Made by a program: the position numbers and the translations under genes
Shown here: positions 1-64,000 of the stretch, one piece after another
Numbering within the stretch: the stretch's first letter is position 1
Layout of the letters: each line of letters starts with the position of its first letter
Assembly (NCBI RefSeq): GCF_004339465.1
Contig: NZ_SMFY01000002.1
Location: 62,001-126,000 of the forward strand
Direction of reading: 5' to 3'
Source of the DNA: Ancylobacter aquaticus
Lineage (GTDB): Bacteria > Pseudomonadota > Alphaproteobacteria > Rhizobiales > Xanthobacteraceae
DNA: 64,000 nt
Notes under the pieces: model-generated
What the model saw: the letters and a program-made list of their open reading frames with translations, nothing else
Told to the model about the DNA's origin: nothing
Database searches by the model: none

Positions 1-103
1 CCAGTCCCCGCCATTGATGTGGCGAGCGTAGCGCCGCGCGTTGCGGGGCGCGGTGCGTGCCTGCTATAGGGCGCGCATCGGTTTCAGTGGATTGGGATTT
101 CGG

Positions 104-391
104 ATGTCGGTCGATCAGGCGACGGTCCGGCGGGTGGCGCATCTGGCGCGCATCGCCGTGACAGAGGACGAGGTGGCCCATCTCCAGGGCGAGCTCAACG
201 CCATCCTCGCCTTCGTGGAGCAACTCGGCGAGGTCGACACCTCAGGCGTCGAGCCCATGACCAGCGTCATCCCGATGACCCTGCCACTGCGCGCGGATGT
301 GGTGAGCGACGGTGGCTATGCCGAGCGTGTGCTCGCCAACGCCCCGGCGGCCGACGACGGCTTCTTCGCCGTCCCGAAAGTGGTGGAGTGA
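104..391 (+). CDS. gatC: Aspartyl/glutamyl-tRNA amidotransferase subunit C
   Basis: Small subunit of the GatCAB transamidase, which converts mischarged Glu-tRNA(Gln) and Asp-tRNA(Asn) to the correct amide forms. The 95-residue length is normal for GatC. It has the expected helical N-terminus ([12 protein letters not shown]), the linker VDTSGVEPM and a C-terminal segment with [11 protein letters not shown]. The ATG at 104 is preferred because upstream in-frame codons give no GatC-like sequence. Its stop codon overlaps a GTG of gatA, so the two are translationally coupled. gatB is not in this operon but about 4 kb downstream. Confidence 0.96.
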
Positions 392-396
392 GCGAG

Positions 397-1890
397 ATGA
401 GCCACGCACGCCACGAACTCACCCGCCTGACCCTCACCGCCGCCCATGAAGGGCTGAGCGAGGGCCATTTCACCGCCACCGAGCTGACGCAGGCCTATCT
501 CAGTGCCATCGAGGCGGCCGGCGACCTCAACGCCTATGTGCTGACCACGCCGGATAAGGCGCTGGAGATGGCCAAGGCCAGCGATGCGCGCTACACCGCC
601 GGCGAGGCCGGCCCGCTGGAAGGCATTCCGCTCGGGATCAAGGACATGTTCGCCACCGAGGGCGTGCGGACCACGGCCTGCTCGAACATCCTCAAGAACT
701 TCGTGCCCCCCTATGAATCGACCGTCACTTCCCGGCTGTGGAAGGATGGCGCGGTGCTGCTGGGCAAGCTGAACCAGGACGAGTTCGCCATGGGCTCGTC
801 TACCGAATCGAGCGCCTTCGGCGCGGCGGTGAACCCGTGGCGGCGGAGGGGCTCGTCGCAGAAGCTGGTGCCCGGCGGTTCTTCCGGCGGCTCGGCGGCG
901 GCAGTGGCGGCGCATATCTGCGCCGGGGCGGCCGGCACCGACACCGGCGGCTCGATCCGGCAGCCGGCGGCCTTCACCGGCACGGTCGGCATCAAGCCGA
1001 CTTATGGCCGCTGCTCGCGCTGGGGCGTCGTCGCCTATGCCTCCTCGCTCGACCAGGCCGGGCCGATCGCCCGCTCGGTGAACGATGCCGCTCTGCTGCT
1101 GCGCTCCATGGCCGGCCACGACCCCAAGGATTCCACCAGCGTGGACCTGGCCGTGCCCGATTACGAAGCCGCGGTTGGCGCCTCGGTGAAGGGTAAGCGG
1201 ATCGGCATTCCCCGCGAATACCGGGTCGAGGGCATGTCGCCGGAGATCGCCGCGCTGTGGGACAGGGGTGCCGACATGCTGCGCGATGCCGGCGCGGAGG
1301 TCGTCGACATCAGCCTGCCGCACACCAAATACGCGCTGCCGGCCTATTACATCGTCGCGCTGGCGGAAGCCTCTTCCAACCTCGCCCGCTATGACGGCGT
1401 GCGCTATGGCGAGCGGGTGGCCGGTCGCGACATCGTCGACATGTATGAGAAGACCCGCGCCGCCGGCTTTGGCGACGAGGTGCGCCGGCGCATCATGGTC
1501 GGCACCTATGTGCTCTCGGCCGGTTACTACGATGCCTATTACCTGAAAGCCCAGAAGGTCCGCACGCTGATCAAGCGCGACTTCGAGACCGTCTTTGCCG
1601 AGGGCATCGACGCCGTGCTCGCGCCGGCCACGCCCTCGCCCGCCTTTGGCATCGGCGAGAAGTCGGGCGCCGATCCCGTGGAGATGTATCTGCAGGACGT
1701 GTTCACGGTGACGCTGAACATGGCCGGCCTGCCGGGCATCGCGGTGCCGGCGGGGCTCTCCTCCGACGGGCTGCCGCTCGGCCTGCAACTGATCGGCCGC
1801 CCCTTCGGCGAGGAGGGGCTTTTCGCACTCGGCCAAGTGATCGAGGAGGCCGCCGGCCGCTTTGAGATCACCGAGCGCTGGTGGGAGTGA
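397..1890 (+). CDS. gatA: Aspartyl/glutamyl-tRNA amidotransferase subunit A
   Basis: Glutaminase subunit of GatCAB; it releases ammonia from glutamine and channels it to GatB. About 497 residues, the usual length. The amidase signature is visible: [13 protein letters not shown], with the Ser-cisSer-Lys triad fitting Lys82, Ser162 and Ser186 (in GIKDMF, PGGSS and DTGGS). A GTG at 388 overlapping the gatC stop is an alternative start that adds three residues. About five extra residues (around [10 protein letters not shown]) lie between the Lys and the cis-Ser compared with the classic spacing. It is followed four bases later by a chorismate mutase gene, probably co-transcribed. Confidence 0.97.
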
Positions 1891-1893
1891 GGC

Positions 1894-2187
1894 ATGCCGC
1901 GCCTGCCCGCCAATGAGCGCTCCCTCGCGCCCTTTCGGGCGGAGATCGATGCTATCGACGCCGCGATCGTTGAACTGCTGGCCCGGCGCTTCGAGGTGGT
2001 CAAGCATGTCATCGCGGTGAAGAAGGTGGAGGGCCTCGCCGCCTTCCTGCCCGAGCGTGTCGAGGACGTGATCGCAAAGGTCAGCGCCCATGCCGAGACA
2101 CAGGGCGTGCCGCCCGAACTGGTGGAAAAGCTCTGGCGACAGCTCATCGAGTGGGTGATCGCCTATGAGAACGAGCGGCTGGGCTGA
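1894..2187 (+). CDS. Chorismate mutase, AroQ type II
   Basis: Small all-helical chorismate mutase, which rearranges chorismate to prephenate for phenylalanine and tyrosine synthesis. It is 97 residues, typical for monofunctional AroQ/PchB-like enzymes. The N-terminal helix carries the family pattern FRAEIDAIDAAIVELLARR (Arg, Asp, Leu-Leu-Arg-Arg), followed by VVKHVIAVKK, whose Lys belongs to the active site, and the C-terminal WRQLIEWVIAYE with its Glu. It starts four bases after the gatA stop and probably shares the transcript. PchB-like isochorismate pyruvate lyase activity cannot be excluded, but no siderophore genes are nearby. Confidence 0.85.
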   Translation: MPRLPANERSLAPFRAEIDAIDAAIVELLARRFEVVKHVIAVKKVEGLAAFLPERVEDVIAKVSAHAETQGVPPELVEKLWRQLIEWVIAYENERLG

Positions 2188-2203
2188 CCTCAGCCGTTCC
2201 GGT

Positions 2204-2485
2204 CTATCCGGCGGCCGGTGACGGCGCGTCGTCGCCCTTCCAGGCCTCGAACAGCGCGGCGTTGCGGCAGAAGCCGGGCACCGGAGCGTCGCCGGCACCT
2301 GCGTCTGTTGCCGGTGCGCCGAACCAGCGGTGGCAGTCGGGAGCATTGCGGCAGCCGAGGCAGCGCTGCGCGCCGGCCAGCACCTCCTGGGGGGCGTCGG
2401 CAATTTGCGCCGGGAGGTCCACGCCGGCATGGGCAGCCATGGCGAGGAAGAGCGCGAGGCGCTCGTCTATCGTATCGACATCCAT
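2204..2485 (-). CDS. DUF6455-like small Cys-rich protein
   Basis: Function unknown. The 93-residue product has an N-terminal helical part (DTIDERLALFLAMAAHAGVDL) and a C-terminal cysteine pattern, CLGCRNAPDCHRWF...PGFCRNAALF, that matches the DUF6455 type common in alphaproteobacteria; four cysteines and a histidine could bind metal. The ATG at 2485 is favoured because GGGGAGA lies about seven bases upstream; an ATG two codons earlier has no spacing. It converges with the chorismate mutase gene and lies downstream of the lactate permease on the same strand. Confidence 0.65.
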   Translation of the reverse strand: MDVDTIDERLALFLAMAAHAGVDLPAQIADAPQEVLAGAQRCLGCRNAPDCHRWFGAPATDAGAGDAPVPGFCRNAALFEAWKGDDAPSPAAG

Positions 2486-2602
2486 GGCCATTCTCCCCGT
2501 CTGCAGGGAGAGTGCCGGCGCGCGCACGCACCGGCGTTGATCTGGCGCAAAGAGCCAGCAACAGGACGCCGGAGCCGCAGAGGCGGCCCCGGCCGTGCCG
2601 TG

Positions 2603-4297
2603 TTACCGGACCATGAGCGGGTCGCCGAGACCGACGACGTAGAAGCCCAGCAGCAGCAGCGTTCCGGCGACGATGAGATAATAGATCGTCGGCAGGATGG
2701 TGATGCGCAGCGTTGCGCCCTCGCGGCCGAGTAGGCCGACCGTGGCGGAGGCGGCGACGACGTTGTGGATAGCGATCATGTTGCCGGCAGCGGCGCCGAC
2801 CGACTGGCCCGCCACCATCAGCGCCGAGGAGATGCCCAGGCCCTGCGCTACCGAGAACTGGAACTGGCTCAGCATGAGGTTGCTGACCGTGTTCGAGCCG
2901 GCAAGGAACGCGCCGAGCGCGCCGATGGTCGGGGCGAAGACCGGGTAGACCGCGCCGACCTGCTCCGACACCCATTCGGCGACCAGCACCGGCATGCTGT
3001 CCAGCCCATTGGCGTTGACGCCCGAATTGATCATCACCCGCACCATCGGCACGGTGAAGATCAGCACGAAGCCGGCGCCGATCAGCGTGCCGCTGCTCTC
3101 TCGCACGGCGGCGCCGAAGCCCGACAGCGGCATGCGGTGCAGCAGGACGGTAATCATGCAGATCATCACCAGCAGTCCGCCGGGCGAGAACAGCAGCGGG
3201 AAATCGCCGTTGATGCCCTGCTCGCCGAGAATGCCGGAGAAGGCCACCGTCGCCGATTTCAGCGCATTGCCGACGCCGGGCACCATGCGGCTGACCACAA
3301 GCACCACCGCCAGCAGCACATAGGGCGCCCAGGCGAGGGCAAGAGGGATGGTGCGCTTGGCGAGGCTGTCGAGGGTGATGTCGAGCTGGCCGAACCACTC
3401 CTTGGGCCATTCGGAAGGCGGTGCGAAGTCCCAGGACTTTTTCGGCACCAGGAAGCCGGCGCGCGCCGCCAGCGTCATGATGGCGAGCCCGATGAGACCG
3501 CCGAGCAGCGAGGGGAATTCCGCCCCGAGGAACGTCGCCGCCAGCACATAGGGCACCGTCATGGCGAAGGCGGCGAGGATGGCGAACGGCGCTGCCGACA
3601 GGCCTTCGGTCCAGGATTTGTTGCGGCCGAAGAAGCGGGTCATCACCATGATGAGGAACAGCGGCATCAGCGTGCCGCAGATGGCGTGGATGACCGCCAC
3701 TTCCGTCGTGATGAGGTGGAAGAAGGTCGCCCAGCTGGAGCCCACATCGGTGAGCTGGGTGGTGATGGCTGCCTGGTCGAGCCCGGTCTGCACGCCGACG
3801 ATGAGCGGGGTACCGACGGCGCCGAAGGACACCGGCGTCGACTGGATCATCATGCCGAAGACGACGGCAGCCATGGCCGGGAAGCCCACCGCCACCATCA
3901 GCGGGGCGGCGACGGCGGCAGGCGTGCCGAAGCCCGAGGCGCCCTCGATGAAGGAGCCGAACAGCCACGCGATGAGGATGACCTGGACGCGGCGATCAGA
4001 GCTGATCGAGGTGAAGCCGGCGCGGATGGTGGAAATGGCGCCCGAGTGCTTCAGCGTGTTGAGCAGCAGGATGGCACCGAAGATGATCCACAACAGGCCG
4101 GCGGTCTGCAGCAGTCCCTGCAGCGTTGACGCGGCAATCCGGTTGGCGCTGACGCCCCAGAACAGCAGGGCGATGACCACCGCCATCACATAAGTGATGG
4201 GCATGACGATGCGGGCGGCGATGCGAAAACCGATGAGCAAGACGCCTGCCGAAATGATCGGCAAAAAGGCAAGGAAGGCGAGCAGACCTGTCGACAT
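2603..4297 (-). CDS. L-lactate permease (LctP/LldP family)
   Basis: Inner-membrane carrier of the lactate permease family, probably importing lactate or glycolate with protons. The 564-residue product is hydrophobic almost throughout, with 12 to 14 likely membrane segments. It carries family-typical stretches: [36 protein letters not shown] and, near the C-terminus, [18 protein letters not shown]. The ATG at 4297 follows a good ribosome site (AGGAGGAAACATCGGG). A longer reading frame reaches 4450 but its N-terminus is not membrane-like. No lactate dehydrogenase is next to it, so the substrate is inferred from family only. It interrupts the stretch between gatA and gatB. Confidence 0.88.
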
Positions 4298-4633
4298 CCC
4301 GATGTTTCCTCCTCTTGTCGCCGCCATTCTTCCGCCAGGAGCAACGACGGAGCGGCAACGTTGATTGGTGTGGACGCTCCTCCCGAGAGCCTGCGCACTG
4401 GTAATATATTCTAACCAGCTTCGCATCGGGCCCATGAATACGCGAGACAAAATGGCGTGTCCCCTTGTCCAATGGTCTATGAAAGCGGAAATCCGCCGTC
4501 TTCGACGCCAGCGCGCGGCGCGGGCCGGGCCATGCTGCGCCGCGCGAAACGGTTGTCAGGACCGGCGGGGGCGGGGTAGGGAACTGCCACTCCCGCGCTT
4601 TCGTGCAACCGCACGCCAGAACAGGTCCGTCCG
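4298..4633. promoter_or_regulatory. Divergent intergenic region, lactate permease / gatB
   Basis: 336 bases between two divergent genes with no convincing reading frame. It should hold both promoters. At 4399-4419 there is CTGGT-N11-ACCAG, a short inverted repeat that could be an operator for the permease gene (GntR regulators often bind TGGT/ACCA half-sites), but the arms are only five bases long. Confidence 0.4.
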
Positions 4634-6127
4634 ATGAACATGCATTCCCGCCCCGCCGACCCGAAGAAGCTGATCAAGGGGGCCACCGGCGACTGGGAAA
4701 TCGTGATCGGCATGGAGATCCATGCCCAGGTCACGTCGAACTCCAAGCTGTTCTCCGGCGCGTCGACCGAATTCGGCGCCGAGCCGAACGCCCATGTCTC
4801 GCTGGTCGACGCGGCGATGCCGGGCATGCTGCCGGTGATCAACGCCGAATGCGTGAAGCAGGCGGTGCGCACCGGCCTCGGGCTGAAGGCGCAGATCAAC
4901 AAGCGCTCGGTGTTCGACCGCAAGAACTATTTCTACCCGGACCTGCCGCAGGGCTACCAGATCAGCCAGTTCAAGGACCCGATTGTCGGCGAGGGCATCG
5001 TGCTGGTCGACACCGCCGACGGGCAGATCGAGGTGGGTATCGAGCGCCTGCATCTGGAGCAGGACGCTGGCAAGTCGATCCACGACCAGCACCCGACGCT
5101 CTCGCTGGTCGATCTCAACCGCTCCGGCGTGGCGCTGATGGAGATCGTCTCCAAGCCGGACCTGCGCTCCTCGGAGGAGGCCAAGGCCTATGTGACCAAG
5201 CTGCGCACCATCCTGCGCTATCTCGGCACCTGCGACGGCGACATGGAAAAGGGCTCGCTGCGCGCCGACGTCAACGTCTCGGTGCGCAAGCCGGGCGACG
5301 ATTTCGGTACGCGCTGCGAGATCAAGAACGTCAACTCCATCCGCTTCATCGGCCAGGCCATCGAGACCGAGGCCCGCCGGCAGATCGGCATCATCGAGGA
5401 TGGCGGCACGATCGACCAGGAAACCCGCCTGTTCGACCCCGGCAAGGGCGAGACGCGCTCTATGCGCTCGAAGGAAGAAGCGCATGACTACCGCTACTTC
5501 CCCGATCCGGACCTGCTGCCGCTGGAGTTCGACGACGCCTTCGTGAGCGAGCTCGCCGCGCATCTGCCGGAACTGCCTGACGAGAAGAAGGCCCGCTTTG
5601 TCGCCGCCTACGGCCTTTCCGCCTATGACGCCGACGTGCTGGTGGCGGAGAAGGAGACCGCTGCCTATTACGAGTCCGCAGTGGCCCATGGCGGCGGTAC
5701 GCGCGACGCCAAAGCGGTGGCCAACTGGATCATGGGCGACGTTTCCGCCTTCGCCAATGCCTCCGGCCTGTCCGTCTACGAGACCCACATCACCCCGGCG
5801 CAGATCGCCGGCCTGGTCGATCTCATCGCTGACGGCACCATCTCCGGCAAGATCGCCAAGGATGTGCTGGCAATCATCATCGCCGAGGACAAGGACGGCG
5901 ACCCCCGCGCTCTTGTAGAGGCGCGCGGCATGAAGCAGGTGACGGATACCGGCGCCATTGAGGCGGCAGTGGACGCCATCATCGCCGCCAATCCCGACAA
6001 GGTGGCGCAGGTGATGGCCAAGCCGACCATGCTCGGCTGGTTTGTCGGCCAGGTGATGAAGCAGACCGGCGGCAAGGCCGCGCCGCAGGTGGTGAACGAC
6101 CTGCTCAAGGCCAAGCTGGGCATTTGA
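4634..6127 (+). CDS. gatB: Aspartyl/glutamyl-tRNA amidotransferase subunit B
   Basis: tRNA-binding and kinase-like subunit of GatCAB; it activates the misacylated amino acid and transfers ammonia from GatA. The 497 residues include the GatB signature ([12 protein letters not shown] near residue 30, then [19 protein letters not shown]), the core [17 protein letters not shown] and [11 protein letters not shown], and the C-terminal YqeY-like tail ending [11 protein letters not shown]. The start at 4634 gives the usual N-terminal extension. It stands alone, in the same orientation as gatCA but separated by the permease gene. Confidence 0.97.
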
Positions 6128-6287
6128 GCCGCTGGCTCGTCAGCACGGCCGGAGCCTAATAACGCCCGCGCGGTGGGCTTGGGCGCCCGAGCCGCCTGAC
6201 GTCATAGGGGCGGGCGCGGGCAGCAAGACGTGGATGTCCGGGACACGCCCGGGCATGACGGGGTGACGAGCAGAAGGGGGCAAGCGG

Positions 6288-6794
6288 ATGGGTGTCGTCG
6301 AAGCGGATGAGGCAGATCGCCCGGTCTCCAGCATTGTCCTCATCGAGCCTGCCAACCGCGCCGACCTGCCGGCCATCGTCTCCATCCTCGCCCGCGAGAC
6401 CCTGCTGGGCGTGCGCGACAGCGCCGATCCAGGCGCGTTTCCCGATTATGAGCGCGCCTTCGAGGAGATCGTTGCCGATCCGCGCACGACGCTCTACGTG
6501 GCGCGGCTGGAGGGGCAGGTGGTCGGCACGTTCCAGTTGATCTTCTTCCGCGCCCTTCTGCGCCACGGCGCGCTGCTAGCCCATGCCGAGGCGGTGCAGG
6601 TGGACCCGGAGGTGCGCGGCCACGGTGTCGGCCGGGCGATGATGGACTTCGCCATCGCCGAAGCGCGGCGCCGGGGCGCCGGCTCGCTGCAACTCGCCTC
6701 CAACAAGCAACGGCTCGACGCGCACCGCTTCTATGAGCGCGCTGGCTTCGAGAAGCGTCTCGACGGCTTCAAGATCGACCTTTCCGGCCACTGA
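6288..6794 (+). CDS. GNAT family N-acetyltransferase
   Basis: Probable acetyl-CoA-dependent acyltransferase of unknown substrate. The 168-residue product has the GNAT core: strand TTLYVARLEGQVVGTFQL, the VQVDPEVRGHGVGRAMM segment holding the acetyl-CoA pyrophosphate loop (RGHGVG), and the C-terminal RFYERAGFEKR motif. The ATG at 6288 follows a purine-rich stretch (AGAAGGGGGCAAGCGG). It is a single gene with no clear operon partner, converging on the repeat protein gene. Confidence 0.85.
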   Translation: MGVVEADEADRPVSSIVLIEPANRADLPAIVSILARETLLGVRDSADPGAFPDYERAFEEIVADPRTTLYVARLEGQVVGTFQLIFFRALLRHGALLAHAEAVQVDPEVRGHGVGRAMMDFAIAEARRRGAGSLQLASNKQRLDAHRFYERAGFEKRLDGFKIDLSGH

Positions 6795-6806
6795 GGCCGC
6801 CGTGTC

Positions 6807-7466
6807 TCACGGCAGGCAGCGCGCCATGAAGACGTGCCACGCCTTGGCACCGGTGAGGTTGTGCCGGGTCTTGTAGGCCTGCCATTCGCCATTGCAGCGG
6901 TTGAGCGCCTCGCGGTCGCTGGCATCAGGGGTGCGCGACAGCGCAGGGGCGGGAGCCGCCGCCGGGCGGGGCACGGAGGGAACCGAGGTCTTCGGCTTCT
7001 GCGGCGCCTCCTTGGGCTCGACCGGTGCTTCCGCCGGCTTCGTCGCGGGCTTGTCGTCCAGCACCCCGGTACCGGCAAGGCATTCCTGGGCGAAGTCGCG
7101 ATAGGTGCGGGTGCCGGTCTGGTTCTTCGCCTTCATCTCGTTCCACAGATCGGCGCATTGCTTGATGGAAGGCTGCGCCGCGGCCGCCGAGGCGCCGGTC
7201 GGGGTGGTGTTGCGCCGGGGCGCGGGCGCCGGCTCGCCGCCCGCCGCCGGCTTGACCTCCGCCACGCCGGGCTCCTTGAGGCATTGCACGGAAAAATCGC
7301 GAAAACTCTGCTCGCCAGTCTGGTTGTTCGCTTTCATCTCGCTCCAGCGGTCGGCGCAGATCTTGGCCGGGGAGGGCGCCGCCGGCGACTGGGCGCTCGC
7401 CGCGCCGGGAAGGGTGCCGGCCCCGATGAGCGCGCCGAGCAGGAAGAAAAGGGCGGCAGGTTTCAC
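6807..7466 (-). CDS. Secreted PsiF-like repeat protein
   Basis: Exported protein of unknown role. It has a signal peptide (MKPAALFFLLGALIGAGTLP...ASA) and about 195 mature residues containing three copies of a roughly 27-residue unit: CADRWSEMKANNQTGEQSFRDF...CL, CADLWNEMKAKNQTGTRTYRDF...CL and CNGEWQAYKTRHNLTGAKAW...CL. Each has two cysteines and a central TG, like the PsiF repeat of phosphate-starvation proteins. Proline/alanine-rich linkers separate the repeats. Each pair of cysteines could form a disulfide in the periplasm. No phosphate-regulon gene is adjacent, so phosphate control is not supported here. Confidence 0.7.
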   Translation of the reverse strand: MKPAALFFLLGALIGAGTLPGAASAQSPAAPSPAKICADRWSEMKANNQTGEQSFRDFSVQCLKEPGVAEVKPAAGGEPAPAPRRNTTPTGASAAAAQPSIKQCADLWNEMKAKNQTGTRTYRDFAQECLAGTGVLDDKPATKPAEAPVEPKEAPQKPKTSVPSVPRPAAAPAPALSRTPDASDREALNRCNGEWQAYKTRHNLTGAKAWHVFMARCLP

Positions 7467-7647
7467 GCGGGCCTCACTTGATAGGGGCGCGGGGCGCCGG
7501 GCGCGGGAAATCTACCCCGTTCGCCCCGGTGAGGCGAGCGCCGCAATGCACCTGTGCCTGCCGAGCCTGCCCCGCTTGCCAGCCTCGTGGGGCGGCTCTA
7601 GTTCTGATGCACGCGCCCCATGGAGGGCGAAGGGGAGCGCTTGCGTC

Positions 7648-8361
7648 ATGGCCCAGCTTCAGTCCCGTCCGATCCAGCTCTATTACTGGCCGACGCCAAA
7701 TGGCTGGAAGATCGCCATCATGCTGGAGGAGTGCGGGCTTCCCTATGAGGTGATCCCGGTCAATATCGGCAGGGGCGACCAGTTCAAGCCGGAATTTCTG
7801 GCGCTGTCGCCCAACAACAAGATGCCGGCCATCCTCGACCCCGAGGGCCCGGACGGGGCGCCGCTCTCGGTGTTCGAATCAGGGGCGATCCTGCAATATC
7901 TTGGCCGCAAGACCGGCCTGTTCTACCCCGGCGACGAGCGCGGGCGGGTGGAGGTGGACCAGTGGCTGTTCTGGCAGATGTCCGGGCTCGGCCCGATGGC
8001 CGGGCAGGCGCACCATTTCCGCATCTATGCGTCGGAAAAACTGCCCTACGCCATCGAGCGCTATACCAACGAGGTGCACCGGCTCTACGGCGTGATGAAC
8101 ACGCGCCTCGCCGACCGGCCCTTCCTCGCCGGGGACTATTCCATCGCCGACATTGCCTGCATCGGCTGGGCCAAGCTGTGGGAGCGGCAGGGCCAGGACA
8201 TCAAGGAATTCCCGCATCTTGCCGCCTGGCTGGAGCGGATGCTGGCGCGGCCGGCGGTGAAGCGCGGCCTCGCGCTCAACGCAGAGGATCGCGCCAAGAT
8301 CGACTTCGCCACCGACACCCAGGCGCAAAGCGTGCTGTTCGGGCAGCGTCCGGGCTCCTGA
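7648..8361 (+). CDS. Glutathione S-transferase, nu class (YfcG/YghU-like)
   Basis: Glutathione-dependent disulfide-bond oxidoreductase type. The 237-residue product has the thioredoxin-like N-terminal domain with TPNGWKI (the nu-class site, where Thr and Asn replace the usual Tyr/Ser/Cys), the glutathione-binding turn NNKMPAI and ESGAI, and an all-helical C-terminal domain with FLAGDYSIADIACIGWA. The ATG at 7648 gives a normal N-terminus; the longer frame upstream is not GST-like. It is the last chromosomal gene before tRNA-Ser and its two insertions. Confidence 0.9.
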   Translation: MAQLQSRPIQLYYWPTPNGWKIAIMLEECGLPYEVIPVNIGRGDQFKPEFLALSPNNKMPAILDPEGPDGAPLSVFESGAILQYLGRKTGLFYPGDERGRVEVDQWLFWQMSGLGPMAGQAHHFRIYASEKLPYAIERYTNEVHRLYGVMNTRLADRPFLAGDYSIADIACIGWAKLWERQGQDIKEFPHLAAWLERMLARPAVKRGLALNAEDRAKIDFATDTQAQSVLFGQRPGS

Positions 8362-8395
8362 TCGGCGCGACAGTGGACCAACTGCGTATTCGGCC

Positions 8396-8424
8396 TTGAC
8401 CGGGGGGCGGCGGAAACCTAGACA
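8396..8424 (+). promoter_or_regulatory. Candidate promoter of tRNA-Ser
   Basis: TTGACC, a 17-base spacer and TAGACA lie about 50 bases upstream of the mature tRNA-Ser 5' end. Sequence and spacing fit a housekeeping sigma-70 promoter. Its position between the GST stop and the tRNA makes it the obvious promoter for the tRNA gene. Confidence 0.55.
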
Positions 8425-8472
8425 GGTCGCCGGCTCGAACCGCGCCGCCGCAAGGCGAACGCGAGGCCGGCT

Positions 8473-8564
8473 GGAGACGTGGCCGAGAGGCTGAAGGCAC
8501 TCGTTTGCTAAATGAGCAGGCCCCCAAAAGGGCCTCGAGGGTTCGAATCCCTCCGTCTCCGCCA
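8473..8564 (+). tRNA. tRNA-Ser (anticodon GCT)
   Basis: Folds as a class II tRNA. The acceptor stem pairs GGAGACG (8473) with CGTCTCC (8554-8560); the anticodon arm is CTCGT-TTGCTAA-ATGAG with anticodon GCT; a long variable arm (CAGGCCCCCAAAAGGGCCTCG) is typical of tRNA-Ser; the T-arm is GAGGG-TTCGAAT-CCCTC. Discriminator G at 8561 is followed by an encoded CCA. The 3' end is the insertion target of two tandem elements; because their left boundary carries the same sequence, the tRNA stays intact. Confidence 0.97.
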
Positions 8565-8566
8565 TT
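8551..8566 (+). other. attL: tRNA-Ser 3' end, left junction of the tandem elements
   Basis: CTCCGTCTCCGCCATT, the last 14 bases of the tRNA (with CCA) plus TT. It recurs exactly at 36915-36930, and its first 14 bases at 25722-25735. This is the pattern left by tyrosine-recombinase integration at a tRNA 3' end. Confidence 0.85.
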
Positions 8567-8711
8567 ATCCTTGATTTCATTGATCTTTTTTGGTTTTTTC
8601 GGCTAAAGCCGAACCGTTATCATAACCCGAAACTAGCCCCCCCTAGAATCAGAACCCCGCCGCCCTTGTGAGGCGACGGGGAGGCAGCCCGCGCATTTTG
8701 CGTCGGCAGTC

Positions 8712-8921
8712 TCAGCTGGCCGAACTGCCGGGGCGCAGGCCTTCCTTGACGTTGTCGACCATCCCTTGGCCAAGGACGACAACGCGCTGCAGGGCGTTCG
8801 CTTGGCGCGCTTCCAGGTCGGCTGCCATCATGTGGATGGCTTCCAGAAGGGCGCTGAGTTCGTCGAGGCGGTCGATGGTGTCGGAGATGGACGCAGGCAT
8901 CACGGGGCTATGGACGTTCAT
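8712..8921 (-). CDS. Small unknown protein, element 1
   Basis: 69 residues, mostly predicted helix (TIDRLDELSALLEAIHMMAADLEARQANALQRVV), possibly a short coiled coil. It overlaps the end of the preceding gene by four bases (ATGA), so it is translationally coupled to it. It is the last gene of element 1 before the tRNA junction. No family recognised. At this terminal position satellites and prophages often carry accessory cargo, but nothing in the sequence shows a function. Confidence 0.6.
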   Translation of the reverse strand: MNVHSPVMPASISDTIDRLDELSALLEAIHMMAADLEARQANALQRVVVLGQGMVDNVKEGLRPGSSAS

Positions 8922-9424
8922 GCCTGCCTCCCAGCGAGGCGCTCGATGTCCAGCACGAGCTTCGTCATCACGTGCTCCGGCCAATCCGCCTCTTCGCAAT
9001 CGACGGCGCCAGCATCCTCGATGCCGTGCAGGTCAAGCAACGCAAGGCGGGCTTTCGCGGCAAGCTCCAGAAGCGAGCACGCCGGCGTGTCGACGAGCTG
9101 ACCGAGCGCGTTGTCCATGCGCACTTCCACCTGACTTTCTGCCCGTCCGGCAGCCGTCGCGCCGTTGGCGTCGTAGATGGCGCTAGCGATTGCCCATTGC
9201 TGGTCGCCGGTCTGGACCCTGCTGGTGCCGCCCAGCGCCTTGATGGCCGCCTCGGCAGCTTTCATGGCAACGTCGTGCAGCGGTTTCCAGTGGGCGTTAA
9301 GGGGCAGCCATTCGGCCCGCGCGCACCAGTAATCTGCTTCAAGCTCGAGGATGGAGCGAGGGGCGACAGAAGGCTGTCTCTGCGCCGGGATGGCGTTGTC
9401 GTTGATCGGGGTGTGGAGGTTCAT
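8918..9424 (-). CDS. Unknown protein, element 1 left end
   Basis: 168 residues, starting MNLHTPINDNAIPAQ and then mainly helical and acidic. No recognised domain. It is coupled to the 69-residue gene downstream by an ATGA overlap. The 445 bases upstream are non-coding and contain a hairpin and repeated TTGATAA motifs, so this pair probably has its own promoter, separate from the packaging operon. Confidence 0.65.
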   Translation of the reverse strand: MNLHTPINDNAIPAQRQPSVAPRSILELEADYWCARAEWLPLNAHWKPLHDVAMKAAEAAIKALGGTSRVQTGDQQWAIASAIYDANGATAAGRAESQVEVRMDNALGQLVDTPACSLLELAAKARLALLDLHGIEDAGAVDCEEADWPEHVMTKLVLDIERLAGRQA

Positions 9425-9869
9425 GGGGGTTGCTCACTTCGCGGCTTATCAAGGCCGTGCCGGTGGCAGACCGGCAGCCGGGAGTTGATAACCTGCGAAA
9501 GCGACAGGCGACCGCGCTTTTAAGGGCCGGAACCCTCTGGACATGGCGCGGCCCTCCCGGCCATAATGGCCAGGTTGGAGCGCACGCCAATGCGCTGCCG
9601 TCATTCGACCGCCGCCCAACGCTGCCAGGCGTCAGGGCAATTCCTGCCAGGGAATGCGGTCTGTAGCTTTCGTCCGGGTTATCAAGCCCGCGGACACGGT
9701 GCCCCTGATTCTCTGATTGCGCAAGCGCTGCCCTACGTCGGGCGGCGGTTTTGCGTTGTGCGCTGCGAAGAGCGGTCAGCCCTAACTTCTCCACATCTGA
9801 CGAAGAGGCTGATGCGTGCTGGAGGGTATCCCCTCGCGCCAATTGGCGTGAGCAGATTGGGTGTGTCCA
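9425..9869. promoter_or_regulatory. Non-coding leader region with hairpin and TTGATAA repeats
   Basis: 445 bases without a credible gene, between a minus-strand pair and a divergent plus-strand gene. At 9458-9476 there is a perfect hairpin (TGCCGGT-GGCAG-ACCGGCA) just ahead of the minus-strand gene start. The heptamer TTGATAA or its complement occurs three times (about 9445, 9485 and 9680). It probably holds both divergent promoters and perhaps repressor sites. Confidence 0.4.
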
Positions 9870-10196
9870 ATGGCAAGCAAGAAAGAACCACCGTCCGGCA
9901 AGGGCTCTGGCCGGCGCTCGTCAGGCGGTGTTCCCACTATCCGCGCGACCAAGTTCGGCGGCGTCCAGATCGGACCTCGCGAGCCGTCTGGACCCGTAAC
10001 CATCGAGGAATGGCGGCGCATGCTGGTAATCTGCGCCAGGCTCGTCGACGAGTTCGGCGAGTCCGCTCTGCCGCTGTTCGAGAGATGCGAGCGCGAGATC
10101 GCAGAAGCCGAATCCAAGTCGTCGGCTATGGCTCGCGCCAAAGCGGTGCTGGAGGGCAGGGAGCCGCGAAAGCCCACCGATCCAGAGCCAGCGTGA
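9870..10196 (+). CDS. Unknown protein on the opposite strand of element 1
   Basis: 108 residues: a basic, low-complexity N-terminus (MASKKEPPSGKGSGRRSSGG) followed by a helical region (IEEWRRMLVICARLVDEFGESALPLFERCEREIAEAES). Apart from the integrase-proximal control sites, it is the only plus-strand gene I credit in element 1, so it is probably expressed independently, like a prophage cargo gene (moron). No family recognised. The ATG at 9870 is chosen over a GTG three codons earlier. Confidence 0.55.
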   Translation: MASKKEPPSGKGSGRRSSGGVPTIRATKFGGVQIGPREPSGPVTIEEWRRMLVICARLVDEFGESALPLFERCEREIAEAESKSSAMARAKAVLEGREPRKPTDPEPA

Positions 10197-10283
10197 CGTC
10201 CTGTTGCAGCCGCATGCGAGGCATATGCCGCCATGGGGAATAACGTTGACGACAATTTGACGCCAACGTTCACGCAGGACACT

Positions 10284-10308
10284 AGGAGTTCGCAAGTTGC
10301 GAGCTCCT
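10284..10308. terminator. Near-perfect palindrome between convergent genes
   Basis: AGGAGTTCGCAA-G-TTGCGAGCTCCT: 11 of 12 arm bases pair. It lies between the converging stops at 10196 and 10381, where a bidirectional terminator is expected. There is no long T-run, so a protein-binding site is possible too. Confidence 0.4.
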
Positions 10309-10380
10309 ACGCCGAAGACCAGGCCGCCCGAACAGGTCGCGGCCGTGACACGCCGGCAAAGTCAAGGTGAGCTCGGTGGC

Positions 10381-10911
10381 CTACCGCATTTGCATGACCC
10401 CATCGCGGATGGAAGAAGCATAGCCGTGCCCCATCGTTTCGAGTGCAAGCTTGTAAAACTCGTCGGCGGCTTTCCGTTTTGGAAGACCCGTTTGCCGAGC
10501 CAAACGCCGCGCCTCTGCAGAAAGTCCTGAGATATCACTCGATGTCACCATCCCACATTCGCTAACCTTTGCCGCGAACGCGGAGATTGTGACGGCGGGC
10601 AAGTCCGGGCCATAAACGAAGTAGCGCATGACTTCGAGAAAGTGGCCGTTCCGGACTATGTCCTCGCCCCTGTTGCCATTGCGTTCGAACTGCTCTTTCC
10701 TTGACGAGCCTCGACCGCCAACGTTGTAGTCGGCGTCGGTGAAATAGCGCATGCGGTGAGATGGCACAGCATTGCGGGCTCTTAGTGAACGAAGCAGTGC
10801 AACGACACGATCAGCATTGGCGTTGGCCTGAATATGGTCCCTGAGATTAAGGGCCTCGTACTCGATTTCCCTATCGAGCTTTTCTTCTTCAGGCGTCAGT
10901 TCTATCTTCAT
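10381..10911 (-). CDS. Unknown protein, end of packaging operon
   Basis: 176 residues. The N-terminus is strongly acidic (MKIELTPEEEKLDREIEYEAL); the rest is mixed, with a possible helical DNA- or protein-binding C-terminus (LSAEARRLARQTGLPKRKAADEFYK). It overlaps the upstream gene by four bases (ATGA) and so ends the packaging operon. A longer frame upstream is not credible. No family recognised; the position after the structural genes suits an accessory or virion-associated protein. Confidence 0.6.
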   Translation of the reverse strand: MKIELTPEEEKLDREIEYEALNLRDHIQANANADRVVALLRSLRARNAVPSHRMRYFTDADYNVGGRGSSRKEQFERNGNRGEDIVRNGHFLEVMRYFVYGPDLPAVTISAFAAKVSECGMVTSSDISGLSAEARRLARQTGLPKRKAADEFYKLALETMGHGYASSIRDGVMQMR

Positions 10912-11591
10912 GCTGCAACTCCGATGTCCCCGACAATAACACCCTCCGGCGCAATCTTCTCGCCTACCACGTCCGGCCACACGTGCAGGACGTCGCCATC
11001 CGGCATCAGGCCCGGCACGATCTCGACATGCGACACCCAGCCACCGACGCCGTGGCCCATAACTGGCTCGCCTCGACCGCAGGACAGATCGTCGATATGG
11101 GCACGTGCCCGTTCGAAAGCCGGCACGCCATGCTCGACAGGGTCGAACACTGAATCCTCCGGGATGTCATCGAGATCGACGCCGAAGGCGCAGCGATTGC
11201 CGAGGACGAACCAGCAACCGGCCGGCAGGTTGTCATGCACAGTGTCGGTGCAGCGGTAGAACACCTCGCCGCGAGCATGTTGGTCGGACCAGCCGGCGAC
11301 TATGATCTCGCAGTCCATGCCCTCCGGTAGCCCGGCTTCGAAGGTCTCCCACACATCGTCAGCGGCGCGCCGGAAGCCATCGAAACCCTCGATGTCGGCG
11401 AGGAGGCACGCCTTATAGAATTCTCGGAAGCAGCCGGTGATGCCGCGGAGCGAGAACACGGCATTCGCCATGGGGAGCGGGACGATCTTGTGCCGAAACG
11501 CCGTGACGACACCGTCAGCCGGATCATAGGTCGCAGCGTCCGCCATGACATGCACACGGTCGCTCTGCACGACAGCCAGCATCGCGCTCAT
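10908..11591 (-). CDS. Ntn-hydrolase-like phage protein
   Basis: 227 residues. The N-terminal VVQSDRVHVMADAATYDPADGVVTAFRHKIVPL resembles the first strands of proteasome-type Ntn hydrolases (a short strand, then DxATY, then a Lys-Ile turn). Related proteins are often encoded close to tail genes in prophages of alphaproteobacteria, so a virion-associated peptidase is possible; this is inference from fold-like patterns. An N-terminal nucleophile would need processing, and none is obvious after the initiator Met. It overlaps the tape measure gene by ATGA. Confidence 0.5.
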   Translation of the reverse strand: MSAMLAVVQSDRVHVMADAATYDPADGVVTAFRHKIVPLPMANAVFSLRGITGCFREFYKACLLADIEGFDGFRRAADDVWETFEAGLPEGMDCEIIVAGWSDQHARGEVFYRCTDTVHDNLPAGCWFVLGNRCAFGVDLDDIPEDSVFDPVEHGVPAFERARAHIDDLSCGRGEPVMGHGVGGWVSHVEIVPGLMPDGDVLHVWPDVVGEKIAPEGVIVGDIGVAA

Positions 11592-13174
11592 TGCAATTTC
11601 CCTTCGATGGAGAAGCCTGCCGGCCCTGTGCAGCCGCCGTCCGCGAGGCCGGGGAGCTTGGCGCCGCCGCCGAACAGCGACGACAAGAACCCGCCGCCCG
11701 CCGTCCCCGGCGCGCCGAGTAGGCCCGTGAGGACGTTCTGCAGACTGATCTCGATGATCTTGTCGAGGACGCTATTCAGGGCATTCGAGAGCGCGTCAGC
11801 TGCGCTCACGCCGTTGCGGATGTCGGAGATGAACCCACCAAGGGCGTCGTAGGCCGTGCCTCGGATTTCATCCATCGAGTCGACCAGCGCCGCCTGCGAC
11901 GCAGCCTGCGCCTCTAGCGCAGCGGCAGCCTGGCCGGAGCGTGCGGCGAGATCGTCGATCTGAGCCGTGTACTCCGGTGTCAGCTTGATGCCGGCGCGGG
12001 TGAGCTCGTTTATGAGTTCCTGTTTGACGCGAAGGGACTCAGCCGCGCCGGTCGTCAGGCCAAGCGCTTGCTGCTCGACGCCCATCTGCGTAATGCGCTG
12101 TTCGGCGGCCAGCACGATCTGGTCGTACGCCTTGGCCAACTGGTCCGCCGCCTCGGTGGCGGGCGTCTTGACCTTGGACAGGTCGCCCATTCCGCCGGTC
12201 GGATTGATCGTTACGCGCTGCGGCCGGGCATCGAGTTGCGACTGCAAGCCAGCGGCTTCGGCCAGTCGCCGGTCGATACCCTCCTGCCCACCGCCGAAGA
12301 CGAAGGCCGAAGACGACTTCCGCATGTTGTCAGCGGCAGCGGTCAGAAGGTCGATACGACGCTGGAGCGTGCTGTTCGACTGCGCCTCGGTGGCGTTGAG
12401 CATGTCGGAGAAGTCGCGCATCAAGGCGACCACGGACACCAGGGCGCCTTTGAGATTGGTACCGATCGTGGTGGAAAGCTTCGCGAAGGCGCGATCGATC
12501 TCGACGGCACGTTGAATCAGTTCGGTATCAATAACGTTGCCAGTGTCGCGAGCTTCTTGCCGCATCCGAGCGATGTATCCGGCGCCTTGGTCGATCAGCC
12601 GCAAGAACTGCTCACCACCGGATCCGCCGAACAACTCATCGCTGACACGAATCTGGCTGGCCTTGTCGAGGCGACCGAGCTTCTCGATGATCTCTTCGAA
12701 CAGGGCCGACGGATCGGCGAGCTTTTCCTTGAGATCAGCGGCATTGTAGCCAAGACGCTGGAACGCTTCCGCAGCACTTCCGGCCCCGCTGACAACGAAC
12801 TCATCCGCCCGAAGCTGTAGCTCCTTCAGGCCGTCGGCCATGGCGTCGAGGCCGACCAGCGCACCTTGCGCTGCGTAGCCCAACTCTTGGAATTTCTCGA
12901 CTTGGACGCCGGCCTTCTGCGCTTCGGCGTTCAATTGTGCCAGGTCTGAAGCGGCAGCCTTGGCGCCTGCAAACAGTCCGCCGACGCCGAGCCCGGCAAG
13001 CCCGAGCTTCAGCCCGTCACCGATGCCGGCGAATGCGCCGCGGACAACGCCTCCGACCTTGCCCGACTCCTTGCCAAACTTGTCGAGTTGCTTGCCAGCG
13101 CCTTTGAGACCCTCTTGGAATCGGGCGGAGTTCAAGCCCAGGTCGACATAAACGCCGCCCGCGTTGACGGCCAT
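11588..13174 (-). CDS. Tail tape measure protein (short, C-terminus cut at ADGGxTG)
   Basis: Tape measure proteins set tail length inside a growing siphovirus tail. The 528-residue product begins MAVNAGGVYVDLGLNSARF, has a hydrophobic Gly/Ala-rich segment near residues 45-70 (GLKLGLAGLGVGGLFAGAKAA), long helical regions, and ends with the lambda-like GGGAKLPGLADGGCTG. In most relatives that motif is followed by a further region (GG-rich, then HxGEYV); here it stops after 12 residues. By the usual 1.5 angstroms per residue it would specify a short tail (roughly 80 nm). The start overlaps the upstream stop (TAATG). No tail tube gene is visible in the element. Confidence 0.85.
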   Translation of the reverse strand: MAVNAGGVYVDLGLNSARFQEGLKGAGKQLDKFGKESGKVGGVVRGAFAGIGDGLKLGLAGLGVGGLFAGAKAAASDLAQLNAEAQKAGVQVEKFQELGYAAQGALVGLDAMADGLKELQLRADEFVVSGAGSAAEAFQRLGYNAADLKEKLADPSALFEEIIEKLGRLDKASQIRVSDELFGGSGGEQFLRLIDQGAGYIARMRQEARDTGNVIDTELIQRAVEIDRAFAKLSTTIGTNLKGALVSVVALMRDFSDMLNATEAQSNSTLQRRIDLLTAAADNMRKSSSAFVFGGGQEGIDRRLAEAAGLQSQLDARPQRVTINPTGGMGDLSKVKTPATEAADQLAKAYDQIVLAAEQRITQMGVEQQALGLTTGAAESLRVKQELINELTRAGIKLTPEYTAQIDDLAARSGQAAAALEAQAASQAALVDSMDEIRGTAYDALGGFISDIRNGVSAADALSNALNSVLDKIIEISLQNVLTGLLGAPGTAGGGFLSSLFGGGAKLPGLADGGCTGPAGFSIEGKLQ

Positions 13175-13524
13175 TACGCGACGTCCTTCGTGATGCTTGC
13201 CAGGAACACGCCAAGGGCGTTGCCGACAGCGGCGGAGCACGCGGCGATGCCGTACTCGGTAATCAGGCGGGAACCGTTGCGCTGATCCAGATACACCCCG
13301 ATGCTGGACAGGGCGCTGGACATGTCGAGCATCTTTCGCTCCATATCGGAAGGCGAGCCCGCCGTGAGCAAGGCGCGCATTGTGCGAAGGCTCGGGCCGG
13401 ACTCGGACTGGAGTTCGTCAACGATGCTCGCCAGCTTGGTCTCCAGGGCCTTCTCCGCCCACACGATTGAGGCCACGCTGAATTTCAGCCGAAGCTCTTT
13501 CGGCACGAGGTTGATAAGGCTCAT
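13174..13524 (-). CDS. Probable tail assembly chaperone
   Basis: 116 residues directly upstream of the tape measure gene, where tail chaperones (lambda G/GT type) normally lie. The pattern LRLKFSVASIVWAEKALE...SLRTMRALLTAGSP resembles the GTA-gp10/TAC_11 family (a short strand, an acidic helix, then a LRALLWAGL-like helix). Such proteins coat the tape measure before tube assembly. Assignment rests on position and this weak pattern. No frameshift product is evident. Its start overlaps the end of the gp10-like gene by four bases. Confidence 0.55.
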   Translation of the reverse strand: MSLINLVPKELRLKFSVASIVWAEKALETKLASIVDELQSESGPSLRTMRALLTAGSPSDMERKMLDMSSALSSIGVYLDQRNGSRLITEYGIAACSAAVGNALGVFLASITKDVA

Positions 13525-14066
13525 TTTGTTCCCTTCTTCGCGGCGCGGGCCGCGGAACGTTTGGCCGTCTTGGCGATTTCCGCCTCGATGTCGGCCGCTA
13601 TGGTGCGGGTGATATCGTTCTGCTCAGCGCGGAGCGCCGGCCCCATGAACGGCTGCGCCTTGGCGCCAGGGTGCTGGCCGTCGCCGATCTTGTGTGGGGC
13701 GGTTCCCCACTCAACGAGATGTGCGTGAGGAGCCGTGGCGCGGACACGGACGGTCGCCGAGGCACCGCGGCCCGCAGCGGCGGCATTGGCCTCACGGGCG
13801 GCTGCCGCCGCGTCCTGCCGGGACTCGCCGCCACGCATCGCCGCTGCGAATGCCGACTTCCCGGCGTTGCGACGGATCACGACGGTGCCGATGCTGCCCT
13901 TCAGCTCGCCATCATCCACCGGGGCATTACGCTTGGCCGCAGCTTCGACAGGCTTGGCGGCCTTCTTCAGCACCCGGTTAAGGACACCGACCTGCGTTGA
14001 TTTCTTTAAATCTTCGAGCCCCTTAAGTGTCTCGCGCAACCCGCTGATCTTCACGGTGGACTTCAC
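13521..14066 (-). CDS. HK97 gp10-like head-tail completion protein
   Basis: 181 residues of the HK97-gp10 type, a head-tail joining or tail-terminator component. Features: an N-terminal ISGLRETLKGLEDLKKS, the stretch AAKRNAPVDDGELKGSIG near residue 45, the VEWGTAPHKIG motif near residue 115 and the PFMGPALRAEQ segment near residue 140. All three internal motifs are typical of the family. It overlaps the start of the chaperone-like gene and the end of terL by four bases each. Such a protein is needed to close heads before tail joining. Confidence 0.85.
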   Translation of the reverse strand: MKSTVKISGLRETLKGLEDLKKSTQVGVLNRVLKKAAKPVEAAAKRNAPVDDGELKGSIGTVVIRRNAGKSAFAAAMRGGESRQDAAAAAREANAAAAGRGASATVRVRATAPHAHLVEWGTAPHKIGDGQHPGAKAQPFMGPALRAEQNDITRTIAADIEAEIAKTAKRSAARAAKKGTK

Positions 14067-15739
14067 CCGAATGCCTCCAGAACGCTCTCCCAGTCGTCGT
14101 CGTCATAGATCGAGCCGCCCTCCGCGCTCTGGCCCAGGCTCGCCCGACACACGGCCATAGCCGCCGCCACAGCGCCGTCAATCGAGAGCCAACGCTTGCT
14201 CTTGTGGAGGCGGGTTTTATGGCCGTGGGAGTTGGTCTCCACCTCGCAGTTCGCGAAACAGAAGCGCAGTACCGGATGGCCGCCGTGGTGGAGCCGGCCG
14301 GCGATGACCGAGCGCTCGAGCTCGGCGATGGCCGGCATCATGCTGAGCGTGCCCTGGCGGAACTCGATCGCGGGGAAGCCATCGTCGGTGAGGTTGTTCA
14401 GGACGTTACGAGCCATGGCCGGGTCGAATGCGATCTCGCGGACGTCATAGGTCTCGCAAAGCTCGCGGATGCGATCCTCGACGGCGCGGAAGTCGACAAC
14501 GTTGCCAGGCGTGGCGGTGATCAGCCCGTCGGCGGCCCAACGCACGTAGGGCGCGCCGGATGCCTCCTGTCGCTGCCGCAGGTTCGCGGACGGGCAGAAG
14601 AAGAAGGGCACGACGGTCGTGTCATCACCGTCGCGAAATGCCGCCACCACGACGGTCAGGTCGCCGTTGGACGACAGGTCAGCGGCTAACCAGCATTCCT
14701 TGCCGGCGAGTGCAGTCATGTTGATCGGTGCGCCGGTGGCGTCGTAGATGGCCATGTCGACGAAGGGCGCCGTTGCCTTGTCGCTCCACATGTTCAGGTT
14801 GAACTGCTTCAGATTTTCAAGATCGGCTGGCGAATGTTTCGCCTTGTTGACCTTGTCCATGAAGCTGGGCAGATCGGGGTAGCCGTGCCGCATGCCGGGG
14901 TTGACGGCGTTCCAAACTGCCGGGTCGTCCCATGCGTCGGTGGCTTCCGCCATGAAGATGACAGGCAATGTAGCCGGGTCTTCGATCTCGCCCTTCTGCA
15001 CCTTCAGCGCATGGCTGACGAACTGCCAGGCGATATTGTCTTCGCCGCGGCCGGCCGTCGTCGCGACAATCATCAGGGTGTCAGGGGTCTTCACCAGCGC
15101 CGAATCCAGCGCACCCCACAGATCCTCGCCCGCCTTGCCTTTCCAAACGTGGAGCTCGTCGGCGATCACGACGCGCGGCGTCTTGCCGTGCTGCACACGA
15201 CCGTCCGCGGCCAGCGCCTTGTAGGTGGTCTTGCGAGGGACGCAGCGGATGCGGCTCTTGGATGTCAGCACGTCCATGTTGCCGCGCAGCCGGGGATCAT
15301 GATTGATGATCAACTCGGCCTCGTTGAAGAGCTCAAGCGCCTGCTCATGCGCGGCTGCGGCCGATAGGATAAGGTCGCCTGCCGTGCTCTCCGGTCCAAT
15401 CAGGTGGAGTAGCGTGATCGCTGCACACAGGCTCGTTTTCCGCGCGCCCCGAGGCAAAAGAAGGCATACGCGCCGGACAATTCGAGCGCCCTTGCGTGCG
15501 ATGAGCACGCCATCCGCGTTGTGGATATCCTCGATGTGGCGAGGCCCGTACATGCGCCGGATAATCCGTTCCTGCCACGGGTCTAACTGGAAGGGATTCC
15601 CGCGCGCCGGATTCTTCGGGTGCTTCAGTCGGCGCAGCCACTGGACGGCTCGCTCGCCGTTTCCGAACGGGTCGTCAATCGGCTCCTGACTCGTAATCCA
15701 TGAGGGAGTCAGCACTATCGTCTTCTCCGATCTCAACAC
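14063..15739 (-). CDS. terL: Terminase large subunit
   Basis: DNA-packaging motor and nuclease. The 558-residue product has the ATPase domain with Walker A-like PRGARKTS (about residues 96-103) and Walker B VVIADELHVW (Asp194-Glu195), coupling motif ATTAGRGEDN, then the RNase H-like nuclease domain starting at LAADLSSNGDLT (Asp354) and AFDPAMARN. It is the Terminase_1 type that pairs with P27-like small subunits. The frame opens at TTG 15739 and overlaps terS by 65 bases; a GTG at 15715 would shorten it by eight residues. The start is therefore uncertain. Confidence 0.93.
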   Translation of the reverse strand: MLRSEKTIVLTPSWITSQEPIDDPFGNGERAVQWLRRLKHPKNPARGNPFQLDPWQERIIRRMYGPRHIEDIHNADGVLIARKGARIVRRVCLLLPRGARKTSLCAAITLLHLIGPESTAGDLILSAAAAHEQALELFNEAELIINHDPRLRGNMDVLTSKSRIRCVPRKTTYKALAADGRVQHGKTPRVVIADELHVWKGKAGEDLWGALDSALVKTPDTLMIVATTAGRGEDNIAWQFVSHALKVQKGEIEDPATLPVIFMAEATDAWDDPAVWNAVNPGMRHGYPDLPSFMDKVNKAKHSPADLENLKQFNLNMWSDKATAPFVDMAIYDATGAPINMTALAGKECWLAADLSSNGDLTVVVAAFRDGDDTTVVPFFFCPSANLRQRQEASGAPYVRWAADGLITATPGNVVDFRAVEDRIRELCETYDVREIAFDPAMARNVLNNLTDDGFPAIEFRQGTLSMMPAIAELERSVIAGRLHHGGHPVLRFCFANCEVETNSHGHKTRLHKSKRWLSIDGAVAAAMAVCRASLGQSAEGGSIYDDDDWESVLEAFG

Positions 15740-16100
15740 GGCTGCGGCTTGCCGGCGACAGGCCCAACTCAGCAGCCCAGCGGCGCGCCTCAGCGGTCGC
15801 CTCCCGCAAGGTCGCGAAGGCGGGGTGGCGCTTCAGTTCGCCGAAGCGGTTTGGGGTATAGGCACCGTCCGCGGCGATGGCGGTGCGCGCGATGACGATG
15901 TCGCCGGACGCCTCGCAGAAGCGCTCGACGGCGTGGATGTCGGCCTCGGAAAGCACCCGCCGCTCCACCAGTACAGGCATCACGCGGCGCCACTCCTTGC
16001 GGGCTTCAGCGCCCATGGCCTTAGGGGGCTGCGGCACAGCGCGGACTGGCTCGGCGACGGGCACGGGTTCGGCCTTCCGGCCGCGGGTGTGATGGCTCAT
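15675..16100 (-). CDS. terS: Terminase small subunit (P27 family)
   Basis: Recognises packaging-site DNA and recruits TerL. 141 residues with the P27-family core PPKAMGAEARKEWRRVMPVLVERRVLSEADIHAVERFCE, followed by YTPNRFGELKRHPAFATLREA, which matches the family's conserved C-terminal half. The ATG at 16100 overlaps the connector gene stop (ATGA). A longer upstream frame is rejected as non-homologous Arg-rich sequence. If element 1 is a satellite, its own TerS would let it package its own genome. Confidence 0.9.
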   Translation of the reverse strand: MSHHTRGRKAEPVPVAEPVRAVPQPPKAMGAEARKEWRRVMPVLVERRVLSEADIHAVERFCEASGDIVIARTAIAADGAYTPNRFGELKRHPAFATLREATAEARRWAAELGLSPASRSRVEIGEDDSADSLMDYESGAD

Positions 16101-16387
16101 CCGAACGACCATGCGCGGTGGTTCGCCAGGATCTCGGCAGCATTCAACGGTATGTCCACCAGCGCGCCGTCGCTGGCGTTTTCTCTGTTCGCGTACCAGT
16201 GGCCAGCAATGAGAAGGGCGGCTTGGACGACATCGCCGGCAGGCGCAGGCGGCTCCTCGACGTCGGCGCATAGCAGCCCTGACACGTAGTCGTTCGCTGC
16301 GGCGACCACTTGGCCGGCGATAAGGTCGTCGTCGTCGAAGTCGATGCGGGCGTGTTCCTTGAACATCGCCAGTGTAATCACTTCCAT
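16097..16387 (-). CDS. Head-tail connector protein (gp6-like)
   Basis: 96-residue adaptor of the HK97 gp6/phage QLRG type, which sits under the portal ring. Typical features are the N-terminal MFKEHARIDFDDDDLIAGQVVAAANDYV and the VQAALLIAGHWYANRE helix, followed by the PLNAAEILANHRAW C-terminus. It lies between the HNH gene and terS and is coupled to terS by ATGA. Confidence 0.85.
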   Translation of the reverse strand: MEVITLAMFKEHARIDFDDDDLIAGQVVAAANDYVSGLLCADVEEPPAPAGDVVQAALLIAGHWYANRENASDGALVDIPLNAAEILANHRAWSFG

Positions 16388-16502
16388 TTATGCAATCTCC
16401 AGATCAATCAGATTTTCTGATTGCTCCAATTCGGCGGAATCGTGAGCGAAGGGAGCCAATGGTCTCCAGCCGAGGGGGCCGAAGTTTCGACTCACCCCCC
16501 CG

Positions 16503-16829
16503 TCACCGTCCGAAACCACCGTCAACCCGTGTGGTTTTCCGCCCGTGACAGGACGCGCACATCGAGGCGAAGTTGGTCGGGTCTAGCCGGAGGTGAGGCG
16601 CCTTGCGGATGCTGACGATGTGGTCGACCAGCGTGGCGGGCTCGCCGCAGTCAACGCAGGCTGGGTGCGTGGCGAGGTGTGCGGCGCGGGCGGCCTGCCA
16701 GTCGGAGTCATAGCCACGTGCCCAGGCGCTACCCCTTGCGGCCTTGCGGCGCTTTGCGCAGGGGCACTGCTGACCCGCGGGCACGGTGTATCGTCCGCAC
16801 TCACAGAAGCGCGGTGCTGCTGATGGCAT
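16503..16829 (-). CDS. HNH endonuclease
   Basis: 108 residues. A Cys-rich N-terminus (CECGRYTVPAGQQCPC) is followed by the HNH core: CVDCGEPATLVDHIV (His after Asp), the Asn in DPTNFASMC and CASCHGRKT, giving a zinc-stabilised beta-beta-alpha-metal fold. In HK97-type phages such nucleases lie next to the terminase genes and help TerL cut concatemers. The start at 16829 removes a non-homologous upstream stretch. It is separated from the connector gene by 115 bases that hold no gene I recognise. Confidence 0.88.
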   Translation of the reverse strand: MPSAAPRFCECGRYTVPAGQQCPCAKRRKAARGSAWARGYDSDWQAARAAHLATHPACVDCGEPATLVDHIVSIRKAPHLRLDPTNFASMCASCHGRKTTRVDGGFGR

Positions 16830-17113
16830 GTAATGTCCTGGATGAGTGAGGCCGTGCAGCGTCGCGCATGCACGGCCTCCTGCCGACGTTGGGTGCGCCT
16901 CAGAACTCGAGGGGGCGGCGCCTCCCGACTTGCGGACCCGGCTGGCCCGTTCCACTGCCCCCAATGGCTTGGCGATGTAGTCGTCGCCTTGAATAGGTAC
17001 GGCCTTGCGGTCCTTGCGCCCCCTATGACCTTCGCGGGCGGGCGGCAGGGAGGACCTGCGATGCGTTATCGGACTGGCCGCGGAGCCCTCTGGGAGATGC
17101 CGCCCTAAGCTGA

Positions 17114-17545
17114 TCAGGCGACGGGCCGGGAGGCCGGGTTGCCCTTGATGACGGTGGCGGAGAGCGGCGTCGCGGTGCCGTGGGTGCCGGAGAAGTCGGC
17201 TAGCAGCTTCAGGAACCGCTTGTTGCCGACATAGCCGACGCGGGTCATCGTCGGCGCTGCGTGGGCGGCGATCAGCGAGGAGACGATGCCGCCAGCGCCG
17301 ACGCTGGCGATGCCCTGCACTTCGTCGATGGTGACGGCCGAATAGGTCGAGTCGTCGTCGCTGTGCGTCAGCTTGAACTCGATCTTGTTCGTGCCGCTGA
17401 AGGTGATGCCGCCGATGCCGACGTGGATCGCCAGCATCGCGGAATCAAAGCCCTTGATGTCGACGGCCGCCGGGGTGTTGTCCGCGGTGTAGGCAGCCGG
17501 CGGGATGGCTTCGACGACGGCAATGTTATGGACGATGTCGCGCAT
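17114..17545 (-). CDS. Unknown virion-type protein downstream of capsid
   Basis: 143 residues, predicted mostly beta (VDIKGFDSAMLAIHVGIGGITF, KIEFKLTHSDDDSTYSAV, KRFLKLLADFSG). Proteins with this pattern often follow the major capsid gene in rhizobial prophages. A head decoration protein or a small tube-like protein is possible. If it were a tail tube protein, element 1 would be less unusual, but it lies among head genes and is shorter than usual tube proteins. The 284 bases between it and the HNH gene show no clear coding content. Confidence 0.6.
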   Translation of the reverse strand: MRDIVHNIAVVEAIPPAAYTADNTPAAVDIKGFDSAMLAIHVGIGGITFSGTNKIEFKLTHSDDDSTYSAVTIDEVQGIASVGAGGIVSSLIAAHAAPTMTRVGYVGNKRFLKLLADFSGTHGTATPLSATVIKGNPASRPVA

Positions 17546-17643
17546 GTTGCGCTCCTAGAAACGCGAAGGCCGCCCCGAAGGACGGCCGTTCGCAGGGGAA
17601 TGGGGATGCAGATGCTTGCCGCCAAAATGGCGCTAAGCAGGCG

Positions 17644-18783
17644 TCAGCTAACGGACATCTTCAGCTTGCGGAGCGCAGCCGCCTGCACCACAGCAGCGCC
17701 CGTGCGGCGCGTGGCATGAATGCGGGTGATGCCCTCGGTGGCGCGGATATACGGGTTGACGAGGATGGACAGCGCCAGGCGATCGACGATGCGATACGCC
17801 GTGGCGAAGTCGCCGAAGAGCACCGGGAAGGTGCCAGACGCGACGTCCGGCATATCGACAGCTTCGACCACCGGGCGGCCGAGGATCATTTCGGGTTGGC
17901 CGGCCTGATAGCTCGGCTGCCAGAGATAATTGCCCTGACCGTCCTTCATGGTCCGCAGCGTGGCGAGCGTTCCGCCATTCATCAGCCAGGAGCCGCGCGA
18001 GCGGTAGGCCGCCGGCATGGCATACATGAGCGCGATCAACTGGTCGGCGGAGAGGTTCGTCGCGTGGCCGTTGAGCGTCTCGCCGACACCGCCGGCGGTC
18101 ATGAGGCCTTCCGGCTCCAGGACGCCGTTGCCGGAGACGAAAGCCAAGCCTTCCTTCTGGCCGAAGTCCTCGGCGAGGGCGAGCCGCACTTCCGCCTCTG
18201 CCGTGCCGCCGCTGTCGGCAAGCAACTGGTTGGACACGTCGACATAGGTGTTCACCTCGCGGATCGGGATCTCAACCTGACCGAAGGCGGGCTCGCTACC
18301 CTCCTGCGCCTGCGTCTCGCCCTTCCACTTGGCATTCGTGATGCCCGTGCGCTTGGGGTAGCTCACGGCCGGGGCGACCGTGGTCCGCACGGTGGCGAGG
18401 GTGCGGATCGGCGAGAACTCCACTAGCTCTCGGATAAACTCGGTCGACATTTCGGTCGGCGCGAGATAGCCGCCCTGCGGATCCGAGGAGACGGTCAGCA
18501 CCTTGATCTCGTCGGCGGGGGCCTGATTGCCGAGGCGCAGATAGGTGCCGAAGGCCTTCTTCTCGACGGACGGCTCTTCGTCCTTTTTGCCACCGAGCGA
18601 GGGCAGGGCCGCCTTGGCCTCGAGAGCGCCGATGCGTTTCTCGATGTCGGCGACGGGCTTGAGCTTTGCGGCGATATCGTCGGTGAGACCCGCGAGGGCG
18701 GTCTTCACTTCGGCTAGCGAGGCGTCGTCGTTCTCGCCAGCGGACTTGGTTTCGAGCGCGGCGGGGAAGTTATGGATGGTCAT
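17644..18783 (-). CDS. Major capsid protein, HK97 fold
   Basis: 379 residues. The N-terminal delta-like scaffold region is helical (SLAEVKTALAGLTDDIAAKLKPVADIEKRIGALE, up to about residue 90). The mature HK97 domain follows, with VSSDPQGGYLAPTEM, the E-loop region SYPKRTGITNAKWKGETQAQ and the C-terminal GRPVVEAVDMPDVASGTFPVLFGDF and ILVNPYIRATEGITRIHATRR. Start at 18783 (MTIHNF). It directly follows the protease gene, as usual for self-processed HK97 capsids. Confidence 0.95.
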   Translation of the reverse strand: MTIHNFPAALETKSAGENDDASLAEVKTALAGLTDDIAAKLKPVADIEKRIGALEAKAALPSLGGKKDEEPSVEKKAFGTYLRLGNQAPADEIKVLTVSSDPQGGYLAPTEMSTEFIRELVEFSPIRTLATVRTTVAPAVSYPKRTGITNAKWKGETQAQEGSEPAFGQVEIPIREVNTYVDVSNQLLADSGGTAEAEVRLALAEDFGQKEGLAFVSGNGVLEPEGLMTAGGVGETLNGHATNLSADQLIALMYAMPAAYRSRGSWLMNGGTLATLRTMKDGQGNYLWQPSYQAGQPEMILGRPVVEAVDMPDVASGTFPVLFGDFATAYRIVDRLALSILVNPYIRATEGITRIHATRRTGAAVVQAAALRKLKMSVS

Positions 18784-18790
18784 TATTGGC

Positions 18791-19315
18791 TCACAGATTA
18801 GCGCGGGCGGCGTTGATCGCGGCCACGAGCTGGGAGAAGGAAGATGATTTGACGCTGGTGATGGTGGCACTCGGCAGCATGCCGAACGTCACGATACTGA
18901 TCTCATGCAGGTCGACTTCATCGAGCAGCCGAACACCCTTGGCTTTGTCGAGCCGGGATGCTTTGGTGCGGTAGCCGATACTGAGACCGTCTAGCGCGCC
19001 TGCTTTCATAAGGGCGTGTGTCTCGCGGCCCTTGACCGTGTCCAGCACCAGCCGGCCGGCGACGCGGAGCCCGTTTCCGTCTTCCGCTAGCTCAGTCCAC
19101 ACGCCGATCGGCTCGCGTTGATCGTGCTCACGCAGCATCTTGACGCGAGGGGCGGGGCGGGCCGTTAGGGACTTGGTGAACGCTCCCGATTGAACGACGT
19201 CGCGTCCCAGGTCTACTTCGCCGAAGCGGGAGGCGTAGCCGGCGAAGGTGCCGTCATCGCTGATGGCCTTGGTGTCGAACTCGAAGATGAGCCCGGATTC
19301 GGTTGCCAGGCTCAC
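18791..19315 (-). CDS. Prohead protease (HK97 family, U35)
   Basis: 174-residue serine protease that matures the capsid shell. Sequence signs: FAGYASRFGEVDLGRDVV near residue 24, the catalytic His in LREHDQREPIG and the catalytic Ser in GALDGLSIGY, followed by LDEVDLHEISIVTFGMLP. It overlaps the portal gene by four bases and lies next to the capsid gene. Confidence 0.93.
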   Translation of the reverse strand: MSLATESGLIFEFDTKAISDDGTFAGYASRFGEVDLGRDVVQSGAFTKSLTARPAPRVKMLREHDQREPIGVWTELAEDGNGLRVAGRLVLDTVKGRETHALMKAGALDGLSIGYRTKASRLDKAKGVRLLDEVDLHEISIVTFGMLPSATITSVKSSSFSQLVAAINAARANL

Positions 19316-20532
19316 GCCGCGGCCTCCTTCGGTTTTGGTTCGGGGTTGTCGTTGGCCGGGGCGGGAGCGCCGGGCGTGGTGTAGGGGCTGCCCAGCGTGT
19401 CGCCGTCCGGCAATGCGGGCAGGTTTTCGCGGCGCCTCACGTCATTGCTGGTCATGGCGCCCATTGCCCGAAACTTCGCGTAGGCCTCGGCGCGCGTCGC
19501 GGTGTCGGCGCGTAGAAGGTCGTCCACGATGAACTCCAGCGAGTGTGTCGCGCGCTCCTCGACAGTCAGCAGCGTGCGCCGGTAAGCATCCGTCCACGCC
19601 TTGAGCCACGGCAGAAGACATAGCTGCAGGAACTGCAACGCCTGCTGCTCTGTATTCGCGAACGTGCCCTTGGAAAGCTCCTGCAACATCGTCACGGGCA
19701 CGCGCGTGAGCCGTGCAATCTCGGCTATGGCGAAGTTCCGTTGCTCGATGTGCTGGGCCTCAACCGACGTGAACGCGATCGGGGTGTACTCGCCGCCGCC
19801 ATCCACGACGGCAATGCCCCCGGACTTGCCCCCACCATGTGCCGCGCGCCAGGCTGCACCAACGCGCTCGACCGTCTCTTTTCGCAGCTGAGACTTGAAC
19901 GAAAGTACGCCGCCGGGCCGCGAGTTGTTCTTGAACAAAGAGGCGCTGGTGCGCTCCAGAAGGATCGCGAGGCCGATGGCGTCGACACCCGCACGCAACA
20001 GGCCGAGACCCGTCTTTCCGCCGAGCGATGGCGCCTGCACGTGGATAACATCGGCTGGCGTGTAGACCCGCCCGCCGATGGTGTAGCGCGGCTCCCCGGT
20101 GTCGAGATGGTTCAGCCCGACCTTGTCCCTCGGCAGATAGATGATGGCAAAGGGGCGATTGCCGCCACGGCTTACAAAGGCATATCCATCGCCATGCAGG
20201 AGCGCGTCAGCCGTGACGAGCTCTCGCACCTTGCCGGCGGACTGCCATTCGTTCGCCTCGTCGTGGATCAGCGCATAAGCCGGATGGGTGTCGTCCACGT
20301 CCTTGCCGTCGCCATCCTTGCGATAGACTTTGCAAGGCAACGTTCCGATCGACTGGCAGATCAGCGTAACGGCGGCGTTGACAGGGGCGCAACGCATGGC
20401 GCTCTCCGCCGACACCGTCACGCCGGTGGTGCTGGATGCGAGCGCCGCGGTGAGGGCCTCCCAAGAATCCGAAGTCGGGTCTGTCAGGTCCGATTTCGTC
20501 TCGACGGGCGCCGGGCGGTTAAAGGGCCACAT
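19312..20532 (-). CDS. Portal protein (HK97 family)
   Basis: 406-residue subunit of the dodecameric portal at the packaging vertex. It begins MWPFNRPAPVETKSD and contains family stretches VNAAVTLICQSIGTLP, PLRDKVG-type IIYLPRDKVGLNHLDTG, DVIHVQAPSLGGKTGLGLL and the C-terminal EIARLTRVPVTMLQELSKGTFANTEQQ. The C-terminus is Pro/Ala-rich. The 5' end overlaps the preceding HTH gene by 14 bases. Confidence 0.93.
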   Translation of the reverse strand: MWPFNRPAPVETKSDLTDPTSDSWEALTAALASSTTGVTVSAESAMRCAPVNAAVTLICQSIGTLPCKVYRKDGDGKDVDDTHPAYALIHDEANEWQSAGKVRELVTADALLHGDGYAFVSRGGNRPFAIIYLPRDKVGLNHLDTGEPRYTIGGRVYTPADVIHVQAPSLGGKTGLGLLRAGVDAIGLAILLERTSASLFKNNSRPGGVLSFKSQLRKETVERVGAAWRAAHGGGKSGGIAVVDGGGEYTPIAFTSVEAQHIEQRNFAIAEIARLTRVPVTMLQELSKGTFANTEQQALQFLQLCLLPWLKAWTDAYRRTLLTVEERATHSLEFIVDDLLRADTATRAEAYAKFRAMGAMTSNDVRRRENLPALPDGDTLGSPYTTPGAPAPANDNPEPKPKEAAA

Positions 20533-20962
20533 GTGATTCCTCTGGGAAGTAGGCGCGCCGGCAAGCCGCGTATGTCGCGTCCGCTATGGTGCTGGCCGGA
20601 ATGAAGATGAAACTCGACCCGCCGAGGTCGGCGAGGCTGGCGCCCTTGACCAGCCGCACCTGCGAGGTGGCGATGCCGCCGTTGCGGGCGATGATCACAT
20701 CGCTGGCCTGGATCTGATCGACGAGCTCGAAGGCCGCGGCGAGCGCGGTCAAGATGACGTAGCCGCCTCGAACCAGTTCATGCGCAAGGCGGAGGATCAG
20801 GATGTCGTGCGCGCTGAACCAACGGCGGCCGCGTTTGCGTTCCGACGCCAGGTCGGCGGCGCCTTCGCACATCCAGACCCGCAAAGTGCTTAGGTGAATT
20901 CCGGCCAGATCCGCCGCCTCGGCTTGCGCGAAGGCGCGGTCAAGCCGCCAGTCGAATGGCAT
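20519..20962 (-). CDS. HTH (MerR-like) protein heading the packaging operon
   Basis: 147 residues. The N-terminal region resembles a MerR-type winged helix (EAADLAGIHLSTLRVWMCEGAADL, then RRWFSAHDILILRLAHELVRGGY), followed by a C-terminal domain without a recognised match. It has a strong ribosome site (GCAGGAGGCCAGCC before the ATG at 20962), is the first gene after an intrinsic terminator, and overlaps portal. A late-operon activator or a DNA-binding packaging accessory are both possible. Confidence 0.65.
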   Translation of the reverse strand: MPFDWRLDRAFAQAEAADLAGIHLSTLRVWMCEGAADLASERKRGRRWFSAHDILILRLAHELVRGGYVILTALAAAFELVDQIQASDVIIARNGGIATSQVRLVKGASLADLGGSSFIFIPASTIADATYAACRRAYFPEESHVAL

Positions 20963-21297
20963 GGCTGGCCTCCTGCTTCATGAGCAGCAATGTTGATGGG
21001 GTAAATAAAAAGCCGCCCGGAGGCGGCTGCTGGTCTTCTGAGGCGCGGAGAGAGAAAGAATGTCTTCTCACAACTAGGTGCACTGGGCCGGGATTGGGTA
21101 TACCCATTCCCCGTCAGTCTCACCGGGCAGCGAGAGTATCTTCTCATTACTACGTGCGCGGGGACGGCACTTTAGTTTAAACCAGACGAGCCGCACGCAA
21201 GGATGGGGCCATCGGGAATGCGTGCCCTCTCATATATACCCGCTTTTTTAGCCCTTTTTCTTCGACAGGCGCCCGATCCAGTATACGCAACCGGAAT
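20963..21297. promoter_or_regulatory. Control region between replication and packaging genes
   Basis: 335 bases without a gene. It holds an intrinsic terminator (listed separately), two 19-base direct repeats of TCTTCTCAnnACTAnGTGC at 21063-21081 and 21139-21157 (16 of 19 identical), and a perfect 12-base palindrome TGGGTATACCCA at 21095-21106 between them. Spacing of the repeats is 76 bases. The arrangement suggests binding sites for a regulator of the packaging operon. Confidence 0.5.
21001..21028 (-). terminator. Intrinsic terminator ahead of packaging operon
   Basis: Read on the minus strand: AGCCGCC-TCCG-GGCGGCT followed by TTTTTATTTA. A seven-pair GC stem with a T-run is a textbook rho-independent terminator. 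It would stop leftward transcripts from the integrase-helicase operon just before the HTH and portal genes, so packaging genes need their own promoter or antitermination. Confidence 0.8.
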
Positions 21298-21711
21298 TTA
21301 TGCAGGGATTGCGATGCGCGCCTTCAAGGCGGCGTCCCGCAAAGCAAGGTCCCGTTCCAGGCGCGCTATCCGGCGGGTGGCATGCGCCATAGCGGAGCGT
21401 TCCAGCGCGCGCTGGCCAGATGCCCAGACCATCAGACGGCCTGCCGCATGAAGCTGCGCACAGGCATAGGCGACAGCCTGTACGCGGCTCGAATAACCAG
21501 ATGCATCCCGCCCGGCTTCTTCCAAGCTCTTGCGGTCCACCAGTACGGCATGGACGATGTCGACCAGCGCAGCATGCCGCAGGACTTCATCGACAGCGGG
21601 CCGGAACGCGGGATCGCTGGAGTACGCTTGACACGCCAGCGCGGCGTCGCGCTCGCCTCGGGGAAAGACGGCGCGGAGGATCTTGCCGACTGGATCGACG
21701 CGGGCGGTCAT
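21298..21711 (-). CDS. Unknown helical protein, element 1
   Basis: 137 residues, almost entirely predicted helix, ending in a likely coiled coil (ATRRIARLERDLALRDAALKAR). It also has VLRHAALVDIVHAVLVDRKSLEEA near residue 45. No family recognised. The ATG at 21711 overlaps the stop of a 49-codon frame upstream, so it belongs to the helicase operon. It is followed by the control region and terminator. Confidence 0.6.
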   Translation of the reverse strand: MTARVDPVGKILRAVFPRGERDAALACQAYSSDPAFRPAVDEVLRHAALVDIVHAVLVDRKSLEEAGRDASGYSSRVQAVAYACAQLHAAGRLMVWASGQRALERSAMAHATRRIARLERDLALRDAALKARIAIPA

Positions 21712-21857
21712 CTTTCGACTCCAAGAGTGCCGAAGTTCGCACGGGGTTCGAACCCCGTGTGCGCACTTCGCACACTAAGGGGGGTATGGGGGGTGTGTGC
21801 GAAGCAGTAGTTCGAAGGGGTTCGAAGCAGTTCGAAGGTGAGTTCGAAGGTCGTCAT
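21708..21857 (-). CDS. Possible 49-residue coupled peptide across the iteron block
   Basis: A frame too short for usual gene calls: starts MTTFELTFELLRTP and ends GTLGVER. It overlaps the helicase stop by ATGA at one end and the next gene's start by ATGA at the other, the same coupling used elsewhere in this operon. Its first codons are the TTCGAA repeats described separately. It may be a real small protein, or translation through an origin that merely keeps ribosomes coupled. Low codon information; treat as tentative. Confidence 0.35.
   Translation of the reverse strand: MTTFELTFELLRTPSNYCFAHTPHTPLSVRSAHTGFEPRANFGTLGVER
21740..21848. repeat. Palindrome and TTCGAA iteron-like block (candidate origin)
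   Basis: Contains a perfect 20-base palindrome CACGGGGTTCGAACCCCGTG (21740-21759), an inverted pair GTGTGCG/CGCACAC (21757-21763 and 21769-21775), and four TTCGAAG repeats starting at 21811, 21821, 21831 and 21843, i.e. spaced 10, 10 and 12 bases, about one helical turn. It directly adjoins the stop of the RepA-like helicase gene. Iterons and palindromes next to a replication helicase suggest a replication origin, though a regulator site is possible. Confidence 0.5.
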
Positions 21858-23470
21858 TCGGCCTCGCCTCCGAACATATCAGCGGTAACATAGAGCCTCT
21901 TGTAGCGGCGGGAGTTTGGTCCTTCCTCAACGATCTTGATGGTGCAGGCGTCGAGCAGGCGGTGCATTGCCTCCTGGTAATGGGCCTTGGTTATGCCCTT
22001 GCCGTCCGGGTGCTGAGAGAAGACCCTCGGCGCATAGGACTGGCTGGGATTCGGGCTGACGGTCTGACCTAGGCGGTTCATCTTGGAAAGCAATTCGACG
22101 AATTTCTCGTCATGCTTCCTGTGCACCATACCCATCATGGCCGGAACGGCAGTGCCGTCATCGAGCGTGAACGCGCCGTCGCTATAGCGAATGCGCAACT
22201 GGCTGCCCTTCTTTCCGTAGTTCGCCTTCATCGTGGTCAGGGTGCGGACGTCGGGATCTTCGTTCTTCTCCGCATCCGTCAGGTAGAGTCGACTCCGCAC
22301 GGAGTTATTCCACGCGGTGCTGCCGCTTGAACCCGTGCCGGATTTCATTCCCTCGACAGACGGGTGAGCAAGAAGCACTGCGGCGCAATCGGCCTTGATC
22401 GCGAGCCTACGCAGCATGCCGATAAATTGCCGGGTCTGGTTGCGTTTTATCTCGTCCCCGCCGAACAGGTCTGCAGCCGTGTCCAGCACCAGCAGCTTCG
22501 GCTGGAAATCCAGTACGTCACCCCAGAGTTTGTTCCAGAGCGGCGTGGGCTGCATCACTCCCTTACGGTCAGGCGTCGACAGCAGCGCGTCCATGTCAGC
22601 CATCGGGAGCAGCATGAAGTCGTTGAGGTCGGAGAGCACCCGATCGTGTGCGCGCACGATGTCCGCCGTCCGCCGATGAAATTCCGACTCCTCATCCTCT
22701 GCGCCGAGATACATTACCCGGCCAGCGAGGGGAGTGGTGCCCAACGTCTCAACGCCGAGCGCACCGGCACAAGCCAGTTGCAGGGCAAGCAGCGACTTCC
22801 CGACGCCACCGTCGCCGTTGATGATCGTCACCTGCCTCATAGGGATGAGGCCGGGCAACCACCACGCGCGCTCCGGCACAGGATGGCCCTGCCATGAGGT
22901 CGGGCAAACATATCGGAGATCCGATGAGCTTTCGGTCCCCGCAGCAGGGGCGGCGGGCATGATGGCCGACTCCGCCACCTCGCGCTCGACCATACGCTCG
23001 ATGACCTTCTCTGAAAGATTCGGGCGCAGATCCGCCATCTCTTCGGCGAGCGGCCGCAGGCGCGGCATGGTCCGCTCGCGCAATGGCGTGCCCGTGCGGA
23101 TGGCGTTGCGGACCATCTCGGTGGCTGCAGGATACGGTTCGTGGCAGTCGATCTGCTCCACCTGGAGATCGCCACCCCGATCGAGCACCGCAATGCGGAT
23201 ACCGGCCGGCGCTTCAGGGATGAATCGCTTGAACGTGTCCACCAGCACGCCGAGCCGTGGCAGATCGTGCTCCGGGAGCGTGTCCAGATTTCCGGTGTAG
23301 AAATCAAGGCCCTCGACGGCTAGGCGCTCGTGATCGAGGTCGCCAGACGGAGTGACAGGGAACAGGGCCGTGTCGCCGTAGAGAGCCTGCCGCATTTGGC
23401 GGACCCGCCCGAGTACAACGGAGCGGGCGGGGAGGTGCAGGACGTCGGAACTAGGCTGCGGCACGGTCAT
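21854..23470 (-). CDS. RepA-like replicative helicase / AAA_25 ATPase
   Basis: 538 residues. The C-terminal two-thirds is a RecA-fold ATPase of the RepA/AAA_25 type: Walker A GDGGVGKS (about residues 219-226), MYLGAEDEESEFHRR after it, Walker B KLLVLDTAADLFGG, and VLLAHPS. These enzymes are hexameric helicases of plasmids and phages. The N-terminal 170 or so residues are unassigned, and the C-terminus has a wHTH-like segment (KAHYQEAMHRLLDACTIKIVEEG). The start at 23470 overlaps the upstream gene by 20 bases. With the adjacent repeats it probably drives the element's own replication. Confidence 0.85.
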   Translation of the reverse strand: MTVPQPSSDVLHLPARSVVLGRVRQMRQALYGDTALFPVTPSGDLDHERLAVEGLDFYTGNLDTLPEHDLPRLGVLVDTFKRFIPEAPAGIRIAVLDRGGDLQVEQIDCHEPYPAATEMVRNAIRTGTPLRERTMPRLRPLAEEMADLRPNLSEKVIERMVEREVAESAIMPAAPAAGTESSSDLRYVCPTSWQGHPVPERAWWLPGLIPMRQVTIINGDGGVGKSLLALQLACAGALGVETLGTTPLAGRVMYLGAEDEESEFHRRTADIVRAHDRVLSDLNDFMLLPMADMDALLSTPDRKGVMQPTPLWNKLWGDVLDFQPKLLVLDTAADLFGGDEIKRNQTRQFIGMLRRLAIKADCAAVLLAHPSVEGMKSGTGSSGSTAWNNSVRSRLYLTDAEKNEDPDVRTLTTMKANYGKKGSQLRIRYSDGAFTLDDGTAVPAMMGMVHRKHDEKFVELLSKMNRLGQTVSPNPSQSYAPRVFSQHPDGKGITKAHYQEAMHRLLDACTIKIVEEGPNSRRYKRLYVTADMFGGEAE

Positions 23471-23720
23471 CTGAATCCATCCCCATGGCGTCGAGCGCCT
23501 CATCGATCACATGGCGGCGCACGTCCGGCGCCAAGTTGACGGTCGTGGTGCCGCCGTTACCGGCCGGCCCGTAGACGAAGATCCGCCCGTCCGGCGCGCG
23601 AACCAAACTGCAGTTCATGATGACGACGCCGTCGATCGGCTCGAGATCGAACCGACATAGCGGCGTGAATCCTCGCCGCCCCGGCGGCATGGTCAGCCGC
23701 CGGACGTTTCGAATACGCAT
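23451..23720 (-). CDS. Small unknown protein, SpoVG-like pattern
   Basis: 89 residues. MRIRNVRRLTMPPGRRGFTPLCRFDLEPIDGVVIMNCSLVRAPDGRIFVYGP has the alternating-strand look of SpoVG-type nucleic-acid-binding domains, with a helical tail (RRHVIDEALDAMG). The match is weak and by eye. It lies between the AlpA group and the helicase, where phage replication accessory proteins occur. The start at 23720 removes a His/Thr-rich upstream stretch. Confidence 0.55.
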   Translation of the reverse strand: MRIRNVRRLTMPPGRRGFTPLCRFDLEPIDGVVIMNCSLVRAPDGRIFVYGPAGNGGTTTVNLAPDVRRHVIDEALDAMGMDSDDRAAA

Positions 23721-23814
23721 GCGTGCTCCTTCCCGCGCGGCATGCCGGCGGGTGGTGGTGGTGTGGGTGGGGGTGATGGGGGATGGGTGGCGATTTCGGC
23801 GCCACCCACTAAGA

Positions 23815-24051
23815 TCAGTCGTCGAGGTCGAGGAACCCGCGAGTTCGGTAAACCGACTCTCTCTCATCCTCGCGCTCTACGCACGAGGCGACGAAATTGG
23901 CGTTTTCCTTACGCTTGACCGCCGATTCAACTCGGATGGCGCCCTGTATAACCAGTAGCGATGCCGCACCATCTGGCGTCATGCCCATGGCCCGTAGACG
24001 GGACAGCGCGTCTTCGATGATGGCGCGGGCTTCTGCTTGCTTGTCCGACAT
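23815..24051 (-). CDS. Small unknown protein coupled to AlpA-like gene
   Basis: 78 residues, helical N-terminus (MSDKQAEARAIIEDALSRLRAMGMTPDGAASLL), acidic C-terminus (RGFLDLDD). It starts within the stop codon of the AlpA-like gene (TGATG overlap), so the pair is co-translated. No family recognised. The frame extends far upstream but only this part is plausible. Confidence 0.6.
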   Translation of the reverse strand: MSDKQAEARAIIEDALSRLRAMGMTPDGAASLLVIQGAIRVESAVKRKENANFVASCVEREDERESVYRTRGFLDLDD

Positions 24052-24287
24052 CACGCGGCCCTCCCGTTCCGAGCCGCGATGCGCTGGTTGATCCAGTCCA
24101 TGACCTCGGCGCGGACGAAGCCAATGCGACGCTCGCCAAGTTGGACCGAAGCTGGAAACTGTCCGGCAGCCCGCAGGCTGTTGATGGCGGGCCTCGAAAG
24201 GCTCGTCATGGCGGCGGCGGTCTTTATGCTGATGATGGGCGGGTGATTGTCGTTCGCCGCGACAGCGGCAGCAGTGCAGGTCGTCAT
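24051..24287 (-). CDS. AlpA-like HTH regulator / excisionase
   Basis: 78 residues. The centre is an AlpA/excisionase-type winged helix: IISIKTAAAMTSLSRPAINSLRAAGQFPASVQLGERRIGFVRAEVMDWINQRIA. It ends with the typical DWINQR motif. AlpA proteins activate integrase genes or act as directionality factors in satellites and prophages. It is next after the integrase on the same strand, separated by 125 bases that hold the likely promoter. Confidence 0.85.
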   Translation of the reverse strand: MTTCTAAAVAANDNHPPIISIKTAAAMTSLSRPAINSLRAAGQFPASVQLGERRIGFVRAEVMDWINQRIAARNGRAA

Positions 24288-24412
24288 TCGAACCCCGTTT
24301 CACTAGGGGTTGCGCTGTAGCCTGCGGGCTTCACGTCGCCCGCCGAACGAGGTTATGCAAACGAACCTACACCAAAGATAGGCATTTTCGCCGGCAATGT
24401 CAACATATAGAT

Positions 24413-25582
24413 CTAGAGTTTCTTGCCGGCACAAAAACTGGACCAGTTCGCCATGAGGGCGCGGCGCTTCTCGAGCGCGTCTTTCCGCCGATAGGCGGCT
24501 TCAACGCCCTGAATCGTATGCGCGAGTGCCGCCTCGCACACCTCTCTAGGGTAGGCGGTCATGTCGCCGGCCCAGTCCCTGAACGACGATCGGAAGCCGT
24601 GTAGCGTCACCGCCTTGTTGGGCGCCGCCTTCGCCAACGACTTTACCAGGGCGGTGTCCGATATCGGCCGGCCCTCGCGCTCACCTTCAAACACGAGGGC
24701 GCCGGATCGGACGGCAGCCCGCTCTTTCAGAATGTCGACGGCGCGGGCGGGGAGGGGGACACGGTGCTCGACGCCGGCCTTCATCCTCGTTGCGGGGATG
24801 GTCCATAGCGCCTTGTCTAGATCGATCTCTTCCCACGCCGCGCTACGGACCTCACCGGAGCGCCCGGCCGTGAGGACCATAAACTCGATCGCCCGTGCCG
24901 AGGTGCTTTTGCTCGAGCGCAACTCGGCCAGAACGGCAGGCACGTCGTGATAATCCAGGGCGGCGTGGTGCCCGCGGGAGAGCTTCTTTTGGCGCGGCAG
25001 CAGTTTATCGAGATTGCCTTTCCAGGCCGCGGGATTGTCGCCGCTGCGCAATCCACGCGCCTTCGCGTAGTCCAAGACGATGCCGATCCGGCTTCGCAGG
25101 CGGTCGGCCGTCTCGGGACGCTCAGTCCAGTGTGGCGTGAGGCAGGCCACCACGTCATCGACCGAAACCTTGGCGACTGAAAGGTTATGCAGCGGCTTCG
25201 CGTATTCTCGGAGCGTCATCTGCCATTGCTGACGATGCTTCTCGTTCTTCGACTCCTGTGCCTTCAGATCCAGCACCGCCTCCATCGCCTCCGCGAAGGT
25301 CAGTTCCTTCTTCGGCTGGCGAGGGCGGGGGTCTTCACCCCTTGCCAAGGCTTCGCGGATGGCGTCGGCTTTTTCGCGGGCCAGCTTCAGCGACACCGGC
25401 GCCGTACCTGCGCCATGTCCGCCGAGGCCGATCTCGCGGCGCTCGCTCCCGCGGCGCCAGATGAAAATCCAGTTCCGGCTTCCGCCTTTCTGGATCCGCA
25501 ACCAGAGGCCATCGCCATCCCCGTAGATACCGGGCTTTGTGAGGGTTCGAATCCCGCTTTCGGTCAATTTGTGACGTGGCAC
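24413..25582 (-). CDS. int: Tyrosine integrase of element 1
   Basis: P4/CP4-57-type site-specific recombinase with an N-terminal DUF4102-like arm-binding domain (KLTESGIRTLTKPGIYGDGDGLWLRI). About 389 residues from the GTG at 25582. Catalytic residues: Arg in LTAGRSGEVRSAAW, His-x-x-Arg in LHGFRSSFRDWAG, and Tyr in EAAYRRKDALEKRR. A frame start at 25636 would add 18 non-homologous residues. It lies at the right end of element 1, about 140 bases from the middle tRNA-end repeat, and is transcribed away from it. A 15-base copy of the tRNA-Ser T-arm lies inside its 5' end (25541-25555). Confidence 0.93.
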   Translation of the reverse strand: MPRHKLTESGIRTLTKPGIYGDGDGLWLRIQKGGSRNWIFIWRRGSERREIGLGGHGAGTAPVSLKLAREKADAIREALARGEDPRPRQPKKELTFAEAMEAVLDLKAQESKNEKHRQQWQMTLREYAKPLHNLSVAKVSVDDVVACLTPHWTERPETADRLRSRIGIVLDYAKARGLRSGDNPAAWKGNLDKLLPRQKKLSRGHHAALDYHDVPAVLAELRSSKSTSARAIEFMVLTAGRSGEVRSAAWEEIDLDKALWTIPATRMKAGVEHRVPLPARAVDILKERAAVRSGALVFEGEREGRPISDTALVKSLAKAAPNKAVTLHGFRSSFRDWAGDMTAYPREVCEAALAHTIQGVEAAYRRKDALEKRRALMANWSSFCAGKKL

Positions 25583-25721
25583 GTTATGACAATCCCGAGG
25601 AACTGGCGGACACCGAATTTCTTCGACGCTTATCATAACGACGATTTTGACGATAATGATTTTTTCAGCGTTTTCAGCGACTAACGAGCCGAAATGTCAG
25701 TAAAAACGGCGGAGGGTAGGA

Positions 25722-25735
25722 CTCCGTCTCCGCCA
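25722..25735 (+). other. Middle attachment repeat between the two elements
   Basis: CTCCGTCTCCGCCA, identical to the last 14 bases of tRNA-Ser (8551-8564). Flanking bases differ from the tRNA. It sits between two back-to-back integrase genes and lies in an imperfect inverted repeat (GGCGGAG at 25709, CTCCGCC at 25728). It is the right end of element 1 and the left end of element 2. Confidence 0.8.
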
Positions 25736-25744
25736 ACAATCCTT

Positions 25745-25860
25745 TTCTGTTGCATTGCAACGCCTGCATTTACCAAAATCGTCGAAAAACAACGACTCTG
25801 CAACACAACACTGTTGTAGTCGTGTTGCGTCGCCTTGCATCTTGGTCCCCGGGGGATCAA
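25745..25860 (+). promoter_or_regulatory. Repeat-rich region upstream of integrase 2
   Basis: Several TTGCA/TGCAA and ACAACA/TGTTGT motifs crowd here (TGTTGCATTGCAACG near 25749, then CTGCAACACAACACTGTTGTAGTCGTGTTGCG near 25798-25829, cited in part). Such clusters between the attachment site and the integrase gene are expected for integrase arm-binding and autoregulatory sites. Confidence 0.4.
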
Positions 25861-25897
25861 CGTTGCCCCTCATCCACCACGAATGGGGGTCCGAAGC

Positions 25898-27136
25898 ATG
25901 GCGCTGACCGATATCGAGGTCCGCAAGGTTCAAGCCAGGGAGAAGCCTTTCAAGCTCGCCGACTCAGGCGGGCTCTACATGTTCGTGTCGCCCAGCGGGG
26001 CGCGGTTGTGGCGGCTCAAATACCGGCACGCGGGCAAAGAGAAGGCCCTCGCCATCGGCCCCTATCCGGCCGTCGGCCTCGCCGAGGCTCGCCGCGAGCG
26101 TGACCTTGCGAAGTCGTCGCTCAAGGCCGGCCGGGATCCCGTCATCGACCAGCGACGTCGGAAGGAGGCCGCTGCCGATCGCGGCTTCGAGAAGATTGCC
26201 CGCGAATGGTTCGAGGTGAAGAGGCGCGGGTGGACCCCGGTCCATGCCAACGACGTCATCACCAGCCTCGAGCGCGACGTCTTCCCAGAGATCGGAGCCC
26301 GCGACCTCACCGACATCGTGCCACGCGACATCTTGAACCTGTTGCGGCTCGTCGAGCAGCGCGGCGCCATCGAAACGGGGCACCGGCTGCGTCAGCGCAT
26401 CGAGGATGTCTTCGCCTTTGCAATGGGCATGGGCGTCGCCGACGACAACCCGGCCACGGTGGTGGCGAAGGCGTTGGCGCCTGTCGTGCGCGGCCGGCAG
26501 CCTGCCGTCGAGACGATTGAGGAGGCGAGGGAGGTGCTGAAGCGCGCCGAGGCGACGCCGGCGCATCCCGTGACGAAGCTGGCGCTCCGCTTCCTGGCCC
26601 TGACCGTCGTCCGGCCGGGCGTCGTGATAACCACGCCTTGGGAAGAGCTCGACCAGATCGACGCTTGGGATCCGGTGTGGCGCGTGCCGGCCGCCCGCAT
26701 GAAGCTTCGCCTGGAGCACAAGAACGATCCGCGGAAGGACCATCTGGTGCCGCTTCCGAGGCAAGCGCTCGATATCCTTGCGCATCTGAGGAAGTTCTCC
26801 GCGCGGTCGGAGTTCGCGTTCCCCAACCATCGGTTCGCGCAGCGAGCTATGTCGGAGAACGCCATCGGCTATCTGCTGAACCGGGCCGGCTTCCATCATC
26901 GCCATGTGCCTCACGGCTGGCGCGCCACGTTCTCGACGATCATGAATGAGCGAAACCCGGCCGATCGGCACGTCATCGAGGCGATCCTCGCCCATGTGCC
27001 GGAGAACAAGGTCGCCGCCGCCTACAACCGCGCGCTCTATCTCGATCGCCGGCGGGAGCTTTTGCAGGAATGGGCTGACATGCTCTTGGAAGGGCAGGCG
27101 AGGCTTGGCGATATCGTGAAGATGCCGCGGCGCTGA
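25898..27136 (+). CDS. int: Tyrosine integrase of element 2
   Basis: P4-type integrase of 412 residues, starting MALTDIEVRKVQAREKPFK, the usual DUF4102 N-terminus. Catalytic residues: Arg in LTVVRPGVVITTPWEEL, His-x-x-Arg in PHGWRATFSTIMNER, and Tyr in AAAYNRALYLDRR. The ATG at 25898 is preferred to a TTG at 25835. It is clearly different from integrase 1 although both use the same tRNA end. It sits 160 bases from the middle repeat. Confidence 0.93.
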   Translation: MALTDIEVRKVQAREKPFKLADSGGLYMFVSPSGARLWRLKYRHAGKEKALAIGPYPAVGLAEARRERDLAKSSLKAGRDPVIDQRRRKEAAADRGFEKIAREWFEVKRRGWTPVHANDVITSLERDVFPEIGARDLTDIVPRDILNLLRLVEQRGAIETGHRLRQRIEDVFAFAMGMGVADDNPATVVAKALAPVVRGRQPAVETIEEAREVLKRAEATPAHPVTKLALRFLALTVVRPGVVITTPWEELDQIDAWDPVWRVPAARMKLRLEHKNDPRKDHLVPLPRQALDILAHLRKFSARSEFAFPNHRFAQRAMSENAIGYLLNRAGFHHRHVPHGWRATFSTIMNERNPADRHVIEAILAHVPENKVAAAYNRALYLDRRRELLQEWADMLLEGQARLGDIVKMPRR

Positions 27137-27188
27137 TTCCCAGTCCCAAAAGGCCAATGGAAGGCGCGCACGGCCTTGCGGAGCGTTA

Positions 27189-27443
27189 CTATGGATCCTC
27201 ACGCCTGAACTGCCGGCTGACCGAGTGATCGGTCCCGCACCAGAAATTGCTTTCCATCGTGGACGCGAACGGAAACGGGCCATCCGGCACACGCTCTCCG
27301 CAGGTCCGGCAGCGCATCCTTAGCCGGACGTCGTGAATTGTCTCGCCGGGACGAGCGAGAAGCTCCATCGCGGCGGCGCGCACATAGACCGTGCGATGCC
27401 CGCATTTGCACTGAAATCCGACGAGGGGGCTCGGCTCGACCAT
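27189..27443 (-). CDS. Small zinc-ribbon-like protein
   Basis: 84 residues with CKCGHRTVYV near the N-terminus and CRTCGERVP mid-protein, a CxC/CxxC pair that could bind one zinc. The C-terminus has FWCGTDHSVSRQFRRE. No named family. It converges on the integrase gene. The 266 bases from here to the KAP gene show no coding content and may hold its promoter. Confidence 0.55.
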   Translation of the reverse strand: MVEPSPLVGFQCKCGHRTVYVRAAAMELLARPGETIHDVRLRMRCRTCGERVPDGPFPFASTMESNFWCGTDHSVSRQFRREDP

Positions 27444-27709
27444 GCGAACATAGGAGGAACACCGCTGCCGTGAGTCAATGCCCTAGGGTACACTCGCGCG
27501 GCGCTACGTGTCTGCGCCTCGTTCCGACGATGCGCCGCAACCGGAGGTTAACGTCGATAAGGGGTGCTGATGGGACGTCCGACGTCTATTCGTGACGTGC
27601 AATGCACGATATTGACACGATCGCAGTTCCGACAAGGCGATCCTAATAGAAAGCGAACAAGTCGCAGTCACGCTGATATCGGACGACTAAAGCTTTGCAG
27701 GGGGGCTTG

Positions 27710-29077
27710 ATGAGACTTTATCCGCCACAGATCGAACCAAATCTCTACGAAGAGGGCTTTGGCGATACGGATCAATTGGGGCGCAGGGCGTCTGGCGAGA
27801 GGCTGTCGGAGCTACTCGAACGGATTGAAGATCCGGTCGTGATTGCGCTGGATGGTCCTTGGGGGAGCGGAAAATCCTACTTTCTAAAACGGTGGGTGGG
27901 GGCACACACCGCCGAGAATAAGGGTGTTGGAACGACTGTTTATTTCGACGCTTTTGCAAATGATTACTTGGACGACCCCCTAATAGGTCTGACATCGACT
28001 ATTGGTGAGCGACTTCCTTCTGAAACGGATAAAAGTAAGTGGGATTCTGCGAAAAGAGTAGCTCTCAAATTTGCCCGCCCATCGGCCCGTATTGGTGCGG
28101 CCATGATCACTTCAGGGCTTAGCGAGATCGCCGGCCCTCTTCTCGAGAAAGCTATAGCAACCAGTGGACAAGAGATTGACAAGGCTGCCGACGCATTTTG
28201 GAGACAAGAAGACGGCAGAAAAGCTGCAATGAAAAAATTTCGTGATATTTTGTCTCAACTAACCCATGCGCCATCGGAAAGTAATGAAAGTTATGATAGG
28301 CCACTTATTATTGTCATAGACGAGCTTGATCGTTGTAGACCCGATTACGCACTGTCCGTTTTAGAAGTTATCAAGCATTTTTTCTCTGTACCTAGGGTGC
28401 ATTTCGTTCTTGGCGTTAACCTGAATGCTTTGGCAAACATCGTCCAAGTTCGCTATGGCGCGGGGATAAATTCGATCGAATATTTAAATAGATTCATTTC
28501 GATATCTATGAATCTTCCTGAAGATATACCTGGCCATCAAAATATAAAATCTCAAGTAAAATACTTTGAGATTTCGGCCGATTCCATGGGAATTGAGCAC
28601 AATCTTGCAATAGTTTGCAAAAGACAGATTGAGATAGTGGCTGATGCGGTCGGAATGTCGCTGCGCGATGTTGAAAAAATACTCTCCCGCCTCGCACTTC
28701 TGCCAAAACGAAAGGAACTTGGCAGGTATTATCCAGCTTGGCAAGAAATCGTTGTGTCTTTGGTGCTGATGCAGGTTCTCAGGCCGGATATGTTTAGAAT
28801 GGCTATCTCCGGCAGAATTGAAATTAGTCAAATTGATGAATTCTATGGTCGATCTGAATTTGCGTCTGAGGTTGAAGACATTGATGCAAACAAATATCAT
28901 GTAGAAACGATACATGAAATGTGGAAATATGTAATTAATAAAGGAATTGTTGAGGACGGAAGTGAAAATCATATATCTAAGTCGTTTGATGGATGGGGAG
29001 GTCGACGAGTTGGAAATTTTATTAAAAATATAAAGAGAGATTTCTTTAGTACATTCGAAGTTGTGAGCCCTGAATAG
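27710..29077 (+). CDS. KAP family P-loop NTPase
   Basis: 455 residues. Walker A ALDGPWGSGKSYFLKRW (P-loop Gly49-Ser56) lies close to the N-terminus, and Walker B with its extended arginine motif, IIVIDELDRCRPDYALSVLEVIKHFF, near residue 200: the hallmark of KAP NTPases. Between them is a segment rich in Gly/Ala (RIGAAMITSGLSEIAGPLLEKAI) that could be a membrane-associated insert. The gene is much AT-richer than its surroundings, a sign of recent acquisition. KAP proteins are often in defence islands, and an anti-phage role is likely but not shown. GGGGGG ribosome site just before ATG 27710. Confidence 0.85.
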   Translation: MRLYPPQIEPNLYEEGFGDTDQLGRRASGERLSELLERIEDPVVIALDGPWGSGKSYFLKRWVGAHTAENKGVGTTVYFDAFANDYLDDPLIGLTSTIGERLPSETDKSKWDSAKRVALKFARPSARIGAAMITSGLSEIAGPLLEKAIATSGQEIDKAADAFWRQEDGRKAAMKKFRDILSQLTHAPSESNESYDRPLIIVIDELDRCRPDYALSVLEVIKHFFSVPRVHFVLGVNLNALANIVQVRYGAGINSIEYLNRFISISMNLPEDIPGHQNIKSQVKYFEISADSMGIEHNLAIVCKRQIEIVADAVGMSLRDVEKILSRLALLPKRKELGRYYPAWQEIVVSLVLMQVLRPDMFRMAISGRIEISQIDEFYGRSEFASEVEDIDANKYHVETIHEMWKYVINKGIVEDGSENHISKSFDGWGGRRVGNFIKNIKRDFFSTFEVVSPE

Positions 29078-29162
29078 TATTGGATGTGTTCTTTGTTTTT
29101 TATTTCTCGTTCTCTCGGCGTGAGATCAAATCGTCCAGATTAGACGACGAAAGACCCGCTCG

Positions 29163-29182
29163 CCCGCCCGGAGGAGGGCGGG
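29163..29182. terminator. Hairpin after the KAP gene
   Basis: CCCGCCC-GGAGGA-GGGCGGG, a perfect seven-pair stem between the KAP stop (29077) and the converging gene ending at 29225. It lacks a long T-tract, so it may act bidirectionally or with rho. Confidence 0.5.
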
Positions 29183-29224
29183 TTAAGGTAAGTGGAGAAA
29201 CGCCAAGGATACAATCGGCGGATC

Positions 29225-29623
29225 TCAGGGGCGGGTGAAGAACCCGCGGATGGCAGCGATCAGCTCGGCCCAATAGGTCCAAACAAGGTACGAAACCCCG
29301 CCGAAGACGGTGGAAACGCCGGTCGCGCCGACGGCAATGATGGCCCCGATGCGGTCGCGGAACAGCTTGTTTGCCTCCATCTCCTTCGCGTGCGCGCGCA
29401 GAACCGTCTTGTGCTGCTCAACGGCGTCGGCAACAGGCTGGATGGCGTGCTTCACGTCGGAGACCCCGCTCTTCACCGTCGCGATCTCCTCGCGCACCTC
29501 GCGTCGGAAGGCGGCGCCGGTCTGACGCTCGATCGACTGGTCGTCCTTGATGTTCTGCACATCGGCGCGCAGGGCGCCGAGGCTCTCCATGATCCGGAGG
29601 AGCATCGGATCCGTGTCGGGCAT
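29225..29623 (-). CDS. Coiled-coil membrane protein downstream of YqaJ
   Basis: 132 residues. The first 90 are charged and helical (MLLRIMESLGALRADVQNIKDD, REEIATVKSGVSDVKHAIQ), then one membrane segment near the C-terminus (IGAIIAVGATGVSTVFGGVSYLVWTYW). It starts in the stop codon of the YqaJ gene (TGATG). It resembles small phage proteins of the DUF1515 type or a holin-like anchor, but neither is certain. A longer frame upstream is a shadow of the YqaJ gene. Confidence 0.6.
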   Translation of the reverse strand: MPDTDPMLLRIMESLGALRADVQNIKDDQSIERQTGAAFRREVREEIATVKSGVSDVKHAIQPVADAVEQHKTVLRAHAKEMEANKLFRDRIGAIIAVGATGVSTVFGGVSYLVWTYWAELIAAIRGFFTRP

Positions 29624-30429
29624 CACCGCTCCCCGTCCGGGGCGCTTGCCGTGCCTGGCGCGCGACGAAACCGGCGATATCGACCACGTGAGCAGGTTCT
29701 CGCCGAACACGGCTTGATCCGGCTGCCGATAAGCTCGATGGAGGAGCCATCGTCCTGGGCATAGAGCCGATGGATCAGCGCGGCGTCCTTCGTGAAGTCG
29801 ACGTCGGGCTCCCGGTCCTCCTCGATCATCGTCCAGAAGTTCCGCGTCTGGTTGCGGATCTTCTTGATCATCTCCTGATGGATCGGGATTTCGATCACCG
29901 GCAGCTCGATGCCGTGGTCGACGACCAGCGGCGCAACCGCGCCCCACGCTGCGCCAGCCAGGTGTGCCTCTGTCAGGGTCTGCAGGACGATCCAGAGCGG
30001 AGGCGTCACCTCACGGGTCTCGGCGTCGACCCACTTCCGCCGGAAATGATCGGCCTGAACCGACTTGATCTGAACGACGCCGGGCCCCCGCCTCGGGCAG
30101 TCGGCGAACACGTCGACGGTAGCGCCGAGGTTTACCGAAGGGTCGCGGAGGTAGACCGCATTCGGTCCGGTGTTGTGGGTGATCGACCACTCCGGCCGCT
30201 CTTCCCGAAGAAGCTGCACGGCAACAGGCTCCAGGAGCCGGCCGCGCTTCATCGGGTCGCTCTCTTCCGGGTCCTCATGGGACAGGCCGGTCTTGAGGGC
30301 GAAGACGCCATACGGTGTCTGGTAGTCATGCACGCCGAAGAGCGCGCCGACGACGGATGCCGTGATGTCGTTCTTGCGGAGTTCGAGCCACTGCTCTCGT
30401 GAACCTGCGGGGATGCGCTCAATAAGCAT
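29623..30429 (-). CDS. YqaJ-type phage recombination exonuclease
   Basis: 268 residues of the YqaJ/lambda exonuclease family, which resects DNA ends for phage recombination. Core residues of the PD-(D/E)XK site are present: Glu in RGRLLEPVAV, Asp in GATVDVFADC and the VVQIKSV motif (Q-x-K). The last 35 residues (after SSIELIG) are Arg/Ser-rich and do not look like the usual helical C-terminus, suggesting a truncated or altered tail. The normal partner, a Bet/RecT/Erf annealing protein, is not found in the element. Confidence 0.85.
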   Translation of the reverse strand: MLIERIPAGSREQWLELRKNDITASVVGALFGVHDYQTPYGVFALKTGLSHEDPEESDPMKRGRLLEPVAVQLLREERPEWSITHNTGPNAVYLRDPSVNLGATVDVFADCPRRGPGVVQIKSVQADHFRRKWVDAETREVTPPLWIVLQTLTEAHLAGAAWGAVAPLVVDHGIELPVIEIPIHQEMIKKIRNQTRNFWTMIEEDREPDVDFTKDAALIHRLYAQDDGSSIELIGSRIKPCSARTCSRGRYRRFRRAPGTASAPDGER

Positions 30430-30807
30430 GAGCGCCCCCAGAGGCCGCCAAAGCGGCCCTGCGAGAAGAGGTCATGTGATACTCTGCCTGAGAGCGACGC
30501 GAGCCATTCCCGCGTCGATTTGCAGAGTGTGTTGCAAGTGGAGTTGTTTTGCAACTCGAAGCGCGTGTTTTTTATTGAAATATTTTTGCAGGCCGGGACG
30601 TAGAACTGGCACAGGTCCTGCTACGCACGAGCGAGTTTGGGCAAGAACGAACTTGTAGACATCTCTATGGGAACAGGACGCAGCCTTGGGTGAGGGGGCG
30701 CCTTGAAGCGCCCCTGACACAAACTAGGTGATTGTATTATTTAATAAATTCAAGGCGCGCGCATAATGCGCTCGTGTGCGTGCGCGCGCAGGAAAGGCTT
30801 GCTCGGC
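30430..30807. promoter_or_regulatory. Intergenic region with candidate operator and hairpin
   Basis: 378 bases without a gene. At 30541-30557 there is GAGTTG-TTTTG-CAACTC, a perfect six-base inverted repeat upstream of the YqaJ gene; a near-copy precedes the Cro-like gene. At 30695-30714 GGGGCGC-CTTGAA-GCGCCCC is a strong hairpin that may terminate repressor transcription. Confidence 0.45.
30541..30557. promoter_or_regulatory. Candidate repressor operator, left site
   Basis: GAGTTGTTTTGCAACTC, arms of six bases with a five-base spacer. Sixteen of 17 bases match the site at 31516-31532. The two copies flank the repressor gene, as operators controlling leftward and rightward genes do. Confidence 0.5.
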
Positions 30808-31422
30808 TCAGTACAGGCGGAAGGTGGCCGCCACCACGCCAACGACCCGGGCTTGCACGCCCGCACTGCCCTGGGCGGCCTCAAGGCCGGGCGACCATGG
30901 CCGAATCACTGTCTGGACCTCGTTCAGGGATTTGCGATGCAGCTCGACCACGACCGGATTGTTGACCGGCGGTGTCCCGACTTGCTGCTCGTAGTCCTGC
31001 ATGTCTACGGCCAGGACGAACATGCCGTCTTCCAATCCGTCCGCCGGCTCGCCGCGGTAGACGTAGGCGACTTGGCGCCCGCGGTACCGGGCATCGGGCT
31101 GTATGAGGACGCGGCCTTTGCTCGTCGTGGAGGGGCGACGCCAGGCGCCGTCTTCGATCACTCCAGCGACCGGAACACCGGCATCAGCGTCGGCGCTGTT
31201 CGCGGCCGGTGGCGAGCCGATTTCGTCAGATGCGCCCGTGAGATACTCGACGGAGCATTGGAGCGATCGGGCGAGGGCCTGCAGCGTTTTCTGCTGCGGC
31301 TTCTGCTTCCGACCTTCGAGGAGATCGTAGACGAAATTGCGGTGTAGCCCGGCCCTCTGAGCCGCCTCCCACTGTGAGACGTTCAGGGCGTTAAGTCGTT
31401 CTTGCACGCGCGATTTCAGCAT
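30808..31422 (-). CDS. Phage-type repressor (XRE HTH, degenerate S24-like C-terminus)
   Basis: 204 residues. N-terminal XRE helix-turn-helix: RLNALNVSQWEAAQRAGLHRNFVYDLLEGRKQKP. The C-terminal half has the general layout of a LexA/CI S24 domain (PVAGVIEDGAW, then GLEDGMFVLAVDM, then VVVELHR), but where active proteins have GDSMEP the sequence reads VYRGEPADGLEDGM, with no catalytic serine visible. It may therefore not self-cleave in the SOS response. It is divergent from the Cro-like gene, giving a lambda-like switch. Confidence 0.75.
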   Translation of the reverse strand: MLKSRVQERLNALNVSQWEAAQRAGLHRNFVYDLLEGRKQKPQQKTLQALARSLQCSVEYLTGASDEIGSPPAANSADADAGVPVAGVIEDGAWRRPSTTSKGRVLIQPDARYRGRQVAYVYRGEPADGLEDGMFVLAVDMQDYEQQVGTPPVNNPVVVELHRKSLNEVQTVIRPWSPGLEAAQGSAGVQARVVGVVAATFRLY

Positions 31423-31448
31423 TTTCCCCTCGATTTGATTACCTCCAG

Positions 31449-31466
31449 TACGAGGTTTGTCTCGTA
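31449..31466. promoter_or_regulatory. Candidate operator upstream of repressor gene
   Basis: TACGAG-GTTTGT-CTCGTA, a perfect inverted repeat 27 bases upstream of the repressor start codon. It differs from the GAGTTG/CAACTC sites, so it may be bound by another protein, for example the Cro-like product. Confidence 0.45.
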
Positions 31467-31515
31467 TTTTGGTCCCTTTTTCAAGCGCGATGGGGCTTGC
31501 AAGTCGACGTGGTGT

Positions 31516-31532
31516 GTGTTGTTTTGCAACTC
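31516..31532. promoter_or_regulatory. Candidate repressor operator, right site
   Basis: GTGTTGTTTTGCAACTC ends at the base before the ATG of the Cro-like gene (31533). One base differs from the perfect left copy at 30541. Binding here would block transcription or translation initiation of the rightward operon. Confidence 0.5.
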
Positions 31533-31832
31533 ATGAGCACGAAAGAGAACCTCATTTCGAATATCGAAAAGCTCCTGGCTGCGTACGGCGGGCCGGTGAA
31601 GGTCAGTCTCAATCGGGCGATGTTGTCCATCGGACTCTCCCGCAGCCATGCGACCCAAGTTGGTCGGCTCATATCCCGACGCTCGGGTTTCTCGATCGAC
31701 TTCTACGACCGCGTTGTCCAGGCGTTCTCGGACGCATGGCCGACATATCTCCCTTGGCCCGAGGGTGTGGTTCGGCCGGAGCCGAGCTGTGAAGGGCATT
31801 CCCACCCGCGCGACGAAGACACCGCCGCATAA
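31533..31832 (+). CDS. Cro-like HTH protein
   Basis: 99 residues. The centre reads like a Cro/CII-type helix-turn-helix: VSLNRAMLSIGLSRSHATQVGRLISRRSGFSIDFYDRVVQAF. It is the first gene of the rightward operon and is divergent from the repressor. The ATG at 31533 immediately follows a candidate operator; a longer frame from 31497 would read through the operator. Function as an antirepressor or early regulator is inferred from position. Confidence 0.6.
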   Translation: MSTKENLISNIEKLLAAYGGPVKVSLNRAMLSIGLSRSHATQVGRLISRRSGFSIDFYDRVVQAFSDAWPTYLPWPEGVVRPEPSCEGHSHPRDEDTAA

Positions 31833-31864
31833 GCGACGGCTCTCCTCACCCCAGGAAAATCATC

Positions 31865-32062
31865 ATGGCGAAGAAAGCGAAACCGAACACTGGTTCGGTC
31901 GACCGGGAAACTATTGCCGAATTCGAGAAGCGCTATCTGTCCTTCGAGGAAGAGATGGCGAGCATGAAGGGCTCCTACATGGCCGACTGCAAGTCGGTCC
32001 GTGGCGAGATGAAGGAGTTGCTGGTCGAGGCGAAGGATCGGGGCGTTCGCGTTCATGCTTGA
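31865..32062 (+). CDS. Short GapR-like protein
   Basis: 65 residues: MAKKAKPNTGSVDRETIAEF followed by a helical region (EEEMASMKGSYMADCKSVRGEMKELLVEAKDRG). This matches the first coiled-coil part of phage proteins related to GapR/DUF2312, which clamp AT-rich DNA. It stops where those proteins normally continue with a second helix, so it may be truncated. The next gene starts eight bases before its stop. Confidence 0.5.
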   Translation: MAKKAKPNTGSVDRETIAEFEKRYLSFEEEMASMKGSYMADCKSVRGEMKELLVEAKDRGVRVHA

Positions 32063-32627
32063 AGCGCTCGCAGACGCGCCGCCGGCAAGTTTCATGTCGT
32101 TCGTCGACGACGACGCGCAGGCGTTCCAGGAAGTCGCTCCCAACGACACGCCGCAGATCGGCGGTTATCTGCCGGTGCAGCAGGCGCGCCGGACGATGCA
32201 TATCGACGAGCTCAAGGGCGACATCAACAACATGGCAGAGGTCCTGCCGCAGATGGCCGGCGTCTCCACGCTGGTGGTCCCTGACGACGCTCGCGGGCCG
32301 GGCATCGTGCGCGGTCATTCTGCGATCACCGCGGTCGTCGACCGCGTCGTGACCGAAAGCGGCAGGGTCCTCAAGGACAAGGACGTCAAACGCATCCTCA
32401 AGCACGGCGAATACCTGCCCGGCGATCGGGTCAGGTTCACCGGCCGCTATCACAATGGCGACCCGGCGCTGCGAGGTCGGGTCGGCGTGCTCCGTAGCGG
32501 CGACTACTTCGGCGCGACGTTCTTGCTCGACGGAGAGCACGAGGTGCTTTTGTGCTCCATCGAGAACCTCGAGCACGAGAGCCTGCCGCAGCCGGCGCCG
32601 TCCGCAGAAGCGGGAGCGGCCGCATGA
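32055..32627 (+). CDS. Unknown protein, element 2
   Basis: 190 residues. A possible beta-rich C-terminal module (GEYLPGDRVRFTGRYHNGDPALRGRVGVLRSGDYFGATFLL) looks like a KOW/SH3-type barrel. The rest has no recognised match. It overlaps the GapR-like gene by eight bases and the next gene by four (ATGA), so it is part of a tightly coupled operon. Confidence 0.55.
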   Translation: MLEALADAPPASFMSFVDDDAQAFQEVAPNDTPQIGGYLPVQQARRTMHIDELKGDINNMAEVLPQMAGVSTLVVPDDARGPGIVRGHSAITAVVDRVVTESGRVLKDKDVKRILKHGEYLPGDRVRFTGRYHNGDPALRGRVGVLRSGDYFGATFLLDGEHEVLLCSIENLEHESLPQPAPSAEAGAAA

Positions 32628-32815
32628 CCGGGGGCATCGTCATCGCCGCCATCGGCTACGGCCTCACGTCGATTATTGGCGTGGCGCTCGCGATCGGAGT
32701 CGTGCGGCGCCTCTGGGAGAGGAAGTTCGATGGCGACGAGCTTGTCGCTTCGTTGATCCTCCTCCTCGTGCTTCTCGGTATGGCCGCGCTGACGCGCTGG
32801 ATGGCGGGGTTCTGA
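32624..32815 (+). CDS. Small membrane protein, element 2
   Basis: 63 residues with two likely membrane helices (IVIAAIGYGLTSIIGVALAIGV and LVASLILLLVLLGMAALTRW). It starts by ATGA overlap with the preceding gene and its stop overlaps the next ATG (TGATG). A holin-like or immunity role is possible; nothing specific can be read. Confidence 0.55.
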   Translation: MTGGIVIAAIGYGLTSIIGVALAIGVVRRLWERKFDGDELVASLILLLVLLGMAALTRWMAGF

Positions 32816-33450
32816 TGGCTGAAGCCTATCCCCTCTCGTGGCCCACCGGCCGCCCACGCAGGCCGGCGCATGCGCGCAAGGCTGCTCAGTTCGGGACGCG
32901 CAAGTCGGACGGGCGCGGCTATACCGACAAGCACAAGCTTTCCATCGCGGAGGCATTGGAGCGCTTGCAGCGTGAGCTCGACGCGATCGATGCGCGCTAC
33001 GTGGTTCTGTCGAGCGATCTCGAACCGCGGCTCAACGGCTTGCCGCGCTCCGGCCAGCGCGAGCCTTCCGATCCGGGGATAGCTCTCTATTTCCGGCTGA
33101 GCGACAAGCCGCACTGCCTCCCGTGTGACACCTATGACCGCGCCGCCGACAACATCGCCGCGCTGGCCGCCCACATCGAGGCGACCCGGAGGATTGAGCG
33201 GCTCGGCGTGGCGACCATCGCCGAAGCCTTCGCCGGCTTCACGGCGCTGCAGGCGCCCGGCGCCAAGCGCCCCTGGCGTGAAGTGATCGAGTGCGCGGCC
33301 GGCGAGCGGGTGACGCGCGACATCCTCGAAGCCCGCTACCGCCGGCTCGCCTCAATCCGTCACCCCGACAAGCCGGGCGGCTCGCACGACGCGATGTCGG
33401 AGCTCAACCGCGCCCGGGATGAGGCGCTGAAGGAGATCGAAAATGGTTGA
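32815..33450 (+). CDS. Protein with J-domain-like C-terminus
   Basis: 211 residues. The last 50 or so resemble a DnaJ J-domain: ILEARYRRLASIRHPDKPGGSHDAMSELNRARDEALKEI, with HPDKPGG where canonical J-domains have HPDK. The N-terminal part includes SIAEALERLQRELDAIDARYVVLSSDLEPR, a pattern seen in other phage J-like proteins. It may recruit host DnaK. Coupled to both neighbours. Confidence 0.7.
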   Translation: MAEAYPLSWPTGRPRRPAHARKAAQFGTRKSDGRGYTDKHKLSIAEALERLQRELDAIDARYVVLSSDLEPRLNGLPRSGQREPSDPGIALYFRLSDKPHCLPCDTYDRAADNIAALAAHIEATRRIERLGVATIAEAFAGFTALQAPGAKRPWREVIECAAGERVTRDILEARYRRLASIRHPDKPGGSHDAMSELNRARDEALKEIENG

Positions 33451-33655
33451 GACCCCGCTCGACATCTCCAAGGTCCGGCCCGTGACGCCGCAGGCCTTGT
33501 TCGTCATCGCGGCGCTGCGCCGGCAGGTCGCCGCGCTGGAAGGCGTCGACGAGGCCAGTCTGCCGGCGGAATTCCGCTTCGCCCGCGACGGCATCGAGGT
33601 CCGTGTCACGGCGACGACGTGGATCATCTGCGAAGCACCGGAGGCATCGTCATGA
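33443..33655 (+). CDS. Small unknown protein, element 2
   Basis: 70 residues: helical N-terminal half (TPQALFVIAALRRQVAALEGV) and beta-like C-terminal half (FRFARDGIEVRVTATTWIICE). It overlaps the J-like gene by eight bases and the next gene by four. No family recognised. Confidence 0.5.
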   Translation: MVETPLDISKVRPVTPQALFVIAALRRQVAALEGVDEASLPAEFRFARDGIEVRVTATTWIICEAPEASS

Positions 33656-33822
33656 CCATTATGATCATCGAGGCGGCTGCCTCGGCCAACCTCTTCCTGG
33701 TTGCGGCCTGTTCGGCGCCTAGCGCCTTTGGGTACAGGTTGCTCTTCAAGTTCGCGCCCATGTCCTTGGGGAGCTACCTCGGGTCCCTAGCGCTCGCGCG
33801 CTTCATGGGATGGCCGATATGA
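33652..33822 (+). CDS. Small membrane protein, element 2
   Basis: 56 residues, hydrophobic (MTIMIIEAAASANLFLVAAC and SLGSYLGSLALARFMGWPI), with one or two membrane helices. ATGA overlap with the gene before it and ATGA overlap with the gene after it. No family recognised. Confidence 0.5.
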   Translation: MTIMIIEAAASANLFLVAACSAPSAFGYRLLFKFAPMSLGSYLGSLALARFMGWPI

Positions 33823-34292
33823 GCACCGACATCGCCCGTACATTCGCGCGCCGGCTGCGCGCCAACGGCGATCGCGCCGAGGCGGACAAGTTCACCGTCG
33901 CGAACCTATCGACGATGTCGGTGGAGGATTGCCGGGCGCTGGCGCAGTTCCTCGAAGAGGCATGCGAGCTTCACGAGGCGAGCGTGATGGCTGAGGCCCT
34001 GCGTGCCGCCCCGATGATCGCCACGCCAGCGGCACTTCCTCCCATCGAAATGGACCCCGACATGCCTGGCCGGGAGTACATCCCGCTGCCGGGGGGCTGG
34101 GAGGTTCAGACAAAGGGCACGGGTTCGAGCTATCGACTGCTGGATCGCAAGACAGGCGAGCGCCGCCTGATCCTATGCCACGATCCGGGGTTCATCCACG
34201 ACTTCGTCACCCGGATGGCGAGAGAGGTGCACGCGGCTTCTATCGACTCACCACCGGCGACGGGCGGGGAGGGCCAGACCGTTGATCCCTGA
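33819..34292 (+). CDS. Unknown protein, element 2
   Basis: 157 residues. Helical N-terminus (TDIARTFARRLRANGDRAEADK), then EDCRALAQFLEEACELHEASVMAEALR, and a C-terminal part with WEVQTKGTGSSYRLLDRKTGERRLI that looks beta-rich. No family recognised. An ATG at 33810 is an alternative start. It overlaps the HTH gene by 11 bases. Confidence 0.5.
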   Translation: MSTDIARTFARRLRANGDRAEADKFTVANLSTMSVEDCRALAQFLEEACELHEASVMAEALRAAPMIATPAALPPIEMDPDMPGREYIPLPGGWEVQTKGTGSSYRLLDRKTGERRLILCHDPGFIHDFVTRMAREVHAASIDSPPATGGEGQTVDP

Positions 34293-34473
34293 GGCCGCCG
34301 AGTATCTCTCCGCCCAGGACATCGCGACGATCACCGGGGTGCATGTCGCGACGGTCTGGGCGTGGGCGAAGCAGCCAGGGTTCCCGGTGGCGTATCGCTT
34401 CGGTTCTCGAGCCACCCGATGGAAACGTGCCGAGTTCCAAGCATGGGCAGAAGAAAAGAGGTCTTCCGGGTAG
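34282..34473 (+). CDS. Small HTH protein (MerR/AlpA-like), TTG start
   Basis: 63 residues with a helix-turn-helix typical of excisionases: EYLSAQDIATITGVHVATVWAWAKQPGFPVAYRFGSRATRW, then KRAEFQAWAEEK. It probably acts as the element's excision or regulatory factor. The start is TTG at 34282, overlapping the end of the preceding gene. It is the last gene before the PARIS pair, which runs the other way. Confidence 0.7.
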   Translation: MIPEAAEYLSAQDIATITGVHVATVWAWAKQPGFPVAYRFGSRATRWKRAEFQAWAEEKRSSG

Positions 34474-34550
34474 CATCGACGCTAATATCTCGACGCTCTT
34501 GGCCAGCTAATTCTGACGTGATTGCAAGCCTAGGGGCGCAGCCACACGCG

Positions 34551-35375
34551 TCACACCCCTGCCAATTGCGTCGCCATAAAATCGTGAGTTGATCGATACA
34601 CAAGGCGCTCATAATGACTGAATAGATGATTCTTTATGACGCTGTTGCTTGCAGGCAACGGGCGTCCCGCTCGGCGCCGCACAATCACCCGACACCAATG
34701 CAACAAGACAAACAAGACGGAATGTCCGCAAAAGTATCGCGGGTAAATGCTACCGTGCGGAGAAAAATCAATCTCCGCAGGCCTGCCTCTCTGGCTTATC
34801 TGATCAACACGTGCGCGCGCCCGTGCTTCAGAAAATTCATATCCGCGGACATCATCGCCAATCAATAAATCTCGTGGGTTTGTTCGCAGTATTAAACCTT
34901 GGCCAGTGGCCGAAAAACAAACGTCGAGGCGCAACAACCATTCACCGACGCTCGACAGTCTATTGACATACCGACGGAACGCTCGCTGGACCAGCTTTTC
35001 ATCAATTGGCTCAGGAGCGATTAAAAGTGCTATCGCCGCCGCAGCGCCAGGTGTAAAAAAGTCGTTCTCAAAGCTGTAGCCGTGCGTACGAAGTATGCGC
35101 TTATTCGAAGGAAACCCGCCAGTAAGCGGCACGTAATCAGAATCCCTGCAGACCAAAACGTTCGATACGCGTCCCTCCATGACGCCTTCGACGATTTCTC
35201 GCAGGTTCTCAACGCCATCCTTTTTTTCGTATCGCAGCCGTAGCTCAGGCCTATATCTGCTAAAGGCGCCCTTCCAGTAGGTTAAATCTGATTTTCCTTC
35301 GACGTAGACAACGTAGTCTACACCAAGAAAATGCTTGTAATTCGATATCCCAGCGTCGCTACGTCTGAAGCTCAC
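34551..35375 (-). CDS. ariB: AriB: DUF4435 TOPRIM nuclease of a PARIS system
   Basis: 274 residues. DUF4435/TOPRIM signs: YVVYVEGKSDLTYW with Glu26, then VLVCRDSDYVPL with Asp78 and Asp80, and the family motif HGYSFENDFFTPGAA. In the known PARIS system AriB is released from AriA when an anti-restriction protein is sensed and then acts as a toxic nuclease (tRNA-Lys cleavage has been reported). It overlaps ariA by four bases. The sequence is AT-rich for this region. Assignment rests on motifs plus pairing with an AAA ATPase. Confidence 0.82.
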   Translation of the reverse strand: MSFRRSDAGISNYKHFLGVDYVVYVEGKSDLTYWKGAFSRYRPELRLRYEKKDGVENLREIVEGVMEGRVSNVLVCRDSDYVPLTGGFPSNKRILRTHGYSFENDFFTPGAAAAIALLIAPEPIDEKLVQRAFRRYVNRLSSVGEWLLRLDVCFSATGQGLILRTNPRDLLIGDDVRGYEFSEARARARVDQISQRGRPAEIDFSPHGSIYPRYFCGHSVLFVLLHWCRVIVRRRAGRPLPASNSVIKNHLFSHYERLVYRSTHDFMATQLAGV

Positions 35376-36637
35376 TGAAATTTTTCCTCAATGTTGATGA
35401 TATCTTTTTGATTGCTCCCCACTATATCGGGTGAATGAGTAGCAAAAATAATTTGAACATTGCCATTGAGATGTTCTATGCTTTTTACGAGCTCGGACTG
35501 CCATCCGACATGTAACGAAAGCTCTGGTTCGTCAGCTATGAAAACAAAAGGTTTCTTTTCATACAAGAGAACCTCTCCAAGCATGATAAACATCTGCTTT
35601 TCGCCAGACGAAAGAATATTTGTGGAAAAAATTTTCCCGGACTGGGTAACAATCTCTATTTCATTTCGATCAGTGATTCTAGCTGTTTTACGGGAGAATA
35701 GCCTGTTGATAATTTCAACAAATGCATTTCTTTGTTCATATATTCGATTCTTTGATATCTGAAGTCGCTTCCAATCAGAAATAATACGCGCAAGCCGCTG
35801 ATTGTCATACATGACTACAAGATCGTCCGCCGTAATTGAACCAGAGCTTATTTTCTCTGTTGCGGCTTTCAGTCGCTCGAAATGATTGGATATGTACCGG
35901 CGGGTCTTGGTCCTATCCATTTTTAATTCATGGAAGACGGCCTCAATCTCCGACTGAGCCGTTGGCGCGTTGGCTGTAATACCTGCGACGCCATGGCGTC
36001 TCTCGATCGAACTAACTAGAGAAAGAAATATCTTTTCTTGAAAGAGATCGGTTTCCCGTTGCGCCTGCGTCTGTAGTGACGAAAAGTAGGTCGCAAAATC
36101 ACGAGTAACCTGCGCCAGTTTTGCATCTATGGACGGCTGAATACGCTCTTCAGGGAGATCGCGATTAGCGCTTGAGTGGGCTCGCCAAATTGGCAGCCAT
36201 GACAGCTTCACAAGCTCAGCAAGCTGTTGCTGCAACCCGACGTGTTGCGCATCATTTCGTGGTGGCCATCGGCGGCGACGGGCCATTTTTATGTCTGCGA
36301 AATCATCAAACTCATATGTCGTAGGCTTTTCAGACGCAGAAGCCTTGAGATGATAGGTCACCTGCGTCAAATATTCGTTCAATGAACTTTTAATTAGTCT
36401 TATAGATGGCTTTTTATTCTGACCAACCGTCTTTAGAACAATGTTAATCTCGGTGAAATCGAGTTTTGCTAGTGTATCAAAATCCATACGTAAAGCTGCA
36501 CTAAGCAAGTCAATAAAAGTCGTCTTTCCGGAGCCGTTCACACCTATGATGAAATTCCGGGAACTGCGGAATGTCATGCTTACGGTTTTATCGCCCCAGA
36601 ATCCACTTATCGAGACCCGCTCAATTACGTTGACCAT
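35372..36637 (-). CDS. ariA: AriA: ABC-type AAA ATPase of a PARIS system
   Basis: 421 residues from ATG 36637. ATPase of the AAA_15/21 group: Walker A IIGVNGSGKTTFIDLL (Gly32-Thr40), a long helical insert, signature-like ILSSGEKQMFIML, Walker B FVFIADEPELSLH (Asp369-Glu370) and the switch His in IIFATHSPDIV (His401). In PARIS, AriA forms a sensor scaffold that holds AriB. The frame reaches 36751, but the upstream part looks less like the family. It lies at the right end of element 2, as PARIS does in P4-like satellites. Confidence 0.82.
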   Translation of the reverse strand: MVNVIERVSISGFWGDKTVSMTFRSSRNFIIGVNGSGKTTFIDLLSAALRMDFDTLAKLDFTEINIVLKTVGQNKKPSIRLIKSSLNEYLTQVTYHLKASASEKPTTYEFDDFADIKMARRRRWPPRNDAQHVGLQQQLAELVKLSWLPIWRAHSSANRDLPEERIQPSIDAKLAQVTRDFATYFSSLQTQAQRETDLFQEKIFLSLVSSIERRHGVAGITANAPTAQSEIEAVFHELKMDRTKTRRYISNHFERLKAATEKISSGSITADDLVVMYDNQRLARIISDWKRLQISKNRIYEQRNAFVEIINRLFSRKTARITDRNEIEIVTQSGKIFSTNILSSGEKQMFIMLGEVLLYEKKPFVFIADEPELSLHVGWQSELVKSIEHLNGNVQIIFATHSPDIVGSNQKDIINIEEKFQ

Positions 36638-37109
36638 TTTTGGCTCTCTCGACCTATCGTACGGCGCTTTTAAGCGGACTCGGAAAGGCCCCAATACCAG
36701 CATGAAATCATCCCACGTGACAACGCCCCATGGCCTGGCCAGGAAGCTCAATCCCGAGAGCTGCGGGAAATTCCAATACCCCTTCCGTCATCTCCTGACG
36801 GGGATCGGCGTAGTTGCAGAAAATTAATATTCGGGGGACGGGTTGGGGGATGTACTAGGATCCAAAAGTGGTTTTCGTTGCAGCAGAAAGTAGTTGGCGG
36901 GTTTATTCGAATGTCTCCGTCTCCGCCATTCCTATTTGTCCCTTTAAAATAAATGACTTAGCGGCCCCCATACGTCGTTTCGGCTGCAGTTGTGGGAGAG
37001 TTTTCCACGCGATTCCGGTAACGCGGCACAGTCTTCTGGTAGTTCGTTCTCGTAGAATCAAAGACGATCTACAGGCGGTCACTGTGAACGCCGCACAGAC
37101 GAGGCCGGA
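36638..37109. other. Right junction of element 2 and flanking non-coding DNA
   Basis: 472 bases between ariA and the efflux operon. The tRNA-end repeat is at 36915-36930; to its right the sequence returns to chromosomal DNA. No gene with credible protein sequence is visible on either strand. The part left of the repeat should include the ariA promoter. Confidence 0.6.
36906..36930 (+). other. attR: right end of the tandem elements
   Basis: TTCGAATGTCTCCGTCTCCGCCATT (split: TTCGAATGT then CTCCGTCTCCGCCATT) matches 23 of 25 bases of the tRNA-Ser 3' end at 8542-8566, including the T-loop. The last 16 bases are identical. It marks the old chromosomal copy or the outer attachment site. Confidence 0.85.
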
Positions 37110-38051
37110 TCAGGGCGACTTCTCCCCGCCCGGCCTCGTGGAATCTGTGGCTTCGGCAGGGCCTGTGATGGAAACGGTCGCCGTCAGGCCGGCCGCGAGG
37201 ATGATGTCGGGCGGGACATGGTCCAGAACGACGCGGACGGGCACGCGCTGGGCGAGCCGAACCCAGGTGAAGACGGGGTTGACCGTGGCAAGGCCCGAAC
37301 CGTCGGGCTGCGCATTGGGAACGGCTATGCCGCGCCCGATGCCCGTGACCCGGCCGGTAAGCTCTTGGGGATAGGCCATGAGCGCGACCCGCGCCGTGTC
37401 GCCGAGATGAATCCCGTTGAGCACCGATTCCTCGAAATAGGCGTCGACCCAGAAACTGTCGCTGTCCACCACGGACAGGACACGCTGGCCGCTGGTGGCG
37501 AAGTCTCCGGGCTGGGCGAGAAGATTGGTGACGTAGCCATTCACCGGCGAGACGATCCGTGTGCGGCTAAGGTTCAGCTTGGCCTGGTCGCGATTGGCGA
37601 GCGCCTGCTGATACGCGCCCTCTGCCATGTTCGCCACGGCTGTGAAGCTCTCCTGTTCTTCCTTGGAAACTGCCAGCGAATCCAGTTGGGCACGCCGCTG
37701 CGCCTGCGCCTGCTTGTTGTCGAGATCGGCCTTGGCGCGTGCCACGGCGGCCTCTGCGCTGGCGAGCGCGATCTGGTAGTCGTCCGGCTCGATGACGATG
37801 AGCGGATCGCCCTTGTGAACGAACTGATCGCCCTTGACGGGGAGTTCGACGATGCGGCCCGAGACCTGCGGCGTCACCGTCACCACATAGGCGCGCACCG
37901 TGCCGTCGCGCGTCCAGGCGGTCTGCATATAGGTCTGCCACGTCCACCAGCCGAGCATCCCGGCTGCCCCCAGGGCGCACAGGGTCAGCGCAACAGGCAG
38001 CAAGGAACGCAATGTCGAGGGCGTCTTGTCGGCCGGATGGATGATGGTCAT
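37110..38051 (-). CDS. HlyD/AaeA-type membrane fusion protein
   Basis: 313-residue periplasmic adaptor. One N-terminal membrane anchor (LLPVALTLCALGAAGMLGWW), the biotinyl-lipoyl-like first half (YVVTVTPQVSGRIVELPVKG), a helical hairpin (QIALASAEAAVARAKADLDN...AQLDSLAVSKEEQ) and the second lipoyl half (IVSPVNGYVTNLLAQPGDF). It overlaps the DUF1656 gene by four bases and forms an efflux operon with FUSC. Such pumps usually export aromatic carboxylic acids. Confidence 0.9.
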   Translation of the reverse strand: MTIIHPADKTPSTLRSLLPVALTLCALGAAGMLGWWTWQTYMQTAWTRDGTVRAYVVTVTPQVSGRIVELPVKGDQFVHKGDPLIVIEPDDYQIALASAEAAVARAKADLDNKQAQAQRRAQLDSLAVSKEEQESFTAVANMAEGAYQQALANRDQAKLNLSRTRIVSPVNGYVTNLLAQPGDFATSGQRVLSVVDSDSFWVDAYFEESVLNGIHLGDTARVALMAYPQELTGRVTGIGRGIAVPNAQPDGSGLATVNPVFTWVRLAQRVPVRVVLDHVPPDIILAAGLTATVSITGPAEATDSTRPGGEKSP

Positions 38052-38254
38052 TGCCGTGGACCCATGTAAAGGACGATCAGGGAAAGAATGATGATGTAGA
38101 TGCAGAGACTAAACAGGCCGGGGTGCCAGACTTTGCGTGACAGGCTGAAGTGGTTGGCAATCCGGTTCAAGGGAAAGGTCGCCAACCACGCCGCCAGCAT
38201 CATCATGGCGAAAGGCGCGACGTAGACCCCGAAAATGTCGATTTCAGAATACAT
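38048..38254 (-). CDS. DUF1656 small inner-membrane protein
   Basis: 68 residues with two membrane helices (VYVAPFAMMMLAAWLATFPL and LFSLCIYIIILSLIVLYMG). This AaeX-like protein is regularly encoded between FUSC and HlyD genes in AaeAB-type efflux operons. Coupled to the HlyD gene by ATGA overlap. Confidence 0.88.
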   Translation of the reverse strand: MYSEIDIFGVYVAPFAMMMLAAWLATFPLNRIANHFSLSRKVWHPGLFSLCIYIIILSLIVLYMGPRQ

Positions 38255-38268
38255 GTCTTTTCTCCTTT

Positions 38269-40329
38269 TCAGCCGAACGCCGACAGGAAGAGCGCGCGCG
38301 CGTCGGGCGGCGTGGTGAGCAGTTCGCCATGGAGGTCGATGATGTCGAGGATCACCGCCGCCGCCGCACGTGCCTGCCCCGGCCGGGACATGGATGCATC
38401 GTCCATCGTATCCGCTGTGAGACTGCCCCCGTGGCTGAGGCTTTCCAGAAGCTCCCGGGCCATGGCGAGCTGTCCCGCAGCGAGGGCGTCCAAGGCGCGC
38501 TGCAGGTCGCCGGCCACGGGTTCGCGGCACATCAGCGTTCTCAGATGAATGACGGCCTGCCCCAGCGAGAGCAGCGCCATCAGGCTGCCGGCGTCCTCGG
38601 GCGTCGCTTGCGGCGGCAGGGCCTCGGCGCGCCGCGTCAACAGCGCGGTCCAGTGGGCGTGGTCCGTTCGCCCGGCGCCGCGTGCCAGCCGACGGAAATC
38701 CCGAAGCGACAGAGCCAGCAGGCGGCGGGCGCGCAGCTGCGGTGGGATCGTCGGCATGACGACGAAGAAGAGCATGCCGACGACCGTTCCGGTCACGATC
38801 GACAAGGCGAGGTTGAAGTAGGCGACCGCGTCATAGCTGGCCGGGTTGCCCACCCCCAGCAGGGGAAGAGAGGCGACGGACATGCCGAGGAAGGTGACAC
38901 TGTGCCATGTGCCGGCCTGCAGGATGCCGAGAGTGATGAAGAGCAGGCCAAGCACGGCGACAAGCGCCGGAAAGGTCGAAAGGGCGGGCAGGACGCCGAA
39001 ATAGAGCACGGCGCCCAGCACCACCATCGACGCCGCGCCAATCGCATAGTCCTTCGCCAGAACGCGCGCCTGATCGCCGAAGGAGCCGAAGATGAGCGTG
39101 CCGGCGGCCGCGAACACGATGGCGAAGGCGCCATTCGGCCAGGCGGAGACCACCCAGAACGCCGACATCGCAAGCACCGCCACAAAAACCCGGGCGCCGT
39201 TCAGAAGCGCCGGCAGCAGATCGGCGGTGACGAGCGGCTGCGTTGGCGCCGCGACGCGCGGGCTGTTTCGCTCGCACAGCAGGACGATGGCGTCGATCAG
39301 GCCGCTCAACCCTGCCACGACGTCGCGCGCGGCTTCGATGGCGATGCGGTTGCCATCATCGGTGACTGGGAGTGCCCGCAGCTGGGCCGCGACTTCTCCG
39401 GCGGTATGCGCCAGCTGCCGGGGAGCACGGTTGAGCTGCGCAAGGTCGATGCTTTCAAGAAGCGGAACCAGCCGCTCGCGGATCAGGGGCCGGCCATCGC
39501 CATGGAGGGCGAGATGGGTGCCGGCATTGCGCCAGCCGACCAGTGCGCCGACCAGCGCCTCAATCATGACCCGGAAATTACCCGTTCGGGAACGCAGATA
39601 GGAGGATTCGCCGATGGCGGCATCAATCTGCAGATGCAGCGAGCCAAGGCCACGGGTCACGCTGCGTCGCGCGGACACCAGATCGGGCGTGTCGCCGCCT
39701 TGCGACAGCGTCGCGACGAACCCGGACGCAAGCTGCTCGGCGGTCTGCCGAAGCGTGTGGGCGAGTTGCCGCCGCGCGGCGCCGAAATCAGTGAGCACCA
39801 TCACGAAGCCGGCCGAGGCGATGCCGATGCAGATCTCACTCACCCGAATGACGGCGAGAAAAAAGGCCCCGCTCGGGTCCGCCAACGTATCGGCGAAGAT
39901 GATTACGGCCGTGATTCCGGACAAGGCAGCAGCATAGGACGCCAGGTTGCGCAGCAAGACGGCCGCGAAACCGCACAGGCCGCACCACAGCGCCAGGCAG
40001 AGAAGCAGCGAGTTGCGGTGCTGCGGGAACATGGCGAGCAGAGCCACCATCACCAGCCCGCCAATGACGGTTCCGATCGCGCGGTAGCGCCCCTTCTGCA
40101 GCGAGGCGCCGAGATTGGGCTGGCAGACGATGGCGGCGGTCGTCGCCGCCCAGAATGAATTCTGCAGTTCGAGATAATAGGTGATGTAAAGCGCGAGGCA
40201 GACGGACGTTGCGAGGCGTAGCCCGAACACAATTCGCGGCCGTAGAAGCTGGAGCTGCGCCAGCGCCGCCTCGAAAACGGCGAGCGGACTACCGGACTGT
40301 CGATTGGGCAAGTCGTGTAGTTCGCTCAT
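38269..40329 (-). CDS. FUSC/AaeB family inner-membrane efflux protein
   Basis: 686-residue fusaric-acid-resistance-type transporter. Two blocks of membrane helices (about residues 35-180 and 375-520; for example VCLALYITYYLELQNSFWAA and FVAVLAMSAFWVVSAWPNG) separated by a soluble helical region. Length and repeat structure match AaeB. With the HlyD and DUF1656 proteins it forms a pump for aromatic acids or related compounds; the actual substrate cannot be read from the sequence. Preceded by the AraC gene with only 15 bases between. Confidence 0.9.
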   Translation of the reverse strand: MSELHDLPNRQSGSPLAVFEAALAQLQLLRPRIVFGLRLATSVCLALYITYYLELQNSFWAATTAAIVCQPNLGASLQKGRYRAIGTVIGGLVMVALLAMFPQHRNSLLLCLALWCGLCGFAAVLLRNLASYAAALSGITAVIIFADTLADPSGAFFLAVIRVSEICIGIASAGFVMVLTDFGAARRQLAHTLRQTAEQLASGFVATLSQGGDTPDLVSARRSVTRGLGSLHLQIDAAIGESSYLRSRTGNFRVMIEALVGALVGWRNAGTHLALHGDGRPLIRERLVPLLESIDLAQLNRAPRQLAHTAGEVAAQLRALPVTDDGNRIAIEAARDVVAGLSGLIDAIVLLCERNSPRVAAPTQPLVTADLLPALLNGARVFVAVLAMSAFWVVSAWPNGAFAIVFAAAGTLIFGSFGDQARVLAKDYAIGAASMVVLGAVLYFGVLPALSTFPALVAVLGLLFITLGILQAGTWHSVTFLGMSVASLPLLGVGNPASYDAVAYFNLALSIVTGTVVGMLFFVVMPTIPPQLRARRLLALSLRDFRRLARGAGRTDHAHWTALLTRRAEALPPQATPEDAGSLMALLSLGQAVIHLRTLMCREPVAGDLQRALDALAAGQLAMARELLESLSHGGSLTADTMDDASMSRPGQARAAAAVILDIIDLHGELLTTPPDARALFLSAFG

Positions 40330-40344
40330 CGTTTTTGCCGGGCT

Positions 40345-40917
40345 CTAGTTGGTGACGCCGTGGCGCGGCTGGGCTGCGGCGCGACCTTCCCAGCCGAGCG
40401 CAACAAGCCCGAGGCTGGCGCGCGGCGCGTGGTCCGCGAGGGGGCGGTGGCGCGACGTCAGGGCGGTGGCCGTGCGCGTCCCCTTGAGACGCCACTGGCG
40501 CGGCGTGTCGCCGGCAAGGCGCTTGAACACGGTGGTGAAATGCGCCTGCGTCTGGAAGCCGACCGCCATGGCAATGTCGATGATGCGCTGGTTGGTCCCG
40601 GCGAGCAGTTCCTGCGCGATCTCGATGCGGCAGCGCAGGAGGAAATCGTGCGGACGCTGCCCGGTGGCGATCCTGAACTGCGCCGCGAAATGCATCCGGC
40701 TCAGACCGGCCGCGCCAGCCATGTCCGCGAGGCTGACGCGCTCCGCGATATTCATGTTCACATACTCGATGACGCGCTTGAGGCGCCATTTCGGCAGCGC
40801 CGACTTGACCCGCGGGTTGCGGCCTGTGCCACTGATCTGGCCGTCTTCTTGCTGGAGACGGTCGGTGGCCTCGAAATACACGCCGTTTACAGTTGTGGTG
40901 GCTGCTGGGGAATGCAT
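40345..40917 (-). CDS. AraC family transcriptional regulator
   Basis: 190 residues, mostly the two-HTH AraC DNA-binding domain: KWRLKRVIEYVNMNIAERVSLADMAGAAGLSRMHFAAQFRIATG and IDIAMAVGFQTQAHFTTVFKRLAGDTPRQWR. The N-terminal part is only about 45 residues, too short for a normal ligand domain. The ATG at 40917 follows GAGAGGATTTCAG. It is on the same strand as the efflux genes, 15 bases upstream, so it probably autoregulates the operon. Confidence 0.88.
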   Translation of the reverse strand: MHSPAATTTVNGVYFEATDRLQQEDGQISGTGRNPRVKSALPKWRLKRVIEYVNMNIAERVSLADMAGAAGLSRMHFAAQFRIATGQRPHDFLLRCRIEIAQELLAGTNQRIIDIAMAVGFQTQAHFTTVFKRLAGDTPRQWRLKGTRTATALTSRHRPLADHAPRASLGLVALGWEGRAAAQPRHGVTN

Positions 40918-41282
40918 CTGAAATCCTCTCAAGATCATCAGCTAATGCGATGACCTGAGAGTAGGCGTATTCCGACAGCGCAATATTGTACGTGCGTTTC
41001 GTCGGATATGCTCTTGGATACCAGCCCTCATACCTTGGTATATTCAGATGCCCCTGCCACTCATCTCGACGGCGGTTCGGTAGCATCCCGCCGGCTCTCC
41101 TGTGCGTGGCGAGCGGAACGGCCTGCTTTCGCCCGCCGGGAAAGCAGGCTGTTGCTCCGTTTCTCGCTTCTGTTCTAGACCGTGCGAACGAGAAAGCTTT
41201 ACTGGGCGTGTTGAACCGTCATGCGCGATCTGACGATGCGTCATGACGAGCTGAACAGACGGCGGCAGCAAGGGGTCGGCAC
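40918..41282. promoter_or_regulatory. Divergent region, AraC-efflux operon / histidine kinase
   Basis: 365 bases without a credible gene. Short inverted repeats are present: ATACC-TT-GGTAT near 41030 and TGACG-ATG-CGTCA near 41230. Promoters for both directions must lie here. Confidence 0.4.
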
Positions 41283-42737
41283 GTGGAAATCAAGGGCGCG
41301 CGGGGTGAGGGTAGCGGAGGTTCCCCGTATTTTTTCCCGGTCGTCGCGTTCATCATGGCCGCCCCGATCTTTGCCGTCGACACGCTCACGCCGCTCGACA
41401 CGGCCATTGCTGTCCTTTACGTCGCCGTCATCATGCCATCCGCCCACTTTCTCGGGCGACGTGGCGTGCTGGCGGTTTCCGGGGGCTGCATAGCCCTCAC
41501 CACCATCAGCTTCCTGATCGTGCACCGGCATGACTGGGACAGCTCCGCACTGGTCAGATTGGGCGTGAGCCTCTCCGCCATCTCGATCACGAGCATCCTG
41601 ACCCTGCGAAACCAGCAGGTGACGTCAGCCCTGCGTGATCAGGCCAATTTGCTGAACCTCACCCATGACGCCATCTTCGTGCGCGATATGGCCGACCGCA
41701 TCATCTACTGGAACCAGGGTGCCGAACAGCTCTATGGCTGGAGCCCGGCGGAAGCCGTCGGCCAGACGGCCGCCGGCCTGCTGCGCACTAGATTTCCCGA
41801 TACGCCTGCCAGCATCCAGGCCGCCCTGCTGGCGGATCGCCAGTGGTCCGGCGAGCTCGTACACTTCAAGCGCGACGGCACGCAGGTCATCGCGCTCAGC
41901 CGCTGGTCGGTGCAAATGGACAAGGCGGGCCGCCCCGTCGCGGTGATGGAGACCAATAACGACATCACCGAACGCAAACACTCGGAGGCGATGTTGCAGA
42001 AAGCCCAGGCCGAGCTCGCTCACGCAATGCGTGTCGCGACCATGGGCGAACTCACCGCCTCCATCGCCCATGAGGTCAACCAGCCGCTTGCGGCTGTCAT
42101 CACCAATGGCGAGGCTGGCCTGCGCTGGCTCGGGCGCGAGGTGCCGGACCTTGGCGAAGCCCGCGCCTCGGTGGAACGCATGATCAGCAGTGGCAAGCGC
42201 GCCAACAACGTGATCGCCCGCCTGCGCGCGTTGGCCCGCCGTGACGACCCGGATCACATGCCGGTCAATCTCAACGAAATCGTCGAGGACGCCCTGATGC
42301 TGGTGCAGCGGGAGGCGGATTCCCACAGCGTCAGCGTCGGGCTCGACCTCAAAGCTTCGCTGCCCGATATTTCCGGCGATCGCGTGCAGTTACAGCAGGT
42401 CGTCATCAACCTGCTGATGAACGCCATCCAGGCCATGGCGGGCGTCTCCGGGTGGGCCCGCGAACTCTCGATTGCCACGCGCGAGGCCCGCGAGCCCAGC
42501 GGCACGGATATCGTGACGGTCGAGGTGCGTGACACGGGCATTGGCATCGACGAGCAGAGTGCAAACCAGCTCTTCACGGCGTTCTACAGTACGAAGAAGG
42601 AGGGCCTCGGCATGGGACTGTCGATCTGCCGTTCCATCATCGAAGCCCATGGCGGCCGCATTTCGTTCGAGACCAATGCCGATCATGGGGTGAGTTTCAC
42701 CGTCGGACTGCCCGCATTGAAGGATCCGGTGCCTTGA
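41283..42737 (+). CDS. Membrane PAS histidine kinase (FixL-like)
   Basis: 484 residues. About four N-terminal membrane segments (residues about 16-33, 40-58, 62-80 and 92-108), a PAS domain (about 115-235; [26 protein letters not shown]), HisKA with the phosphoacceptor His263 in [14 protein letters not shown], and a HATPase domain with [26 protein letters not shown] and [12 protein letters not shown]. No heme-ligand pocket typical of true FixL is evident. It starts with GTG and overlaps the response regulator gene by four bases. Confidence 0.9.
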
Positions 42738-43393
42738 TCTCCACTTCTTCGTCCAGTCGCACGCCCGTCGCGGCGTCCTCGCCCACGGTGATCGTGGTCG
42801 ATGATGACGAGGCGCTGCGCGAAGCGCTCAGCAGCCTGTTCCGCTCCGTCGGGCTGCGCGTCGAGCTCTACGGCTCGGCGACGGAACTGCTGGCCGCTAA
42901 GCCCCCTGCCGCACCGCGGTGCCTGGTGCTGGATATCCGCCTGCCGGGCGTCAGCGGGCTCGACTTCCAGTCGCAAATCGCGACATCGCCCATGAACATG
43001 CCAATCATCTTCATGACGGGCCATGGCGATATCCCGATGACGGTACGGGCGATGAAGGCCGGCGCGGTCGACTTCCTTACAAAACCGTTCCGCGATCAGG
43101 ACATGCTGGACGCTGTGGCGACGGCGCTGGAGAACGACCGCAAGCAGAGCGAGGCGGACAAAGCCTCGACTGAGATCCGCGCGCTGTACCAGTCGTTGAC
43201 CGCTCGCGAGAAGGAAGTCATGTCGCTCGTGACCTCCGGGCTGATGAACAAGCAGGTTGCCGCACAGATCAACCTCTCCGAAATCACCGTGAAGATTCAT
43301 CGTGGCCATGTGATGCGTAAAATGAACGCCAAATCCTTGGCGGATCTGGTGCGCATGGCGGAAACGCTCGGCCTTGGCATCCCAAAAGCGTAG
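42734..43393 (+). CDS. Response regulator, FixJ/LuxR type
   Basis: 219 residues. Receiver domain with acidic pocket VVDDDEA, phosphoacceptor Asp67 in LVLDIRLPG and Lys117 in FLTKPF, then a LuxR-type HTH ([43 protein letters not shown]). Start TTG at 42734 overlaps the kinase stop, so the pair is coupled and presumably cognate. The targets are unknown; the neighbouring efflux operon is one candidate. Confidence 0.92.
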
Positions 43394-43490
43394 ATTGCAA
43401 ACCTGAGTATAATTTAAATCTCAGACCTCTCGCCCCATTCTCGTTGGGACGCGCCAAGGCGTGCCGCTTTGACGGCGAAAGGAATACCTC

Positions 43491-43874
43491 GTGTCCGAAG
43501 TCCCGATGATCGCCATCGTCGATGATGATGAGTCGGTCCGTATCGCGACCGAAAGCCTTATTCGGTCTTTCGGCTTCAAGACGAACGTGTTCTCTTCGGC
43601 AGAAGCGTTTCTCGCTTCGTCGACCATGCGAGAGACCCATTGCCTGATCAGCGATGTCCAGATGCCGACCATGAGCGGCCTCGAGCTGTTCGATGTTCTG
43701 CGCTCGCGCGGCGCAGAGTTGCCGGTCATCTTCATCACCAGCTTTCCCGAGGAGCGGGTGCGGCGGCGCGCGCAGGCAGCGGGGGCCCTCGGTTTCCTTT
43801 CCAAGCCTTTCGACGCCGACACCATGATGAGCTTCGTGTTCCAGGCGCTGAAAGGCCGGCCTCTCCCGGGCTAG
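43491..43874 (+). CDS. Stand-alone receiver protein
   Basis: 127 residues, a receiver domain alone: IVDDDES pocket, Asp55 in LISDVQMPT, Lys105 in GFLSKPFDAD. No output domain. GTG start at 43491 with GAAAGGAA upstream. It lies 97 bases after the FixJ-type gene and may act as a phosphate sink or a competing partner for the same kinase. Its end overlaps the end of the converging M20 gene by four bases. Confidence 0.88.
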   Translation: MSEVPMIAIVDDDESVRIATESLIRSFGFKTNVFSSAEAFLASSTMRETHCLISDVQMPTMSGLELFDVLRSRGAELPVIFITSFPEERVRRRAQAAGALGFLSKPFDADTMMSFVFQALKGRPLPG

Positions 43875-45088
43875 GCGCCTATGCGCGCCTCGCCATCCGT
43901 TGCGCGCCCCGTGCCCGCACGTTCTTCAGCCGGCCCGCTCCACTTCTCATGGTCATCGCCGCGATCGTGCGACAGGGCCGCCCCCAGCGCCTCGATGAAG
44001 GTCTGGCATGATGTCAGTTCATCGAGGCGGATGAACTCGTTCGGCTTATGCGCACGCGCGATGTCGCCGGGGCCGCATATGATCGAGGGAATGCCCGCAT
44101 TCTGGTAGAGCCCGGCTTCCGTCCCGTAGCTGACGGCTGCCAATGACGGCTCTCCCGTGAGCTTTTCCACCAGCTTGGCGAGCGGCGCATCGACGGGAAG
44201 GCAGAGCGCGGGATAATCGCTCAGCTTCTCCCACGTTGCAGTGACGCCACGCGCGGCGAGCGACCGGACAACAGCGTAGACGGGTTCGAGGAGCGCGCTT
44301 GGCGCTATGCCCGGAATGGCGCGCGCCTCAAGATCGGCCACGCACAAGTCGGGAACGATGTTGAGTGCCTGCCCGCCGGCTATCGTGCCGATCTGCATGG
44401 ATGAGTAGGGAGGCTCGAAGGTTGGATCATGCGGCCCCTCGGCCAGCGCATTTGCCGTGTCCACGGCCTTTGCCAGCACCTCGGCCATGAGGTGGATCGC
44501 GTTGATCCCCTGGTCGGGACGCGAGGAATGACCCGCACGACCCTCGACGCGGATGCGTGCCGCCGCCTTCCCCTTATGGGCGCGCACGCCCCTCATGCCG
44601 CTGGGCTCGCCGATGATGGCGCCTAGCGGTGGCGCACACAGCTCCGACAACCGCGAAATAAGGTGAGGTGCGCCGCGGCACCCCGCCTCTTCGTCGTAGG
44701 AGAACGCGATGTGGAGGGGACGACCGAGCCGGCCGGCCTTGAGGGCCGGGACACTCGCGAGCACGGCCGCGAGAAAACCCTTCATGTCGCTCGTGCCACG
44801 CCCGTACAGCGCATAGCCTTCCGCCCGCAGCGTGAAGGGATCGGAGCGCCATTCCGCCTCCTGCGCGGGGACGACGTCCATGTGGCCCGAAAGGATATAG
44901 CCGGGCCGGTCTTCCGGCCCCAGCGTGGCGAAGAGATTGGCGCGGTCCCCTTCCGGCCCGGGCAGGACGTGGACCCTGACCGAATGGCTCTCCAGATAGG
45001 CGGCGATCCAGTCGACGATGGCGCCGTTCGGTGTGCCGACGACCGAGGGAAAGCTCACCAGGCGTTCGAGTATCTGCACGACGTTCAT
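43871..45088 (-). CDS. M20 family deacylase (ArgE/DapE-like)
   Basis: 405 residues. Metal-dependent amidohydrolase of the acetylornithine deacetylase type: LSGHMDVVPAQ (His-x-Asp), YGRGTSDMKGFLAAVL (bridging Asp), SYDEEAGCRGA (catalytic Glu-Glu), IGEPSGMRGVRAHKGK and the dimerisation domain, ending ICGPGDIARAHKPNEFI with the last His ligand. The ATG at 45088 fits family length. It lies 96 bases downstream of the ureohydrolase gene, suggesting it removes an acyl group from an amino acid or guanidino compound taken up by the ABC system here. Confidence 0.85.
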   Translation of the reverse strand: MNVVQILERLVSFPSVVGTPNGAIVDWIAAYLESHSVRVHVLPGPEGDRANLFATLGPEDRPGYILSGHMDVVPAQEAEWRSDPFTLRAEGYALYGRGTSDMKGFLAAVLASVPALKAGRLGRPLHIAFSYDEEAGCRGAPHLISRLSELCAPPLGAIIGEPSGMRGVRAHKGKAAARIRVEGRAGHSSRPDQGINAIHLMAEVLAKAVDTANALAEGPHDPTFEPPYSSMQIGTIAGGQALNIVPDLCVADLEARAIPGIAPSALLEPVYAVVRSLAARGVTATWEKLSDYPALCLPVDAPLAKLVEKLTGEPSLAAVSYGTEAGLYQNAGIPSIICGPGDIARAHKPNEFIRLDELTSCQTFIEALGAALSHDRGDDHEKWSGPAEERAGTGRATDGEARIGA

Positions 45089-45184
45089 GGAGCGGTATCC
45101 CGGAAGCGACGAGGACCCATCGGGCAGCCATGGCGCGAGGCTGCGGCACGCATTCCGGCCGCTGCCGTCCCTGCCTGTCACGGC

Positions 45185-46138
45185 CTATTTGGCGCCGAAA
45201 TAATTGGCGCGGACAGCGGCGCCGACGAGGTTCACGATCAGGCGGCCGGCGGTGATGCAGGTGATGTCGTTGACGTCGGTGGCGGGCGTGATTTCCACCA
45301 CGTCCATGCCGACCACGCGTCCCTTGTTCACGAGGCCGTGGATGAGGCTTCTAGCCTGCATGAAGGTCATGCCACCCGCGCAGGGGGCGGCGACCCCCGG
45401 CGCGATGCCCGGCTCGAAAGCGTCGAGATCGACCGTGATGTAATAGCGCCCCCCGGCAGGGATCATGTCGAGCGCGCGCTGGATGCCGCGCTCGTGGAGC
45501 TCGTAGGACGAGATGAGGTGCGCGCCATAGGCCTTGGCGGCATCGAACTCCTCCTGCCGGCCGCTGCCGCTCGCGTGAAGGCCGATCTGAAATATCTCGC
45601 CGATATGATCCATTTCCGATGCACGGCGGATCGGGCTGGAGAGCCCCTGCGTGACGCCGTTAATTTCCTCGCGCCAGTCGAGATGCTGGTCGATCTGGAT
45701 CAGTGTGATCGGTCCCTGATCGTCGAGAGCCCTGAGCACCGGGATAGGGATCGAATGATCGCCGCCCAAAATGATCGGCATCGCACCGGAAGCCAGGATC
45801 TTGCGCACGGCCTCTTCGGCCCGCTTGAGATGGTCCTTCAGCTCGCGCGGGTCCGCATACACGTCCCCGCAATCGACGGCGCGGATCGGCCGGTTGTCGT
45901 AGAGCGGGCCGCCAATGTCGAAATCATAGCGCTCGATGGCACGGAGAATCCGGCCCGTCGCCCGGCGCATCGCCAGCGCGCCACGGCTCTGGTCGCTCGC
46001 AATCTCGCCGAACGTGTAGGAATCGCCATAGGGGATGCCGAGATAGGCGATATCCGCGTTCAGTGCGTCGAGATCGTTGCAGGGCTCGGAGTAAAGGAAG
46101 GTCCGATGCTCGGCCTTGGCGGGGATGGTAAGGGGCAT
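45185..46138 (-). CDS. Ureohydrolase (agmatinase/guanidinobutyrase-like), variant metal motif
   Basis: 317 residues of the arginase/agmatinase superfamily, which releases urea from guanidino compounds using two Mn ions. Motifs: GGDHS (residues 125-129), then IQIDQHLDW (Asp150, His152, Asp154) where most members have DAHxD, and YITVDLDAFEPGIAPG with the last two Asp ligands. The Ala-to-Gln change is next to the metal site, and a substrate other than agmatine is likely. Catabolic neighbours (deacylase, ABC transporter, PrpD, RidA) fit an uptake-and-degradation operon. Confidence 0.82.
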   Translation of the reverse strand: MPLTIPAKAEHRTFLYSEPCNDLDALNADIAYLGIPYGDSYTFGEIASDQSRGALAMRRATGRILRAIERYDFDIGGPLYDNRPIRAVDCGDVYADPRELKDHLKRAEEAVRKILASGAMPIILGGDHSIPIPVLRALDDQGPITLIQIDQHLDWREEINGVTQGLSSPIRRASEMDHIGEIFQIGLHASGSGRQEEFDAAKAYGAHLISSYELHERGIQRALDMIPAGGRYYITVDLDAFEPGIAPGVAAPCAGGMTFMQARSLIHGLVNKGRVVGMDVVEITPATDVNDITCITAGRLIVNLVGAAVRANYFGAK

Positions 46139-46217
46139 GCACGTTTTCCTTGTCATCGACGTCAATGTGGCCACAGGCGACGGTCGGGCTCGGGCGGGCA
46201 GGGCGGTTCGGGTGCCG

Positions 46218-47012
46218 TCAGTGTCCGAGGATCTGGCTGAGGAACAGGCGGGTGCGCTCGTGCTGCGGGTTGGAGAAGAACGGTTCCGGCTCGTTCATCT
46301 CGATGATCTGCCCGGCATCCATGAAGATCACCCGGTTGGCCACCTGACGGGCAAAGCCCATCTCGTGCGTCACGCACAGCATGGTCATGCCCTCTTCCGC
46401 CAGGCTCACCATCGTCTCCAGCACTTCCTTGACCATTTCCGGGTCGAGCGCCGAGGTCGGCTCATCGAACAGCAAGATTTTCGGCTTCATGCACAGCGCG
46501 CGGGCGATGGCGACGCGCTGCTGCTGGCCGCCGGAGAGCTGGCCGGGATATTTGTGCGCCTGTTCGGGGATCTTCACCTTGGTGAGGAAGTGCATGGCCA
46601 GCTCGTCCGCCTCCTTCTTGGGCATCTTGCGGACCCAGATCGGCGCCAGCGTGAGGTTCTCCAGAATGGTGAGGTGGGGAAACAGGTTGAAGTGCTGGAA
46701 GCACATGCCGACCTCGCGACGGATCTCGTCGATCCGCTTGAGGTCGTTGGTCAACTCAATCCCGTCCACGATGATCGTGCCCTGCTGGTGCTCCTCCAGC
46801 CGGTTGATGCAGCGGATCATCGTCGACTTGCCCGAGCCCGAAGGCCCGCAAATCACGATCCGCTCGCCGCGATGCACCTTCAGATTGATGTCCTTGAGAA
46901 CGTGGAATTCTCCGTACCACTTGTTGACGCCAACGAGTTCGATGGCATGGCCGGATGGCGCGGACGAGGGAGAGGCCTGCGCAAGCGCGGCTGACGAGGC
47001 GAGGTTCGACAT
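46218..47012 (-). CDS. Polar amino-acid ABC transporter, ATP-binding protein
   Basis: 264 residues of the GlnQ type. Walker [11 protein letters not shown]-loop [11 protein letters not shown], signature [15 protein letters not shown], Walker [13 protein letters not shown], switch His in CVTHEMGFA. The ATG at 47012 excludes an upstream non-homologous stretch. It serves with the two permeases and the binding protein of this operon. Confidence 0.95.
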
Positions 47013-47080
47013 GGGGAAGCGTGAGCCTTTGCGGTTCGATCGGGCTTCTATCGGCGGGCGCACTGTGGCGCCTCGCGCGG

Positions 47081-47725
47081 TCAGATCCGGATCCGTTTTT
47101 CCAGATGCCTGCCGCACAGCGAGATCGAGAAGCAGATCACGAAGTAGATGAGCGCCACGGCGCCATAGGCCAGGAACGGCTCGAAGGTTGCGTTGGCGAT
47201 GATCTGGCTCGCGCGGGTCAACTCGACAAAGCCGACGATGGAGGCGAGCGAGGTGTTCTTGACGATCTGCACCATCAGCCCGACCGTCGGCGGAACCGAC
47301 AGGCGCAGGGCCTGCGGCAGGACGATCAGAAGCATCTGCTGCCAGTGCTTGAGGCCGAGGCTCGAGGAGGCTTCCCACTGCCCCTTCGGCACCGCCAGGA
47401 CGCAGCCGTACCAGGTCTCCGTGAGATAGGCGCTGCTATAGACCGAGAGGCAGAGACTGGCGGCGAACAGAGGCGTCGTCTGCACGCCCATCAGCGCCAG
47501 CCCGAAATAGACAAGGAAGAGCTGCATGAGCAACGGCGTTCCCTGAAACACCTGCACATACAGACGAACCGGCCTGCCGGCGACGCGCGGAAAGGCGAAC
47601 CGCAGGCTCAGCAGGATCAGGCTGACGGCCGCGCCTCCGGCGAACGCGATCAGCGAGAGATAGATCGTCCACGGCACGGCGGCGAGCAGGTTGCGAAAGA
47701 CGTCCCAGGTCGTGAAGTCGTTCAT
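47081..47725 (-). CDS. Polar amino-acid ABC transporter permease
   Basis: 214 residues with about five membrane helices. EAA-loop region [36 protein letters not shown] matches the HisM/GlnP class. It overlaps the other permease gene by four bases, and the two would form a heterodimer. Confidence 0.92.
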
Positions 47726-48402
47726 CGCTGAGCCCCCGTGGCAAATTCGCCGTAGACAAAGCGGCGTCCGACCCAGGTCAGCATTTCCCGGAACAGGACG
47801 GCGAGGCCGAGATAAATGAGGGTGACGACGATATAGGCCTCAAAATTCCTGAACGTCCGGCTCGCGATCATGTTGGCTTCATAGGAAAGCTCGGCGACCG
47901 AGATCTGGCTGCACAGCGCCGAGGCCAGCAGGATGATCACCAGCTGGCTCGTCATGGCTGGCCACACGCGCTGGAACGCCGGAGGAATGATGACGAGGAA
48001 GAACGCCTGGGCCGGCTTCAGCCCGAGGCTGCTGGCCGCCTCGAACTGGCCTGCGGGCGTCGCCTCGATGCCAGCGCGGATGATTTCGCAGGCATAGGCG
48101 GTGAGGTTGATCGTCAGGGCGACGAGCGCCGCGGTGACCGGGTCCAGCCTCAGGCCGAGGGCTGGCAATCCGAAGAAGATGAAGAAGATCTGGCCGAGGA
48201 ACGGCGTATTGCGGAAGAACTCGACATAGCCGCGAATGAACCAGCGAACCGCTTTCGGTCCCTTCAGGCTCCCCCACGCACACAAGGTGCCGAGAACGAC
48301 GCCCAGGAACGAAGAGACCAGCGTGAGCATCACGGTCATGACCAGACCGTTCAGCAGGCTCGGCCAAGCATGGAAGACATCGATGAACGATGAAAGGTTC
48401 AT
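47722..48402 (-). CDS. Polar amino-acid ABC transporter permease
   Basis: 226 residues, about five membrane helices, EAA loop ATPAGQFEAASSLGLKPAQAFFLVIIPPAFQRVWP. Class and length as for HisQ/GlnP. Overlaps both neighbouring genes by four bases, tying transport to the MmgE/PrpD gene. Confidence 0.92.
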   Translation of the reverse strand: MNLSSFIDVFHAWPSLLNGLVMTVMLTLVSSFLGVVLGTLCAWGSLKGPKAVRWFIRGYVEFFRNTPFLGQIFFIFFGLPALGLRLDPVTAALVALTINLTAYACEIIRAGIEATPAGQFEAASSLGLKPAQAFFLVIIPPAFQRVWPAMTSQLVIILLASALCSQISVAELSYEANMIASRTFRNFEAYIVVTLIYLGLAVLFREMLTWVGRRFVYGEFATGAQR

Positions 48403-49802
48403 TCGCAGGGCATCCGCGTGAGTGAGCCTGTAAGGGCCGCATTCAGGAGATCATGGACCGGGCCTTCGGTATCCAGATCGTCAAGGGCCTGCAGCAGAAG
48501 CTGCGCCGCCGGCCTTCCGAGCGCGGGTTCCGCGCAGAGCAGGAATTTCGCGCGCAGATGCGCCGCAGGCACGGGATTGACCGCGGTTCCGAGGGCGTGG
48601 GTCTGATAGCCGGAATAGGTGCGCCCATCCCTCAGGGAGATTACTACGGACGCTCCTTCCGGCGCCGCCGCGCGACGTTCCGCGTCCCACATCGGGCCGC
48701 TCACCATGCGCACACGCGGCATCATGGCGCGCATGGCGGCACTGGTGAGCACGTCGTCGTTCAACTGCTCCAGGCCGGGCGCTCCGAAGCACAGGGTCGC
48801 GGCGATCGCGAACTCCATGCTGAACTGCGCCTCGCGTGTGGTGGCAGGCGCGGCATATTTCAGATTGGCCACGACGACAGGCGGGACATCGCACAGGACG
48901 CTCTCGACCTCGTCTGGCGAAACGCCCTCGCGCGACATGATGTCGATCATCACGTCGACGGCCGCGTGCGAGGACAGGCAAATCGGAAATTTCTTGATGT
49001 CGATGCCCGGCGTCTCCAGACGCCATGAGTGGCCGAGTTCGGCGCAAGCTGCGCCATCGAACGCGCCATCGGTATGAAGCGCGGCGAACCCGTTGGGGTG
49101 AGTGAAGGGCTCGTCCGGCCCGCTGGCGCCGCTGGCGGCCAGATAGGCGCATTTGACGCCAAATTCGCTTGCCTGCCCCGCAAGAAGCGCCTTGGCGTCG
49201 GTGGCGAAGCAGCTTTTGCTGCCGCCCGCGCCCGCGACCGCCAGCCCGATGCAGGCGCGCATCTGCCGCGCATCGAGCCGCAGGAGGTGGCCGGCCGCGA
49301 CGCCCGCGCCGATCGGCCCGAGCAGCCCGGTGGTCCACCAGCCCTTGTCATAGAGGCCCTGGCCGGCCGCAGCGCCGACCGCGTATTCACACTCCGCGCC
49401 GACGGTGATCGCCGTGATGAGTTCGGCGCCTGTCGCCCCGATCTCCTGCGCGATGGCGAAGGCAGCGGGGATGATGACCGCCGAGCCATGGACGAAGCCA
49501 GCATAGCAATTATCGTCGAAATCGAGCGCATGGGCGGCGGTCGCGTTGCTGAAGGCGGCGCCGGCGGCCGACACGTGGGATTCCGCTCCCCAGATTTCCG
49601 ACCGGCCCGCCGGGGCGTTCCGCTCCGCGAACTGGCGCGCGATGCCCGCCACCGGCGTGCGGGTGCCGGCGAGGGCGACGCCGACAGTATCGATCACGCA
49701 CGCCTTCACGATTTGGCGGATGCGATCGGGAATGTCGGCTGCGCGCGCGGCCGAGGCCCACTCCGCCAGAAGGAGAGAAGGATTCCGGGGAGTGGGACTC
49801 AT
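48399..49802 (-). CDS. MmgE/PrpD family protein
   Basis: 467 residues. Family traits: RQIVKACVIDTVGVALAG near residue 28, SNATAAHALDFDDN near 84, ELITAITVGAECEYAVG and ETPGIDIKKFPICLSSHAAVDVM. Members dehydrate, isomerise, epimerise or decarboxylate small carboxylic acids (2-methylcitrate, cis-aconitate, iminodisuccinate). The enzyme here is next to an amino-acid ABC transporter and coupled to a permease gene, so an amino or imino dicarboxylate substrate is plausible. The specific reaction is unknown. Confidence 0.85.
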   Translation of the reverse strand: MSPTPRNPSLLLAEWASAARAADIPDRIRQIVKACVIDTVGVALAGTRTPVAGIARQFAERNAPAGRSEIWGAESHVSAAGAAFSNATAAHALDFDDNCYAGFVHGSAVIIPAAFAIAQEIGATGAELITAITVGAECEYAVGAAAGQGLYDKGWWTTGLLGPIGAGVAAGHLLRLDARQMRACIGLAVAGAGGSKSCFATDAKALLAGQASEFGVKCAYLAASGASGPDEPFTHPNGFAALHTDGAFDGAACAELGHSWRLETPGIDIKKFPICLSSHAAVDVMIDIMSREGVSPDEVESVLCDVPPVVVANLKYAAPATTREAQFSMEFAIAATLCFGAPGLEQLNDDVLTSAAMRAMMPRVRMVSGPMWDAERRAAAPEGASVVISLRDGRTYSGYQTHALGTAVNPVPAAHLRAKFLLCAEPALGRPAAQLLLQALDDLDTEGPVHDLLNAALTGSLTRMPCE

Positions 49803-49841
49803 CGCTAACCGCCTGCACCCTATGCCGTTCGTAACGGTTCG

Positions 49842-50624
49842 TTACTCGGGAAGCTCGCCGGCGGGGGCGCCGAGCCACGTCACGGACAGCCGGTCGATCT
49901 CGCCATTGGCCTTGGCCTCGCGGATGATCTCGTTGACCTTGTCCAGCAGTCGCGTCTCGCCCTTAACGACGCCGACATAGCAGGGGGAATTCGCCAGCAC
50001 GATCTTCAGCTCCAGATCGAGATCGGGGTTGCGACGCTTGATGGCGGCGGCGACGGGCGTGCCCGAAGCGAACATCTCCACTTGGCCGGACATGAACGCC
50101 GCGATGGTGCTGTTGTTGTCCTCGAAGCGCTTGACCTCCGCCTTCGGCGCGAGGTCTTCGAGTTCCTTGTCCTGCATGGAACCGCGCGTCACCGAAATGG
50201 TCTTGCCGGAGAGGTCGGCATATTCTTTGACCGGCGGCTCCTTCTTGCCGAAGACGGCGTCGAAGAACGGCGAGTAGGCGATGCTGAAGTCGATCACCTT
50301 CGCCCGCTCTTCGGTCTTCCCGAGCGAGGAGATGGTGAGGTCGGTCTTGCCGGACTGGAGATAGGCGACGCGGTTCGGTGCCGTCACCGGCACGAGCTCG
50401 ACCTTCACGCCGAGCTTCTCGCCGATCAGGTTGGCGACGTCGATGTCCATGCCGCGCGGCTGCATGTCGGTGCCGACCGAGCCGAACGGGGGATAGTCGG
50501 TCGGGACGGCGACACGGAGCGTCTTGCGCGCGATGATGTCGTCCAGCGCATCAGCGACGGCCGGAACAGTGCCAAGCGTCGCCATGAGACCAATGGCGGC
50601 TGCGAACAGAATACGTGCGGTCAT
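49842..50624 (-). CDS. Amino-acid ABC transporter substrate-binding protein
   Basis: 260 residues with a signal peptide (MTARILFAAAIGLMATLGTVPAVADA). SBP_bac_3 fold: LRVAVPTDYPPFGSVGTDMQPRGMDIDVANLIGEKLGV, then DLTISSLGKTEERAKVIDFSIAYSPF. Periplasmic; it gives the specificity of the ABC system encoded downstream. The ligand cannot be named; the binding-site Arg expected after DLTIS is not obvious by eye. Confidence 0.92.
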   Translation of the reverse strand: MTARILFAAAIGLMATLGTVPAVADALDDIIARKTLRVAVPTDYPPFGSVGTDMQPRGMDIDVANLIGEKLGVKVELVPVTAPNRVAYLQSGKTDLTISSLGKTEERAKVIDFSIAYSPFFDAVFGKKEPPVKEYADLSGKTISVTRGSMQDKELEDLAPKAEVKRFEDNNSTIAAFMSGQVEMFASGTPVAAAIKRRNPDLDLELKIVLANSPCYVGVVKGETRLLDKVNEIIREAKANGEIDRLSVTWLGAPAGELPE

Positions 50625-50724
50625 TGCCTACACCCTTATTGCTGGAAGGTTGATGTTGTCGGATGGTTCCGCAGGTGCGTCCGCGGAACCATCGTGGCAG
50701 GCCGGATCAGAGCATGTGGGGCTC

Positions 50725-51138
50725 TCAGTCCGGAATAACGGCCGTTGCGTCCACTTCGACCAGGTATTCAGTGCGGGCGAAGGCCGTGACGACGATGCCG
50801 GTCGAAACCGGGAACACACCCTTCAGCCAGCGGCCGACCACGCGATACACGTCCTCACGGTAGCGGGGATCGGAGATGTAGATCGTCAGCTTGCAGATAT
50901 GATCGAGCTGGCTGCCGCATTCCTTCAGCAGCATGTCGATATTCTTCATCGCCTGCTCGGTCTGGCCTGTGACGTCGCCGATGCAGACGCATTCGGATGT
51001 ATCGAGATCCTGCCCGATCTGGCCGCGCAGGTAGACGGTCGTTCCGCGAGCAATGACAGCCTGGCAGAGGTCGTTGTCGATGCTCTGTTCAGGATAGGTC
51101 ACTTTTGTATTGAACTTGCGGATTCGAGTGTGGGCCAT
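50725..51138 (-). CDS. RidA family deaminase-like protein
   Basis: 137 residues of the YjgF/RidA family, which hydrolyses reactive enamines/imines. Includes LRGQIGQDLDTSECVCIGDVTGQTEQAMKNI and YRVVGRWLKGVFPVSTGIVVTAFARTEYLVEVDATAVI; a late Arg (FARTEYLVE) is in the place of the conserved catalytic Arg. ATG at 51138 has AGGA eight bases upstream. It is the first gene of the catabolic operon, divergent from the LysR gene, consistent with an imine-forming pathway. Confidence 0.88.
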   Translation of the reverse strand: MAHTRIRKFNTKVTYPEQSIDNDLCQAVIARGTTVYLRGQIGQDLDTSECVCIGDVTGQTEQAMKNIDMLLKECGSQLDHICKLTIYISDPRYREDVYRVVGRWLKGVFPVSTGIVVTAFARTEYLVEVDATAVIPD

Positions 51139-51234
51139 CGTCACATTCCTGATTGTGCTTGTGCGCGAGCTTCATGAACAGCCGGTAAGCCGAAGATCCA
51201 AAGGAACTCCGCGCGGGTATTCTTGTGAACCCCG

Positions 51235-51251
51235 CGACCTTACGAAGGTCG
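51235..51251. promoter_or_regulatory. Candidate operator between RidA and LysR genes
   Basis: CGACCTT-ACG-AAGGTCG, a perfect seven-base inverted repeat in the 173-base divergent intergenic region. LysR regulators bind such dyads between their own gene and the target operon. Confidence 0.5.
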
Positions 51252-51311
51252 TCACGTAACGAAAAGCGATTTTTTTGCGACCTATGTTTTGTTTTTTGAT
51301 ATGTATCGCGC

Positions 51312-52205
51312 ATGATGAAGCTTGATTTTGATGAGCGGGATCTTCGGTCGCTGCGGGTTTTTTGCGCGGTTGCGGAGGCGGGCGGGTTTGCGGCGGCCGA
51401 GAGAAAGCTTGCCATGTCAAAGCCCTCGATCAGTCGCCATGTCCGCGAGGTGGAAGCGCGCCTCGGTGTGCGGCTGTGCGAGAGAGGGCGCAGCGGCTTT
51501 CGTCTGACGCCGGAAGGGGATGTCGCGCTTGATCTGGCCTCGGCCGCCTTCCAGGCCCTCGGACGCATCCGCCCCGAGATCGACGCCGTTCACGGCATCT
51601 TGTCGGGAAGGCTGGCGATCGGGATCGGCGAGCACACGCTGACACATCCCGACTGCAAGCTGCCCGAAGCCCTCACCGAGATGAGACGCCTGGCTCCAGG
51701 AGTGGAGCCGCAGATTCTGGTGATGACGTTCAACGAACTGGCCCAGTCGCTAAATGAAGGCCGTGTCGACCTCGTCATACGCGGTAAGTACACGGACGAT
51801 CGCGATTTTTTCCATGTCCCGATCTATCGCGAGATACACAGGGTTTACGTGGCGGATATGGTCGAGAAGTCCAAAATACCGAACCTGCCTCTCGTTTATC
51901 GCCAGCACCCTTATGTGGAGCAGGCCATCCGATCCGGACGGTACCACCGTGGCCCGAATGCCGCAGGCCTCGATTCCGTCGCCGCAATGGTGGCCACAGG
52001 CTTCTACCAGGGCATGCTTCCCACGCATTACGGCGATCTGATAAAGACAAGGTTCAATCTCACCATAGAAGAGAGCAGCCCTGTCTTTCAGCATGAGGGA
52101 TGCGCGATCTTTTCAACCGCGCGCCCGATCAGTCAGCGAATAAAGGTATTCTTGAATATATTGAAGCGCGTCCATTCCTTTCGGTCCGAACGTTCATCGG
52201 GGTGA
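51312..52205 (+). CDS. LysR family transcriptional regulator
   Basis: 297 residues. N-terminal HTH: DLRSLRVFCAVAEAGGFAAAERKLAMSKPSISRHVREVEARLGVRL. The remaining domain is the usual periplasmic-binding-like effector fold (RLAIGIGEHTLTHPD onwards). It is divergent from the RidA/ABC operon and probably controls it. An ATG one codon later is an alternative start. Unusually for LysR activators, the sensor domain lacks any residue pattern that reveals its ligand. Confidence 0.92.
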   Translation: MMKLDFDERDLRSLRVFCAVAEAGGFAAAERKLAMSKPSISRHVREVEARLGVRLCERGRSGFRLTPEGDVALDLASAAFQALGRIRPEIDAVHGILSGRLAIGIGEHTLTHPDCKLPEALTEMRRLAPGVEPQILVMTFNELAQSLNEGRVDLVIRGKYTDDRDFFHVPIYREIHRVYVADMVEKSKIPNLPLVYRQHPYVEQAIRSGRYHRGPNAAGLDSVAAMVATGFYQGMLPTHYGDLIKTRFNLTIEESSPVFQHEGCAIFSTARPISQRIKVFLNILKRVHSFRSERSSG

Positions 52206-52220
52206 CGCGCTTTTCGCCTC

Positions 52221-53222
52221 TCACACGGCCGCGTTATTAGTCCCGCCGCTGCGCATGCGTTCGATGTAGCCGGGCCAGAGTTCCGCGTTAATCAGGTGGC
52301 TCGGCGGGTTTCCCTGCAGCACGTCGATCGCGTCTCGGGCCGCCTCCATGCTCATGCGGCGCAGGCTCTCGCGGGTCCCTCCGGCAGTGTGGGGCGTGAG
52401 AAACAGACGCGGCGCCGCCAGAAGCGGGTGGTCGGGGGGTAGCGGCTCGCGATCGAAGACGTCGAGCGCCACGCCTGCGAGATGCCCGCTCTCCAGCGCC
52501 GCCACCAGTGCCGCGTCGTCGATCAGTTCACCGCGCGCCACATTGATTAGAAAGGCGCCCGGCTTCATCGCCGCGAGCCGTTGCGCATTCATCAGGCTGC
52601 GCGTTTCCGGGGCGAGGGCGAGGGTCAGGACCACGATATCGGCCTCGCGGAGCAACTGGTCGAGCGTCGCCGGCTCGATATCGTCGCCTGTAGTCGCCGG
52701 GGAACGGTTATAGCCGAGAACCCGCATGCCGAAGGCCTGCTTGAGGGCGCGGGCCACCCCCCGGCCGATGCGGCCGCAGCCGACGATGCCGACCGTGCGC
52801 CCGGCAAGCTCGAGGCTCGGGTGCCGGTCGCGGGCGGTCCATCCCTGCGCGCGGAATTCCTGGGCAAGGGCATGGAAGTCCTTGGCCAGCAGAAGCGCGC
52901 AACCCACCGCGTGCTCGACCACGGCCTGGGTGTTGGCATCGGGCAGGTTGCCCACGATGACACCGGCACGCGTCGCCGCCTTGACCGGGACGAAGTCGAG
53001 ACCAACGCCATGGCGGATGCAGGCCTTCAGGCGTGGCGCGTGGTCGAAGATATCGTCGGGCAGCTTCACCCGCACAATGAGTGCGTCGACATCGCCGACC
53101 GCGCGCCGAAGCGTGTCCGGCTCGATGTCGGGAGCGACCAGATAGGTGCAGCGCTCGCGCAGGAACGCCTCGGCATCGGGATGGAGCGGGGAGGTGGCGA
53201 GTACGCGGAAGGTCGTCATCAA
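52221..53222 (-). CDS. D-2-hydroxyacid dehydrogenase
   Basis: 333 residues. NAD-binding domain with GCGRIGRGVA (about residues 148-157), catalytic Arg in INVARGELIDD, Glu in DVFDREPLPP and His in FLTPHTAGGT. This is the phosphoglycerate/hydroxypyruvate reductase group. Start may be at the second Met (53219). It is the last gene of the dipeptide-type ABC and enolase-superfamily operon, so it may handle a 2-keto acid made there. Confidence 0.9.
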   Translation of the reverse strand: MMTTFRVLATSPLHPDAEAFLRERCTYLVAPDIEPDTLRRAVGDVDALIVRVKLPDDIFDHAPRLKACIRHGVGLDFVPVKAATRAGVIVGNLPDANTQAVVEHAVGCALLLAKDFHALAQEFRAQGWTARDRHPSLELAGRTVGIVGCGRIGRGVARALKQAFGMRVLGYNRSPATTGDDIEPATLDQLLREADIVVLTLALAPETRSLMNAQRLAAMKPGAFLINVARGELIDDAALVAALESGHLAGVALDVFDREPLPPDHPLLAAPRLFLTPHTAGGTRESLRRMSMEAARDAIDVLQGNPPSHLINAELWPGYIERMRSGGTNNAAV

Positions 53223-53241
53223 AAGCCTCGTTGCCGGGCGC

Positions 53242-54126
53242 TCAGTCGCTGCGGCGGCGGGTGGGGTCGAGCTGCGAGCGCAGCGATTCGCCGAGCCCGT
53301 TGAAGGCGAGGGCGGTGAACATGATCGCGAGGCCGGGCGCGTACATCTGCGCGGGGGCGATCTCCATATAGGCGTAGGCCCGCGCGAGCATCTGCCCCCA
53401 GCTCGGATGCGGCGGCTGGACCCCGAGGCCGAGAAAGCTGAGGCTCGCCTCGGCGAGAAGTGCCGTGGCCAGCAGCAGCGTCACCTGCACGATGATCGGC
53501 TGGATGGCATTGGGCAGGATGTGGCGTAGCACGAGCCGCGGCGTCGACATGCCGAAGGTGCGGGCCGCGTCGACATAGAGTTCGCCCTTGACGATCATGG
53601 TCTGCACCCGGATGAGCCGCGCAAGGCCGGGCGAGAACACGATGCCGACCGCGATCATGCTGTTGGTGAGGCCGATGCCGAGCGCCCCCGTGACCGCGAT
53701 GGCGAGCACGATGCTGGGGCAGGACAGGATCGTGTCGATGACGCGGCTGACCGCCGTGTCGACCCAGCCGCCGAGATAGCCGGCCAGCACACCGAAGGGC
53801 AGGCCGATCGACGTGCCGATCAGCACCGCGAGGACGCTGGCATAGAGCGAGGCGGGGGCGCCATGAACCAGCCGGCTGAACACGTCGCGGCCGAGATCGT
53901 CTGTGCCGAGCAGGTGCGCGGCGCTCGGCGGGGCGAGAATGTCCATGCTCTGCTCGAGCGGGGAATAGGGCGCTACCCAATTGGCCAGCAGCGAGGCGCC
54001 GACGAGCAGGATCAGGAACACCAGAGAGGCGGCGGCGCGCGTGTCGGCGCGCATCCACGCCATGAAGCGGCTGCGCCGGCGGGGAGCGGGAACCGGGCGC
54101 ACGGCGCCCTCGCTGAGAACGCTCAT
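53242..54126 (-). CDS. Dipeptide-type ABC transporter permease (DppC-like)
   Basis: 294 residues, six membrane helices, N-terminal OppC-type segment (RAAASLVFLILLVGASLLANW) and EAA loop YVDAARTFGMSTPRLVLRHILPN. It overlaps the DppB-like gene by four bases. Confidence 0.93.
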   Translation of the reverse strand: MSVLSEGAVRPVPAPRRRSRFMAWMRADTRAAASLVFLILLVGASLLANWVAPYSPLEQSMDILAPPSAAHLLGTDDLGRDVFSRLVHGAPASLYASVLAVLIGTSIGLPFGVLAGYLGGWVDTAVSRVIDTILSCPSIVLAIAVTGALGIGLTNSMIAVGIVFSPGLARLIRVQTMIVKGELYVDAARTFGMSTPRLVLRHILPNAIQPIIVQVTLLLATALLAEASLSFLGLGVQPPHPSWGQMLARAYAYMEIAPAQMYAPGLAIMFTALAFNGLGESLRSQLDPTRRRSD

Positions 54127-55079
54127 TGCTTGTTCATCCGCGGATCAAGGATGGAATAAAGGATGTCGATCAACAGGTTGCAGAGAATGACGATCATCAC
54201 GAGGATGAATACCACTCCCTGAACCACGGGAAAATCCTTGTTGGTGGCCGAGGCGACGACGAGGGAGCCGGTTCCGGGAATAGCGAACACGGCCTCGATG
54301 GCGACGGTGGCGCCAAGCGTGCGGTTGAACACGAGGCCGATCACTGTCAGCAGGGTCAGCGAGACATTCTTGAGGCCGTGCTTCCACAGGATGAGGCTTT
54401 GCGAGAGGCCCTTGGCGTGGAGTGTCCGCACATATTGCGAGGACAGGACCTCGATCAGGGCGCTCCGCAATTGCCGGGTTATTTCCGCGATGCCGCTGGA
54501 GGCGAGGGCGATGGCCGGCAGCGTGGCGTGCCACAGTGCCCGACCTGGGTCCTCGGTGATCGACACGGCGCCGGTGGTGGGGAACCAGCCGAACTGCAGC
54601 GCGAACAGGCCGACCAGGATCATGCCCACCCAGAAGTTCGGCACGGTGATGCCGAGCGAGGCAATGCTGGTGACGAAGCGATCGACGCGGCCATCCACGT
54701 GGGTGGCTGCGAGGATGCCGAGCGGCAACGAAATGCCGACCGCCAGCAACAATGCGTAGAAGACGATGAGCAGCGTATTGGGAAGGCGCCGCAGCACTTC
54801 GTCGAGCACCGGCAGGCCGGTGATCAGCGAGGTGGAAAGGTCGCCCTGCACCGCGCCGCCAAGCCATTGCGCATATTGCTGCCAGAGCGGCAGGTCGAGC
54901 CCGAGCATCTCGCGGATCTGGGCGATGCGCTCGGCGGTGGCCGTTTCGCCCGCGATGACGGCCGCGGGGTCGCCCGGCACCAGTTGGAGCAGTCCGAAAA
55001 CGGCGAAGGTGGCGAGAACGATCACCGGCACGACCTGAAGCAGGCGCCAGCCGACAACCTTCAACGTGCGCCGGCTCAT
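54123..55079 (-). CDS. Dipeptide-type ABC transporter permease (DppB-like)
   Basis: 318 residues, six membrane helices, typical GWRLLQVVPVIVLATFAVFGLLQLVPGDPA start and EAA loop YVRTLHAKGLSQSLILWKHGLKN. Start at 55079 overlaps the DppF-like gene (ATGA). Confidence 0.93.
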   Translation of the reverse strand: MSRRTLKVVGWRLLQVVPVIVLATFAVFGLLQLVPGDPAAVIAGETATAERIAQIREMLGLDLPLWQQYAQWLGGAVQGDLSTSLITGLPVLDEVLRRLPNTLLIVFYALLLAVGISLPLGILAATHVDGRVDRFVTSIASLGITVPNFWVGMILVGLFALQFGWFPTTGAVSITEDPGRALWHATLPAIALASSGIAEITRQLRSALIEVLSSQYVRTLHAKGLSQSLILWKHGLKNVSLTLLTVIGLVFNRTLGATVAIEAVFAIPGTGSLVVASATNKDFPVVQGVVFILVMIVILCNLLIDILYSILDPRMNKQ

Positions 55080-56122
55080 AGCCCCGTCTCCACGGTTCTT
55101 CCGGGCTGACCCGCTTTCAGCGGGTGCAGTTCCGCTCCCGACATCATCGGCAGTTCTCCGGCGAAATGGCAGGCGCTCGCGTGTCCCGGCGTGGTCTCGC
55201 GCCACGGCGGCTCCGTCTGCGCGCAGATGGGCTGCACGAAGCGGCAGCGGGTGCGGAACCGGCAGCCGGAGGGCGGCGCGATCGGGCTGGGAAGTTCGCC
55301 CTGAAGCATCACCCGATTCTGGCCGCGCAGATGCGCGGGCAGCGCCACCGGCTCGGCGGAGAGCAGCGCCTCGGTATAAGGATGGCCGGGCGTGCCCACC
55401 ACGTCCTCGGCGCGGCCGATCTCCACGATGCGGCCGAGATACATGACCGCGATCCGGTCGCTGACATGGGCAACCACGCCGAGATTATGGGTGATGAAGA
55501 TATAGGTCAGGCCGAACTCGGCCTGGAGTTCGGCGAATAGGTTGAGAATGTCCGCCTGGATCGAGACATCGAGCGCCGACACGGCCTCGTCGCATACGAT
55601 CAGTTCGGGCCGCAGGGTGAGTACGCGGGCGATGCACACGCGCTGCTTCTGGCCGCCGGACAGTTCGTGCGGGTAGCGCGAGGCGAAGTCCGGGCTGAGC
55701 CCCACCCGTTCCATCATCTCGATGGCGCGGTTGTGCCGCTCCGGAACGGTGAGTTCGCCGGCGACGTCCATCGGCTCGCGGATGGATTTGAGAATTGTCA
55801 TGCGCGGGTCGAGCGCCGCGTTGGGGTCCTGGAAAATCACCTGGTATCCACGGCGATGGCGACGCAGCTCGCGCGAGGACAGGCCGTACGGGTCGATGCC
55901 GGCGTGCAGGATGCGGCCGGCCGAGGGCTTTTCAAGGCAGACGACGGCCCGGCCGAGCGTGGTCTTGCCCGAGCCTGACTCGCCGATGATGCCGAAGGTC
56001 TCGCGCGGCATGACGTCGAGGCTGACGCCGTCCACTGCCTTCAGCGTGCGCCCACGACTGACCGGAAAATGCACCCCGACATCGTCGATGGAGACGATTG
56101 GCGTTGTCGCACGAGCGTTCAT
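55076..56122 (-). CDS. Dipeptide-type ABC transporter ATPase (DppF-like)
   Basis: 348 residues. Walker A GESGSGKTT, signature LSGGQKQRVCIAR, Walker B LIVCDEAVSALD, and the C-terminal oligopeptide-ABC extension with a Cys cluster (CRFRTRCRFVQPICAQTEPPW) that can bind an iron-sulfur cluster. Paired with the DppD-like ATPase, overlapping by four bases. Confidence 0.94.
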   Translation of the reverse strand: MNARATTPIVSIDDVGVHFPVSRGRTLKAVDGVSLDVMPRETFGIIGESGSGKTTLGRAVVCLEKPSAGRILHAGIDPYGLSSRELRRHRRGYQVIFQDPNAALDPRMTILKSIREPMDVAGELTVPERHNRAIEMMERVGLSPDFASRYPHELSGGQKQRVCIARVLTLRPELIVCDEAVSALDVSIQADILNLFAELQAEFGLTYIFITHNLGVVAHVSDRIAVMYLGRIVEIGRAEDVVGTPGHPYTEALLSAEPVALPAHLRGQNRVMLQGELPSPIAPPSGCRFRTRCRFVQPICAQTEPPWRETTPGHASACHFAGELPMMSGAELHPLKAGQPGRTVETGL

Positions 56123-57132
56123 GACAACACTCCCTTGAGTTCGAGCTCGTCGTTGCGGCAGCAGCGCACCTGGCCGACCGGCGGCACCGGATCGAGCGGC
56201 TGGGGTGCCTCGCAGGGCGGCAGCGCGAAGTCGCAGCGTGGGCGGAAGCGGCAGCCATCCGGCATTTCACCGCGCATCGGCACGCGACCGGGAATGGCCG
56301 GCAGCTTCGTCTTGCGCGCCGCCAGCGCCGGCAACGAACGCAGCAGGCCCGAGGTGTAGGGATGGCGCGGGCGCACCAGCATATCGTCGATGCGACCTTG
56401 CTCGATCACCTCGCCGGCGTACATCGTCACCAACCGCGAGCAGGTCTGGGCGACGAGGCCGAGATCATGGGTAATGAACAGCATGGCCATGCCGAGACGC
56501 GCGCACAGATCGCCGAGCACATCGACGATCTGCGCCTGCACGGTGACGTCGAGCGCGGTGGTCGGCTCATCGGCGATCAGCAGCCGGGGCTCGCACACAA
56601 TGGCGATGGCGATCATGGCGCGCTGGCGCATGCCGCCGGACAATTGGTGCGGATAGGCATCGAAGCGCAGAGCCGGCTCGGGAATGCCCACCCGTGCCAG
56701 CGCCTCGATGCCACGCTCGCGGGCCTCCTTCGCCGAGACGCTGCGATGGGCGCGCAGGGTCTCGCTGATCTGCTGGCCGATGGTGAATACCGGATCGAGC
56801 GCGCTCATCGGCTCCTGGAAGATCATGCTGATCTTCGCGCCACGCCGCCGTTGGAGCTGGCGCGCCGGCATGCCGATGAGGTTCTCGCCCTCCAACTGCA
56901 CGCTGCCGGTGATATGGCTGGTGGCGCTCGGCAGCAGGCCCATGAGGGCGAGGCCGGTAACGGTCTTGCCGCAGCCGCTTTCGCCGACAAGGCCCACGGT
57001 CTCGCCGGGAGCGATGGCGAAGGTAACGTCGCGCGTCACCTGAACCATTCCCGCACCACTGCGGAAGGCGATGCCGAGGTCGCGCACGTCGAGCAGCGGG
57101 GCGCTCGGAACAGGGGAGGTCATATCCGCCAT
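56119..57132 (-). CDS. Dipeptide-type ABC transporter ATPase (DppD-like)
   Basis: 337 residues. Walker [11 protein letters not shown], signature [13 protein letters not shown], Walker [13 protein letters not shown], and the same C-terminal Cys cluster ([20 protein letters not shown]). It lies next to the enolase-superfamily gene, eight bases away. Confidence 0.94.
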
Positions 57133-57140
57133 GACGGGCC

Positions 57141-58313
57141 TCAGTTCGGCGGGCGGCGGCGCACGGCCGCCTCGTCGACATCGGTGCCCCAGCCCGGCCG
57201 GCTCGGAACGATCATCTCGCCATTCTCGATCACCGGCTGATGGGTGACGAACTCGCCCTTCCAGGGCACGTCGTCGATGTCGATCTCCATGATCCGCAGA
57301 TTGGGCACCAGGGCGGCGAAATGCGCGCTGATGTGATCGGCGAGGTGCCCGTAGAAATTATGCGGTGCCACGTTCACCTCATAGGTGTCAGCCAGCGAGG
57401 CGATCTTCACCGCTTCCAGGAAGCCGTTCCACAGCACGTCGACGATGGCGACATCCATCGCATAGGCGTCGAGGAAGGGGCGGTAGCTGCGGCGCGTGTA
57501 GAGCGACTCGCCGCTGGCGATAGGAAAACCCGCCTCGCGCCGCAGCAAGGCGAGGCTCTGCGGATCATAGGTGTCGAGCTCCAGCCAGGCGAGCCGGAAG
57601 GGCTCCACGGTACGGATGAGTTCCAGATAACCCTCGGTGCGAAAATGGAAATTGGCGTCGAGCATGATGTCGGCATCCTCGCCCGCACCGGCGCGCAGCG
57701 CCTCCAGCTGCCGCGCGAGGCCGCGCATCACCTCGGGGCGCGGGTTGAGGGCCGGGAAGCCGGGCATGGTGCCGAAGCCCGGTCGGAAGTTGGAGAGGAC
57801 GCCATCCTCCATCAGGGTGACATTGGTCTTCATGGCACGGAAGCCCCGGCGGCGCGCCTCCTCGCCAAGCTTCATCACATCATCATAGTCGCGCACCGCC
57901 GGCAGGTCGAAGCGCCCGCCATAGCGGACACGATAGGTGCCGAAATGCGACCAGTAGACGGGCAGCCGGTCGCGCACCGCGCCGCCGAAAAGCGCGTGCA
58001 CGGGAACGCCGAGCGCCTTGCCGGTAATGTCGAGCAGCGCGTTGCCGATCGCCGCCATGGCATGCTGGTTGATGCCGGACCAGGCCGGCACCGTCTGGGT
58101 GTAAAGCACCGCCATCACCCATTCGGCGCGGGTGGGGTCGAGGCCGATGATGCGCTCGCCAAGCGCCCGAATGGTCGCCGTCAGCCCCTTGGTGCCGACA
58201 TCCTCGCTGTATTCCGACCAGCCGACGAGACCCTCATCGGTGGTGATCTTCAGGAACGAGGTCGTGCGCCAGCCGGCATTGGCGTGGAGGTCTTCGATCT
58301 TGACGATTTTCAT
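57141..58313 (-). CDS. Enolase superfamily enzyme, mandelate racemase subgroup
   Basis: 390 residues. N-terminal capping domain (MKIVKIEDLHANAGWRTTSF) and a TIM barrel with Lys in FRAMKTNVT, metal ligands in DIMLDANFHFR (Asp), WLELDTYD (Glu) and ASGESLYTRR (Glu), and a late His in NVAPHNFYGHL as the general acid/base. This fits the acid-sugar dehydratase or racemase group. Start 58313; an ATG two codons upstream is possible. With a peptide-type ABC transporter and a hydroxyacid dehydrogenase it points to uptake and conversion of a hydroxy or sugar acid. Confidence 0.88.
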   Translation of the reverse strand: MKIVKIEDLHANAGWRTTSFLKITTDEGLVGWSEYSEDVGTKGLTATIRALGERIIGLDPTRAEWVMAVLYTQTVPAWSGINQHAMAAIGNALLDITGKALGVPVHALFGGAVRDRLPVYWSHFGTYRVRYGGRFDLPAVRDYDDVMKLGEEARRRGFRAMKTNVTLMEDGVLSNFRPGFGTMPGFPALNPRPEVMRGLARQLEALRAGAGEDADIMLDANFHFRTEGYLELIRTVEPFRLAWLELDTYDPQSLALLRREAGFPIASGESLYTRRSYRPFLDAYAMDVAIVDVLWNGFLEAVKIASLADTYEVNVAPHNFYGHLADHISAHFAALVPNLRIMEIDIDDVPWKGEFVTHQPVIENGEMIVPSRPGWGTDVDEAAVRRRPPN

Positions 58314-58387
58314 GTGCATGCCCGGTAGCGCTGGAGGGTCCGCCGTCGGCGAGAGTCCTGCCCGCGAGATGTCTGCCCGCGAGGTGG

Positions 58388-59938
58388 TCAGTCGGCGAGG
58401 TAGAGCGTGTTGAACTTCGGCTTGCCGAGAAGATTGGGGACGTAGCCCCGCACATTGGGCGCGTGGATTTCGATGGCGGGCACGAAAGCCAGCTCGCCCG
58501 ACAGGGCAAATTCCAGCGCGGCCTTCTCCAGCTTGGCGAAAGCCACCTTGCGCTGGGCGGGGTCCTCGACGGACTGCGCCTCGATCTGGGCCTGTGCCAT
58601 TTCCGGTGGGGGCGGCACCTTGCCGGCATTGTTGAAGCCGTTCGCGCCATAGACGAGGGCGAAGGCCTGGCTCGGGTCCGGGCGACCAGTCCACAGGGCG
58701 AGGAGCATGTCGCCTTCGCCGCGCACAATGAAGCGCTGATACATGTCGGCACTGGAGCCAACCGTCATCTGCGCGCGGATTCCGGCCTGCCGCAACTGCT
58801 CCATGATGATCTCGTGGCGCTGCTGGGAGGCTTGGTCGGAATAGCCGAAGAACTGAATGTCGACTCCGTCCGCGTGCCCGGCCTCCTTCAGCAGGGCGCG
58901 CGCCTTGTCGGGATCGTGGGTATAGTAATTGTCGAGCGCGGGGTCGTGCGCCCAGTAGCCGGGGGGCAGCATCGTCTGCGCCGGTACGCCCAGACCCATC
59001 AGCGCGGCGCGGTTGAAGCCGTCGCGGTCGAGCGCGAAATTGATGGCCTGCCGCACTCGCACATCGTCCAGCGGGCCCTTTCCGTAATTGAACAGCAGAT
59101 GGTAGTCGGCAATCGTCGGGGTCGAGCTGACGACCACCTTTCCGGCCCCCATGCGGTCGGCAACCACCTTCTGCTGCGGATTGAGGCGGTAGGTGAACTG
59201 GTTCTCGCCGGCGATCACCGAACGCAGTGCCGTGTTGAGATCGGTGATGATGCGGAACGTCAGCCCGTCGAGATGGGGCAGGTCCTTGTCCCAATAGTCC
59301 GGGTTGCGGACCATGGTCACGACGTCGTTGTCGTTCCACTTTTCCAGCTTGAACGGGCCGGTGCCCACCGGCTCGCGGTCGTGGCGTCGCCCCCTTTCGG
59401 CGACCGCCTTCGGCGAGGCGATCATGCCGGCGCGGTCGGCGAGGATCAGCGGCAGCGCCGTGTCCGGTCGGCTCAAATGCAGTGCGACCTTGTTCGGCGC
59501 CAGCACCTCGATCGTCTCGATCGACTGGAGTTCACTCTTTACCGCCGAGCGCGGATCGGTCTTGGCGCGCTCCAGATGAGCTTTCACCGCGGCGGCATCG
59601 AACGGCTCGCCATCGTGGAAGCGCACATTCTCGCGCAGGGTGAAGACCAGCGTCTTGGGGTCGGGAAAGGTCCAGGAGGTGGCAAGGCCGGGACGGGCGG
59701 CCAGCGTCGCCGGCTCGAAATCCACCAGCGTGTCGAACAGCGGGTAGAGCAGCATGTGGTCGGAGCCGGTGCCGCCCGTCAACGGGTCGAGCGTCGACGG
59801 GTTGAACGGCGCCGCGATCTTGAGCGTCCCGCCCTTTTTCGCCGTCTGGCCAAAAGCGGGTTGACCGAGGAGGGGATGCGCCAGCGGCGAGCCCGCCAGC
59901 GCGCCGAGCCCGAGAAGGGCGTGGCGACGAGTGATCAT
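58388..59938 (-). CDS. Dipeptide-type ABC substrate-binding protein, copy 1
   Basis: 516 residues of the SBP_bac_5 family with a twin-arginine signal (MITRRHALLGLGALAG). Core: KGGTLKIAAPFNPSTLDPLTGG at the mature start and TLVFTLRENVRFHDGEPFDAAAVKAHLERAKTDPRS. Very similar along its whole length to the neighbouring gene at 60003-61592 (for example FRIITDLNTALRSVIAGENQ against FRIITDLNTGLRSVIAGEND), so the two are tandem duplicates that serve one transporter. Confidence 0.93.
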   Translation of the reverse strand: MITRRHALLGLGALAGSPLAHPLLGQPAFGQTAKKGGTLKIAAPFNPSTLDPLTGGTGSDHMLLYPLFDTLVDFEPATLAARPGLATSWTFPDPKTLVFTLRENVRFHDGEPFDAAAVKAHLERAKTDPRSAVKSELQSIETIEVLAPNKVALHLSRPDTALPLILADRAGMIASPKAVAERGRRHDREPVGTGPFKLEKWNDNDVVTMVRNPDYWDKDLPHLDGLTFRIITDLNTALRSVIAGENQFTYRLNPQQKVVADRMGAGKVVVSSTPTIADYHLLFNYGKGPLDDVRVRQAINFALDRDGFNRAALMGLGVPAQTMLPPGYWAHDPALDNYYTHDPDKARALLKEAGHADGVDIQFFGYSDQASQQRHEIIMEQLRQAGIRAQMTVGSSADMYQRFIVRGEGDMLLALWTGRPDPSQAFALVYGANGFNNAGKVPPPPEMAQAQIEAQSVEDPAQRKVAFAKLEKAALEFALSGELAFVPAIEIHAPNVRGYVPNLLGKPKFNTLYLAD

Positions 59939-60002
59939 GATGGATCCTTCGTGAAGGTGAGCAGGAGCGGCCGGGGAGCGAAGACTCCCGGCACCGCGCG
60001 GT

Positions 60003-61592
60003 TCAGTCGGCGAGGTAGATGCCGTTGAGCTTGGGTTTGCCGAGCAGGTTCGGCTCATAGCCCTTCACCCGCGTGGCATAGACCTCGATGCCGGGCACGA
60101 AGGCGATCTCGGCCGACAGCGCATGGTCCAGCGCCGCCTTTTCGAGCTGGGCAAAGGCGCGCTTGCGGCCTTCCTCGGTGGCCTCGGTCTGGCTCGCGAT
60201 CTGCGCGGCCGCCAGTTCGGGCGGCGGCGGAACCTTGCCGGCATTGTTGAAGCCGTTCTCGCCATAGACCAGCAGGAAGGGCAGGCTGGGGTCCGGCCGC
60301 CCGGTCCACAGCGTCATGATCATGTCCCCTTCGCCACGGATCATGAAGCGCTGATACATGTCGGCATTGGACCCGGAAATCAGCGTGGTGCGGATGCCCA
60401 CCTGGCGCAGCTGCTCCATGATGATCTCATGGCGCTGCTGGGACGCCTGGTCGGAATTGCCGAAGAAGGAGATGTCCACCCCATTGGGGAAGCCGGCCTC
60501 CTTCAGCAGGGCCCGCGCCTTTTCGGGGTCGTGGGCGTAGTAATTGTCGAGCGCGGAATCGTGCGCCCAATAGCCCGGCGGCAGCATGGTTTGCGCCGGC
60601 ACGCCCAGCCCCATCAGCGCTGCCTTGTTGAAGGCGTCGCGGTCGATCGCGTAGTTGATCGCCTGCCGGACCTTCACATTGTTCAGCGGCTCGCGCTTGT
60701 AGTTGAAGACGAGATGATAGTCGGCAATGGTTGGGTTGGATGCCACCACGATCTTGCCGGCGCCGGTACGGTCGGCGACGAATTTCTGCTGCGGGTTCAG
60801 CCGATAGGCGAAGTCGTTCTCGCCGGCAATCACCGAGCGCAGGCCGGTGTTCAGGTCGGTGATGATGCGGAAGGTCAGCCCGTCGAGGTGCGGCAGCCGC
60901 GGGTTCCAGTAGTCCGGGTTGCGGACCATCACGACCACGTCGTTGTCGTTCCAGGTCTGCAGCTTGAACGGGCCGGTACCGACCGGCTCGCGGTCGTGCC
61001 GTTGTCCCTTCTCGGCGACGCCCTTCGGCGACGTCACCATCCCGGCCCGGTCGGCGAGGATCAGGGGTAGGGCGGTGTCGGGGCGGTTGAGGTGGAGGGC
61101 CACCCTGTCGGGCGCCAGCACCTCGACGCTTTCCAGCGAGGCGATGTCACCCTTCACCGAGGAACGCGGATCGCTTCTCGCGCGATCGAGATGAGCCTTC
61201 ACGGCGGCAGCGTCGAAGACTTCCCCATCATGGAAGCGCACACCCTGGCGCAGGGTGAGCACCAGCGTCTTGGGGTCGGTGAATTCCCAGGAGGTGGCAA
61301 GGCCGGGACGCGGCGCCAGCGTCGCGGGCTCGAAATCGACGAGGGTGTCGAAGAGCGGGTAGAGCAGCATGTGATCGGAACCCGCGCCGCCGGTCAGCGG
61401 ATCGAGGCTCGACGGGTTGAACGGCGCGGCAATGCGCAGCACGCCGCCTTTCTTCGGGGCCTCCTGCGCCATCAGCGGCGTTGAAAAGGCGCCGGCCAGA
61501 ACGGCCATGGTTCCGGACTGCAAAAGGCGGCGGCGGCTGAGCGGCAGCAGGCCGCCCGCATCCCGGGCATTCGGAAGGATGAAGGTCGACAT
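60003..61592 (-). CDS. Dipeptide-type ABC substrate-binding protein, copy 2
   Basis: 529 residues, SBP_bac_5 family, twin-arginine-like signal (LSRRRLLQSGTMAVLAGAF) after a 20-residue lead. Nearly colinear with copy 1. It is the first gene of the operon, 61592 being opposite the GntR gene start region; promoter and operators are at 61593-61765. Confidence 0.93.
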   Translation of the reverse strand: MSTFILPNARDAGGLLPLSRRRLLQSGTMAVLAGAFSTPLMAQEAPKKGGVLRIAAPFNPSSLDPLTGGAGSDHMLLYPLFDTLVDFEPATLAPRPGLATSWEFTDPKTLVLTLRQGVRFHDGEVFDAAAVKAHLDRARSDPRSSVKGDIASLESVEVLAPDRVALHLNRPDTALPLILADRAGMVTSPKGVAEKGQRHDREPVGTGPFKLQTWNDNDVVVMVRNPDYWNPRLPHLDGLTFRIITDLNTGLRSVIAGENDFAYRLNPQQKFVADRTGAGKIVVASNPTIADYHLVFNYKREPLNNVKVRQAINYAIDRDAFNKAALMGLGVPAQTMLPPGYWAHDSALDNYYAHDPEKARALLKEAGFPNGVDISFFGNSDQASQQRHEIIMEQLRQVGIRTTLISGSNADMYQRFMIRGEGDMIMTLWTGRPDPSLPFLLVYGENGFNNAGKVPPPPELAAAQIASQTEATEEGRKRAFAQLEKAALDHALSAEIAFVPGIEVYATRVKGYEPNLLGKPKLNGIYLAD

Positions 61593-61666
61593 TGGCGTTT
61601 CTCCCAAAGCGCGGGTCTTTTTCGCCCGCTGCGTTTTGGCGGCCAGAGAGGCCGAACTAGACTTAG

Positions 61667-61710
61667 ATATTATATATAATTCTATCCGGCAACCCAATTG
61701 TATATAATAT
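61667..61710. promoter_or_regulatory. Paired AT-rich palindromes, probable GntR operators
   Basis: ATTATATATAAT (61669-61680) is a perfect palindrome; ATTGTATATAAT (61697-61708) differs by one base. Centres are 28 bases apart. Together ATATTATATATAAT and ATTGTATATAATAT form inverted 14-mers (one mismatch). This AT-rich block stands out from GC-rich surroundings. FCD-type GntR proteins bind ATTGTATACAAT-like sites, and the divergent gene is of that type. Confidence 0.65.
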
Positions 61711-61765
61711 CGAAACGGCCGGAGCCGTGGTATGGCATGTGGGCTTGGCAAGTGGGGGTGAGGTC

Positions 61766-62434
61766 GTGAGCGAGTCGATGGAGCATGTGACGATGTCCGC
61801 GCGGGTGGAGCGCGCCATTCGTCGCGACATCGTCAGCGGCATAATCGTGCCGGGCGAACGCCTGCGGGTCGCCCAGCTGAGCACGCGTTACGGCGTCAGC
61901 CATATCCCGGTGCGCGAGGCGTTGCGCCAGCTTGAGGGCGACCGCCTCGTTGTGATCGACCCTCACAAGGGTGCGATTCTTCGAGAGGTCACGCCGAAAT
62001 TCGTGCGCGACATGCATGACACGCGCGCCGCGCTTGAGACGTTGCTGGTCCGCAATGCCGCCGGGCGGATCACCCCGACCGACGCAGACGGGCTCGACAG
62101 CCTTGCGGCTGCCTATGAGCACGCCGCCGGCAGCGGCCGTGCGGCCGCGATGGTCGAGGCCAATCTCACGTTGCACCGCCGGATTGCCGTACTGGCCGAC
62201 AATCCGGTGGCGGCCGACATCATGGATCAGGGCTGGGAACTCGTCGTCGGCATCCGGCAGCGTTACGGCTTCGGGCCGTCACGCATCGCCGCGATCATCG
62301 CGCAGCACCGCCGGCTGGTCGATGCGATCCGTTCCGGCGATGCCACTGCCGCCGCCGGCGTTGCGCTGGAGCATTGCCTCGATGCCCGCGACGATCTGCT
62401 GGCGCGGATGGAAGAGGCCGTGATCGGGGCGTAG
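61766..62434 (+). CDS. GntR family regulator (FCD type)
   Basis: About 222 residues. N-terminal winged helix: RAIRRDIVSGIIVPGERLRVAQLSTRYGVSHIPVREALRQLEGD. C-terminal FCD domain: DMHDTRAALETLLVRNAAG, then LHRRIAVLADN and EHCLDARDDLL with metal-type His positions. The start is uncertain: GTG 61766 is used here, the open frame begins at 61727 and an ATG is at 61778. It is divergent from the binding-protein/ABC operon, which it probably represses in the absence of an organic acid ligand. Confidence 0.9.
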   Translation: MSESMEHVTMSARVERAIRRDIVSGIIVPGERLRVAQLSTRYGVSHIPVREALRQLEGDRLVVIDPHKGAILREVTPKFVRDMHDTRAALETLLVRNAAGRITPTDADGLDSLAAAYEHAAGSGRAAAMVEANLTLHRRIAVLADNPVAADIMDQGWELVVGIRQRYGFGPSRIAAIIAQHRRLVDAIRSGDATAAAGVALEHCLDARDDLLARMEEAVIGA

Positions 62435-62465
62435 GTGCACCGCGCCCCGCTAGAATTACGTCAAC

Positions 62466-63866
62466 TCACACAGCCTCTTCACGATATTCCGTGCTGTCGC
62501 GAAGCGAGCGGAGCACGTCGTCATGGCTCAGCAACCCGCGCTCGATGACGAGTTCGATGAACGAACGATTCTCGGTGGCGGCCAACTGAACAAGCTTCGA
62601 GACTTCGGTATAGCCAAGGCTGGGCACGAAGAGCGTGGCCAGCGCGGGCGACCGCATCAGATTGCCCAGTGACCGCTCGCGGTCGGCCTCTATGCCGGCA
62701 ATGCACCTGTCGGCGAAGATACGTGTCGACCGGGCCAGCAGGTCGATCGAGCCCAGCAGCCGCGAGGCGATGACCGGCTCGAAATGGTTTATTTCGAGCT
62801 GGCCGTTCAGGCAGGCCAGCGAAATCGCCGCATCGTTGCCGACCACCGCGAAGGCCACCTGCTGCATCATCATCGGGAGCACGGGGTTGACCTTACCCGG
62901 CATGATCGAGGAACCCGGCTGCACCGAGGGCAGCTTAAGTTCACCAAGCCCGGCCTGACCATCGGACGAGAGGATCACGAGATCCGAGGCGATCTTCCCG
63001 ATGACCTCCGCGCCGATGCGAATTTCCGAGGAAACCCGCGCGAAAGCGTCGGCGTTCTGCATGGCGTCGAACAGGTCGTCGCTCTGCCGGACAGGTGCTC
63101 CGACGAGCCGGCTCAGATGCCGGTACACGGCGCCGCGATAGCCCGACGCCGAGCCGAAGCCGGTACCGATCGCCGTCCCTCCCAGGGGCAGCACCAGCAT
63201 CTCGTCGCGCGCGCGGCCAAGGCTGCTGGCGATCCGGCGGATGGCGGATGCATAGCCGCGAAAAGCCTGCCCCAGCCGCATGGGCTGCCCCGCCTGCATG
63301 CAGGTCCGGCCCAGCCGCAGCACGTCGTCGAAGGCCACTGCGCGCTGATCGAAGGCCTCGGCCAGATGGACAAGCGCCGCAACCAGCGCCTGCGACGTGT
63401 CATAGACAGCGAGCTTCACAGCTGCGGGCACCACGTCGTTGGTCGACTGCCCCATATTGACGTGGTCGTTGGGATGGAGCCGGGCATAGTCACCGGGCTG
63501 ACCGCCAAGCAGCTGGAGTGCCCGGTTCGCCAGCACCTCATTGACGTTCATGTTGATCGAGGTGCCGCCAGAGCCCTCCATCAGATCCACAATGAACTGC
63601 TCGCCGTGCCGTCCCTCCACGACCTCGACGGCGGCCGCGATGATCACCTCGGCTAGGTCAACCGGCAGCACGCCGATTTCCGCGTTCGCCGCGGCGGCCG
63701 CATGCTTGATGCGCGCGAGCGCCCGGAGCAGCGCCGGCTCGTGGCCGAGTTTGTGGAAGGAGATGTCGAAATTCTCTCCACCCCGGAGCGTCGATATCCC
63801 GTAGAGCGCCTCCTGCGGCAAGTGCCTGGAGCCCAGGCTGTCAGTGTCGGTTCGAGTGTTCGGCAT
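62466..63866 (-). CDS. Aspartate ammonia-lyase (aspartase/fumarase superfamily)
   Basis: 466 residues. Signature GSSIMPGKVNPV (around residue 310) with the catalytic Ser loop, plus GTSINMNVNEVLANRAL (usual is GTSTNMNANE) and HPNDHVNMGQSTND. Converts aspartate to fumarate and ammonia, or a related substrate. ATG 63866 (MPNTRTDTDSLGSRHLP). It converges with the GntR gene, ending 31 bases from it, and may be linked functionally to the adjacent nitrogen-compound loci. The 134 bases upstream at the window edge hold no gene. Confidence 0.88.
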   Translation of the reverse strand: MPNTRTDTDSLGSRHLPQEALYGISTLRGGENFDISFHKLGHEPALLRALARIKHAAAAANAEIGVLPVDLAEVIIAAAVEVVEGRHGEQFIVDLMEGSGGTSINMNVNEVLANRALQLLGGQPGDYARLHPNDHVNMGQSTNDVVPAAVKLAVYDTSQALVAALVHLAEAFDQRAVAFDDVLRLGRTCMQAGQPMRLGQAFRGYASAIRRIASSLGRARDEMLVLPLGGTAIGTGFGSASGYRGAVYRHLSRLVGAPVRQSDDLFDAMQNADAFARVSSEIRIGAEVIGKIASDLVILSSDGQAGLGELKLPSVQPGSSIMPGKVNPVLPMMMQQVAFAVVGNDAAISLACLNGQLEINHFEPVIASRLLGSIDLLARSTRIFADRCIAGIEADRERSLGNLMRSPALATLFVPSLGYTEVSKLVQLAATENRSFIELVIERGLLSHDDVLRSLRDSTEYREEAV

Positions 63867-64000
63867 GAGCCCGCGCGTCCCTTGAGAGATGCGGCAACTT
63901 GGCAAACGGGCCTGCATTTTTAAATGAAAGAAGCGAAATTTAAGGCGATTCACTGAGAAGCATTAATCGCGCTAATAGTAACCGCATTGCGAGGTAGGGG

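Follow-up and report, generated by a model that had tools for sequence, protein, structure and literature searches.

A candidate phage satellite with its own head genes and tape measure in Ancylobacter aquaticus

Introduction

Some known phage satellites borrow a head, others a whole tail. For the capsid-forming PICIs (cf-PICIs), a 2023 title by Alqurainy reportedly has the whole tail coming from the helper phage.

PMC10803314 gives cf-PICIs an average size of 14 kb. According to the legend of Extended Data Fig. 10 in PMC12987554, some of them contain putative tmp genes, and on the strength of that legend the lack of tail genes may not define the family. The same paper describes the PLEs of Vibrio cholerae as the first satellite family known for chimeric tails, in which the PLE tape measure and chaperone are used and the heads are the helper's; reliance on helper capsid protein is stated in PMC10945586. 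The locus described here, from the alphaproteobacterium Ancylobacter aquaticus, has features of both groups.

Results

Within the window, the 64,000-nt stretch of DNA that we analysed, an intact element of 17,171 bp occupies positions 8565-25735. These bounds follow from the end of a tRNA-Ser gene at 8564 and from exact copies of a 14-nt core, CTCCGTCTCCGCCA, at 8551-8564, 25722-25735 and 36915-36928. With up to one mismatch tolerated, the core occurs four times in the window; the average over 100 shuffles is 0.09. The flanking tRNA-end repeats reported in an earlier note on this DNA are present, although the repeat is short and exact in the 14-nt core only. The third core copy implies a further stretch, 11.2 kb long and led by an integrase, in tandem with the element.

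We called 23 genes in the element (Table 1), of which 20 were scanned against both Pfam and PHROGs, two against NCBIfam only, and one (23451-23618) against no library. The matches agree with the earlier note in its list of integrase, AlpA, helicase-like, HTH, portal, protease, capsid, HNH, connector, TerS, TerL, gp10 and tape-measure genes, and library scans of the element genes found no tail tube, baseplate, fibre, holin or lysin, as it had also stated. However, its term "tail-less" was too strong, because the element has a weak match to a tail family (phrog_2115) as well as Neck1 and the tape measure. The integrase is 89% identical to that of G219_b, which is sited at the same tRNA-Ser, and a longer reading of 23451-23618 has a 59% match to G219_a. 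The product of 10908-11591 has relatives at 93%, 59% and 51% in three Ancylobacter genomes and, beyond phrog_13702 (E 0.002), no library match.

Table 1. Features of the element and its integration site (positions in the window)
Feature	Position	Strand	Basis or remark
tRNA-Ser(gct)	8473-8564	+	integration site; final 14 nt = att core
Small gene, no assigned function	8712-8921	-	gene call
Gene, no assigned function	8918-9424	-	98% copy elsewhere in genome
Small ORF, no assigned function	9870-10196	+	99% copy elsewhere in genome
ORF, weakly supported, no assigned function	10381-10752	-	gene call
Gene directly after tape measure, no assigned function	10908-11591	-	Ntn-hydrolase-like by eye only
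Tape measure, 528 aa	11588-13174	-	phrog_10574, E 1.6e-103; dN/dS 0.09
Probable tail assembly chaperone	13174-13524	-	weak phrog_2115, E 1.6e-5; position
gp10/Neck1	13521-14066	-	Pfam and/or PHROGs
Terminase large subunit, TerL	14063-15715	-	Pfam and/or PHROGs
Terminase small subunit, TerS (Terminase_4)	15675-16100	-	Pfam and/or PHROGs
Head-tail connector (gp6-like)	16097-16387	-	Pfam and/or PHROGs
HNH endonuclease	16503-16964	-	Pfam and/or PHROGs
p143, no assigned function	17114-17545	-	phrog_5707; conserved, adjoins capsid gene
HK97 major capsid protein	17644-18783	-	E 5.4e-82
Prohead protease (S78)	18791-19315	-	E 4e-32
Portal	19312-20532	-	PF04860, E 1e-88
MerR-like HTH regulator	20519-20962	-	Pfam and/or PHROGs
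Gene, no assigned function	21298-21711	-	gene call; NCBIfam: no useful match
AAA_25 ATPase, replicative/helicase-like	21854-23470	-	Pfam and/or PHROGs
Small gene, no assigned function	23451-23618	-	gene call
Small gene, no assigned function	23815-24051	-	gene call; NCBIfam: no match
AlpA-like regulator/excisionase	24051-24287	-	PF05930, E 6.8e-12
Tyrosine integrase	24413-25636	-	Arm-DNA-bind_3, Phage_integrase
att core, second copy (14 nt)	25722-25735	+	right element end

The element resembles EcCIEDL933 (CP-933C), the E. coli cf-PICI prototype, in having an integrase, an AlpA-like HTH, a replication gene, its own HK97 head, HNH, a P27-type TerS and TerL, with the capsid before the terminase and without tip or lysis genes. 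The EDL933 order is MCP-protease-portal-head closure-connector-HNH-TerS-TerL, so that "capsid before terminase", which the earlier note took as a departure from described cf-PICIs, is shared with this one; the two differ in the head genes, MCP-protease-portal in EDL933 versus portal-protease-MCP here. Unlike EDL933, the Ancylobacter element has gp10, the probable chaperone and the tape measure after TerL, and in a tree with this one cf-PICI its TerL sits in another clade. As in cf-PICIs, integrase, AlpA and a replication gene are combined with compact size (17.2 kb) and a specific site, and portal, protease, capsid, connector, HNH, TerS and TerL are all its own. Where cf-PICIs reportedly have no tail genes, it has a tape measure, Neck1 and a probable chaperone.

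Its own tape measure and chaperone, the latter here a weak match, are likenesses to the PLEs; unlike those headless Vibrio cholerae elements, it has its own head genes. Relatives in Shinella (L085) and on contig L245 lie within or next to the hub gene of a prophage and so recall the helper-embedded PICIs, which according to PMC10111431 derive from another integrase clade, whereas the Ancylobacter element is in a tRNA-Ser rather than in a helper late gene. The Streptomyces satellites Mulch and Flayer also carry their own encapsidation genes, but as described in PMC10690885 they lack key replication genes, and they come from another phylum. The tail hub or tip and lysis genes of a complete temperate phage are absent by similarity. 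The element is set apart from tail-less cf-PICIs by its tape measure, probable chaperone and neck protein; chimeric tails in PLEs and putative tmp genes in some cf-PICIs are already in print in the sources above.

TerS-TerL-tape measure loci are spread over Rhizobiales and Rhodobacterales, so the element is no one-off deletion. This order occurs in 51 of the 94 loci that have both TerL and a tape measure, a set found through the tape measure that counts three pairs of duplicates and a copy of the element itself. Fourteen repeat-bounded elements, the Ancylobacter element included, measure 16.8-19.2 kb, and one more is embedded in a prophage. All 15 carry portal, protease, capsid, HNH, gp10, TerS, TerL and tape measure, and none matched the hub, NlpC, fibre or lysis queries, an absence by similarity that should be read against control prophages, where with self-hits dropped a hub was found in three of four and lysis genes in one of four. 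Among contigs chosen by TerL, 49 of 80 were 12-22.5 kb long, and hub matches appeared in two of the 80, both element insertions in prophages. Many relatives additionally encode a tail tube and a terminator, and some encode Dit.

The module is also present on small closed plasmids. Phage_min_tail, which PMC10111431 uses as a prophage marker, is present on plasmid pMPOP02; in a PHROGs tally of 71 plasmid proteins, 25 of 107 families are among the matches listed, a count from which absence cannot be deduced. This TerL scored above 500 bits in 8 of 385 sampled genomes of the class (own genome included), likely a low count because three candidates were scored per genome.

In the TerL tree, 47 elements and three plasmids form one clade (support 100/99) that stands apart from the sampled phages and from the E. 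coli cf-PICI, which is represented by one sequence on a long branch. Values of dN/dS are 0.09 for the tape measure, 0.10 for gp10 and 0.09 for the integrase.

The earlier note had proposed relatives within complete prophages as a sign against a satellite. Relatives instead end at att repeats, and the two that do lie within prophages are insertions. In Shinella, the satellite splits the prophage hub gene; residues 436-658 of its tape measure are 43% identical to the split prophage and its Dit 66%, and the first 435 residues have no match. The relative on L245 lies between two tail genes.

Discussion

We interpret the element as a self-headed phage satellite whose tape measure forms the core of chimeric tails, a reading to which we give a probability of about 0.7. 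It is based on gene content, boundaries, recurrence and constraint, and on one interface that resembles a particular prophage; helper dependence, chimeric tails and particles we infer. The satellite proposed in the earlier note is retained insofar as the head and packaging genes are the element's own and it recurs without detected hub or lysis genes, but it is not quite a tail-less cf-PICI.

In this model, the integrase and AlpA would excise the element and its ATPase would replicate it. An HK97-type head would be built from the element's genes and filled by its TerS and TerL. The element would contribute the neck protein, the probable chaperone and the tape measure; the tail tube, adsorption tip and lysis genes, none of which is recognisable in it, would be taken from a helper. 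Helper tube and tip would then assemble on the satellite tape measure, giving a chimeric tail on a satellite head. At 1.5 angstrom per residue, the 528 aa of the tape measure would correspond to a tail of about 80 nm. Docking to the helper tip may take place at the tape-measure C-terminus and the adjoining gene, which is Dit in some members and 10908-11591 in the Ancylobacter element. An idea that the tape-measure N-terminus is satellite-only was dropped, because it also occurs in ordinary phages, which are among the 43 remaining loci.

An entirely helper-derived tail, as in a classical cf-PICI, would leave the genes for tape measure, chaperone and neck without a structural role, for example as passengers or as a decoy that would disturb helper tail assembly. 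The Ancylobacter element has no tail tube of its own, and no tape measure was detected next to TerL in 14 of the 54 loci of the TerL clade that have 3 kb of downstream sequence, both points in favour of this explanation; PLE11 moreover uses a separate protein to block helper tail assembly (PMC12987554). Yet tape measure, chaperone-like gene and gp10 are kept together after TerL and are constrained, and tail tube and terminator are added in many relatives, which makes this explanation unlikely. It is also rather improbable that the element is a phage or phage-plasmid of very small size, complete but with a tip and lysis genes that went unrecognised. Genes with no assigned function lie at 8.7-11.6 kb and include p143, circular plasmid forms are known, and one control prophage has a hub that the queries failed to find. 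However, in the Ancylobacter element and the majority of members the interval between tape measure and att contains just a few short genes, too little for hub, fibres and lysis by known phage design. Points against our own reading are the Phage_min_tail on pMPOP02, the TerL-clade loci with no detected tape measure and, among 112 proteins encoded beyond the tape measure in other members, one tail fibre match and one endolysin-family match.

We consider a tail-deleted or decayed prophage stranded at the tRNA very unlikely. The tape-measure C-terminus is indeed ~110-120 aa shorter than in relatives, but the shortened tape measure and the same next gene are 92-93% conserved in another species, the layout is repeated in bounded elements of many genera, a similar one occupies a 16.1 kb closed plasmid, and the genes are under purifying selection. 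That the element recurs in relatives where no hub or lysis genes were detected likewise favours the earlier note's choice of a satellite over a tail-deleted prophage.

More tentatively, the relatives may form a single-origin alphaproteobacterial lineage in which the head and often the whole shaft (tube, terminator, tape measure and Dit) are the satellite's own, with tip and lysis supplied by helpers. Its docking module would be exchangeable, the tape-measure C-terminus and next gene having been taken from helpers, and it would live as tRNA islands, islands in prophage hub genes and small plasmids. In such a lineage, head genes belonging to the satellite would go together with satellite tail gene sets of graded extent, so that the cut point between head, tail and tip, and the protein that chooses the tip, become testable. 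The open-access literature searched gave no account of such elements in Alphaproteobacteria. This class would gain a satellite lineage that is in part already on record, under the guise of small plasmids and short proviruses.

The same assembly gives no sign of a resident helper, since its single phrog_9 TerL is the element's and elsewhere only a hub/fibre/muramidase-like fragment was located, via phrog_31; one hub protein used as query had no match in this genome. A tape measure at G000:C1:1461532 was considered as part of a resident helper and rejected, as no head genes or TerL were detected in its region. That region, with integrase, primase-like, protease-like and chaperone-like genes, gp10 and tape measure, is another tape-measure element.

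Gene content and boundaries

The window element, in an Ancylobacter genome, is real, apparently intact and recurrent; it is probably a satellite, and by gene content it is intermediate between capsid-forming satellites (cf-PICIs) and PLEs, the satellites of Vibrio cholerae. Exact copies of a 14-nt att core set its limits and its length of 17,171 bp. Its minus-strand genes comprise, in sequence, integrase, AlpA, an AAA_25 ATPase and a MerR-like regulator, then portal, protease, capsid, p143, HNH, connector and the small and large terminase subunits (TerS, TerL), and beyond TerL, Neck1 (gp10), a probable chaperone, the tape measure and an unnamed gene. Of the 23 genes called, 20 were scanned against Pfam and PHROGs and two more against NCBIfam only; these scans revealed no tail tube, tip, fibre, holin or lysin. 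The gene p143, which we guess encodes a decoration protein, comes after capsid in many elements and likewise, at 28%, in prophage G219x.

Features of the window element and its neighbor, and islands in the same genome
Feature	Position	Strand	Remark
tRNA-Ser(gct), 3' boundary	8564
att core CTCCGTCTCCGCCA, exact copies	begin at 8551, 25722, 36915
Window element	8565-25735
Unnamed gene ("next gene")	10908-11591	-	adjoins tape measure
Tape measure	11588..13174	-
TerL	14063..15715	-
p143	17114-17545	-	phrog_5707
Tandem second element	25736-36928		P4-type integrase at 25898
L174 + L175	G000:C1:1446001-1482000		near tRNA-His
L037	G000:C2:641001-660000		near tRNA-Asn
L305 + L306	G000:C2:240001-277000

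Against a relative in the congener G165 (G165_C10), dN/dS was 0.09 for the tape measure, 0.10 for gp10 and 0.20 for the next gene; for the integrase against G219_b it was 0.09. Against G165_C4 it was 0.24 for p143, and 0.34 for capsid and 0.35 for TerL, both too diverged for reliance. The third exact core delimits an 11.2 kb second integrase-led stretch, in tandem after the window element, in which exonuclease-like and repressor-like genes were named by eye and inspection by eye recognized no structural genes.

Recurrence and graded tail sets

Fourteen elements, the window element included, are bounded by exact repeats at tRNA genes and measure 16.8-19.2 kb. The repeats are 48 bp in G219_a, 47 bp in G261 and G060, 45 bp in G165_C4, 19 bp in G264, 16 bp in G195, 67 bp in Methylopila, 49 bp in Salipiger pallidus and Roseivivax, 47 bp in Salipiger mucosus, 39 bp in Martelella, 18 bp in Jannaschia and 17 bp in Citreimonas. 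Excluded were G301 and G306, whose repeats of 16-17 bp have no tRNA beside them, and G219_b, for which the search gave no exact repeat. Together with a prophage-embedded Shinella element, all 15 carry the head set and the tape measure, and none matched hub, NlpC, fibre or lysis queries. With self-hits dropped, the hub was recovered in three of four control prophages (missed in G136x) and lysis in one of four, which makes the lysis test weak. Downstream of the tape measure, 112 of 133 listed proteins were retained after integrases and host-like genes were removed by eye; among the matches listed (25 of 61 families) were tail chaperonin (16), distal tail (6), a tail protein family (2), tail fibre (1) and an endolysin family (1).

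The tape measure was matched in 31 of 296 family genomes at 1e-10, and pattern scans for it gave 47 loci in species genomes and 71 in IMG/VR. Both TerL and tape measure were matched in 94 of 119 loci screened: TerL lies just upstream (<=1.1 kb) in 51 (three pairs of duplicates and a copy of the window element are counted among them), 6.3-9.5 kb upstream in 42, as in ordinary siphophages, and downstream in one. We compared gene content in 36 loci chosen by TerL plus tape measure, with at least 8.2 kb of upstream sequence and three duplicates removed. Besides those two genes, portal, protease, capsid, HNH, gp10 and TerS are each present in all 36, head closure in 34, tail terminator in 33, tail tube in 27, connector in 23, p143 in 21 and chaperone matches in 15. 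The fullest member, Shinella L085, carries by PHROGs a major tail protein, Neck1, terminator, head closure, tape measure, distal tail protein (Dit) and chaperone. The window-like layout, TerL followed by gp10, chaperone and tape measure with no tail tube match, is also seen in Xanthobacter L059 and in G195, whose tape measure is broken.

A TerL profile scan of IMG/VR returned at least 546 relatives, of which the best 80 were sampled. With provirus ends predicted, 49 contigs are 12-22.5 kb, 8 longer and 23 shorter. A tape measure lies near TerL in 40 of the 54 contigs with at least 3 kb downstream; none was detected in 14. Tip or lysis matches occur in 5 of 80: L222 and L245 are insertions in prophages, L243 has one tail protein match (4e-11), L270 an NlpC-like match (1e-7) and L290 a lysis match (2e-39) 7.8 kb past TerL. 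The lineage thus grades from forms with head genes only, by way of those that add a tape measure, such as the window element, to forms with both head and tail shaft.

Small closed plasmids carry TerL relatives at 36-52% identity. P. marcusii unnamed5 is 17.5 kb, its origin spanned by the tape measure. Methylorubrum pB146-3, which is 16.1 kb long, encodes a ParA-like ATPase besides capsid, p143, connector, head closure, TerS, TerL, chaperone, gp10, tape measure, terminator and a distant relative of the next gene; a tail tube was not found on it. pMPOP02 (23.4 kb, Tn3 insertion, TerL annotation partial) has a tail tube and a Phage_min_tail protein. Roseomonas pTT14-8 (16.9 kb) carries IS21, and no tape measure was found on it. 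Hub and lysis genes were neither annotated nor matched on the four plasmids, for which PLSDB tables are incomplete and some proteins were scanned singly.

Our TerL tree has 75 rows (47 elements, three plasmids, 24 phages, a thin sampling, and the E. coli EDL933 cf-PICI). A branch supported at 100/99 separates the elements and plasmids from the phages and the cf-PICI; a long-branch warning applies to the cf-PICI, the window element, pB146-3 and HK544. Among 50,697 phage records, TerL matched 1,482; none of these reaches 60% identity, and none of the 30 best rows exceeds 33%.

Possible links to helper prophages

The Shinella satellite is inserted in a prophage, whose hub (J) gene it interrupts; this prophage also has Dit, DUF2163-like, NlpC and fibre genes, together with terminase and head genes named by eye. 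Residues 436-658 of the satellite tape measure are 43% identical to the surrounding prophage, and residues 1-435 have no match to it; the Dit is 66% identical, and a 1,049 bp stretch is shared at 68% nucleotide identity. L245, a second embedded case, is a TerL-clade satellite lacking a tape measure, between prophage NlpC-like and hub genes, the hub frame being open. The tape measures of the Ancylobacter elements match those of tailed prophages at 24-49% identity, mostly in their C-terminal halves; of four alignments for the window element, three begin no earlier than residue 237 and one begins at residue 44. G219 holds two such satellites plus a prophage with hub and endolysin. The G186 TerL is 92.7% identical to that of G165_C4 and its tape measure is different, which suggests that modules are swapped.

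From these genes, the element would form heads and package DNA itself, and its tape measure, chaperone and neck would recruit a helper's tube and tip. As one study states, PLE virions contain the PLE tape measure inside tails otherwise largely of the helper, deletion of the tape measure gene (tmp) lowers transduction by 96% in PLE1 and 99% in PLE4, and tape measures are unreported from other satellites (PMC12987554). Putative tmp genes are mapped there in some cf-PICIs, and a cf-PICI-like element with its own tape measure is therefore no novelty in itself. As far as the open-access literature searched reaches, what is new is the alphaproteobacterial clade and the gradation of its tail sets, its occurrence as plasmids, and the copy embedded in a hub gene, whose interface resembles that of the prophage.

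Similarity searches found no complete helper in the window's own genome (G000). The genes of its L305/L306 region, named in part by eye, include an integrase, a hub C-terminal piece, a fibre-like and a muramidase-like type, with no head cluster. The L174/L175 island has integrase, primase-like, protease-like and chaperone-like genes, gp10 and a 706-aa tape measure; head and terminase genes were not found in it. Tape-measure elements poor in head genes also occur in G136 C2 and G133. L037, with no head matches, carries a tape-measure piece 90% identical to that of the window element and copies, at 82-99%, of the element's small genes between 8.7 and 10.2 kb.
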